Positions 1 through 64,000 of a stretch of 64,000 bases of DNA are shown piece by piece. The position numbers and the translations under genes were made by a program. The DNA lies in the NCBI RefSeq assembly GCF_000485595.1, contig NW_014577501.1:21739-85738 (forward strand), read 5' to 3'. The notes under the pieces are model-generated. The model was not told the origin of the DNA and searched no databases. It was given only the letters and a program-made list of their open reading frames with translations. The DNA is from Priapulus caudatus. Lineage: Eukaryota > Priapulida > Priapulimorpha > Priapulimorphida > Priapulidae. Every line of letters starts with the position of its first letter. Within the stretch, counting starts at the first letter, position 1.

Positions 1-60
1 GGTGGGGGCTGCGTGTGTACGTAGGGAAGGTGGGGGCTGCGTGTGTACGTGGGGAAGGTG
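1..60. repeat. short tandem repeat, two units
   Basis: Two adjacent units of about 28 bp starting GGTGGGGGCTGCGTGTGTAC open the window and differ by one base near their ends. The remaining sequence up to 363 is AT-rich intron-like DNA in which I see no coding exon. Confidence 0.6.
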
Positions 61-363
61 AAAGCTGCTATTGTATAATATGCAGGGTAGCAATAACATC
101 ATTTTTGGTTTTACATTGTTGCTGCATTATATTACAGTTACAGTTGAAGCTGTGCTAAAGTAAAACCTCTTGACCGGGGGATCTGTTTATAAAGCACACA
201 CTTTGTTTCCCTTGAATTTACTGTAATATACAGGTTAGACTAAATCTACATGAACTGAATATATGGAAAGCCTATGTGAAGCCATTCGGTAAATCTTTAT
301 GGGTGAGCTGGGTTTAAGAACAAAATGCAACAAATTTTACGTGTTCAACATGATTTGTTTCAG

Positions 364-818
364 TGGCCTCACAACTCCACAGAAGAACCCATCTTTGCTC
401 TGACAAAAACTGGTGATAAATTTGACGAGGTACACAACAGTCATTGTTTACTACAAGCCACTGTGTTTTCAAATAAAATAATTGATGCGAGACTAAAGGA
501 AAATAATAGAAACACTAGAGGTAAATTAATTAAAATGAAAGTTCATCACTATATTAATGGCAGTTATTATTAGAACTGCTAATAAAGTCATCAATTGTGT
601 GGGTATGACATGATGTCCATACTGAATGTAAAACCAAAAGGCAGCAATTTGTAAGCATTAAATAATGTTGCCACATTTCGTTTGATTTCTAGGTGCGGAC
701 TATACTGCTAGAACTTTATAGCAATGGTTGTAAATTCAGAATAAGTCAGCTGAAGAAGCGAATTGAGGAATCGTCAATGCCTGTCCCAGCGGAAAACGAG
801 CTTAAACGATTAATAAAG
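364..818 (+). CDS. POLR3E: RNA polymerase III subunit RPC5 (POLR3E-like), C-terminal exons, partial
   Basis: Two exons, 364-429 and 693-818, are both phase 0 and bounded by a TTTGTTTCAG acceptor, a GAG|gtacac donor, a TTTCTAG acceptor and an AAG|gttggt donor. Spliced, they give 64 residues, starting WPHNSTEEPIFALTKTGDK and containing ILLELYSNGCKFRISQLKKR. This aligns by eye with the end of animal RPC5, which has the same order: a phenylalanine-alanine-leucine segment, a Gly-Asp, a Leu-Leu-Glu run, then a basic helix. RPC5 is a TFIIF-like peripheral subunit of RNA polymerase III acting in the nucleus. Upstream exons lie left of the window. The family's final segment (about 18 residues around Tyr-Gly-Gly-x-Trp-Tyr-Leu) is not found. 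A weak acceptor at 908 would add only Leu-Gly and a stop. The family call rests on remembered homology and could be wrong in detail. Confidence 0.6.
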
Positions 819-981
819 GTTGGTCATTTCTATAGTTTTGAATTTGTAATAGGCATAGTCTTATATTTGATGCTGTACTGTAGCTGACTTCTCTCTCATT
901 TTTCTCAGCTAGGCTAAAATAGTTTTTTTGGCATCGTCAGCACCTGCCTATTTCTGTTATTTTCTTTGCAATGTAAGGCGG

Positions 982-2330
982 ATCCAGAGAGACATGATAC
1001 AAGATTGCGTGGCACAGCTTTGCTGTTGATCCTAAGCGCTGCGCGCGGATGAGACGCGCAATTCCGCGGGATATGCGCACGCGACCGCGGGGATGTTCAA
1101 GTATGAAGCGCTGTCCGCAGTGGAGACGTGCGCCAAATTCGAGGCCCAGCGCACGTCTCTACAGCGGTCAGCGGATGGTCTGTAGTTTCAGAAGATGACA
1201 ATGATTATATATGGACGATATTCTAGGAATTGGCGATTATAAAACAGTAACAAAAATCGCCCAGTCATGCTCCAGATTAGCTGAATCAAAACGATTAGAA
1301 TTTAATATGAACAAAACAAATACAATGGTTATAAAATTCACAAACAAAGAAAGGATAGAGAAGGAGACCAAGGCAACCAAGGCAATAGGCAACCAAGTAA
1401 TCAAAAAATGCACCAAATATTCATACCTAGGGGATCTAATTAATGATATAGGAGGTTATAACGATATGATAAGAGTCCAAACTGAAAAATGTTGATGATG
1501 AGCCGTTTCATGATGAGCGAAATAATATTATTATCATGGGCAGAAGAGCAAAATTATGGAAATCATACTATAGAAGCAAGAGTGAAATTATACGAATGCA
1601 CAGTTTTACCTTCCTTCGTAAATAACAGTGAAACATGGACAGGAAGAAGTAAAAATGTTGGAGGATTTCCAAAATGAGTGCCTGCGCAGAATAATAATCA
1701 CGCAGAAAATGCAGAAAAATCTACGGAAATGCATTGAAAGACGATGAAAATTCCAAGGAAAGATACGGAGAAATTAGTAAAAATAACATATAGTTTCTAT
1801 AGGTAAATCGTGGTAAATACATTAAACACGCATTATTTTATTGAAAATCCCCATATTTACTTATAAAACATCCAAGAGATGGCACTGTGGCATGTAAACA
1901 TTGGCTGTATTTTGATGAAAACTGTTCAATGAATGACGCACTCGTTCACTTGCAACAGCGAGAGAAAATGCGGGAAATTTTCCTCTTCGATGCGAAATGC
2001 ATCGGCCGGGCATTTCATTATTTACGAAAAGTAAATAAGCCGGTGAAAAACGGTAGGTACAGGAACCGGTAACGTCGGTCACGCCCCATTCATGCCCATC
2101 AACGAAGAAGGCGTAGCGCAGTGCGCTAAACAGCGTGTTATTTTCGTTTTTGTGCCAAACTCTATCGTAGGAAACCGTTCTAGCCTAGCAGAATGCCCTA
2201 GTTCCTGAGATCGGCGATTCCATGCTGTTATGGGTCCCCACCTATAAAAATATCAAACAGAGGTGCGGCGTAGGCTGTGATTAGAAGACACAAAGTGTCA
2301 ATCCTCGGCAAGCCTCGGCATCATGGCCAC
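982..2330 (+). mobile_element. degraded LINE-like repeat, copy 1
   Basis: The block starts with a GC-rich stretch (about 985-1190), continues into a reverse transcriptase remnant, and ends with a segment (about 2085-2330) shared with 33780-34110 and 40519-40650. The reverse complement of 40519-41701 matches it nearly end to end, so it is a dispersed repeat and not unique DNA. It sits just downstream of the visible RPC5 exons, where the last exon of that gene would be expected. Boundaries are approximate. Confidence 0.7.
1196..1760 (+). pseudogene. reverse transcriptase fragment (non-LTR type), frame-broken
   Basis: One frame (1211-1495) begins at a Tyr-Met-Asp-Asp catalytic box (codons at 1208-1219, IIYMDDILG), the motif C of reverse transcriptases. 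It continues into the LEFNMNKTNTMVIKF and YSYLGDLINDIGGY segments typical of the thumb region of non-LTR enzymes. After a stop at 1493 the homology resumes in another frame as ARVKLYECTVLPS and SETWT, then shifts again near 1670 to LEDFQNECLRRIII. The upstream fingers and palm are missing. The second copy on the minus strand near 40930-41480 has similar lesions, so the element is dead. The clade cannot be set from this piece. Confidence 0.7.
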
Positions 2331-3450
2331 ATCACGTCCAGAGAGACCGGGTACAAGATGGCGTTGCGCAAAAGATGCGTTGTTCCCCGACCGCCGAGAG
2401 CGGTTAAGCCACGCACTTCCAAGGGACTGGGCGCACGCGACCGCGGGATGTTGTATGTAGCATCTCGCGCTGCCCGCTATACGAATTTGCGCGCCGAAGG
2501 AGGGTGGGCGCGCGAATCCGTATAGCGGGAAGCGTAACATCGCGCAGTTTTCGTCACACGTACATCGGCTTTACTACGGCGGCCTTGGGGGAGGGCATTT
2601 CCTGCTGCTGCTGCTTTGCTGCTCCAGGGCCGCGCTGCAGCAGGGAGCAGTATTTGGTGCTGCTGCTGGTTTGCTGCTGCAGGAGCGCACTGCAGCAGGG
2701 GCCAGTATTGCTTGCTGCTGCTGCTGCTTTACTGCTGCATGGGCCAGTATTTCTTGTTGCTGCTGCATGGGCGCGCTGCAGCAGGGGCCAGTATGTACGT
2801 GTACGTAGGATTAGCTACGTGTAAAAACTGGCACGGCCATGCCAGCATGTGCTCGCACGTGCCGTCGCCACGGGCAGTGCGGGGTCAGGTTGGTAAAAAC
2901 CTGCCACGTACGCAGCCAGGCGCCGCGGTGGCGGCGGTTTTGGAGATAGCATCTAGACCGCGCCCACCCACGTGGAGCGCCGTACGCGTCTTTGTTAAAA
3001 CCTCTGTGATAGACATGACGCTATACTCGGCAGTAGCCCACGTCATCGCGTAGCGGCCAATGAGCGAGCGTGTGGTCACTGATTGACAGCATTTCTTGGG
3101 GTTTCTTGTAGGAGCCACTACCTCTTACCCTTGTGGCGCGCCACCCCAAAAAATGTTTAGGGGCCGTTTGGAGATGGCCTCTAGGCGTCAATCGCGAAAT
3201 GTCGGTTGGATTCCGCCCCGTTTTCGCGGAGTTCGTTTTCAGACCCCTGTCTAACATATCTATCCAAGTGGACAATATGGGGGCGGCGTATTCACTGTGG
3301 GGGCGCGGCATTCTACATACGAGCTTGTAGTCGCGGCACACCGAAAATGACAGGCGACTCAACACATTTCTTTTCTTGCTACTCGTTTTATTGATGACTC
3401 TGTACCACAGAGTGTGGCACACACTGCAGGGCAGGTGAAACTGCAACACA
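2331..3450. other. GC-rich non-coding block
   Basis: This stretch is much richer in CpG than its surroundings and is therefore open in several frames on both strands, but none of the translations resembles a protein I know. It contains a strong hairpin at about 2472-2530 (arms GCTATACGAATT and its complement on either side of GAAGGAGGG) and a CTG-rich minisatellite. It may be a repeat or an old CpG island. I see no splice-supported exon. Confidence 0.5.
2600..2793. repeat. CTG-rich minisatellite
   Basis: About four degenerate units of roughly 50 bp, each combining a (CTG)n run, a GCGCTGCAGCAGGG box and a CCAGTAT box. The CTG content makes polyglutamine or polyleucine-like open frames on both strands, which should not be read as genes. 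Confidence 0.75.
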
Positions 3451-4693
3451 AATTTGTAATTCTTTTAAACCCAGTTCACTCTTTAATCTTACATGTATTA
3501 TATAATTTAACCAAAAACTAGCGTTATATTTGTATCCGAACTAAATGAGTGAATTAAACGATGTAGCTTGTGAATTAGACCAGTTGCAGTGACATAAAAA
3601 TATAATACTCACAAGTCACAAGTATATATACGAGCTCTCTTGTGGTCAACTTGCTGCGACTAATGTTTCATGCCAAACTACATGTTACTAGAAATTCCAC
3701 GTCTTAAAACCAGCCCAACCCCAGAGAAGCCGAATTTAAATTAAAGGGGCCCTGGACGAGCACACGCGCGACCGACAGTACGTAATTCTTGCACAAATAA
3801 TAATGGGCTCTCTACCAAAACAATTATTGCATTCTGGCGGTAACAGAGCTTTTATTGTTCTACAGTGATAAACATAATTAAAATATTGCTTTTAAAAAAA
3901 TGTGTGAAGTATGTATTCTACATACGAGCTTTTCTTGCCCTACAGTGATACAAATAATTAACATATTGCTTTTAAATATTGTGCCAAGTATAGGGGATAG
4001 CGTGATTGATCCTGTTGCCTCTCAAACATTTTTAATCTTATTTTTGCATGCCTCTGACCTAATATTTATATAATATACCTAATATTTATCTGCTAATACC
4101 CTATTTTACGGTGAAAAATAATTTGGAATAACTGCAGTATGCAGAGGCACAATATATCTAGTGAATAATATCTAGTCTATAGGACCTCCTAGTAAATGCC
4201 AAAATACCACAATGCATGATAAATTACATCCACCTGGTGTACAAAAAATAAACCGTATCTTGATACACAGACAGAAAAAGAAACGTCTTAAATTGCATGC
4301 TATGATAAATTTGTCATATCATGTACGAATTAATATTTTTTTTATTAGTTTATTTGTAAATTCATAATTAAAGGATTATAATACCCTAGTATTTTTAGAG
4401 TATATTATGATAATGGTGCATAAATAATAGTATACACATACAAATTTCTATTATCCTTGTTGTCATAAAACAGCAGTGTTTTGAAATCATTATTTTACTG
4501 TTATAATATGTGTTCCAATACTTTCTTAACACAAACGTATTACAAAGAGTACGTTAAAGCCATAGAAATATATAGTAAAGAATCATACATATATATATTA
4601 ATTATATATATATATTATTATATATTTAGCTGAAACACAATGATACGATCTGAGTGTGCTCTAGACTGCACTAGACAACATCCGTATCGTTAG
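3451..4693. other. AT-rich intergenic DNA
   Basis: No exon or RNA gene seen. A degenerate direct repeat containing GAGCTTTT and CTACAGTGATA occurs at about 3845-3900 and 3925-3985. A run of TA repeats lies near 4585-4625. Confidence 0.5.
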
Positions 4694-5460
4694 TAGTCAA
4701 CCTCACTTAATTCGTATCAGACGAGACCACGGCATTTTCTATGAATTATGTAATCAACGAATTAGACCTAATTCGTATTTTCCACGAATTCTATTAAATC
4801 CGTAGAAACCACGAAATAGATGGATAATTCGTGTAAACAACGATTTATGAATGGAAATTTTTTACAAAGTTATTTGTACATGGCTGAACAGCTGGATCGC
4901 GCGTTCGCTCGTGCGCACTTGCTGTATGCTACATAATATGCATGCATGTTATACAGAAGCTATGTAAAATAACATGTATTTGTTCTACATGTATAAAGAT
5001 AATTATATTGAAGTTTACACACATTTTGTATTGAGCAAATCTTGGTTAAATTTCATTTTATTTCAAACTTGGACAAATACATTACCTACGGTTCCACTTG
5101 CTATCACACAGAACGGAGACAGCGCGAGTGGGTTATGTACAATACTCCCAAATCTCGCGCATGCTCAATGCGTGACTACGAAATGGCTTATTGATTTTAA
5201 TTGTTGAGCGAGTGGCAGTGTTTATAAATATACTCAAAGATAAAATGTTGCTTGCATAAACAAACATCCCCTACGAATTACACGTGTCATTTTGAATTGA
5301 ATAACGTTAATTGGACCAGAGAATTATGTACGAATTACAGAATACGAATTATACAACGGAAATTAAAGGGAATAAAGAAGAGAAATATTGGGACCGCATG
5401 TTTTTGTACGAATTAGGTATTCTACGAATAAAGTGATGACGAATTAGGCGAGGTTGACTG
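4694..5460. mobile_element. pogo/Tigger-like non-autonomous DNA transposon
   Basis: The ends are inverted: left TAGTCAACCTCACTTAATTC and right end reading, on the other strand, CAGTCAACCTCGCCTAATTC. CAGTCAACCTCG-type termini with TA targets are known from the pogo/Tigger branch of Tc1/mariner; a TA follows the right end directly. The interior is full of inverted copies of CGAATTA and TAATTCG and has no transposase frame. The 767-bp size and the absence of coding capacity fit a deletion derivative. Confidence 0.65.
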
Positions 5461-5858
5461 TAATAATATCGCAATACAGACGCTACATATCGATTATCGT
5501 ATCGTGGGCCACTATCATGATTCACCGATGTATCGGTAAATCCCTACTATCCAATATTGAGACACAGATTGCTGCGGAGCATATAATTACGATTAACCAC
5601 GATTTAATTACGACACGCATTTAATTACGATAAAACACGATTACCTGGAAATTATGTTAAAATCTTGACTAATGTTCCCTTTTACATATGCTATGCCTTA
5701 TCTCTTCATTTTTTTTAAATGCAGTAACAAAAGCTCTCAATTATATATTTAATTAATTGTAATATGGTCCACAATGTGTGTTTAGATGTGAAGTTAGAGC
5801 TGTATTGATTATCCTGAGATTTAAGAAGTGGCTTCGGTACATCCCATGCCTGGACAGC

Positions 5859-8691
5859 TCACAGTACGTGTGGAAATATTGCTTTCCTGTTCGGTGGGTA
5901 ACTGGTGTAGGTCGCTTGGTACCACCTGTGTGTTGCGATGCCCATGGCCGCCTGATTTGCAACCACGAATACCACCACCATCCACCAGATGTAGTGACGC
6001 AACCCTGAGTAGAGAAATAATTATTAAATGTCAAGGCAGCCAATCTAATAACGTGCACAGGACTAACAATGGAATGTTTGAAGGTGGCACTGCTCCAACT
6101 AATGATCACAAAAGCAGTATGATGTACTACCCTTCTCCCCACCTAATGTCTGTAACTTGTGAAAGTGGCATCAATGAGTATTCAACTTGTGGGATCTGAC
6201 AATTATGATGAAGGCAATATCAAAGCTTGGTGAAATGAAAGGCCGAGATGGAAACAAGATGTATTCGCTATATCAACTCAGGGGTAGAAATTAACTTTTG
6301 AACACGGGAGTCCAACGGACTTCCCTAGCCTCAAAAAGAGGGAGTCCGCAGCAAAATGAGGGAGTCCGCAGGCAAAAGAGGGAGTCCGCAGCAAAATGAG
6401 GGTGTCCGCAGCAAAATGAGGGAGTCCGCAGCAAAATGAGGAAGTCCGCAGTCTGAGGTTCAAAATTAAAGATATTAACAATAACGATGTGCAAGGGACT
6501 AACGGTTGCACATCTGTCAAATTTTCTTTGGATATTAGCTGAAAAAATACGGTATTTCCAGGAGGCCGTGCTCTGGAACGAACTAGGTAGTATGGCAGAA
6601 TTTTCAGGGAGTCACAAGGACTCCTGCATATGTCAAATCAGGGAGTCCGACAGTAAATCTGGGAGTATTTGACTTCGAACCCTGCCAACTAGACACGAAT
6701 AAGATTTATATTTATAATAGATAGTGGAGTTTTGCTCCCCACACTGTGATGCAATAGATCTATAGGGAATTTTTTCACAAGAAGAAAAGTAGGTGGAGGA
6801 AAAATAATAGTAGATGGCTGATAATTGGAAATGCAACGAAATTTGGCAGTGTTCTATCGGCATTTTCAAGCCCTTTACCTTGATTAAAATTTCTAATTAG
6901 GTCATTTTAAACGCGAAATGTTCCATCACTTATGGGACTATATTTTAAGTGGCAAACTAGTCAGTGCCTAGCCTTCAAATTTTCGCTATTAGCTCGCTTA
7001 TTCGCTGTTAGCCAGCTTCTAGTACCGCAACACCTGGGTATAGTGGGGCGAGACGAGACTAATGTAGTAGGCATACCCATTGTCATGGCGAGGGCCAGGT
7101 AGATGAGGATCTCCGCCAGAAAGTGCGGGCACGACACGAGGTCGAACCAATCTCCGCTCGGAATGCAGTGTATGAGTGTTTTCACGCGGCCTTTGCTGTC
7201 CTTCCTCAGTCTTGCAAGGATGACGTGGGCTGTGTGGTGGTGCCAGTTTGCCCACAGGAACAGCGCAATGCCTACTGGTTGCCACCAGTGGAATTGTAGT
7301 CGGATCGGTGTGTCGACGTATGGAAATCCCTCGGCCAGGCTTAGCAGGGCAGGAGCTGAACAGAAATGGTTGATACATACAGTTACGTAGTTAAATCATG
7401 GTAGAGATGTTTAATTAATCCCCCCCCCCCAGAAGGACACCACAGCCAATATTTAGTTACTATGTATTTTAGATTTTTAGCGTGGTGACTCACTAGCACT
7501 TATTGTATGTAACTGAAAATTTGCATGTTGCATAGAATGTCAGAAGTGTCTAAACAACCGGATCCGGCTCCACACATCAGTAATCTAGAGAACCGGATAT
7601 CGGCTCTGATTGGCTAATTTTGTCACTGAATTATTTTATTTTTTAATATTTTTTGCTAATTTTATTTTATTTTAGAATTAGTGATAGGCTTAGTGGTTGG
7701 AGTTAGTGTTATTAATCATTAACTGATTTCTATATCCACAACTTTTATGTAGGTCTCAGTGGCTCAACGTTAGAGCTTTCGCTTCGTGATAGTAAGGGAC
7801 CGTGTTCGAACCCCATAAGACTGTAAGATGTTTTTATTTTCCTCTGTTTTCTGTATTTCTTTGTATTTTATTTGTTCTGTATTCATTTATTTGTTCGGTA
7901 ACTTTTGTTTATGTTTGGAATTAAATATATTTCTTTATGTTTTGCATTAAAAATTGTCCTATTATATATTTGTCCTGTTATGTTCGGAAACTGACCAGTC
8001 AGAGAAGAGTGCCGGTTGTTTAGTTTTCAGGACTACGAAACCGGGTCCGGTCGTTTAGACACTGCCTAGAATGTCCTACCAATCCATAGCTGAAATTTTG
8101 CTGGCGTGGCAGGCCATATAACTTCTAGGTAATTAACACTGAGGTCATTCGATTGCCCCCCTCCCCAGGGTTGAGCTACGCCATTTTGTGCTCACCTAAT
8201 CCGAGGTAGTAGGCGCAGCCAATGATGTAAGTCAGCCAGCTCATGGTGGACTGCGAGTAGACGCTGACGAACAGGCATTCATACAGTCGTCTTGCAACAT
8301 GCACGAACAGCATCGTCATGCCGAGCCCCGCCGACAGCGCGTCGACGCGCGCGCCATCTCGCGGACCAGTCAGGAAGTCGAAGAGCTCACCGAGCCACGT
8401 GAACGGCGTGCTCTTGTTGAAGTAGTAGCCGTGCAGCAGCACGGCAGTCAAAAATCCATTCCACAGCGTGGCGATAATGTAGTAGTGTGTAAAGTATCGC
8501 TTAGGAACGTGACACCAACCATGGTTACTGATGTCTTTGTGTGAACCCAGTTTGCCGTATCGAATCAGGTTTTGCAGGGCAGCGGGCATACTACTACTAC
8601 TAGAGATGAATAGCATTGGCCATTGCAGGGTGCACACGCCTATAGTCATCACTGCCCAGAACCAAAATATAATATTGCTACTTTCTATCAT
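5859..8691 (-). CDS. SRD5A3: polyprenol reductase (steroid 5-alpha-reductase 3 family), complete
   Basis: Three minus-strand exons, 8196-8691, 7077-7355 and 5859-6004, join in phase (1, then 1) to a 306-residue protein; the human protein has 318. The start ATG at 8689-8691 has an in-frame TAA two codons upstream. Exon 1 carries NLIRYGKL (41-48), then VPKRYFTHYYIIATLWNGFL (62-81) and RRLYECLFVSV, all hallmarks of this family. Exon 2 encodes the conserved HCIPSGDWFDLVSCPHFLAE (228-247), the C-terminal reductase signature. Exon 3 ends YPPNRKAIFPHVL plus stop. The enzyme reduces polyprenol to dolichol at the ER membrane, as part of N-glycosylation; the chain is strongly hydrophobic as expected. 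All splice sites are GT-AG. The gene is convergent with the RPC5 exons. Introns hold repeats at 6285-6680 and 7546-8062. Confidence 0.93.
6285..6680 (+). repeat. dispersed GGGAGTCC element with 20-bp expansion
   Basis: Inside SRD5A3 intron 2. The element also occurs, inverted, at 37035-37408 and 59984-60268. All three share an AAATTAAC...CGGGAGTCC start-type box, an AGGGAGTCCGACAGTAAATC box and an AAAATTCTGCCATAC-type box. In this copy the unit GGAGTCCGCAGCAAAATGAG is repeated about 5.5 times in a perfect 20-bp register from 6341 to 6450; the other two copies have only one or two units. No coding capacity seen. Confidence 0.75.
7546..8062. mobile_element. non-autonomous element with 22-bp inverted ends (hAT-like?)
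   Basis: The left end GTGTCTAAACAACCGGATCC at 7546 is matched inversely at 8041-8062 with two or three changes. The 9-mer TAGAATGTC lies just outside each end (7533-7541 and 8067-8075), a likely target duplication with ragged junctions. The interior contains a tRNA-like box at 7752-7822 and T-rich DNA. It lies in SRD5A3 intron 1. Family assignment is a guess from CAGTGTC-type ends and the 8-9 bp duplication. Confidence 0.6.
7752..7822 (+). repeat. tRNA-like sequence (SINE head or tRNA pseudogene)
   Basis: A 71-nt stretch has an A-box-like GTGGCTCAACGTTAG, a D-arm that can pair GCTC with GAGC, and a B box GTGTTCGAACCCC at tRNA spacing. The acceptor ends GGTCTCA and AAGACT pair only partly, and the anticodon arm does not fold cleanly. 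It therefore looks like an internal Pol III promoter of a SINE or a decayed tRNA, not a working tRNA gene. Confidence 0.5.
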
Positions 8692-11600
8692 GATTTATAA
8701 GTGTAGGAACCCTGTTATATGATGTAAAACGTGTACTTATCGAGTGTTTGCAGCAATAAAATTCCACGACAACAAACAAACAATATATATTTTCACGCAC
8801 TGGGCAACTGAACTGGACCCCTGTACCGGAAATCGAACAAACTGACAAAGTGACTGCCGTTTGAATCAATTCAAAGTCTCTGAAGTGACCGGTCACTCAG
8901 CGTAAAGCTGTTATGCGTTATGCGCCCGGTCATCGTTTGTGAAATTCAACTAATCGTACATTGGAAACGTGGAAGAGATAACTGTACGGAAGAGAAAGGG
9001 GAGGAAGGTTGTGCTGATTTAAAAGTGCAAATAAAATGGTTGGTGAGGATAAGAGAAAAAGTATATCGTGGCTATAGGAGATCGAGGAGGATGAAGAAAG
9101 AAGGCGCGTAGGGCACAGAGACAGAAGGGGAAAGAAAGGGTGAAGAAGGAAATATAGCATACAGACATCTACGTATATAAGCTTTTTTTGAATATAACTG
9201 TACACAATTTTATGGTGTTTGATTTTGTCATTTGACATATTTTAGGATTACTGCATTACTCGGTCAGGCTACTACTATCTAAAGGGCACCGTGGGAGCAG
9301 ACAGCTAGTAGCTCTACAGATGTAGGGTTGGCATTCCATGTGCACACAGCACATATATTATCAGGTGAGGTGACATATGTAGTCATAGTAAAGGTAAAAG
9401 GCATACAGAAATATACAAGCCTAAGTAATATAGTAAACATGCATAATGTAGGACTTGCTAAGAGGACTTGGGAGGAGGTACGTTCTTGCTCTTCTCTCTT
9501 CACGTTCTTGCTCTGTGCACCTTGACGTGCCCATTCTAGATGCATAGATCCATTCTGAATCTGCACTTGTAATGTCTTAACACATTATAATTAAGGTAAT
9601 TTAATACTTGATATACTAAGGTAATTTCATAACTACTAGCACATTTGAAAGATTGTGAAAAAATCAATATTATTTCAGGTCTGCGAATGATTCCATCAAG
9701 ATGATATCACTAGGCAGAACTAGTGAAAACCTAACCATCTGCAGCAAATGCAAGACATATCTTTGCGTACCGGCTGGTTGAGCTACCATAAGCCTTCATA
9801 TGTTGTCATGAGTCTAATAGCCATGTGTCAGGTATGTGTAGTCAGCATATCCTGAATATGATGGCTATCCTGACGGTTTTGTCAAGTGTTTTTTTTTTAT
9901 CTGACAAAAGCCGGCTGTGTTGATGTAGACATCCCTGGCAGGATTCCTGCATATATTCAACGTTGAATTTGGGCCTTACAGTAAACAGCACACGCACTGT
10001 GTGAATTGTAAGGGGGATACTGCAATTATCATTCGTAACCAGAGAGCTTATGTTCCTAATAAAAGACAAGATATGCGATCTTTAATCGTGTCTCAGAAGT
10101 AAAGTAACGCATATGACCTGTTGTTTATATAATGTCGAAAGTATTATTGAAATCTTGCTTTGATATAGCTAAATTAAATACACGTGAAATAATATTTGCA
10201 ATAATATTTGCCAAATCTTCTTGTATTTTTTAATGATTTACTTGAATTATTATACATAGCACATTACATTACATAAACATTGCAGCTACGTCTAAACACG
10301 TATATAGTCTGGTTAATTACGCATAATAACCAAATGTAGTTCATTAAAATGTCACACTGCCAGCGCCACGTAGTTTGCGAGTACCCAGCGCCAGTGCTTG
10401 TCTATTTATAATTATTATTGGAAGTTATGATAACCATGCAGTAGTGGTATATTATATATATATATATTTATAACATACGCACGCATGCAGACGCACGCAG
10501 ACACGAGCGTGCGCATTTAGTTATTTATTCAATATGACATGATGCATAAATATAAAGTATAATAATGTCAATAATAATAATATTAATAATAGACAACAGA
10601 GCTGTGACAGACTATTTCAAGTTAATGGCAATCTGGCTATTCTGCCACAGGAATATATATAGCTTTATATGATATGTTTTTCTTGGACCTTGGGCCGGAT
10701 TCAAGAACAGTTCGTACGCACAATATCGTGCGTACACACGTTCGTAGTTCGTACGCACAAACATGCATTTAGGTGGTATTCACAGAGTTCTATTTCGTGC
10801 GTACGGTACGCACACTAGCGACCATGCGTACGCACAATAACTGAGCTTTGAAACTGCACTTTATGCAAAGATACCGAAACAAACGCTAATATAATAGTGT
10901 TATATAGTGCATCGCCAGTTTGCTATGAAAGGCAAATGATATAATTAGGTCATAAAATTGAACATTTTCCTGTTTTAAAATGAGAAACAATATACTCAGT
11001 AACCCACTATTTTAATACTACATGTATTTCATTAACCGCATATAAGTAAATGTATAATGAAATAATGTTGTATTTAAAGTTTGTATCTTCCTATATTTAC
11101 ATAACGTTATAACGAACCTTTTAAACGTTGTATACGTCCTCTCATGGTTGTTATAGGCTGAAATATTGTCTCGTACGTTCGGCAACTTGTTTTGACTAAT
11201 TTCTAAACACCAATTTCTAATCTCGAACATTTTTAATTCTAGGAATATATTTTTTTTTATCCGCAACTCTTGCCTTGGTCCTGTTCCCGCTCGAGCTTTG
11301 ACGTAAATGTGTCGATGCATGGTGTCCGCGTTACAGCCCTCTTCTTTGCGTCCCTGTTTCTACCCCAAGATTTTGTGGGATTTGGTATTGGGGCTGCTGC
11401 AGACGTCTCCATCATCGTCATACACGCGCACGCGTTCGAACACCCACACTGCATGGTCATTTACTGTATATTTTCATACATCTTGAATGACATTGGTCTC
11501 AATATAATAATAAACGCTAATGTTCGGGACCTATATATCACAGTGCGAGTTAGCCTCGTGTTTAGCCTCGTTGATGCTAACAGAGAAAAACAACGCTCCG

Positions 11601-12182
11601 TACGATCGTTAAGTTGATTTCATGGCAAAAGCAAAGGCAAAGGCTGAGTATTGTAAACTTCTAAGGAACCAGCCAAATCAGGCGAAGATAGGGTCGAGTT
11701 TTTCCTGGCAGACACGAAGGTTGAACCGTCCCATCATCTTCAGTTCATTATAATTAACTGCTTTAATCACAGCTTGCCATATCTTTTTATTAACTACAGC
11801 TGCCGCGTTACCAGCAAAACTTCCGAACACAGTCATATCTTCCTCTGTTCCACTTCATAAATGATTAAGTCTATTTTTTCTGCGGAAATATTCCTATTCT
11901 TCCACCTCTTCACTTGAGTTGCCGTGTATATAACGTACTAAATAAATTTGCTCTCACCGCACTCGTTGAGAATGGTGCTATAGGAGATGATTGGCTATTA
12001 GGAGACAGTGGCTATAGTTCATAAAGGCTTGCTTGATGATACCCAATTACTCAGACCAACGAACTGCACCAGAGCGCTGTTTTGTGGGTTTTGAAAAGTA
12101 AACATTGATTACCAATCCGAGATTTACATGACGTATTCGTCTTTATGCCAACATTCTGCGTGACAGGGGCATTATGGCTGAT

Positions 12183-12250
12183 AGGAGGGAGGGAGGGAGG
12201 GAGGGGGATAGAGAGAGAGCGAGAGAGAAAGAGAGAGAGAGAGAGAGCGC
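12183..12250. repeat. GGGA/GA microsatellite
   Basis: A run of GGGA units passes into GA units and then a short GC run. Simple sequence only. Confidence 0.85.
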
Positions 12251-13525
12251 GCGCGATCCTATCCCGCGGAATGTCATGTAGATTATTTTTGACATATGTA
12301 ATTTCTATTATCCAACATCTATACCAAGGAATATTGTGTTAATTATTCCCACACTGATAGTCTGTATTTACTATTATATGATAAACGTATAGACTGGAAT
12401 GTCACACAAATCCTCTACACGCCGATACCGTGTAAGTACTGTTATCCTAACTGTAAACCGCGAAATGTTTGTATTTTAATACGTATTTGCATGAACGCAC
12501 ATCGCGGACGGTCATACTAATTATCTTCACCATATAAGTTTGTAAATGTTATCATCTTAAATGTATACCGGAATATCATGTTAATTATTTCTATACTGCT
12601 ATCTGTAATGTATGTATTGCAATGTCATGTTATAGCGTAACAGAATGTCCGAACACACTGGAATCACAGTGCAACATACAAGCACGCTCAACTGACGAGG
12701 TGCAGCGACAGTGACAAACAAACATAAACAACGTTTTGAAAACCGTCACTATAATGCCTTCGTTATCTTTAGTTACTAACTGACAACGAATAAAAACGAC
12801 AACAACGGAGCTGTTTCCGATCTAACCAGAAATACGTGATAACAGATCTGTACATCATCCGTTAGGATGCACGCTTGATGTAACCGGAATCATTTATAAA
12901 GCTTGTACCATGCATGCATGCATCTAGCGCTTTATCAAACAGTACATGACAAAATGTTTGCGAATACGTACTTTTACAGTGGTTTTACACCGAAGACGTG
13001 GTTTTACAGGCCACATAATAACGCAAAAAGGCAGCACTCATAAAATGATATGAAGCGTAAGCTTGCACTAAAACTGTAGTCTACACCGATAATAGTTACC
13101 TTAGTTCCCTGTATAAACACCACTGCCGCTAGCGTAGGCCCGCCTACTCCGCAGACATTAGATCGACACAAATATAAACATACAGGGAACACACTAACAT
13201 AATGACGTACAAACTCTATTAAGCAACCGTATATTACCGTTCCAGATTCCCTACTACAAACTTACTCATTTAAAAATGCTAGAAATGCAGTCGTCCAAGG
13301 ATTTTGCAATGCATAACTTCCGTCGTCCTATTAATAACTGGCAATTTCTGCAATAGTTTTATAACCTGCAAGCCATAAATACGTACATACACATGTAAAT
13401 ATACATCCGAATCGACACACACGTGATTGCCTAGCGAGCATATGACCAAGATCCCATAATATTATCACACTATCAGTTGTGAGTTGAGAGTTGTGAGTTG
13501 CAGTGTCGCTTTTTTTTACTAACTC

Positions 13526-13834
13526 ATGAGACAGACACATAATATAATGGTGCAGAAAACTGACTCTGGTTCATCGACAGTTACCGACAAATTTGGCCGA
13601 TTTTATCCTAGACCCGAGGATCGGTCCTACGGATATCAATGGCGACCACTGCTGCCACGTACGCTCTTGTATCAAGCTACATGTTATTGTATAGGTGAAC
13701 AAGCAGGTGCAGCCACACATTCACGAACCATACTTCGCATTTATGAGCAGTTGGTAGAAAGAACATCTTCCACACTGCAATTTTCCATTGCCATGCAGGC
13801 GCCATTCAAATCTCTGCAGTGTATATATTCATAG
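13526..13834 (+). other. unassigned open reading frame, 102 codons
   Basis: An uninterrupted frame begins at the ATG at 13526 and ends at a stop near 13834. The product has no motif I recognise, no signal peptide and no transmembrane stretch. There is no repeat here that explains the open frame, and no convincing splice site pair. It could be chance or a lineage-specific gene. Confidence 0.15.
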
Positions 13835-14156
13835 ACAATAGCAACATTAACAAAATAAATAATCGGTCGATACCTGGAAAGAGTTAGAAGAATCTGCTGA
13901 TAATGATACCGCAAGACAGTACCATATATTTATCGCTGCTTTACAATAGGTAAACGAATTTCCCAACAGCCATGGCATATAACTTAATGACGTCAACACT
14001 ATTTCTATTCCATACTGTCAAAAAATCATTTATACGCTGCCTGATTGTATGAATCACAATCATAGCAATAATGGTGAGATCAGTGACAGCAGCAGCAGGA
14101 TTACCACCAGCAGCAGCAGCAACAGCAGCAGCAGTACCAACAGTAGTGGTAGTATA

Positions 14157-14211
14157 GTAGTAGCAGGAGTGTATCAAAATCAGCAGTGTTTTGATACACT
14201 CCTGGTAGTAG
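14157..14211. mobile_element. 41-bp palindromic micro-insertion with 7-bp duplication
   Basis: The palindrome at 14164-14204 has 16-bp arms (CAGGAGTGTATCAAAA and its exact complement) around a 9-bp centre. The 7-mer GTAGTAG flanks it on both sides (14157-14163 and 14205-14211), although the local GTA-rich context weakens that evidence. It belongs to the CAGGAG/CARRAG family described in the findings. Confidence 0.7.
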
Positions 14212-15149
14212 CAGTAGCAGCAGCAGCAGCAGCGACACTGACAACAACAAATAAACGGCAATACAACAATAATTATCATCGCTGTGACTACACGAATGGT
14301 TTGCTAATTTTATGAAACTAAAAACAAAACAAACAAAAATAACAGTTAGTTTTCAGTTTAGTTCACTTAGTTTCAGTATGGTAATGCTTGGAAGTTTTTT
14401 TGTCATAATCACAACTTTAACTCAATACATTGGCACTTAAAAACAGATAGGTATACATGCCTCGCAACTAATATTAAGCACGGTTCCAAAGCAATTTTCT
14501 ATTATAAGTAAAATTTACTGGAAATAGAAAAACTCTCCTCACACTATGTAGACAATGAAAGAAAAGATTCCTGCAACATTGCTATTAATATATTATCGCA
14601 TATTAATCAGTTGCCTCTCACCATCACCTTCCCTCCTTATGCAAACTATACTATACACACTTAAGATCCTAATTCAACGTCCAAGACATTAGATGATGGT
14701 GATGATTGAAGTCTACTGCAAGCATGGTTGGGAGAATGTGTGCTATAGCTCTTTCCAAATGAATATGTGTCGTGGACTACGTATGCGCATGCAGTGGCGA
14801 TGGCAAACATAAACCTACAAATATACCCTTTTCATACTGAAAACCATCAGTTTCCTCTGATCCAGGACACTTTCCGAATTACCTATGTGACTCAAATCTC
14901 TTAGACTGGCGATTGAGAGACACACAGTAGGAAATTAAGATAACTCTATTACACACTAAAGAAACTTGATGAATAATGAATCAATCTTTATAGCACAAAA
15001 ATCTCTGTTTCTGTTTTGAATCATACTCTGTTCACAATACTACAGCATTTACTGCTGCCAAGAGCATGCAACGATGGATAGGATATAGACAGTATGTCTA
15101 CGGCAACAATGGAACTACTTTAGGTTGCTACCCATAAGCACGCATTGTA

Positions 15150-15522
15150 AAGCCTAGCGCAGACTTGCGACTTTTGATTGCTCGTCGCTGCAACCTGCAA
15201 CCGCATGCGATCGGACGCACGCTTCACCGTGTATGCGCATGCAAGCGACTGCTGTTAACAGCAGTCGTTTCTTTCCATTCTCTTTCCATTGTCTTCCCAT
15301 GACTTATATTACCCACACACATGCGATTTCGGAGCGATTCCGAGCGACCAGTTGCTGAAAATCAAACCGGTTTGATTTCTTGCAACTTGTTGCAAGCGAC
15401 CAGAATCGCTACGAGTTGCAGTTGCACGTTCCCGCAGACTTGCGACTTTTTCATGCAACTCGGCTGCGATTCTAGAATCGCAGCCAAGTTGCATGAAAAA
15501 GTCACAAGTCTGCGCTAGGCTT
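15150..15522. mobile_element. inverted-repeat element with a long internal hairpin
   Basis: The termini AAGCCTAGCGCAGACTTG (15150) and the inverse at 15505-15522 agree except for small changes. TA precedes the left end and A-rich DNA follows the right, suggesting a TA-type target. The right part is itself a near-perfect palindrome with arms 15434-15474 and 15475-15515. No coding capacity. The right terminal repeat was probably duplicated and inverted. Confidence 0.65.
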
Positions 15523-16067
15523 AATGGTTCATGTCTCCATAAAATACTGAGGCAAATATTTTTAACTCAGATATTAACCTTATAAATTTCACTTCCTCAC
15601 ATATAGGCCATAAATATTGCACAAAAGATACTTATATGAAAATTATAATTTATCTGCCTATACCGGCCTATTTATAAGCAGCACTTCCACGAGCAGTTTA
15701 ACAATTCGACATTTCTCAGATACAACTATACGTTTCTGTTGCATAACGACGTGTGAGCATCATCTGTTACCAAAATATTGACATACCTGTATGGACAGAC
15801 GAGACGACAAGATGTAAGAAACTTATTCTCACTGTCGTCACAGACTTAGGCATTATCCTTCACCGACGTGCAATCACATCTAGTGAACCTAAACTACCTT
15901 CACCTGCCGACACTGCGGTAAATCGTTCGAAAGCCCACTAATATCTAACGGCTGCTCGCATGCACCCGGTAACCCTGATGACCAAAGTTCACACCTGATG
16001 CACCGAATATTAAATGCTATGTCGCGTGCGACTGCGTTGACGGCCGTGGCACGGGCACGTCCACCGA

Positions 16068-27524
<11,457 letters not shown>

Positions 27525-27610
27525 TACGAAACTGTGACAGTTTACCAAAATTAATTTTGAGCACGTTACACATTAAATTGAACAGTTTCATAGCGAGCCA
27601 AACTAGCTAG

Positions 27611-28412
27611 GTTTTATCAAAAGTAGATAATAGGGAAGGAGTGTGACTTCAATAAACAAGGGAAATTCGTCATTTACTAGCCTTAGAATACCTACGATTT
27701 ACTACGCGTAACTCAACCAACTTGAGCTCAAATCGTACACAGTACATTCGCCTAGCATCGTGCGAAATCGTTTCCTCGTATACACCAGCAATCCGGAGAT
27801 ACAGACTAAAACGTACGACACAATTATCCATTCTTTGGCCATCAATCCGAACGTATTCCTCGCCGAACTTAAAACAAAATACAGCTACTAATGCATTCTT
27901 GCTCACTCGGCGAGGCGGTGTGGCTCGCTGGAAGATTGAAGCTGGAGCTGCTGCTGATTGCAGTAGGCGTGCGTGCGTGGGAGGCATACCAGCTGTATGC
28001 CGGTATGCCGGTATGCCGGTATGTAGCTGTGTGCCAGGTCAAAGGTTATCTCGCCGAGTGTTGCGTCGATGTCCAATCTCCTAGCGAGCCACACCGCCTC
28101 GCCGAGTGACCAAGAGTGCGTTAGTAGCTGCCTTTTGTTTCGAGTTCGGCGGAGAATACGTTCGGATTGATTGCCAAAGAATGGATAATCGTGTCGTACG
28201 TTTTAGTCTGTATCTCTGGAGTCTGGATTGCTGGTGTATACGAGGAAATGATTTCGCACGATGCTAGGCGAATGTACTGTGTACGATTTGAGCTCTTGAA
28301 AGTTGGTTGAGTTACGCGTAGTAAATCGTAGGTATTCTAAGGCTAGTAAATGATGAATTTTCCTTGTTTATTGAAGTCACACTCTTTCCCTATTATCTAC
28401 TCCTGGTTTTAT
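27611..28412. mobile_element. 788-bp palindromic element with 7-bp duplication
   Basis: Arms of roughly 300 bp (27618-27932 and 28083-28405) are inverted copies with scattered changes, around a loop that contains three GGTATGCC units. The ends are CAAAAGTAGATAATAGGG and the inverse of CAGGAGTAGATAATAGGG. Exact 7-mers GTTTTAT flank it (27611-27617 and 28406-28412). It lies just upstream of the PCYT1 start codon, so it probably separates the promoter from distal sequence. Confidence 0.8.
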
Positions 28413-28543
28413 CCATCACATGCAATTGCACCTTTTAATATTCAGAGAATGCATCAAGGTATCAGGCAATTAAAGACATTCGCTTATTAACTGAACATGT
28501 AATATTGTGTCATGTTATAAATATTACAGGGAGAATTACTTAC

Positions 28544-28637
28544 TGTGTTGTACTTGCCAGCTGGTATCGCTATGTATTTGTCTTCCTGTGAAATAAACTA
28601 GCTTTTCAAAGTCGAAACCTGCTTCCGATTCTTGTGC
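28544..28637 (-). CDS. candidate isolated exon, unrecognised
   Basis: A 94-nt minus-strand segment is bounded by a TCTGTCATTCAG acceptor and a strong ACA|gtaagt donor. The phase-0 frame is open for 31 codons and reads AQESEAGFDFEKLVYFTGRQ followed by IHSDTSWQVQH. Composition is protein-like, but I do not recognise the family and find no partner exon on either side. It may belong to a gene whose other exons have been displaced, be an alternative exon, or be chance. Confidence 0.25.
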
Positions 28638-29264
28638 CTGAATGACAGATACATCAATAAGTAATTATTACTGTTTAAAACATTATACACATAACCAGTC
28701 TTAAAACATGTAATTGTAAAAGCCAATACCTTGCAACCATAATACTAAACTTTGAACATTTTAGCCTTGAAGGAAATACAACAGCTTGATTAACAAAATT
28801 GCTGTCTCATTAGTTAAATATAAATATTGGCACAAATATAAGGCAGTCTACAGTACAAGGCATCACGTTCTTCATAATCACCATTCACCTATTGCACGTT
28901 TTTTCAAAACACATATATTAATGTCTGTATACATACAAAGAGTCCACTTTCCTGACATGTTTACCTGTCATGTCGCAAGTGATTCTTAGTACACATTGTA
29001 TCTCCATACACAGAGATTGTGGTTGAACCTATGCCACGAGATCTATATTTGGATTTGGTATGTACATGTGTATTTTACAGTATCAGAATCCATCTCGAAA
29101 TCGATTACCATACTGATTATAAAGATATGCTATGGCAACGCTGCACAACTAAAAATCTATATTTATTATATTAAGAGACTAGACATAATAAACTATCAGA
29201 GTTTATTATCCTGATGTGAAAAAATTGCTAAATTAAGTAAATGAACTACTGACATGTACCAGAT
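28638..29264. other. AT-rich intergenic DNA
   Basis: No exon, repeat family or RNA gene seen in this stretch. Confidence 0.4.
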
Positions 29265-30810
29265 CAGGGGCGGATGCAGGATTTTGTCTAGGGGGGGGGG
29301 GTGCAGGTGGGAAAGGGCACTTTGAGATTTTGTTAGGGGCAACTGAAGGGGCGGCGCAGCTGCCGCGCTACTAATAGTAATAGTAGCCAACTACTAATAG
29401 TAATAGTAGTAACTGAAGCGGTTCGTGCGCGAGGACCGCAGGTGCGAAGAATCGGTGGGGGTCGGGGAGACCTCCCGCAGAACATTTTAAAAATCAGACT
29501 CTTTCTATGCATTTTTCAGAGCAATATGAGGCGAAATTTTGTACTTCAAGTCTTGTCATAGCAATGAAACCAGACAATTCCAGTACAAGGCCAAAATCCA
29601 CAAAGCCACAAAAACCATCAACTTGCTTGAAATTAACTGCATCAGAGCGACAAAATACTAGTACCCGGTGAAATCAAACTGCGATATTGGATTGAACACA
29701 CTTTTATTACAAAAGAAATTGAAATCAATTACATGTACTAATTAATGCTTTCCGTTTCATACATTTACTATAAAACTTGAATTTCAACGACTGATATATT
29801 ATCAAGACGCTAATGTGTAGACGCGTGTGAGGTGCTGAATAAAGTGGATGCGAAGCGGCGTAAGGCATGTGGGAGGAGAGGTTTAGGAGCCGATATCTCC
29901 GGCTAGGAGTATCGTATTGACAAGCGGTTGGTCTTGTTGTAGAGAGCAATGGAATTCTGCTTAATGCAATACCATGAAATTATTCTAGACTCGCAGGCCC
30001 AAGTAGATAACGGTAGTGCGTGAAATAGCACTATGTTTCCCGTTTTCCGTTGCTAACATCTCTGTATTGATTAGCTCTTGATATTATTGCTGTACGTGTA
30101 GAACACATACTCAGTATTCACTCATTGGCACAGGGGCGGTGTACAGGATTGCTAGGGGAGCGAGGACGAGTGGGCGGGGTGTACAACCTGTAACCCAAAT
30201 TGGCAGCAACGGGACAGGGTAGATCGCCCCGGTTCTGTTTGCTGGCAGAAACCTGCGGGAGCCAACTTCAAATTCTTGAAATTAGCACTCCCTCATGAAT
30301 CAGGATGCGTATATTTCATACGCGGCAGAACCCCCCCCCCCTGACACGCCCTGTGCCAGTACTACTGCTTACCAAATTTAGACCAAATGTAGTGGCTCTG
30401 TGCCAGAGAGAATATAGGTAATAGTCACTACTATAGTAAGTTTGTAAAGTTAAGAAAAATGACAAAGATAGACATCGAAAAACCTATTCAGAATGAAATT
30501 ATTGTAAGCAAAATATAGAGGGGGTTATTACCAGGAGGCGTACCACGTCTATAACAAAGTTATCAACGATGTTCGCAGCCTGGCGGCGATCTGTCGCAGC
30601 TCGAAAACAAGTCGCGAGTCGCCCCCCGTCCCCCTAAAAAATCACTCGGAAAACAATCAACTTAATTTTTCAGTATTTTTTCTGACCTTAAAACAATATA
30701 TACTTTTTTTAAATTGAAGCAAAAAATTCCGTGGGCCAGAAAAAACAGCGGCAACTCAAATTTTAGCGGCGGGTGGCACCCCCTCACTCCCCCCCGCTGA
30801 TCCGCCCCTG
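29265..30810. mobile_element. hAT-like non-autonomous transposon
   Basis: The left end CAGGGGCGGATGCAGG and the right end GATCCGCCCCTG are inverted, each followed internally by a G- or C-run. CAGGGGCGGAT-type termini are characteristic of hAT elements. CCAGAT lies next to each end (29259-29264 and, one base off, 30812-30817), a probable partial target duplication. About 1.55 kb with no transposase frame. A second inverted pair at 30126-30360 suggests a nested insertion. Confidence 0.65.
30126..30360. mobile_element. small nested element with GGCACAGGG ends
   Basis: The left GGCACAGGGGCGGTGT box and the right box reading inversely GGCACAGGGCGTGT enclose about 230 bp, including a run of ten C near 30331. 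The target duplication is not clear. It lies inside the hAT-like element at 29265-30810. Confidence 0.45.
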
Positions 30811-31189
30811 CCCAGATATTCAATCGCTGTTTTCAGCCAGCTTTAAATGCCAGCTAGTGTGGTAAACACAGATATGGAAATGATCCTAATATACCTCAAT
30901 ACACAAGACTCATTAATAAACTAGTCTGCTACCACTCAATATCATATTAATGATCAATGCTTCATTCAGTCATACCCGAGTTCTACAAGGAAACTTTTAT
31001 GCCTGGCAACCCGCCAGGCTATCAGTCAGAGCCACCGCCATACCTAAGAGCCATCTAGACCAATCTATTCATAGCCCCATGCTCACATATCATAGCCCCG
31101 GCGCCCCCCTAGCACGCAAAGCGCCTTCGGCGATTTGCCAAACTAGGACCGTCAAGGCAGCACCCGCCATGCTATAATGAATGAAGCCA
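30811..31189. other. spacer between repeats
   Basis: A GC-richer patch around 31000-31180 is open on the plus strand but resembles nothing I know. No exon supported. Confidence 0.3.
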
Positions 31190-31330
31190 TCTCAATCCAT
31201 CAATGACACGGTAGCTCACCACAAAAAAAGACACAAATGAGTGAGTGAGAAGAAGTCAGTTTAACTGAGGCACCCATCGACGTACATTATACTTAGTAAA
31301 ACAAAGAGTAGATATGGGAGAACTCCCTTG

Positions 31331-31382
<52 letters not shown>

Positions 31383-32150
31383 TTTTTTTTTTTTTTTTGT
31401 TTTTTTTTTTTTTTTTGTTTCTTTTTTTTTTTTTTTTTTTTTGTGGAGTTTTTTTTTTTTCTTTTTTTTTTACTCTGATAATTATATGTGTAATGATTTC
31501 ATGTGAAAATAATAATAATATTATATATATAAATTATAAATAATTTATAAAACAAATGAATCCACAAATTTTGACGTAGATGGCGCTATATCGCTTGAGT
31601 TTCTTCAGCATAAATCATAATATTATATCATAATAATAATAATATAATAATAATAGTATAAATCATAATATGTTCATAGCAGGAATTTTGCATTAAAGAT
31701 ATTGTCAATGAAATCTTGTAAAACGAACCAGACGAGTGTGACACCACAGACTGTTTGTTATCAGCGTGTCTATATAATATGCTATATAATTGCCAAACCC
31801 TACCTAATTTGCAAATAATTTTTTTTTAAATATCAAAACCCCTATCCCTTATTCATTCACATACCAAAAATGAGCAAAATCCTTTGAACCTGAACTGACT
31901 AATGGCAATTCCCATTTTTGGCAAAAAATTGCCGTGGCTCGAAAGTACGTCGACTGGCGTGCTCCAAAATAGGACGTTTAATATGGGAGCATAGCAGCAA
32001 CAACTATACCCAATTTCAAACATGTGGGTCAAACGGTTCCTGGGTTATCGTTGACTGTAGCCAAATGTTGACGGACAGACGGACGGACGGACGTACGACA
32101 GACGACGACCCATGGCAATAGCTCAGCTTGACGATGTTAAGGTGAGCTAA
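31190..32150 (-). mobile_element. TAGCTCACC element, copy 1, with long poly-T
   Basis: Inverted short ends: TAGCTCACCAC near 31212 and GATGTTAAGGTGAGCTA near 32148. The (GACG)n/(GGAC)n run sits at 32071-32098. The same element is found in opposite orientation at 60565-61380 and in two pieces at 51035-51309 and 53535-53770. This copy contains a T-tract of about 140 bp with few interruptions at 31335-31470. No coding capacity. Confidence 0.7.
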
Positions 32151-32300
32151 AAAGCTTGGAGAACCCTGTCACATAGTCAACATACCATAACAGATATTCA
32201 CTAGGTGACTGGAATTCTATTTGAACGCATTTTCGGTATCCTTTATTTACTGTAGAAAAAATAATCATAGATAGTCGTAACCAAAAATATCATATCTACC

Positions 32301-32357
32301 ATTTTATCAAGAGCTCATAATAGAGAAATAATCTCTATTATGAGCTCTTGATTTTAT
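32301..32357. mobile_element. 43-bp palindromic micro-insertion with 7-bp duplication
   Basis: Arms of CAAGAGCTCATAATAGAGA (from 32308) and their exact complement (to 32350) surround a 5-bp centre. Flanks are exact 7-mers ATTTTAT (32301-32307 and 32351-32357). Its ends match the 112-bp element at 47286-47397. Confidence 0.8.
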
Positions 32358-33342
32358 GTAACCCTGACTGTTACTCTAGGGGGCAATGTATAAGATGCCC
32401 ATAAGAAACGCCCATAACATGTAGCACATGTATATGTACAAAAGAATTTCTTGCAATTCTGCCTCTCGGCTAGACTTCAATGTACATACGAGCTTGTTTA
32501 TAAACCAGACTTTATTGTACAAATTAATATAATGTAAAACAACTTCTTGGTTCTGTGATTACCGTGTTCAAGGTGTCTGTGCCCTCAGTTTGGCATGATT
32601 ACTAATTTAGGTTAAGCCCTGCCCCATCTACAGTCAGTATAAGGAGTGTACTGCCATGAGCTCGTTTAGGTAGCTACGATTCTGTGTATGAGGTTGCTTA
32701 AATCGTTAAAATATATATATATACAGGGTTCAACATTAACTTTTTATTTCACTAGACCATCGGGCTAGTAACGGAGGAAAACCACTAGCCCTGACTAACT
32801 TACACTAGCCCAGACCCAGACCATTGTTATGGAAAACTTTAATTAGATAAGAGTGTGTCATCGTATGAATTCATAGATGCTGTTTCCCGCGCTTTAAATC
32901 GCGCGTGGGCCGAGTTCACGTGCAGCATTCGTATTCTACCACGGGCATACACGAGCGCACGGTTTATCGATCGTCTACTGCGGCTGGCAGCAAGCCACGT
33001 TATTGTTTTTGCCGAAGGGTAGACTGGTATCCGGCCTCACGCTCTGCTAGACAATGCACACGCTCTGCGACAAAGTGCGGCCGCGAGCCAGAGGTGACCT
33101 TTCAGTGCAATATATATGACCAATTCTAACACGACCAGTCGGGCTACTAGCGGTTCCAGTTAGGACCACCACCCCACCCCCTCACTCTCTCTCTCCCCTG
33201 CATCCGCCTGCAGCATCCGAATACGTGCCTATCTACGGCACGCCTTTCAATCCATCATGAGCGTTTTTCTCCCAAACTGGCCATTACCTCCTTTGTCTAA
33301 TTTTCCCTTAGAAGAAACCCTGGACTAGACATATGGCTTTAC
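32358..33342. other. intergenic DNA, no gene seen
   Basis: Contains a short (AT)n run near 32711-32722 and a GC-richer patch at 32885-33130 whose open frame has no recognisable similarity. Confidence 0.4.
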
Positions 33343-33768
33343 ATTATATCAGAAGTAGATAATACTAATAGGGAAGGAGTGTGACTTCAATAAACAAAGG
33401 AAATTCGTTATTTACTAGCTTTAGAATACCTACGATTTACTACGCGTAACTCAACCAACTTGAGTTCAAATCGTACACAGTACATTCGCCTAGCATCGTG
33501 CGAAAACGTTTCCTCGCAGATACAGACTAAAACGCACGACACGATTTTCCATTCTGTTGCCAGCAAACTCGATGTGTTAACCGCCTAACTCGAAACAAAA
33601 GGCAGCTACTAACGACTCTTGCGCCCTCGGCAATGCGGTGTGGCTCGCTGAGCTAACCTTTGACCTATTTACAGCTGCCTTTTGTTTCGAGTTCGCCGGA
33701 AAATACGTTCGGATTGATGGCCAAAGAATGGATAATCGTGTCGTACGTTTTAGTCTGTATCTCTGGAA
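33343..33768. mobile_element. deletion derivative of the 27611-28412 palindrome
   Basis: Starts CAGAAGTAGATAATA at 33350 after the 7-mer ATTATAT. It shares with 27618-28405 the segments around ACTACGCGTAACTCAACCAAC and ATACGTTCGGATTGATGG, but most of the right arm is missing. It ends abruptly in GTATCTCTGG, where the LINE-like repeat arm begins near 33769. Confidence 0.65.
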
Positions 33769-35515
33769 AGGCTGGGGAAAGGAACCGGTCACGTCGGTGA
33801 CGCCCCATTCATGCCCATCAACGAAGAAGGCGGGGCTTATTCTTATTACGGAGATGCTAAAATGCAACAAAAGTACGTAGCTTAGTGCGCTAAACGACGT
33901 GTTATTTTCGTTTTTGTGCAAAACTCTATCGTAGGAAACCGTTCTAGCCTAGCAGAATGCCCTAGTTCGTGAGATCGGCGATTCCGTGCCGTAATAGTTA
34001 TTAGAGCTGGAAGTTTGTATATAAGGGGGCGGCGTAGACTGTGATTGGAAGACACAAAGTGTCAATCCTCGGCGAGCGCCTCGGGATCATGGCCGCGTTA
34101 CGTCAAGCGAGCGTCGAGCGAATTTTGGCAGCACGCTTTCCTACCTGCTACATATTTATATGTCAGTGTGCAGCAGCTAGCGTGCGGTGTACTTGTGTGT
34201 TGCAGATGAGCATTTGACCGGCATTTACAGGTGATTATAGGCGAAATAGAGTAGAGAAACATTAAGACTTTGGTAGTAAATACCTTTTGTGTTTATTTAC
34301 CTTCTTTTTTTATTGAGACGTTCCAAATGTCTGTGAAGATGAGGTTACAAGGTATACCATTTTATACTGACTTGTTCAAGTTATTGTCAATGTCATTGAA
34401 TTTGAAGTTATTGACATGATATTGTATTTCAAATTCACAATAAACAAATGACGTGAATATTCTTCCGACTCCCGAGCACCAGAAACGCGTTCGTTTGCGA
34501 TATTGCGAAAAAATAATGTGGAAGAAAGAAAAGATAAGAAAAAAAGAATAATGCATAATTCCAAGTAAAACTTCAAGCCCGGTGCACACGTTTTACTCAA
34601 GTAAAATGATGCATGCGTCAAAATACTCACGTGTGCGCCTGATTTTCGTAGAGTTTTCTGACGCATACATCAAAAACTCAAATCACACATGTTAGATGAT
34701 TTTTGACTCGTGCATCAAAATGCTCAACGTGTGCGCGCTAGCTGCATAAATTTACTCAACAGTGGTACTCACAGCGTATGCGTTTAAATCATTTTAAAGA
34801 TGACTGTGCCCAGTATTGGCTGCGCACAGTCACGCGATCTACATTACCACATACCTTGAGTAATTTTACTCTTGTTTGCGGCGGACGCTGAAAATATTTC
34901 GCGTGAGTACTTCGACTCGTGCATCATTTTACTTGAGTAAAATTACTCACGTGTGTGCTGGGCTTTAGGCACATGCCTTCCCGGCACAAAATTACTTTAT
35001 TACAAAATGTGAAATATTAACACCTCATTTCCATAAACCTCATAACCTCAATCATAAATATTAGTCTCCAAAGCCCAAGCTTTGAGGATATATATCGAAG
35101 TATGACCTATACCTATATCGAAGTATAGTGCTAACAACACTTCCGATACTCCATGATTCATGGAAAATAGCTCTCAACAACCAGTTTCTGATACATGGAA
35201 AGATATCTCAACCGAATATGTTGCTAGGAAACACCTATATCCTAGTTTAGCACCTTGGATTAGTTTAGGACATTTGCGAAAACACATTTGCGGTGTCCCA
35301 AACTAGAATTGTGCAGTGCAAACAAAGCGCTTCTAGTACTGTACGTAGTACATACTCTATGGTGCTCGGACAAAGTAGCTCTGAACAACCAGTTTCCAAT
35401 GCTCGGAAAGATATCTCAACTGAACGCATTTTCGATGCTTGGAAGAATATCCACGTCGACAGACACAACTTGCTTAAAATATTGTATGTACCGTTTGTAC
35501 ACATAAATCTGTGCC
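33769..35515 (+). repeat. left arm of a long inverted repeat
   Basis: This arm matches the reverse complement of 39233-40659 over its length, apart from about 340 bp replaced by the N gap at 40494-40518 in the other arm. Differences are single-base indels and substitutions. The first part (to about 34110) is also shared with 2085-2330. The arm is made of transposon-derived DNA, including the element at 34573-34968. It borders the block that carries the misplaced POLA1 exon. Confidence 0.85.
34573..34968. mobile_element. MITE-like element with GTGCACACG ends
   Basis: Left end AAGCCCGGTGCACACG, then ACTCAAGTAAAATGATGCA; the right end carries the inverse (TGCATCATTTTACTTGAGT, ACACGTGTGTGCTGGGCTT). 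The interior repeats CTCACGTGTGCG-type boxes. A full inverted copy sits at about 39790-40180 in the other long arm. No coding capacity. Confidence 0.65.
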
Positions 35516-36154
35516 AACCTTTTTACCAGACAACTTCAGTACTTCACCCAGCTACAAACTTTACGCGTAAAATTATAATTCGCATAAATATATAAATATA
35601 AATTCGTATAAATATTCTTCTGCATATAAAGCGAATGCGTGTCATTTCTGTTTGTGTTCGTCATTGGTCCAGTGCATTGTAGCGCGCAGTGGAATAAATC
35701 GATATCATAACACACGCAGCTCTGCGTACGTACGTATCAGTGTTCGAAATATAATTACCAGGTAATGACCCTGTGACCTTGACCTTGGGTGGAAGTGTCA
35801 GAATCAATAGGGTTCTCTCGCCCCATAGGATGCAACTGTGGACCAAGTTTGAAGTTTCTACCTCTTACTCTTACGGTTGCAAAAATATCGAGCGGAAAGA
35901 CACACAGACATACACACCGCCACATACACGAAACCAAAACGGCCATGAAAACAATATCCTCCGCGGCACTGCGTGCGGAGGATAACTACTTGTACTTCGT
36001 CGAGTAGAGGTGTTCGTATGGTTAGCATGTGTTGTGACTAGCGTGTATTGTGTGTGCGTGTTGACAGTATTGTGAGTACACGGCGTTACGTTTTACGTTT
36101 GGAGCTTTATTTCGATATTAGTTCAATAAAGTGTAGTTTATTGATGGAAGAACA
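35516..36154. other. repeat-bearing spacer
   Basis: Within it, 35755-35990 resembles a repeat with TGACCTTGACCTTGGGTGG, an ACACACAGACATACAC run and a hairpin ATCCTCCGC...GCGGAGGAT at 35956-35983. No gene is seen. Confidence 0.4.
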
Positions 36155-36260
36155 ATGATTTTCGTCAGCGAGGCGGTGTTTTGGGATAAATTTCTGTGTA
36201 GCGGCTGAGAAATTGAGCGAGGCAGCCGCCTTGCTCGTGTCAATGCAGGGGAAACACTGC
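36155..36260 (-). repeat. segment shared with the element at 57760-58619
   Basis: The reverse complement matches about 58025-58135, including TTTCCCCTGCATTGACACGA and CACCGCCTC. This suggests a fragment of the same hAT-like family, although no terminal repeats are seen here. Confidence 0.6.
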
Positions 36261-37034
36261 GTGTGCATGCATATATGCGGGAATGATGTGATTGCGATCG
36301 GGAATGGTTGGCTGGCAAGTCAAGCGTACACAATCGCTATTGCAACTGCATAGCCGAGACAGACATTGCGAGTTTTGCAGCAGTTTTTGCAGCTGCGGCT
36401 GGCTTGTGTAACCAATGATAATGCCTTGACTTCGAGGCGTGCAATTTCAGGGGCGATTTCGAACAGTTTTCTTTTTAACTGTCGCCCCCGTAATCACATT
36501 TTCGCGAGCTCTTTTTGGAACTTCGGGGGCGATTTCGCCCGCCGCCCCCGTGTATTTTTTTCACTGCTCCACAGGTACTTGAAACAAGCTAAAATATACG
36601 GTCCGAGGATCCGTATAATATAATATTATTATATATAGGCTATAGTGATATCCAATAACAAGCAAATTATCCACTTCAGATTATAGAAGAGGAGTTTATA
36701 TTTTAGACTGCGCGCAGCGCAATCTCGAGTTTGCAGCGCAGTCTGCCGCTTGATAGATTGTGCTGCAAGATCTTAAAAATGTGCAGTGCGATCTTGAAAT
36801 AGTGCAGATCGGAAGATTGCGCGCAACATATACACATAATGATGAATTATTCGAGTGGTGCATACACAGTATTAACCTCGTTCCTACACTGGCACGGAGT
36901 TTCATTTCCTAGAAAATAACAGGAGCCGTGGTGATTATAATATATACATGTCATGGGGAATAAAAGCCGACCAGCGAGACAAGGCAGTGACAAGATATTT
37001 CCTGTATACCTAGGCTATGACATTCATAATATCA
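36261..37034. other. intergenic DNA, no gene seen
   Basis: Contains short repeated boxes (GGGGCGATTTCG near 36450 and 36526; GTGCAG/GATCTTGA near 36700-36810) but no recognisable exon. Confidence 0.4.
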
Positions 37035-37408
37035 GGGTGCAAAATTAACGGGAGTCCAGAGTCAAATACTCCCTGATTTACTGTCGGACTCCCTGATTTG
37101 ACATATGCAGGAGTCCGTGTAACTCCCTGAAAATTCTGCCATACTAACTAGTTCAGTTCTGGAGCACGGCCTCGCGGAATTACTGTATTTTTTCAGCTAA
37201 TGACTAAATGAGTAATGTACAAAGAAAATTTGGCAGACATGCAACTGCATGCATCTTAAAAATAAGCACATGCGTTATTGTTAATATCATTAATTTTGAA
37301 CCTCAGTCTGCAGACTCACTCATTTTACTGCGGACTCCCTGTTTTTGAAGGTAGGGAGTCCGTTGCCGTTGGACTCCCTTGTTCAAAAGTCAATTTCTAC
37401 CCCTGTAA
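37035..37408 (-). repeat. dispersed GGGAGTCC element, copy 2
   Basis: Inverted relative to the copy at 6285-6680 and in the same orientation as 59984-60268. It lacks the 20-bp expansion. It starts near GCAAAATTAACGGGAGTCC and ends near AAAGTCAATTTCTACCCCTG. Confidence 0.7.
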
Positions 37409-37631
37409 TATGATAGAATTTAGAACGACTAGCTCTAGCACTTTAGTAGTTTCTATTCCACTACATTTCGTAATGCGGAACGACGAACACCACACCACGG
37501 CAGAGGGATAAAGTGTCTGAGTGAGCGCAACAGCACCTCATCAGGCTCGATCTCATCCCATTCAAATAACCCGATTAACCGTCCTGATAGCCGATGCCTA
37601 CACACACAGTCATGTGACGATGTGTCATAAG

Positions 37632-37826
37632 GAGCGTTCACACGGACACAGGCACTTGAAGCGTTTCACCTGTAAACACACGCTGCCGCCATTGCTGCTG
37701 CGCTCACTGACATATAAATATATAGTGTATATATTTATTATATATTTATGTGTCAGTGAGCGCAGCAGCAATGGCGGCGGCGTGTGTTTACAGATGAAAC
37801 GCTTCAAGTGCCTGTACACACGAACG
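37632..37826. mobile_element. near-perfect palindrome with GCGTTCACACGG ends
   Basis: Arms at about 37635-37722 and 37728-37825 meet in an AT-rich centre. The outer part carries AGGCACTTGAAGCGTTTCA, which also occurs in related form in the palindrome at 42909-43292 and near 43480-43505. It has the shape of a MITE without a loop. Confidence 0.7.
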
Positions 37827-37849
37827 TTTTTGGCCCGAGCCTAATTAGG

Positions 37850-38040
37850 GCTCAGAGGGTCTATGTCCCGCGAGGTACTGCCAGAACGTGCCCTGGGTAC
37901 GGTCCGGTATACCGGAACGTACCCTGGTACTATCTAATATGCCGTACCGTACCTCGCCTACTCCCTAACCCTAACCATATTAGATAATTACCAGGGTACG
38001 TTCCGGCAGTACCCTGGGGGACATAGACCCTATGAGCCTA
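37850..38040. mobile_element. palindromic GGGTCTATGTCCC element, copy 1
   Basis: Ends AGGGTCTATGTCCC and its inverse enclose GGTACTGCC, CCTGGTACTATCTAATATG and a CTCCCTAACCCTAACC core. Two more copies occur (44525-44808 and, truncated, 48141-48635). The 11-mer GAGCCTAATTA flanks this copy on both sides, though it overlaps a palindromic sequence. Confidence 0.75.
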
Positions 38041-38084
38041 ATTACATTATATATATATATATATATACATATATATTTATTTAT

Positions 38085-38440
38085 TTATTTATTTATATAC
38101 AAAAACTAGAAAGGGCAGTTGTCGCCAACTACACGTATCCCTCGTGTTCTTCCCAAGATGTGTAAGTATACGAAGTTTGGTCACGCTAGGTCAATTAGGG
38201 GCCGAGTTATAAAGCGGAAGGGGAATATGATGAAGGTCAAGGTCAATGTCAAATAAAGGTCGCAGTGACCTGGTTTTGGTACTCCGCTCAGCTTCTTTTC
38301 AAGATGCGTAAGTATACCAAGTTTGGTAGCGCTAGGTGAATTAGGGGTCGAGTTATAGAGCGGAAGGAAAATTGTCTGCGGCGGCGGCGGCTGGAGAGAC
38401 ATGAAACCATAGTATCCCCGCCGACTTCGTCGCGAGGGAT
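38085..38440. repeat. dispersed repeat with two AAGTTTGGT units
   Basis: Two related units (about 38150-38225 and 38300-38370) each contain GTAAGTATAC, AAGTTTGGT, GCTAGGT and GAGTTATA-AGCGGAAGG. A CGG run and the hairpin GTATCCC...GGGATAC follow at 38410-38440. Repeats of this style are common in marine invertebrate DNA; no protein is encoded. Confidence 0.5.
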
Positions 38441-38568
38441 ACAATAATGGTGTCTCAGCTACTAAATACTCAAGTCAAAATAAATTTATTTCCTATATAA
38501 TTGTATTGCATTATATTACATTATATTATGAAATGGTGATATCACACTGTGCATATATATATACTCAC

Positions 38569-38690
38569 CTCGTATTTGACCTTTTCACCAGTTAATTTGG
38601 CCTTTCTGATCCTTTCTAGGGCAATATTACGAGACTGTTTGCCCTTGCTCTCTTGTCGCCTCCCTCGACTTCTAGACGGGCCATCGGATT
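38569..38690 (-). CDS. POLA1: DNA polymerase alpha catalytic subunit, N-terminal exon on the wrong strand
   Basis: A minus-strand exon with a TTTTAG acceptor and a TACGAG|gtgagt donor encodes SDGPSRSRGRRQESKGKQSR followed by NIALERIRKAKLTGEKVKYE. This aligns with the basic N-terminal segment of animal POLA1 (an Arg-Lys-rich run, then ALERL-KKAK, GEK, KYE). It ends in phase 0, exactly as needed to join the first plus-strand exon at 45361, whose product [13 protein letters not shown] is the next segment in the family. But it is transcribed in the opposite direction, so it cannot be spliced to the rest in the arrangement shown. The block 35516-39232 that contains it is bounded by a long inverted repeat. 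The start-codon exon was not found. A CpG-rich patch at 39005-39105 lies on its 5' side. Confidence 0.85.
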
Positions 38691-39004
38691 CTAAAATATT
38701 AAATTGTAGATTCACGAGCCAACTGATTAAACTGATGAATCGTGACTCACGGTCAACAATGCAACCCAGCTAGTTGATATGGGAGCCTTCCTCACACTTG
38801 CAGCCTAAGTGAGAATATCTATATGTCTATAGTAAAAGTTTAACGTTTAAAACATTGTGTAGTTTTCACTAAAATTAGCACATCCGCATTTTTACTATAA
38901 TGGCTCTGTGGATTATTGTGCGGAAGATGTTACAGTTCTGATCTTGTGCCATCTAGTACATGATGTAATTTTTTATGTAATTTATGTATCCTTGTAATCC
39001 TCAA

Positions 39005-39105
39005 AAATTATCAGTTCTCGGCCGCAGCAGTTTCACGGCGAGTAAACGCCCGGGCGAAAACCATTTCGCCATCTATAAACAATCAACTTGCGCGCAAAGA
39101 GCCTG
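39005..39105 (-). promoter_or_regulatory. CpG-rich patch, possible POLA1 promoter
   Basis: About 100 bp with many CpG, including CGCCCGGGCGAAAA and TTGCGCGCAA, lies 5' of the misplaced POLA1 exon on that exon's strand. These resemble E2F-type sites only loosely. Position and composition are the sole evidence. Confidence 0.2.
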
Positions 39106-39232
39106 GTCCTTTAAGCACAAAAAGTATCAATCACGCATCTGTATATTGGTACAGTTCTAGTAGATGTGCATATTACTTCGTGATACATAAGGTGCATAAA
39201 ATCCATTATGTGCTTTGTACAGTTTACAATAG

Positions 39233-40659
39233 GGCACAGATTTATGTGTACAAACGGTACATACAATATTTTAAGCAAGTTGTGTCTGTCGACGTGGATA
39301 TTCTTCCAAGCATCGAAAATGCGTTCAGTTGAGATATCTCTCCGAGCATTGGAAACTGGTTGTTCAGAGCTACTTTGTCGAGCACCACATAGAGTATGTA
39401 CTACGTACAGTACTAGAAGGCGCTTTGTTTGCACTGGCACAATTCTAGTTTGGGACACCGCAAATGTTTTTCGCAAATGTCCTAAACTAATCCAAGGTGG
39501 CTAAACTAGGATATAGGTGTTTCCTAGCCAACAATTCGTTGAGATATTCTTTCCATGTATCAGAAACTGGTTGTTGAGAGCTATTTTCATGAATCATGGA
39601 GTATCGAAGTGTTGTTAGGCACTATACTTCGATATAGGTATAGGTCATACTTCGATATATATCCTCAAGCTTGGCTTTGGAGACTAAATATTTATGATTG
39701 AGGTTTATGAGGTTTATGGAAATGAGGTGTTAATATTTCACATTTTGTAATAAAGTAATTTTGTGCGCGGGAAGGCATGTGCCTAAAGCCGCAGCACACA
39801 CGTGAGTAATTTTACTCAAGTAAAATGATGCACGAGTCGAAGTACTCACGCGAATATTTCAGCGTCCGCCGCAAACAAGAGTAAAATTACTCAAGGTATG
39901 TGGTAATGTAGATCGCGTGACTGTGCCGCAGCCAATACTGGAACAGTCATCTTTAAAATGATTTAAACGCATAGCTGTGAGTACCACTGTTGAGTAAATT
40001 TATGCAGCTAGCGCGCACACGTTGAGCATTTTGGATGCACGACGTCAAAATCATCTAACATGTGTGATTTGATGTTTTTTGATGTATGCGTCAGAAAACT
40101 CTACGAAAATCAGGCGCACACGTGAGTATTTTGACGCATGCTCATTTTAACTTGAGTAAAACGTGTGCACCGGGCTTGAAGTTTTACTTGAATTATGCAT
40201 TATTCTTTTTTTCTTATCTTTCTTTCTCCACATTATTTTTCGCATATCGCAACGAATGCGTTTCTGGTGCTCGGAGTCGGAAGAATATTCACGTCATTTG
40301 TTTATTGTGAATTTGGAAATACTATATCATGTCAATAACTTCAAATTCAATGACATTGACAATAACTTGAAAACGTCAGTATAAAATGGTATACCTTGTA
40401 ACCTCATCTTCACAGACATTGGAACGTCTCAATAAAAAAAGAAGGTAAATAAACACAAAAGGTATTTACTACCAAAGTCTTATGTTTCTCTGGNNNNNNN
40501 NNNNNNNNNNNNNNNNNNACGAAATAACACGTCGTTTAGCGCACTAAGCTACGTACTTTTGTTGCATTTTAGCATTCCGCCTAATAAGAATAAGCCCGCC
40601 TTCTTCGTTGATGGGCATGAATGGGGCGTCACCGACGTGACGGTTCCTTTCCCCAGCCT
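39233..40659 (-). repeat. right arm of the long inverted repeat
   Basis: Reverse complement of 33769-35515 with an N gap (40494-40518) replacing the segment that corresponds to about 33912-34250. Past its end the repeat continues to 41701 as copy 2 of the LINE-like element, so this side is the longer copy of the same family. Confidence 0.85.
40494..40518. other. assembly gap (25 N)
   Basis: A run of N inside the right inverted-repeat arm. Sequence on both sides matches the left arm, so about 340 bp may be missing. Confidence 0.95.
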
Positions 40660-41701
40660 GTTTTCTTTTTGTAAATAATGAAATGCCGGCCGATGTATTT
40701 CGAATCGAACAGGAAAATGTTCTGCATTTTTACTTGCTGTCGGAAGTGAACGAGTGCGTCATTCATTAAACAATTCAATAAAACAACACAATTAATGTTC
40801 GGAGGCAAATCCGAGATAATGTTTACATGCCACAGCGCCATCTTGGTATGTTTTATAAGTTAATATGGGAATTTTCAATAAAATAATGCGTTTTTATATG
40901 TATTTACACCAATTTACGTATAGAAACTATATGTTATTTTTACTGATTTCTCCGTATTTTCCTTGGAGTTTTCATCGTTTTTAATGCCTTTCGGTAGGTT
41001 TTCTGCGTGATTATTATTTTACGCAGGCACTCATTTGGAAATCCTCCAACATTTTTACTTCTTCCTTAGTTAAGTTAGTCCATCTTTCACTGTTATTTAG
41101 GAAGGAAGGTCAAACTGTGCATTCGATAATTTTACTCTTGCTTCTATAGTATGATTTCCATAATTTGCTCTTCTGCCCACGCATAATATTTCCCTCATCA
41201 TGAACCTACATTTTTAAGTTCGGACTCTTATCATATCGTTATAACCTCCTATATCATTAATTAAATCCCCTAGTATGAAATATTGTTCTTGTGCATTTTT
41301 TTAATACTTGGTTGCTATTAAATTCTCTATCTTTTCTTTGTTTTGTGAATGTTATAACCTTTGTATTTGTTTTGTTCATATTAAATTCGAATCTTTTGAT
41401 TCAGCTAATCTGGAGAATGACTGACCAATTTTTTGTTACGGTTTTATAATCTCCAATTCCTACATATCGTCAATATATAATCATTGTCATCTTCTAAAAC
41501 GACAGACATCCGCTGACCGCTGTGGAGACGTGCACCGGGCCTCGAATTTGGCGCACGTCTCCACTGCGGGCAGCGCTTCATACTTGAACATCCCGCGGTC
41601 GCGTGCGCATATCCCGCGGAACTGCGCGTCTCATCCGCGCGCAGCGCTCAGGATCTACAGCAAGCTGGGCCACGAATCTTGTATCATGTCTCTCTGGATT
41701 T
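40660..41701 (-). mobile_element. degraded LINE-like repeat, copy 2
   Basis: Reverse complement of about 982-2060, including the reverse transcriptase remnant (about 40930-41480) and the GC-rich segment (41500-41701). The catalytic box here reads Tyr-Ile-Asp-Asp and the frame is broken by several stops. Confidence 0.75.
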
Positions 41702-41728
41702 TACGAATACAACACAAATATTCAACCA

Positions 41729-42205
41729 TTCTACTCCATCTTTGTTTCTATTGAAGAACAGTGTTCACTTGTTATAAAACATACTGTCTGTGTTTGTAAC
41801 CGAGCTGTGTCACGCGAAATCACACAAAGCCTGACGAAATTCTCGCGTTCGCTCCGTTGCGCAGTTTATGTAAAGGCTGCAAGTACAGGGCTATAGGCGG
41901 CGCACTGCATTTTGGGAAACTACCACGCTGCTTTCCAACTAACGTATGAGCCTCGTCAAAGCCGCCAGTGGAGCATTGCAAAAACGTTGCAGCGTTGCAG
42001 CGCAAAATGAGGTCCCGAAGAGCCCGGTGGGTATTCCTGATTCCGACAGCCATTTACATAAACTGCGCAACGGGAGCGAACGCGAGAATTTCGTCAGACT
42101 TTGTGTGATTTCGCGTGACACAGCTCGGTTACAAACACAGACAGTATGTTTGTATAACAAGTGAACACTGTTCTTCAAATAGAAACAAAGATGGAGTAGA
42201 ATGTA
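41729..42205. repeat. inverted repeat with 150-bp arms
   Basis: Arms 41729-41880 and about 42050-42205 are near-identical inverted copies (both carry ATTCTACTCCATCTTTGTTT read outward-in and CGAGCTGTGTCACGCGAAAT) around a 170-bp spacer. No target duplication seen; no coding capacity. Confidence 0.7.
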
Positions 42206-42427
42206 GATCTATAGGAATAACCATTTGTCTCTGACGCATTGGATGCGGGACAATGCTGACAAATTCACAAAAGAAAGCGAGGCCATTTGTATTGACCTGT
42301 GCGCCATTTAACGAGCAATTAAATAAACCTGCTCTAGAATGGTTGAATATTTGTGTTGTATTCGTATGAAATCAAGCGAGCGTCGAGCGAATTTTGGCAG
42401 CACGCTTTCCTACCTGCTATATATTTA

Positions 42428-42575
42428 GGCCATGGCTACGCGACCGGTTCCGGACGAGAAGCCGCTAGGCTACGCGTCCGGACATCCATCTCACACAGTG
42501 ATCTTGCAACACGTACACGCATGATTGCGCAACGGGACATTCTGCTGATTGCCGAGTGTGTGTGTGTGTGTGTGT

Positions 42576-42618
<43 letters not shown>

Positions 42619-42679
42619 GGAATGTGTATGTGTGTGTATGCGTGAGAGAGAGAGAGAAGAGACTTGTGCGTGTGTGTGT

Positions 42680-42711
<32 letters not shown>

Positions 42712-42897
42712 CGAGAGAGGACGGATGAAAGATACGACGGCAGCAGTGCATATTGTATATTTTCCGACAATCAGCAGAGCGTCCGCGTGTGCAATCATGC
42801 GTGTACGCGAGTCGCGCGATCACTGTGTGAGTGGATGCCCGATGCGCAGCCTGGAGGCTAGGCGACAGGTTCCAGACACGTAGCCACTGCGATATAG
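42428..42897. mobile_element. inverted-repeat element with microsatellite loop
   Basis: Left arm 42432-42556 and right arm 42765-42895 share inverted boxes (GGCTACGCG/CACACAGTGATC and CAATCATGCGTGTACG). The loop (42556-42720) is made of (GT)n and (GA)n runs, the source of spurious Ser-Leu or Thr-His frames. Confidence 0.65.
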
Positions 42898-42908
42898 TTA
42901 TGCACAGG

Positions 42909-43292
42909 CACTTGGGTTGTTTCAATAATAAAATGATGGTTAATGAATACAACTTGTCAGTACTAGATACCAGTACCAGTAATAGTCTTAATATTTGATT
43001 TGACCTAATAATTCACTTCAATACCGTCCAATACACCGCTGCAACACGCATTTCCTATAGCGTGCCGCCATTGTGCACAAATACACAGTAATATAGGGTA
43101 TATACTATATTACTGTGTATTTGTGCACAATGGCGTGCGCATAGGAATGTGTTGCAGCGTGTATTTGGACGGTTTGAAGTGAAGTTTTTAGATCAAATAA
43201 ACATTAAGACTATTACTGGTACTGGTAGGTCTAGTACGGACAAGTTGTATGTATTAACCATCATTTTATTATTGAAACGGCCCAAGTGCCTA
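42909..43292. mobile_element. 384-bp full palindrome
   Basis: Inverted symmetry runs from GGCACTTGGGTTGTTTCA at the left edge to its inverse at the right edge, with the centre near 43103 in TATACTATATTACTG. Arms differ by a few bases. Such a loopless palindrome could extrude a cruciform and is hard to clone or sequence. Confidence 0.7.
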
Positions 43293-43510
43293 AGGCTATG
43301 TATTTATGTGTCAGTGTGCAGCAGCTATAGCGTGCGGTGTACTTGTGTGTTGCAGATAAGTATTTGGACGGCATTTACAGGAAATTGTCGGCAATAATAG
43401 GTGAAAGAGAGTAGAGAAACATTAAGACTTTGGTATTAAATAGATTTCGTATTTATTTAGCATTATATTTTATTGAAACGCTCCAAGTTGAACTTGAAGT
43501 GCCTGAGGCT

Positions 43511-44524
43511 GTGCTCGTCTTCAGTTCAATTTCAAAGTCCAAGGGAATTAGGGACGGGTGTATCGAAGACGGATCACTATTCACCGAGTAGTGCGTGAGT
43601 ACAAAAGATTTACGGTGTTTGGGAACATTTGAGCTTTCTTATAACTTAATACTGCCAAATACATTCAAAATATGGATTTTAAAGTGGTAAACTTAAGTAA
43701 TAATAGTAAATACCTGGAGTGTTATTGCCATCTTCACCTGGCGCCCATTTTACAGCATACAAAACACCTCAAAATTTGGCGCGAAAAGGTTTGTAGTAAT
43801 TTTGCGATGCGATAACATTGTTTTGTAAATGAATATAATTAGCTTAATATATTAGCTAGCAAAGTAAGTATATTCAGCTACATATATACAAAGTTATGCT
43901 TGAAATCTATTGCTTAAACCATAAAGATAATTTATGAGATATTTCTTGTATCCATGTTTCCAAAACACAAGTACTGCGTGATGAATCAGCCATAGCCCGT
44001 GAATCAGCGTGATAACAACGCTGGCAAAAGAACTTGGGCAAAAGTCATGGCAAAAGTACACAACGGAGAATGAGTCGTGTCACTGTGTGATGATGAGTTG
44101 ACTATAAATTATAATCGATCGGCATTGATGATGTAAAACACCAACCTGAGCAAGTATTGAAGTAAGGCATATCATGTATTAGCGGTAGCCGGTACCGTAG
44201 GCCTACTGTCACTGTGTCGCTGTCACTGACGCTCAAGGGGTCGGTGTCGTAACGTAACAGGTATATATGTACCCGAGGTACATATATCATATGTATACAC
44301 AAAGTGTACCAGACTTGTACTACAGAAATGTACCCTAACCCTAACACTAACCCTAATCCTAACCCTAACAATCTAACCCTAACCCTAACCCTAAACATAC
44401 CTCATATAAAAATATAACATAATACTAAACAACTAAAACTACCTCGGGGTACATATCTGTAGTACTGTTACGACAACGACCCTTCGTGCGTCACTGACAC
44501 TGTCACTGTCGCAGCGTCGCTGAT
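43511..44524. other. spacer with telomere-like patch
   Basis: No exon seen. An AACCCTAACCCTAA patch occurs at 44335-44400, between two copies of a GTACATAT/TACCTCGG-type inverted sequence (about 44260-44335 and 44440-44470). Confidence 0.5.
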
Positions 44525-44808
44525 AGGGTCTATGTCCCCCGGGTACTGCCGGAACGTACCCTGGGTACGCGGTCGGATATCCGGAACGAACCTGGTACTA
44601 TACTTATATATGCCGGACCGTACCTAGCCTACTCCACTAACGAGTCTAGGGAGTCGCCTACGCCTACTCCCTAACCCGAATCGAACCCTAAACCTAACCC
44701 TAACCCTAATCCTAACCCTAACCATATCAAATAGTGACCAGGGTACGTTCTGGTATACCGGACCGTACCCAGGGTACGTTCCGCAGTACCTGGGGACATA
44801 GACCCTAT
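44525..44808. mobile_element. palindromic GGGTCTATGTCCC element, copy 2
   Basis: Longest copy; the core carries CTCCACTAACGAGTCTAGGG and runs of CCCTAA. Flanks GCGTCGCTG and GCGTCACTG form a probable 9-bp target duplication. The inverted ends match the copy at 37850. Confidence 0.75.
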
Positions 44809-44827
44809 GAGCGTCACTGTCACACCA

Positions 44828-45215
44828 ACGCGTTCACACGGTCATGGTTTGGCTCGAGCCAAATGGGCTATAAATTTGGCTCGGGCCGGTTTGAGTCGGA
44901 GCGTTCACACGTACGCAAGTGAATACTGTGTGTCAAATTCAAATTTAAATTCAAATAAATCCGAGTACAATTATCAATCTTGAAACGTGCATCCTGATCA
45001 AATTTTTCGAATTTTTATACTGTTTTGGACTTTATTTGTCGAAGTACACGGTTCGACACTCGCGGCATCTACGCGTCAAACGATTCTACCGCCTCACCGC
45101 TCGCGCCCGAAGCTGGTGCTAAAATTTGGCTCGGGCCTGGTCCGACGTTTTCGATGGACCAAATTGGCTCGTGCCAAATTGGCATGGCCCCGAAAAACGT
45201 CGTGTGATACGCTCG
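44828..45215. mobile_element. MITE-like element with GCGTTCACACG ends
   Basis: Left end ACGCGTTCACACGG with TTGGCTCGAGCCAAAT; right end inverse CGTATCACACGACG with TTGGCACGAGCCAA. The interior repeats TTTGGCTCGGGCC boxes in both directions. No coding capacity. It lies between the displaced POLA1 exon and the rest of the gene. Confidence 0.6.
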
Positions 45216-45360
45216 GCTCGCAGCGCAAATCTGGCGTGGCTATATTTTATATATGAGTATAAATAATATTGCCATTAGGATTAAACTAGTGCAGTAGTGT
45301 ATAATATAGTTGTTTTTCATTTAAATTACCACAGTATTGCTATATTTTTGTTCCACGTAG

Positions 45361-48029
45361 GTCAAAGAGATACAGAGTGTATACGATGAGGTGGCTGAAC
45401 GTGACTATTGTGATTTGGTGCAGCAACGGCAGGAGGATGATTGGATTGTTGATGATGGTGAGCAATCTCCACTAAAAATCTTCCCCAATTTGATTTTCTT
45501 CTCCAAAACAGATTGAAACGATATTAATGGGGAAAAGTTCCCAAAGACAAGGAAGAAGAGGGAGAAAAGAATAAGAAACAAGATAGAAAAATTCAAGTGA
45601 TAAATAAATGATTTATTTGTATGTTAACAAATTTTAATTGCTCGAATTCGTTGTAATGTTAATTAGCAGTATGTGTCATTCACTCATGTATATATCTGAT
45701 TTCACAGATGGCAGTGGATACGTTGAAGATGGAAGAGAGATTTTTGATGAGGAGGCCAATGAAGACGAGCTTGCGAGCAAAAAAAGTAAACTGAAGTATT
45801 TTTCACAATTTAGAGTTTAGTTTTTGAGTTGTCGGCCTTTATATTAGTATAAAATATGTGTTGTGAATGGTATTATTTCATATTTGAGTCATTTGATTCA
45901 TACACATGATAATCAGTTGTAGACATGACTGAGTATATAAATTTCAAGATTAAATTCAATTAAAAATGCATTTTCAATACTAGAGAAGTTTAAAGGCGAT
46001 GCAAGAAAACACACAGGTGGAGCATCGGGGTTGGACCAAGAAAAACCTGCTGTCAAGTCACGAAATATAAAAAACATGTTCATGGCTGGGAGTGCAAAGC
46101 AAAAAGTTAAATCTGAGGTATATTTTGTTTCACATATAATATATCACTTGCTCAGTATTTGTAATTAAATTACTTATTATACAAGCTGCATGCCATTAAA
46201 ATTTAAATGCAATATATGCATATGTATCCCTTTCACTCTGTACACTACTGACTAGATGGCATAAAGCCTAAATTGCTACAATCTGTCTGGTAATCGTTCA
46301 CCTTTTCTATTTAGAAAAAACTCGACCAGGAAGGTGGTAATGTTTTAGAAGATATCCTTGGAGAGTTAAAAAATCCAAAGATATCTCCTATGGTTGCTGG
46401 AGGGATGGTTCGAGTGTCTAAATCAGTGAAACACAGGTAGGCAAAATATTTAGATTTGAATATTTGAAATCAGAGTCTATTGTTATGGTATTTGTGTATA
46501 CGTGGGGTGTGTGGAGGTCAATTTAAAGTGGGCATCTGAAAATTACTTGCATTTCATGCTGGAATAGCAATCATATATAACATAAATCCCAGAGCTGTAA
46601 GCCTAGTTACAAAGACAAGAGACTGTGTTTGGGTTACCTGTCGAGTTTGTTTGTCCACAAAATTCACCATTGCATGTACTCTCGCTGCTACAAGATTAAG
46701 TAAAATGTCATTAGTTCTCAGAGGCTGTGTGCACATGTGACAATAATATAAAAGAGAATTAGACCTTTAATCTATCCATGATCTCGAAGCATAAGCATAG
46801 CACTCACCACGACGATAACACATTTCAGAAATGTAGTCTGCTGTCCAACAAATTTTAATGATTTGGCGTTTTAGGCCGGTAAACCCGTTTGCTACGAAAC
46901 TGTCGGGAGGTGCAAAGTATGTGGCATTGCCGAGAACGCAGCAGGCACCGACACCGACGGTGACAACAACACCAAAACGCTGGGCATCACTGCCAGTGAA
47001 CCAGCCAGGTCGCAGTAAAGGGAAGACGAGAGGAGCGGTGAAAACGGCAGACGAGGACCTGGAGGAATTAGACAATGTCGACTACATGAACTCGCAGCCT
47101 GATGTCAAAGTTGGCACGAACGAGATATTGGAGAATAAACCTGGTTAGTGGTGAATGATCAACGTTTTCTTTAAATAGTTTTTAATAGTAAATAGTTTTT
47201 GCTCCTGGTACTATCTTATTTGACACAGTGTTTTCCGATAAAATCATACTTTGGCAGGGCGATAGCTTGAACATATCCATACAATCAAGAGCTAATAATA
47301 TATAGTGTATAACAGTATAACGGGAAATGGGAAAATATTGGTGTAAAATAGCAGTATTTTCTTGTTCTCCTATTATACACTGTATTATGAGCTCTTCATA
47401 GAATGTATAGATGTGCTCATGGTAATAAGAACAGTATAGTAGGTAGTAGTAGGTAGGAACTGTTCGTGAATAATGCTATCTATTTGCTTTGATTAATTGA
47501 GCTTGATGTTTGCAGATGTAGATAGAACGAAGCCAGAGATGATGCTAGAGGACATCAATTTTGAGGATGGCGCTTTTGAGGAGTCATCTTCAGCAGAAGC
47601 TAGAAAGATCGACGATCAACAGCTTACAGAAATAGATTCAGTGGCACCTACTAAAGTTGATAAAAGGCATGTTTGCTTTAGCTGTAAAGCTAATACAATT
47701 GATCTACTTTAACCAATAATACCAACAGTCGCAAAATGATCTTGCTAATACTTTTCAGATCTAAAACATTAGTATTAAACCTTTGGAGAAGCCCTAGCAA
47801 TTTGTTAAACATCTTTTATTTTCATCAAGGTGGGCCCCAGAAGAGAAGAAATGGGAGACCGGGTGGGAGGTATGCAAATCTTCGACAGATGACATCAACG
47901 AAGCCAATGATAGGACTGTCACCGTTCAGGTTGACAGTTTGACATTGCCGACAGTAACCAACGAGAGTGGGGACGAGGTGTTACGGATGTTCTGGCTTGA
48001 TGCATATGAAGACCCGTTCAAACAGACAG
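45361..48029 (+). CDS. POLA1: POLA1 N-terminal regulatory region (seven exons)
   Basis: Encodes [20 protein letters not shown], then DWIVDD, then [13 protein letters not shown], the acidic conserved N-terminal motif of the family. Next comes [12 protein letters not shown] (where human has the KSMF segment) and [10 protein letters not shown] (human LLGDILQDL), the neighbourhood used for catalytic-core interactions. A low-complexity proline/threonine stretch lies in 46875-47143. The last exon holds [19 protein letters not shown], which begins the folded N-terminal domain. The intron at 47667-47829 opens with GC. Confidence 0.93.
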
Positions 48030-51000
48030 GTAATGAAACAACCATCGGTTGCAGTGATTGTGGTGCGTATGTGAGCCATGAGAGACTTGAAATCCACCCG
48101 TTTCTCACGAGATGCACCTGGTTCAGTGTTTCTTGTAGCTACCCTGGTAACTATCTGATATGGTTAGGGTTAGGGAGTAGCAGACCTGCCAACCCTTACG
48201 ATTTTTTCGTATTCCTTACGAATTCCATGATGTTTCTACGAATGTACGATCAAACTGAAAAACGAATTTTTACGACTTGTGAAAATTAATGTTTTTTACA
48301 TTGTGAGCCGAGAAATATCTGGCGATTGTGGGCGCAGCCATATTGGATCACGCGTTCACGTTGTTCTCGCGTGATCTAGAGTTAGTCCATCATTCATTGC
48401 GCGCATAACATACAAACAAAATGGCCGCCTGCTGCAAAAATAGAAAAGCCTTACTATTTTCATGAATCACAGGTTGGCAGGTATGGAGTAGGCATAGGCG
48501 ACTCCCTAGACTCGTTAGTGGAGTAGGCGAGGTACGGTCCGGCATATTAGATAGTACCAGGGTACGTTCCGATATATCGAACCGTACCCAGGGTACCCTC
48601 CGATAGTACCCTGGGGGACATAGACCCTCTCAGCATTACTGGGTGGGGTTAGCTGATGGCATTCTTCTTGCTGCCATGTGTGGGCTGAAACTGGCTCGTT
48701 GTATCTGCATGTGAACAATGAATACACACGTTTTCATATGAATACATTCCTGCCAGTGCATATGCCAGCTTGAGTTTCTGCCTGCGGGCGTGCCTTGCCT
48801 TGCTTTGCTTTGCTTGTACCTGCCTTGCTGTGTGTCTGCCATAATTCAGGTGCCCTACACCTTGTGTGGGCAGAGATAATGTATACAGTATAGGTAACTT
48901 TAAAGTCTATATAGTAAATGAGTGTGTGTGATAATGCTATAGGTACAGTCTACATGTTTGGGAAGGTGTGGTTAGAAGCAAGCAAAACTTACATCAGCTG
49001 CTGCCTGATCATCAAGAACATCGAAAGACAAATCTTTCTTCTGCCCAAGGATGATGTAAGTTTTTGTGACTGAAGGTAATGGCAGGTTTCTGTCATTAGC
49101 AATAGAAATGATTGACGTATCAATTTACATTTTCAGGATCCAACAATGGTCCTACAGCTGTTCTAGTACATGTGTGCTGTTTGATATAAATGTATTGATG
49201 AAAACACCATTTATAGTCTTTAATTAGTTTCCCTTCCAGTTCCTCACATTATTTATACTGTTGATTTCATTTTATGCAGATGACGTTCCAAGATGTTTAC
49301 AATGAATTCAACGACAAATATGCAACTGAATATCACATAAGAAAGTTCAAGTGTAAGGTGTGGCCTAGGTTTGGTTACTTAAATTTTCATGGTTTTTTGT
49401 ATTAGATAGAAATGTTGCACACATTGCTGCTTGATTTTTCCATGTGTTTACTGCAGGTGACTCTTATGTAGTTAAATGATGGTTTTTGTTTTGCAGCACA
49501 TATTATATTTCTGGTTATTTTTATTTGCAGCGAGCCAAAAAATATTATGCATTTGAAAAGTTTGAAGTTCCGTCCGAAGCTGACTACTTGGAAGTTAAAT
49601 ATTCGGTACGTATCACATTACATTTCAATTTAAATATTAACGTTTTCTCTGTATTGAATAAGTGCCTGCTAACAACAGACTTTATCCTCTCTTTTCAATT
49701 TATGTAAAGTATAGATGAGATGATATTACCATTGAATATACGTACCAGTGGTAAAGCAGTCCTTATGGAATTTCACTTTAATGAATGGATCATTTCTTTT
49801 TCCTATCTCATCTTTGATTGGTTTTGCGGGAGGAAGAGGATAACTGCTTTAACATAGAAATGATTCACACTCATTACACGAGCTGTATTTATCGTCTAGT
49901 CTGTGCAGTCCTAACTTTGAGTAGCAGTTTGCAATCATTGCTAGCTATCTCAATATATTTTAGCACGATTTCCCTGCACTGCCATCCAATCTCTGTGGGA
50001 ACACCTTCAGCCATGTATTTGGAACGAACACAGCATGGTGAGTAGGCTCTAAATTGTGTTACTAGTAATGATCAATGACACCGTGATTTGCGGTATAGAG
50101 GTATGTGCCAGAGTTTAACCAGAGAGCACTATATCTGAAGAATATTTTTATTTCAAGTTTGGAGATGCTGCTTCTGGACCTGAAAATTAAGGGACCCTGC
50201 TGGTTGGACATCACCATACCACGTGGGTACACTTTGTTTTCGTTGTTTCGATCGAGTGCCTTCTGTTTTTAACTATTGTAAATAGCTAAGCAGTAAATTG
50301 TTCCTTGTTAAGTGTGCAATTTTACAATAATCTAGCCCTTGTTTTTTCATGCTCTAGAAAAGATTTGCATTGCTGTTCTTTGCCCTGCTATGTGCTACAC
50401 ACTACAGTTAACTCCATGCTAGCGGTGGGGGAATAGAAGTACCTCTCTGAAAGGGATAGTTTTTTTTATAGAGGACACTAAGCATTTCCTTCGATTGACC
50501 CTTATGTATAAGTTTGACTGTATGTCGGTTAATCGGCTTTTCCCAGAGGTGAACAGTCCACCGTTGAGCTGGTGTAAGATTGAAGCAGTTGTAAGTAGTC
50601 CGAGTCACATCAGCAGAACCGGGGCGGATCTCAAGCCACCCCCTGTTGTCTGTCTGGCGTTGACAATCAGAAGTGCCTTCAACAGCAGTACTCACGAGAA
50701 CGAGGTAAGCCTGTTAAAAATCAGCATTCATTTATCTTCAGCTAAGCAATTTTGCAATATAAGCAATATTGTACGTGTTTAGTCGTTGTGATTTTTTGGA
50801 ATTAGGGTGTCCGACAGTAATACAGAAAGCATTTGACTCCAGATCCACATTAATTTCCACCCAACATGAATGGCATGGTTGATTTTAATTTTGGTGACAT
50901 ATCTATACATTTTATACTTGGTAAATTGTTTCAGATTGTTGGAGTGGGATGTCTGCTGCATAACAGTTTTCCACTGGATAAGGCAGCACCTAAACCACCA

Positions 51001-54000
51001 TTCCAACAGCACTTTTCCAGTAAGCATGTCATTTTTAGCTCACCTTGACATCGTCAAGCTGAGCTATTGCCATGGGTCGTCGTCCGTCGTACGTCTGTCC
51101 GGTCGTCCGTCCGTCCGTTCGTCCGTCCGTCAACATTTGGTTTCGGTCAACGATAACTCAGGAACCGTTTGACCCACATGTTTGAGATTGGGTGTAGTTG
51201 TTACTGCTATGCTCCCATATGGAACGTCCTATTTTGGAGCACGCCAGTCGGCGTACTTTCGAGCCACGGCTTTTTTTTGGGAAAAATGGAAATTGCCATT
51301 AGTCAGTTTNNNNNNNNNNGTCCAGGTCTATAAGATAAAGTTAATGTTTATAACCAAAATGCTAAGACCAAGATTTTGTTTCTGACAACGAGAGCCAGTT
51401 CTGTGAGTAACGTACAGCACATTTCTGCGCGATGTTTGTATTTATTGATGCAGAGCGAGGGAAGCACGATTGATTCACAGAGGCATGCGTCAGCATCGTA
51501 GTCTGGCATCTCCCATTGTGCACTCGCACCACTGCAGGCAAGCTCTGACTTGTCACTGTTTATACAACAACACACCAGTGCTTATACACGTAAAGGCTAT
51601 GTGTCAATGGCACACGTATGTTACACATAAACGCTACGGATCAGGTCGTGCTCACGCTGTAGCTTCTAGTTGTATATTTGAGGGCTGCTAAGACCAAAGC
51701 ACATATAGCAGGTTAAGTGATGTAAAGAATACTTAGGGCACCCAAAGAAAACATTTAATTAATCTCCGTTAGAAAGTCTTGAAGTAAAACGCACGAAACA
51801 TGTTTGTGTAATGCTCTCAGGGTGGGATTTCTATGCGGTTTCTGTGGAGAACGTGGCCTATAGCTCGCGGAGGTCCATTAGCTGCCTGCAGCGAATCAGC
51901 TCCCTGAGGCCGATATCTTCATGTCAATACCAGCCGGCCGCAGCTGTTGACTTGTGCTGCATTGCTCCAAATGGCCAACCTTTCTTGCTAGTAAATACGA
52001 AAGCGTTTATAAACATGAATATAAGTATATAATGGATATGTGAACAACCAAGCGTAATCAAGTAAATCATCGAATAGATGGAAATCAGAATCTGACGCAC
52101 ATCTATATCTTACGAGGTACTGTCAAAATGATGAAATCAGGATCCACTACAGTAATTTAGTAGGGCTACTTAGTAATATGATGGTGAGGCATGATTGTGC
52201 TGATCGCTATGAACGCTTGGGTCTTACGCAACCTTGGCATATGAGCCGCGCCGCAACTGCCTAACCTGCCGACAAATGAAGGAACATGTCCGTTTCCAAT
52301 CTTCTTTGCAAATTAGGTTCGATATCAAATCCAAAAGAAGTGTTGAGTCCTGTAAAGACAAGACGACAAGTTTGAGAAGATTAATCTATCCTCATACACA
52401 TTCCTATCATTGCTACTGCAAGATATCAATGAAAACACAAGAATAAAGCTATAGTCATCATGCTTTAAAATGCACATGCAAGGCACTTTCTTTATGCATT
52501 AATTAGTTAACCTCCTCTGTACTCGAGAGGACATTAGGCTCCAAATAACGTATTTATGTGACATAGATCATGTCTTGGGGTGAGGTGTTGGGTTTACCCC
52601 GGGCATGCATTAGGCCTAACTCTAATTGGGACTTATATGCATTTAAAGAACCAAGTAAAACCTAATCCACCACTATAACTATCCTGGGTCAATGTTCTGG
52701 ATCTTCACAAGGAGATAAGACACGAAGGTTCCTTTCGGCTAGCTGCTACCCCTCAACGTTGTCTAGTTTGCTGAAATTCCCAAAAGGAACTGTTAACTGT
52801 GGCACTAAACAAATAATTTAATGAACAACTTTTTCCCAGCCAATCTGCAATTTCAATTTCGAAATTTTCTTGAAATTGAATATAGCCACTAAATAGAACA
52901 GAGATGTGCATTGTTTTTTATCGAAGCTTACCGACTTTTTCAGTTGCTGTGGCAAAGTCCAGAATGGCATCACGGCATCCACCTAGGTAACAGGTATAAC
53001 TAGCAAACAAAAGGGAGAAATGTTACAGAACATAGTTGCATACAATTGGATACATATCGTATGAGAGCATTGAATGAAAGTGTCAATGACACTGTACGCT
53101 CACCAACAAATAACGTTTTATAATATTCAAGATTCATGAACTGCCATATAAAAAGCGGAGCCTCCTGATGTGTAAAGCGTGTAAGATTGAGGGATTACGC
53201 TTATTCAACGTAGCGCTATGTGCCACGTTGACAATGGTACTTTTCCGCTGCTCATAACACAACTTTTGTCAAAGGTTAATTGGTTGTATGGAAGTGTTTT
53301 ACATTCAGATGAGTTTTTCTAGGGCGGTAGCACACGGTTTAAGCCATCTGTAATATCGCAATAATAATTTATAAACCAAAATGAAGTCACAATTGGTGAC
53401 GCGTAGATAGGCTATACGCCGCTTTGATAGCAATGGCATTAGAAATAAATAGATTATGTCTGCGTCCGACATGTTTTTGTAAAACTTACTCTAAATATAG
53501 TACATTTATTCGCAGCTGGAGAGAAATACCAAACTTGGCATTCAAAGATATTGTCAATGAAATCTTGTAAAACAAACCAGACGAGTGTGACACCACAGAC
53601 TGTTGTTTATGCTGCGTTTTTTTGCATAAAATTGCAATAAACACTACCTAATTTTGCATATTTTTTTAAAAATATCAAAACCCTCTAGCCCTTATTCATT
53701 CACAATACCAAAAATGACAATCCGTCAACGCTGAACTGACTATAGGCAATTTCAATTTTTCCCCCCGAAGTAAACACTTCCATACAACCAATTAACCTTT
53801 GACAAAAGTTGTGTTATGAGCAGGGAAAGACCATTGTCACGTGGCACATAGCAGCTACGTGGAATAAGCGTATCCTCTCAATCTTACACGTTACACATCA
53901 GGAGCTCCGCTTTTATAGGCAGTTCATGAATCTGAATATTATAAAAACGTTATTTGTGGTGAGCTACAGTGTCATTGACACTTTCATTCATGCTCACATA

Positions 54001-57000
54001 CATATGTATCCAATTGTATGCAACTATGTTCTGTAACATTTCTCCCTTTTGTTTGCTAGTTATAACCTGTCCTAGTGGATGCGTGATGCCATTTGACTTT
54101 GCACAGCAACTGAAAAAGTCGGTAAGTTCGATAAAAACAATGCACATCTCTGTTCCATTAGTTGTGTATATCATTTCCAAAAATTTCGAAATGAAATTGC
54201 AGATTGGTGGGAAAAAGTTGTTCATTAAATTATTTAGTGCCCACAGTTAACCAGTTCCTTTTGGGAATTTCAGCAACTAGGAAACGTTGAGGTAGCAGCT
54301 AGCGAAAGGAACCTTCTGTCTTATCTCCTTGTGAAGATCCAGAACATTGACCCAGATGTTATAGTGGTAAGATTAGGTTTTACTTGGTTTCTTAAATGCA
54401 TATAAGCTCCCAATTAGAGTTAGGCTAATCATGGGGTAAAACCCAACACCTCACCCAAGACAGATCTATGTCACATAAATACGTTATTTGGACCTAATGT
54501 TCCTCTCGAGTACAGAAGAGTTAACTAATTAAATGCATAAGAAAGTGCTTGCATGTCATTTTTAAAGATGACTATAGCTTTATCTTGTGTTTTCCATTGA
54601 TATCTTGCAGAGCAATGATAGGAATGTGTAGAGGATAAGATAATTCTCTCAAACTTGTCTCTTGTCTTACAGACTCACAACTTCTTTGGATTTGATATCG
54701 ACCTAATTTTGAAGAAGATGGAAATCGGGAATGTTCCTCATTGGTCGAGGTTAGGCAGGTTGCGGCGCGCTCATATGCCCAAGGTTGCGGTAAGCCCAAG
54801 GTCATAGGATCAGCACATCATGTCACCATCATATTACAAGTAGCTACTAATTACTGTGTGGATCCTGATTTCATCATTTACAGTACCTCGCTAAGATATA
54901 GATGTGGTCAGATTCTGATTTCCATCTATTCGATGATTTACTGATATGCTTGTTGTTCACGATATCGCATATATACTTTATTCATGTTTTAAACGCTTTC
55001 GTATTTACAGAAGAAAGGTGGCCATTTTGGAAGAATGCAGCACAAGTCAACAGTGGCCGGCCGGCTGGTAGTTGACATGAAGATATCGGCTCAGGAGCTG
55101 ATTCGCTGCAGGAGCTATGACCTCACGGAGCTAGTAGGCCACGTTCTCCACAGAAACCGCATAGAAATCCCACCCGAGAGCATACACAACATGTTTACGT
55201 GCGTTCTTACTTCAAGACTTTCCTAACGAGATTAATTAAATGTTTCTTTGGTGGCTAAGTATTCTTTACATCACTTACCTGCTATATGTTGCTTGTCTTG
55301 GCAGCTCCAAAATATACAAACTAGAAGCCTACAGGTGAGACCCACGACCTGACCGTGGGTTTATGTGTAACATACGTGTGCCATTGACACCATAGCTTTA
55401 CGTATAGCACTGGTGTGTTGTTGTATAACAGGACAAGTCAGAGCTTGCTGCAGTTGGTGGAGTGCACGATGGGAGATGCCAGCTACGTGCTGACGCTGCT
55501 CTGTGAACTCAATGTGCTTCCCCTCGCTCTGCAGATTACAAACATCGCCGGAAATGTGCTGGTACGTTCTTCACAGCTGGTCTGTTGTCAGAAACAAAAT
55601 CTTGTCTTAGCATTTGTATAAACATTAACTTTATCTTATAGACTGGACTTCTATATGCTGCGTGTGAGAAATTCTTAACTTTACCATGTTTCTGTCAATG
55701 GAGTGTGTGAACACATTCCATGGATGGTGGTGAAAGTATTGTTCAGGCCAGTGTTAAGCATAGTTTTGTTTGTGACGATCTGACAATAGGCTCCTGGCTT
55801 TTGCACCCCATAATGTTGGTAATTTATGTATGTTAGGGGTATGCTGAAATTAACCTTTATTTAAGCACTCAGAAGAAGATATCAGTTATGCATTAAAACG
55901 TTACATTATATTTTTGTGTAACATTATGTTACAAATAATACATGAGACAGTTTAGATTATATCACTTATATAATTAGGTGAGCAAGAAAGAATGCGACAA
56001 GTTTTTAAGTATTGAATGTTGGCTTTTTATTATCATTCGTTTTCATGACAGTGTTGTGTAATGATTTTCTTAGGAATAAATTCCAATATAATTGTAATTT
56101 TTAATTTGCATAGTTGAGGAAATCTGTTGAGATGAGTGTGAGATAGTTTTTCATTGTGTCCTTCATTTTCAGTCTCGTACTCTGCTCGGCGGAAGATCTG
56201 AGCGAAATGAGTTTCTGCTCCTACATGCTTTCCATGACAAGCAATTCATCACCCCAGACAAGGTTTACGCAAAGAAACAGGGACCAAAGGTTTGTGTAAA
56301 TAGTTCATCATTGAAGAAAACCATCCTTGGAAGAAATTTCCTTTTAATGTCATGCCAACGTGTTGATTTTCTTCTACACAGGGAAAGGGCGATAGTGTAA
56401 ATGAAACAACAGAAAATGGAGATGAAACAGTAGCTACAACCAAGTCAAAGAAAAAGCCATCATATGCTGGTGGATTAGTGCTTGAACCTAAGAAAGGTAT
56501 AATTGGTCAGCGATAATCAGAATACCTATTGGCAGCCTCATTAACATGAATTGCTAGCAGCTGAAACTACAGGAGTTGTGACACAATGTATTGTCGAACT
56601 CGCACATAATCTCTTGTATCTCTTGTAAGATAAAATTGCATAAACGCAACATAAGATGAACGATGATACGTGGTTGGTGTGATCTCATCTCTCAGCTTTC
56701 GGTCTTTCTCTCCCGGCCAGGTTTCTATGACAAGTACGTGCTACTGCTGGATTTCAACAGTCTCTATCCATCCATCATCCAGGAATACAACATCTGCTTC
56801 ACCACTGTCGCCAGGGTGCCTTACAAAGAGGTCAGCAACGCCAGATGCACGTATTTTCATTTTGAAACTGCTTGCACTCCTAGATAAGTTCATATATTTT
56901 GGAGATGAATCTGAAATTATTACCGATGCGACAGTTTCCCTCCACTCCCGATTCCCTTCTCACGTTCATGTCAGTGTGGTCTCGGTACTACTGTACTAGT

Positions 57001-59361
57001 GGGAGTAACGCTTTGGGGGGGGGGTGCACTGCTCTGTGTTGTCATCTGCTATACAGTAGTGTGTGTGTGTGACAGACGGAGGAGGGACTGCCGGATGTCG
57101 AGATGCCAAGCAACGACCTTGAGGACGGCGTGCTGCCGACCGAGATTCGCAAGCTGGTGGAGAGCCGGCGTGCCGTCAAGGCGCTCATGAAGGACAAGAG
57201 CACGTCTGCAGAGCTGATGATGCAGGTAGTGATGATGATGAGCACGTAGATGCGACGTCGCAAATCCCCCGTGTGTACTCCGCGACGTCGCAAATCCCCC
57301 GTGTGTACTCCGCGACGTCGCAAATCCCCCGTGTGTACTCCACGACGTCACATGATTTCAGTGTGATTTCCTTAGCTCCACCGGTGTAGACCTGGGAGTG
57401 ATGCCACAGAAGCAGCTGTATCCAGGACTTGAAACTAGCGCTCGCCAGTGCGCCCAAGGCTAGTAGAAATCCATAAGGCTAATAGTCTTGGCTGACCAGT
57501 CCTGCTGGCGAGTGCCGGTAATTCTCAAATCCGTACCTATTTTTTGTGCAACTGATCCCATCGGATTTAAGTATCAAGCAAAAATCAATTTTATCACTAA
57601 ATTTGAGCAGTCTTCCAATTTTGATTTAAATTAAATCACATTACCCAGGTAGCAAGCCTCTAAATGTATCTCAGATTACAATCGTTTTGGGAAGTCCTGC
57701 CTCCCATACGCACCCTGCTCATATACCTGACACATGTGTGGAGCTAATTGCTTGCCATCCAGTGCTGCCACTTTATACTTTTTTTGTTAAGTATTATACG
57801 CTTTATACTTTTTTCATACTTTTTCCATGCATAAATACTTTTAAATACTTTTTTTGCCAAAGATGGTCAAAATTAACTCTTCGGTCATACATTTAGGTAC
57901 ACTGTATTTGATGAGATGAAAGATGTGCTTTGCTAGTCTTGTTGCAGGAGTGATGTGTACTCTGTTCAGTGGAGTGTTTTTGATCTCAGCTCTCTGCTGT
58001 CAGTGACCAAATGTCAAATGAGCAATGCGCATTGCAGTGTTTCCCCTGCATTGACACGAGCGATGCGGGCCACCTTGCTCAAATTCTCAGCCGCCACACA
58101 GAAATTTGTCCAAAACACCGCCTCACTGACGAAACTTTTGACAACTTGAAAAAGATATTTAAGAGTCTCGTACAATGTGTTCAGAATAGCTTAGAATGCA
58201 CCAAATTGCACCATTTTTTTCAAAGAAATTTCCCATGGGAGCATGCCCCCGACCCCTCTAGCTTGACCAGCACCTGCGCTGCTCATTTTGCTAAAACCTC
58301 AAAATGCGCAAACACATCACAAAAAAACATTTACCACCCCACAGACTTTTTTGGCCAGGGGAAACACTGCATTGAAATACTCCAGACTGAGCGTTCAAGA
58401 GACAACTCCTCATGGCATTGCACACATCATTCCTGAAGCTTGTTTGTATGCTGCACATAGGCTATAATGTATTCGGTAACAATGTATAAGGTAACAAGTG
58501 ACTACAAATCATGGTAGGTTGATACAAATTAATACATTTTTAATACTTTTTTAGACAATTTTGATACTTTTTTCTGGACAGATTTTATACTTTTTTTTAT
58601 TGGCTGAGTGGCAGCACTGCATGCCACTTCAGCACCACACTCCAGAGAATTTAGGGCTGGTAGAATTTACAGGTCACTAGCCATGTTGACTACTGAAGAT
58701 TTTAGCTTAGTTATAAGCCCTGTGTACTGGTAGAGCTATGAAACTTTCATAGCCTTGAAGATAGTAATATGATGAACGGCACCTATAAATGATACTATGT
58801 TTGGTTAATGAATAACTATATCTGCTTGGAGAAGAGGGAATCCAAAAATCTTTCCTGCGTGGAGCCAAGCTAAACATCAGGTAGTTTGTGGACATTCTGC
58901 CATGTTTTGTTATTCCCAATGAATGTACTTGTGTTGTTTACAGCCCCTCCTACTTAACATATGTAATTATTTCACTGCTTTCCCTAGGTTTATTACCATA
59001 AACCTAAGGATATTGTAGTGAATTAATTATCATGCTTTTGATAAACCTTTAAATTCTTTGATGGCTGTAATAATTCATGGCATGTTAATATGATGTTATA
59101 CATTCTTTTTAGTATGATATACGACAGAAGGCACTTAAGCTAACTGCAAACAGCATGTATGGATGTCTGGGCTTCAGCAACTCTAGGTTTTTTGCCAAGC
59201 ACCTGGCAGCTTTGACTACTGGAAAAGGCAGAGAGGTAGGGAAAGTACAGATCCAGAACGTTCTCTCTGTATTTCTAATGTCAGCATGGTGATGGCTCTC
59301 TCTCTCTCTCCCTCTCCCTCTCCCCCTCTCTCCCTTTCTCCCTCTCTCTCCCTTTCTCCCC

Positions 59362-59435
<74 letters not shown>

Positions 59436-59448
59436 GTCTCTGTCTCTG

Positions 59449-59531
<83 letters not shown>

Positions 59532-62500
59532 AGCAGCAGGTTTTAGATGTGACCAAGCAAAATATGTTCCCCACTACAGATCCTGCTCCACACGAAACAT
59601 CTTGTACAGAAATATGACCTGGACGTGATCTATGGTGACACAGACTCGATCATGATCAACACAAACACCACGAACCTCGATGAAGTTTTCCAGATCGGCA
59701 ACAAGGTATGTAACGTATAGTGTAAATGGCATGTTACATGTAGTGTAACAATCCATGTTACATAAAGTGTGACAAGGCATGTAACATGTAGTGTAACAAT
59801 GCATGTTACATAAAGTGTGACAAGGAACGTAACATGTAGTGTAACAATCCATGTTACATAAAGTGTAACAAGGCACGTAACATTTAGTGTAACAATGCAT
59901 GTAACATGTTGTGTAGCAAGGTATTTAACATGTGATGTAAGAAGGCACGTAACATGCAGCGTATCAAGGTATGTTACAGGGTGCGAAATTAACGCGAGTT
60001 GGGAGTGAAATACTCCCTGATTTACTGTCGGATTCGATCCCTGATTTGACATGCAGGAGTCTGTGTGGCTCCCTGAAAATTCTGCTATACTAACTCTAGT
60101 TCTAACTCTAGTTCGTTTCAAAGCACGGCCTCGCGGAATTACCGTATTTTTTCAGCAAATCTTTAATTTTGAACTTCAGACTAAGGACTCCCTCATTTTG
60201 CTGCGGACTCTCTCTTTTTGAGGGCAGGCGTTGGACTCCTTTGTTCAGAAGTTAATTTCTACCCCTGATGTTATATGTAGAGTGGCAATGGCCTTGGCTC
60301 ACGCTAGTGTAGCCAACTCGTATCTAATATTTCATTGACAGTCTGAGAATGCAGCTGAGAGACTTACCACTGGTGTATTGATCCTCTCCCCGAATCTGTC
60401 ATTCCCTGGTGGTATCGACGGGGCGATGCCATTACAAAAACGGCCTACGGGTGTATCTTTAGCAGTAAATTTGTTAGGCCATATTATTGCTGCCATAATA
60501 AAAATATTGTTTGTTTGCCCTCACCCGACCGACCCGCCAAAAAGGGGCCGACTCAACATTTTTAGCTCACCTTGACATCGTCAAGCTGATCGAGCTATTG
60601 CCATGGGTCGTCCGTCTGTCCGTCCGTCCGTCCGTCAACATTTGGCTACGGTCAACGATAACTCAGGAACCGTTTGACCCACATGTTTGAAATTGGGTAT
60701 AGTTGTTACTGCTATGCTCCCATATTAAACGTCCTATTTTGGAGCACGCCAGTCGACGTACTTTCGAGCCCACCGGCAATTTTTTGGCCAAAATGGGAAT
60801 TTGCCATTAGTCAGTTCAGGTTCAACGCGATTTTTGCTCAATTTTTGGTATGTGAATGAATAAGGGCTAGGGGTTTGATTAATTTAAAGAAATTTATGCA
60901 AATTAGGTAGGTTTTGGCAATTATATAACATATTATATAGACACGCAAATAACAAACAGTCTGTGGCGTGACACTCGTCGTCGGTTTCGTTACAAGATTT
61001 CATTGACAATATCTTTAATGCCCAAAATTCCTGCCCTATGAAACATATTATGATTTAACTATTTATTATTATAATTATTATTATTATGATATAATGATTT
61101 ATGCTTAGAAACATAGCGGGTATAGCGCCATCTACCGCTCACAAATTGTGATTCATTTTGGCTTATAAATTGTCTATAATTTATATATAATATTATTTAT
61201 TATTTTGCACATAAAAAATTACACATAATTATCCAAGAGTACGATAATGGGCAGTTCCCATATATACTCTTCGTTTCTATAATGTATGTCGATGGTTGCT
61301 CAATTAAAACTGACTTCTTCTCACTCACTCATTTGTGTCCTTTTTGTGGTGAGCTACAGTGTCATTGACACTTTCATTTATTGATCTTTCTCATTTATTT
61401 TTTTTACAAATTGTATCACTGAACATTATATAAATCTGTAGGCAATACATTATATGTACCAAGCAATACAAACATTCAACATAAAAGGTATCTCCACACA
61501 AGCACACCGAAGCATGTAGACACCATGCTGAATTTGTCAAAAGACCACCCCCCTCAAAAAAAGAAACCGACCTACCTACCCGAACTTCAGCCTGTGTCGG
61601 GTGAGGGCAAACAAAGATTTTTTTAATTGTGGCCTTAGCAAGTTGCTGTAGCGAGATTGAGGGTGAGAGCGCAGTACCGTGGTTGCGTACTGAGGAATTC
61701 CGACGTTTTTGTCAGGTGAAGACCGAGGTGAACAGGCAGTACAAGAAGCTGGAGCTGGAGGTCGACGGCGTCTTCAAGTCCATGCTGCTGCTGAAGAAGA
61801 AGAAGTATGCAGCGCTGGTGGTGGACAGGTCGCCCGCGGGCGAGGTCACCTACAGCAAGGAGCTGAAGGGTTTGGACATCGTGCGGCGAGACTGGTGCGA
61901 CCTGTCGAAGGACGTCGGAAAGTAAGCGCTCGATGTCGAGCTTCGTCTTCTTCTTGCATTCGCGTAGGAATACGAAGTGCGTTCAACGTGATGCGCAGTG
62001 AATACTGGAATACGAAATTTATGGTCAACGTTTTTCAACCCCTAAATTATTAGCACAGTTTCTTCCCCTTGCACATACACAATTCTTGACGCTAATGTTC
62101 GTTGGTTTCTTATCTTGGGTCGTGTAAAATTAGCTTGCATGTCTGGTTTATTGTTTCTTCTATTTTGGCAAACATCTCACAATTTGCATATGTGTGCTGT
62201 ATGTTACGTATACGTGAGCAGTATGTATTGTGCCTGTCTACGTGTTTGAATCCCTAACATCGTCATTGTAATCGTCACAGCTATGCGATAGAACAGATCT
62301 TGTCAGCAGACACCCGGGAAAACATTGTGGAGAGAATTCACCAACGGCTGACGGAGGTGGCAGACGACATGAAGCAAGGAAAAGTTCTCCTGGAGAAGTT
62401 CATGATAAACAAGGTTTGTCATCGCCTATGTCATAGACTGTTATGGCCGAAAACTCATTTGTTAAATGCACAAATCTGTCGGTGGGATAGGTGTGATGGA

Positions 62501-63443
62501 AATAAAATCTGGTTAGTTAATCACCGAGTATCATAACTCTTTTATGAGTAATGAATGAGTAAGATTTATATCTGAAGAACACGTATCATACACACTCAGT
62601 AAATATGCATGTATGTCTACGAGTTAGTAATTATACTACAAGTGGCTGTTTATGAGTCATGGGCGTAGGCACGCTGTCTGTAAATTCTATGTGTGTATGC
62701 GTGTGTATATACACTACAGGCGCTCACGAAGAACCCAGATGATTATCCAGACAAGAAGAGTCTTCCTCATGTACAGGTAGCGATGAGGCTCAACAGCAAA
62801 GGTGGCAAGAAGCTAGGACATGGTGACACAATCACCTACATCATTTGCCAGGTGTGAACTGAATGTACCCTCATCATAGAACATGTATCTGTGTTTATAT
62901 GCTTTACTAGACGTGAAGCTAGTAATGATGTACCCTCATTATAGTGTATTTATCAGTGTGTGTATGTTAATAGTACTTTCATGAGATATTAGTCTCTGCA
63001 GTGTAACTAACCCATATATAACCACTTTGTGAATTAACATTCAAAGTAACAACCAAAAGTAAAGCAGTGCATCCTATTGGTGCAAGCGACCAGCGCACGC
63101 AGTGATTGTCACCACACGTGCTTCTCAAACATACGTGGACACTCATTTCTCATGACGGTCAAACCGTAAAGGCGTGCACGTAGCACAAAGAGCGTCAAAT
63201 TCAATTGCGCAAAATGATGAGGGCCAGCGGGAGTGTTTGTTGTTGGTAATCGGATCGCTGTCGCGCAGGACGGCTCTGGACTGCCTGCGACGCAGCGAGC
63301 CTACCACGCCGCGGAACTGAGAATGCAGCCGAGTCTGCAGGTCGACCTGCCCTACTACCTCGCCAGTCAGCTGCACCCGGTCGTCGCACGGCTGTGCGAC
63401 CCCATCGAGGGCACAGATGCTGGACAGATAGCTCAATGTCTCG
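45361..63443 (+). CDS. POLA1: DNA polymerase alpha catalytic subunit, 29 exons, 3' end outside window
   Basis: Exons: 45361-45457, 45708-45785, 45984-46117, 46315-46436, 46875-47143, 47516-47666, 47830-48029, 48949-49055, 49280-49357, 49531-49605, 49964-50037, 50158-50222, 50547-50704, 50935-51019, 54060-54121, 54274-54366, 54673-54789, 55011-55198, 55432-55561, 56173-56289, 56382-56496, 56721-56830, 57076-57225, 59113-59235, 59580-59705, 61716-61921, 62281-62413, 62720-62851, 63269-63443. Phases agree at every junction, giving 3,670 nt or about 1,223 codons without a stop. The human protein has 1,462 residues; about 200 C-terminal residues with the zinc-binding modules lie beyond the window. 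This is the polymerase of the primase complex that starts each DNA strand in the nucleus. One intron uses a GC donor. The N-terminal exon is misplaced at 38569-38690, and an inverted partial copy of exons lies at 51320-53300. Confidence 0.96.
47279..47404. mobile_element. 112-bp palindromic insertion with 7-bp duplication
   Basis: In a POLA1 intron. The element 47286-47397 starts CAAGAGCTAATAATA and ends with a diverged inverse (GAGCTCTTC). Flanks ATACAAT (47279-47285) and ATAGAAT (47398-47404) differ at one base. The inverted arms are about 30 bp. Confidence 0.65.
47667..47829 (+). other. GC-AG intron in POLA1
   Basis: The donor reads AAAAG|gcatgt and the acceptor TTCATCAAG. Only this junction keeps phase and joins DKR to [14 protein letters not shown]; reading on past the donor hits a stop at 47710. 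No usable GT lies at the right phase. Confidence 0.8.
48141..48635. mobile_element. GGGTCTATGTCCC element copy 3 with a nested insertion
   Basis: Outer pieces 48141-48180 and 48488-48635 match copies at 37850 and 44525. Between them, 48183-48487 begins ACCTGCCAACC and ends GGTTGGCAGGT, a roughly 300-bp element with inverted ends. The left end of the outer element is missing. Confidence 0.65.
48949..51019 (+). CDS. POLA1: POLA1 N-terminal domain and start of exonuclease-like fold (seven exons)
   Basis: Carries [86 protein letters not shown] and [16 protein letters not shown], each in the order of animal POLA1. Compared with human there is a deletion of about 17 residues between the LLPKDD and [10 protein letters not shown] segments, a variable loop in the family. 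The exon ending at 51019 is followed by a transposon fragment and an assembly gap. Confidence 0.93.
51035..51309 (+). mobile_element. TAGCTCACC element, left piece
   Basis: Matches the first part of 60565-61380 up to GCCATTAGTCAGTT, then stops at the N gap. Its continuation is found inverted at 53535-53770, on the far side of the inverted exon block. Confidence 0.75.
51310..51319. other. assembly gap (10 N)
   Basis: A short gap exactly at the junction between a transposon piece and the inverted copy of POLA1 exons. Confidence 0.95.
51320..53300 (-). pseudogene. inverted, error-rich copy of POLA1 exons 16-20
   Basis: The reverse complement matches 53772-55654, introns included. Recognisable exon images: about 51400-51553 (copy of 55432-55561), 51810-52000 (55011-55198), 52210-52340 (54673-54789), 52685-52785 (54274-54366) and 52930-52995 (54060-54121). 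Differences are spread evenly over exons and introns and are mostly one-base insertions or losses, so every exon image is frame-broken. That pattern resembles unpolished long-read sequence more than evolutionary decay. The copy is about 100 bp longer than the original. Confidence 0.85.
53535..53770 (-). mobile_element. TAGCTCACC element, right piece, inverted
   Basis: Its reverse complement continues the piece at 51035-51309: both contain the GCCATTAGTCAGTT/GCCTATAGTCAGTT overlap, and then this piece follows the order of 60565-61380 through CAATATCTTTGAATGCC. Confidence 0.7.
54060..56289 (+). CDS. POLA1: POLA1 inactive exonuclease domain (six exons)
   Basis: Segments [75 protein letters not shown] and [15 protein letters not shown] follow the family in order. 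As in other alpha polymerases, the acidic residues of a working proofreading exonuclease are not all present. The residue before His-Asn is Thr where human has Gly. Exon 54060-54121 is short (20 codons). Confidence 0.93.
56382..59705 (+). CDS. POLA1: POLA1 palm and fingers, catalytic motifs A, B and C (five exons)
   Basis: Motif [20 protein letters not shown], is in exon 56721-56830. The fingers helix [11 protein letters not shown]-type segment (here [20 protein letters not shown]) is in 57076-57225. Motif [14 protein letters not shown], is in 59113-59235, and motif [15 protein letters not shown], is in 59580-59705. The catalytic aspartates of motifs A and C are intact, so the gene encodes an active polymerase unless broken elsewhere. 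A charged linker precedes the palm (56382-56496). Introns carry a 30-bp tandem repeat, a hAT-like element and a CT microsatellite. Confidence 0.95.
57252..57341. repeat. 30-bp tandem repeat, three units
   Basis: Three nearly identical units starting at 57252, 57282 and 57312 (GCGACGTCGCAAATCCCCCG and CTCC end) lie just after the exon ending at 57225. Confidence 0.85.
57760..58619. mobile_element. hAT-like element with CAGTGCTGCCAC ends
   Basis: The left end CAGTGCTGCCACTTTATAC and the inverse at 58600-58619 bound 860 bp in a POLA1 intron; both ends are followed by repeated ATACTTTTTT boxes. An open frame at 58011-58436 has no transposase signature I can see. Part of the interior recurs at 36155-36260. 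The target duplication is not clear. Confidence 0.6.
59291..59532. repeat. CT microsatellite with (TCTCTG)n core
   Basis: About 240 bp of pyrimidine-rich simple repeat between the motif B and motif C exons. It produces a Ser-Leu frame that is not a gene. Confidence 0.9.
59736..59950. repeat. 48-bp tandem repeat
   Basis: GTAACATGTAGTGTAACAAT recurs at 59781 and 59829 with related half-units of 24 bp (GTTACATAAAGTGTGACAAG). It starts about 30 bp after the donor of the motif C exon. Confidence 0.8.
59984..60268 (-). repeat. dispersed GGGAGTCC element, copy 3
   Basis: Same orientation as 37035-37408 and inverse to 6285-6680. Starts GCGAAATTAACGCGAGT and ends AGTTAATTTCTACCCCTG; no 20-bp expansion. 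Confidence 0.7.
60565..61380 (+). mobile_element. TAGCTCACC element, copy 2
   Basis: Starts TTTAGCTCACCTTGACATCG, with a CGTC/CCGT microsatellite near 60607-60635, and ends GTGGTGAGCTACAGTGTCATT. Inverse of 31190-32150 but without the long T-tract. It lies in the POLA1 intron 59706-61715. Confidence 0.7.
61716..63443 (+). CDS. POLA1: POLA1 thumb region (four exons)
   Basis: Contains [20 protein letters not shown] (the KKKY motif contacting template-primer), [34 protein letters not shown], and [20 protein letters not shown]. These match family B thumb motifs in order. The last exon ends in phase 1 at 63443; the next exon is expected past the tandem repeat and gap. Confidence 0.93.
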
Positions 63444-63479
63444 GTAAGACGTCTGCACATGCGATACAGTTGAGTGGGG

Positions 63480-63890
63480 TGGAAGCGCAGGGGGTGGGTG
63501 GTAAGATCAGGGGTGGGTTAGAAAGGGAGGAGATGGTTGAGAAGGGGGTGGGGTTGATGGTAAAAGCAGGGTGAGAAGGGGATGGGGTTGGTGGTAAAAG
63601 CAGGGTGAGAAGGGGGTGGGTGGTAAGATCAGGGGTGGGTTAGAAAGGGAGGAGATGGTTGAGAAGGGGGTGGGTTGATGGTAAAAGCAGGGTGAGAAGG
63701 GGATGGGGTTGGTGGTAAAAGCAGGGTGAGAAGGGGATGGGGTTGATGGTAAAAGCAGGGTGAGAAGGGGATGGGGTTGGTGGTAAAAGCAGGGTGAGAA
63801 GGGGATGGGGTTGATGGTAAAAGCAGGGTGAGAAGGGGATGGGGTTGGTGGTAAAAGCAGGGTGAGAAGGGGGATGGGGTTGGTACATAT
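63480..63890. repeat. 34-bp tandem repeat, about eleven units
   Basis: Units of GGTGGTAAAAGCAGGGTGAG plus GAGAAGGGGATGGGG-type spacing recur every 34 bp. Proline-rich minus-strand frames here come from the repeat. Confidence 0.85.
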
Positions 63891-63908
63891 AATGTATTGC
63901 CTACAGAT

Positions 63909-63936
63909 NNNNNNNNNNNNNNNNNNNNNNNNNNNN
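63909..63936. other. assembly gap (28 N)
   Basis: Run of N after the tandem array, flanked on the right by GGAC/GGCC-rich simple sequence. Confidence 0.95.
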
Positions 63937-63968
63937 CGGACGGACGCACGGACGGCCGGACGATCATG

Positions 63969-64000
63969 CGATTCTACAAGCTGCACCTGACTAAGTCAGA
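63969..64000 (+). CDS. POLA1: possible start of the next POLA1 exon
   Basis: The last bases read RFYKLHLTKS in one frame, which is loosely like the segment following the LIATWLGLD region of the human protein. No acceptor can be judged because of the gap and simple repeat next to it, so this is only a possibility. Confidence 0.25.

What the first reader, a model, noticed from the sequence alone, without database searches (positions are those of the whole stretch)
14157..47404. A family of palindromic insertions, 32 bp to about 0.84 kb, with 7-bp target duplications fitting RTNNNAY
Seen directly: at least six intact loci share ends CAGGAG/CAGAAG/CAAGAG/CAAAAG and their inverse, each between 7-bp repeats. 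Exact repeats: GTAGTAG (14157), ATATTAC (21033), ATTACAT (23817), GTTTTAT (27611), ATTTTAT (32301). One-mismatch pairs: ATGATAT/ATAATAT (24938) and ATACAAT/ATAGAAT (47279). ATTATAT precedes a truncated copy at 33350. Most fit RTNNNAY, a symmetric target, as expected for a transposase dimer cutting with a 7-bp stagger. Established: hAT duplications are 8 bp and Tc1/mariner uses TA, so 7 bp is unusual; P-type and Dada elements are candidates from memory. Inference: one transposase family mobilises all size classes, including end-to-end fused minimal forms.
Basis: partly seen in the sequence, partly recalled or inferred. Interest (0 to 1): 0.88.

Follow-up and report, generated by a model that had tools for sequence, protein, structure and literature searches.

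The report
Excision scars of P-like jumping genes
The tiny palindromes scattered through this animal genome look like the healed wounds left where P-element-like jumping genes were cut out and the broken ends rejoined, so they record past DNA repair rather than being miniature jumping genes themselves.

Summary
In detail: all five exact 7-bp repeats and both one-mismatch pairs are at the stated places. The family is genome-wide. One strict pattern finds 1903 short palindromes and none in the reversed control. Of 49 checked with flanks, 34 have an exact 7-bp duplication, 6 one with a single mismatch, 7 an exact 8-bp one, 2 none. The target is palindromic, about TACATAWTATGTA.

Long family-A elements are mobile MITEs. 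In the 26-58-bp palindromes, arms stop at or before base 20 of the A terminal repeat: 28 of 28 arms and 35 of 36 broken ends in a second sample. All 32 junctions with a non-palindromic centre of 2 nt or more differ from one another. This is a ceiling, not the floor a mobile mini-element needs, and it matches published P-element excision junctions (17-nt tails plus filler).

Best reading: in-situ end-joined excision scars, probably thousands, of a P-superfamily-like transposon cut about 20 nt inside its ends. A P transposase flanked by these ends was not found in 9 loci.

The parts
14157..14211 (.). Short palindrome (scar-like) 14164-14204, 41 bp, arms 16 + filler TCAGCAGTG, between GTAGTAG copies (14157-14163, 14205-14211)
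21033..21078 (.). Short palindrome 21040-21071, 32 bp, arms 15 and 17 of the A end joined without filler, between ATATTAC copies
23817..23883 (.). Palindrome 23833-23876 (22+22) plus a 9-bp tandem repeat CATCAGGAG across the duplication/element boundary (element 23824-23876), between ATTACAT copies
24922..25818 (.). Older 40-bp palindrome (24929-24944 + 25788-25811) split by insertion of the 836-bp element; own flanks ACAAAAT / ATGAAAT (5 of 7)
24938..25787 (.). 836-bp family-D element 24945-25780 between ATGATAT / ATAATAT
27611..28412 (.). 788-bp family-A foldback MITE 27618-28405 between GTTTTAT copies; its first 143 bp has 1271 first-look candidates genome-wide, 40 of them scored
32301..32357 (.). 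Short palindrome 32308-32350, 43 bp, arms 19 + filler AATAA, between ATTTTAT copies
33343..33767 (.). Truncated family-A copy from 33350, preceded by ATTATAT; CTAAT insertion at base 15-16 of its left end
47279..47404 (.). 112-bp element 47286-47397 between ATACAAT / ATAGAAT; last base C, not G

Best explanation
Two things share the same ends. (1) Mobile, apparently non-autonomous P-like DNA transposons of roughly 0.5-0.84 kb, some of them near-complete foldbacks, insert at a palindromic AT-rich target (TACATAWTATGTA) and duplicate 7, sometimes 8, bp. (2) The 26-58-bp palindromes are the scars of such elements. A transposase cuts one strand at the element edge and the other about 20 nt inside. 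The element leaves, and each broken donor end keeps up to 20 nt of the terminal repeat as a 3' tail. The two identical tails are joined, directly or with filler partly copied from the tail itself. The result is duplication + <=20 nt + filler + <=20 nt + duplication. When repair first copies part of the element back, longer truncated or end-scarred copies result. Shown: duplications, target, ceiling at base 20 in family A, unique centres among those sampled, partly copied filler, long copies with duplications. Inferred: the staggered cut, the strand polarity, the end-joining pathway, and a P-superfamily transposase as the enzyme. The confidence given is for the scar mechanism; the enzyme's family is a separate question (third rival).
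For: Ceiling: in 14 A-type palindromes (of 51 given) the 28 arms end at 15 (2), 17 (2), 18 (3), 19 (6), 20 (15), none beyond. In a second listing, of the first 100 printed of 1213 A ends, 56 continue into the element, 8 belong to another end type, and 36 (33 places) break with last match at 16 (7), 17 (4), 18 (3), 19 (9), 20 (12), 21 (1; its other strand reads 20). Fetched long A copies with both ends continue GGAGTGTGACTTC past base 20, allowing single changes. Unique centres: 32 of 32 junctions with a centre >=2 nt are distinct; repeats occur only in joins with 0-1 nt. Copied filler: 11 of 36 direct-orientation matches at p<=0.05; L068 filler repeats 17 nt made of its right end plus two flank bases. 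Duplications and target. Long copies: of 9 fetched, 7 closed within 1 kb; 2 have exact 7-bp and 4 exact 8-bp duplications, 3 of the latter in AT runs. Precedent: Drosophila P excision leaves 17-nt tails, and the sequenced junctions shown include 8-bp duplication + up to 17 nt + filler + up to 17 nt + duplication (passages). P superfamily members 1360 and Galileo duplicate 7 bp at GTTNAAC / GTATTAC. P-transposase domains are in this genome: 37 matches.
Against: No P transposase with CARRAG ends around it in 9 loci read. The ceiling seen here (20) is not the 17 of Drosophila P. Family D arms reach 22 and one F-type arm 21, so 20 is not universal. Only family A has a well-sampled continuation, so only there is the ceiling properly measured; some of the seven breaks at base 16 may belong to other end types. 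One A end breaks at base 30, and 6 of the 56 'continuing' ends first differ from the A sequence at bases 17-20. A first filler test found just 1 of 13 above shuffles. No empty site was found in the loaded sequence. Two of 49 palindromes and one of seven long copies have no duplication. Patterns imposed floors of 15 or 16 nt, so shorter scars were not counted.
Confidence: 0.82

Rival explanations
1. Minimal mobile elements: two terminal repeats fused end to end, themselves mobilised by the transposase.
For: Most have full duplications and 1903 fit one strict pattern; identical 40-bp forms occur at 4 sites with different flanks.
Against: Mobility needs a minimum end length (a floor); the data show a maximum. 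All 32 filler-bearing junctions sampled are different. Repeated forms are just the filler-free joins expected to recur.
Confidence: 0.07
2. Long foldback elements inserted and later collapsed at the centre by replication slippage or hairpin cleavage, without any transposase cut.
For: The 788-bp family-A element is near-palindromic over its whole length, and such repeats are unstable (general knowledge).
Against: Collapse should end anywhere along about 390-bp arms; breaks stop at base 20. Filler with copied tail sequence is not expected.
Confidence: 0.05
3. Same scar mechanism as the best explanation, but by a transposase outside the P superfamily (hAT-like, or a superfamily not yet described) that also cuts about 20 nt inside. 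This overlaps the best explanation and disputes only the enzyme.
For: No P transposase carries these ends in the 9 loci read; 20 nt differs from the 17 of P.
Against: 7/8-bp duplication, CA termini, RT...AY palindromic target and long tails together match what is reported for P, 1360, Galileo and Pdre2. Dada-U6 and Dada-U1 lack terminal inverted repeats. hobo (hAT) duplicates 8 bp.
Confidence: 0.2

Closest known systems
Drosophila P-element excision junctions (P{wa}; Chan et al. 2010, PMC2895639, passages and table rows seen)
   Same: Target duplication, up to a fixed number of terminal-repeat bases from each side, blunt, microhomology or copied filler between.
   Different: Ceiling 17 not 20; 8-bp not mainly 7-bp duplication; made in the laboratory, not fixed copies throughout a genome. 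Some of those junctions delete most of the tails through long microhomology, a class our patterns could not see.
Galileo (P superfamily; PMC4168063, PMC2775673, PMC3573991, passages seen)
   Same: 7-bp duplication with rare 8 bp, palindromic AT-rich target (GTATTAC), long foldback-like ends, many non-autonomous copies.
   Different: Longer ends (up to over 1 kb); no comparable small-palindrome class in the passages read; found in flies.
1360 (P superfamily; PMC3276498, table rows seen)
   Same: Modal 7-bp duplication, target GTTNAAC, which fits RTNNNAY.
   Different: No data here on its ends or scars.
Zebrafish Pdre2 / THAP9 (PMC10983969 and PMC7776569, passages seen)
   Same: Ends begin with CA; internally deleted copies around an animal P transposase.
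   Different: 13-bp ends CATACCTGTCAAC and 8-bp duplications.
Dada (PMC3706591, passages seen)
   Same: 6-7-bp duplication.
   Different: No terminal inverted repeats in the U6 and U1 families described; inserts in small RNA genes.

Membership tests
P superfamily | 7-8-bp target duplication | tested here: met
   34 exact 7-bp, 6 with one mismatch, 7 exact 8-bp (2 of these in AT runs), 2 none, of 49
P superfamily | Palindromic target of the RT...AY kind | tested here: met
   21 of 34 exact 7-mers fit against 1.4% background; base counts at 29 sites
P superfamily | Ends begin with CA | tested here: met
   CARRAG ends; Pdre2 CATACC, P CATGATG. The pattern itself required CA, but the motif-free scans also returned only CA ends at k=7, 5 of 5
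P superfamily | Long staggered cut, leaving terminal-repeat tails at the donor site | tested here: inconclusive
   Scar ceiling at base 20 in family A implies it; the cut itself was not observed
P superfamily | Autonomous member with these ends encodes a THAP/RNaseH/GTP-binding-insertion transposase | tested here: inconclusive
   P transposase domains exist in the genome, 37 matches, but none of 9 loci read (3.5-7.8 kb each, two reaching a contig end) has CARRAG ends around the gene
hAT | 8-bp target duplication | tested here: not met
   7 bp in 40 of 49, 8 bp in 7
Dada | No terminal inverted repeats, insertion in small RNA genes | tested here: not met
   Terminal inverted repeats present; dispersed AT-rich targets; Rfam found no RNA gene in the window; definition
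Tc1/mariner, piggyBac | TA or TTAA duplication (recalled) | tested here: not met
MITE (long family-A copies) | Short, high-copy copies with terminal inverted repeats and duplications, no transposase of their own | tested here: inconclusive
   1271 first-look candidates; the 40 best that were scored are 98-100% identical over the first 143 bp; duplications in 6 of 7 closed copies. Too short for a transposase, but no protein search was run on them

The most novel reading that the evidence does not exclude
The short palindromes are a natural archive of thousands of germline transposon excisions, each an independent end-joining event. They expose a transposase whose inner cut lies about 20 nt inside the element instead of the 17 nt of Drosophila P: either a divergent P lineage or a superfamily not yet described. 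The archive would let the end-joining habits of a non-model animal be read directly from one assembly.
Probability: 0.6. Interest if true: 0.72.

Novelty: new variant of a known kind. Interest (0 to 1): 0.62.

Why it matters
Short palindromes like these would easily be filed as tiny MITEs. If they are excision scars, copy counts of 'mini-elements' count repair events, not mobile DNA. The cut position of an unknown transposase can be read from sequence alone. One genome may also supply thousands of independent, naturally occurring double-strand-break junctions of known starting structure, a kind of data otherwise made one by one in the laboratory.

Tried and rejected
Rejected: mini-elements as mobile units (ceiling, unique centres); centre collapse of foldbacks (same reason); Dada; hAT, Tc1/mariner and piggyBac on duplication length; chance.

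Led nowhere: searching nine P-transposase loci (L075-L082, L099) for CARRAG ends; some searches listed a few other inverted pairs there, some with 7- or 8-bp flanks, none of this end type around the gene. Similarity of the A and D elements to L075-L082 (none). An empty site in loaded sequence (none besides the loci themselves). A first filler-template test, 1 of 13. Rfam on the window, none; tRNA, none. Literature searches (3 papers, none on this; 0 papers). Never answered: the PF12017 family search (65, 67, 70), the L031 DNA search (71, 73, 76, 79, 83, 85, 87) and the second-family pattern CAAGAGCTAATAATA + 19 N (128, 130, 131, 134, 137, 139, 140), so the ceiling is not replicated in a second family with a known continuation.

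Rows dropped or limits: none of the 49 palindromes was dropped before the duplication counts. One search printed 50 of 1903 elements: 49 were fetched, and the 50th was already inside L020 (exact ATATTGT). In one search, 8 of 100 ends were set aside as another end type; the 36 broken ends come from 33 places because three are listed on both strands. The pattern asks for a purine at base 35, which intact A ends have and only part of the broken ends will have, so the ratio of broken to intact ends is not a census. In one search only the 14 of 51 elements with an arm matching the A end to base 17 or more were used. The 'sequence after the break' in the template test can include the partner arm and flanking DNA.
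Full report
The window is part of a 385-Mb assembly in 2952 contigs. The organism was not identified.

Observation. Every duplication in the finding is where it was said to be. The four elements found by script with exact flanks match only at k=7 among k=5 to 10. A motif-free scan of the window for inverted 10-mers with exact direct flanks returned three k=7 cases, all of this family. Two hundred kilobases of stretches picked without regard to the motif held four more short members with exact 7-bp flanks, one similar element without (L028:8068) and one long family-A element, whose flanks ATGTACAC/ATGTAAAC differ at one of 8. A strict pattern finds 1903 short palindromes in the genome and none when read backwards. 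All 50 printed members were covered; 49 were fetched for the counts and one was already in hand.

Duplications. Of 49, 34 have an exact 7-bp duplication, 6 a 7-bp one with one mismatch, 7 an exact 8-bp one (two of these in AT runs where 6 bp also fits), and 2 none. Permuting right flanks gives a mean of 4.66 and a maximum of 12 matches with at most one mismatch at k=7, against 40 observed. The target is a palindrome wider than the duplication, about TACATAWTATGTA (29 sites, both strands counted).

Long elements. The first 143 bp of the 788-bp element has 1271 first-look candidates. Only the best 40 were scored; they are 98-100% identical, so at least part of this family (A) looks recent. Whole copies differ more: one from C40 aligns with the window copy at 82%. 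Of nine copies fetched, seven had both ends within 1 kb (505-768 bp); two have exact 7-bp and four exact 8-bp duplications (three of these in AT runs), and one has none. The 788-bp element aligns with its own reverse complement almost end to end (84%), so it is a foldback. It holds stop-to-stop frames of at most 142 aa; no protein search was run on it.

Short palindromes. If these were mini-elements that jump, their ends would need a minimum length and any one form would recur at many sites. The opposite is seen. In 14 A-type palindromes the 28 arms stop at base 15-20, 15 of them exactly at 20, none beyond, although fetched long copies continue GGAGTGTGACTTC, with single changes, and the pattern allowed longer arms. 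In a second, differently drawn listing (the first 100 of 1213 A ends), 56 run on into the element, 8 are another end type, and 36 break, 35 of them at or before base 20 and one at 21, which is the other strand of a scar already counted at 20. All 32 junctions with a non-palindromic centre of at least two bases are different sequences; the only repeated forms are joins with 0-1 base. In 11 of 36 broken ends the sequence after the break repeats the tail in direct orientation beyond shuffles at p<=0.05. An earlier test on 13 fillers found one: L068, whose filler repeats 17 nt made of its right end and the first two bases of its flank. In the window, 23824-23876 has a 9-bp tandem repeat that crosses from duplication into element, best explained by repair or slippage after insertion at that site.

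Mechanism. Drosophila P transposase cuts at the element's edge on one strand and 17 nt inside on the other. Published P{wa} junctions include 8-bp duplication, up to 17 nt of terminal repeat, filler or microhomology, up to 17 nt, duplication; others lose most of the tails through long microhomology, a class the patterns here could not detect. The palindromes here have the same architecture with 20 in place of 17. I therefore read them as end-joined excision scars made where they lie. Copies with a small insertion at base 15-16 of one end of an otherwise long element (window 33350, L016, L093) fit repair that copied most of the element back before joining. Two of these share the same CTAAT insertion, so a scarred end probably stayed mobile (inference).

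Kinship. Length of duplication, symmetric RT...AY target, CA termini and long tails fit the P superfamily. Its members 1360 and Galileo duplicate 7 bp at GTTNAAC and GTATTAC, Galileo rarely 8. The Dada families described have no terminal inverted repeats. P-transposase domains occur 37 times in this genome, one in an 827-aa open frame. But none of nine such loci has CARRAG ends around the gene; the stretches read were 3.5-7.8 kb and two reach a contig end, so more distant ends are not excluded. So 'works like P' is well supported, while 'is P' is probable and unproven.

Limits. The ceiling is measured properly only in family A. Family D arms reach 22; C, F and E arms stop at 19-21 without a known continuation. 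No empty site was found in the sequence loaded and no relative genome was available. Papers were seen as listings or passages, as marked. Searches showed, among the papers they listed, none whose title or displayed start of abstract describes genome-wide P-type scars; several of these listings were capped and most subscription papers are not in that library.

Noticed in passing
L016:2266-3592: A 1327-bp element with CAGGGGCGGCG ends and an exact 7-bp duplication GATACAG sits inside a family-A element; the ends look hAT-like (recalled) but the duplication is 7 bp.
   Followed up: partly
window 24922-25818: A long family-D element has inserted into an older short palindrome of the same kind, whose ATGATAT stretch resembles the preferred target.
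   Followed up: partly
L081:5457-5602: Inverted pair CAAGAGATCCGGTATTT spanning 146 bp, just past the end of a duplicated P-transposase segment, without a matching duplication.
   Followed up: no
L075:1737-4217 (-): An 827-aa open frame with P-transposase HTH, RNase H, GTP-binding-insertion and THAP9 C-terminal domains near a contig end.
   Followed up: partly
L078:2040-2098: A 59-bp scar-like CAAGAG element lies a few hundred bases upstream of a P-transposase segment.
   Followed up: partly
window 17563-19540 (-): Overlapping open frames resembling a non-LTR retrotransposon reverse transcriptase (FADDT motif, recalled); no family search was run.
   Followed up: no
window 52995-54064 and 41777-42151: Other long inverted repeats (63-nt arms 100% and 79-nt arms 99% complementary) that did not come up as CARRAG elements with duplications.
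   Followed up: no
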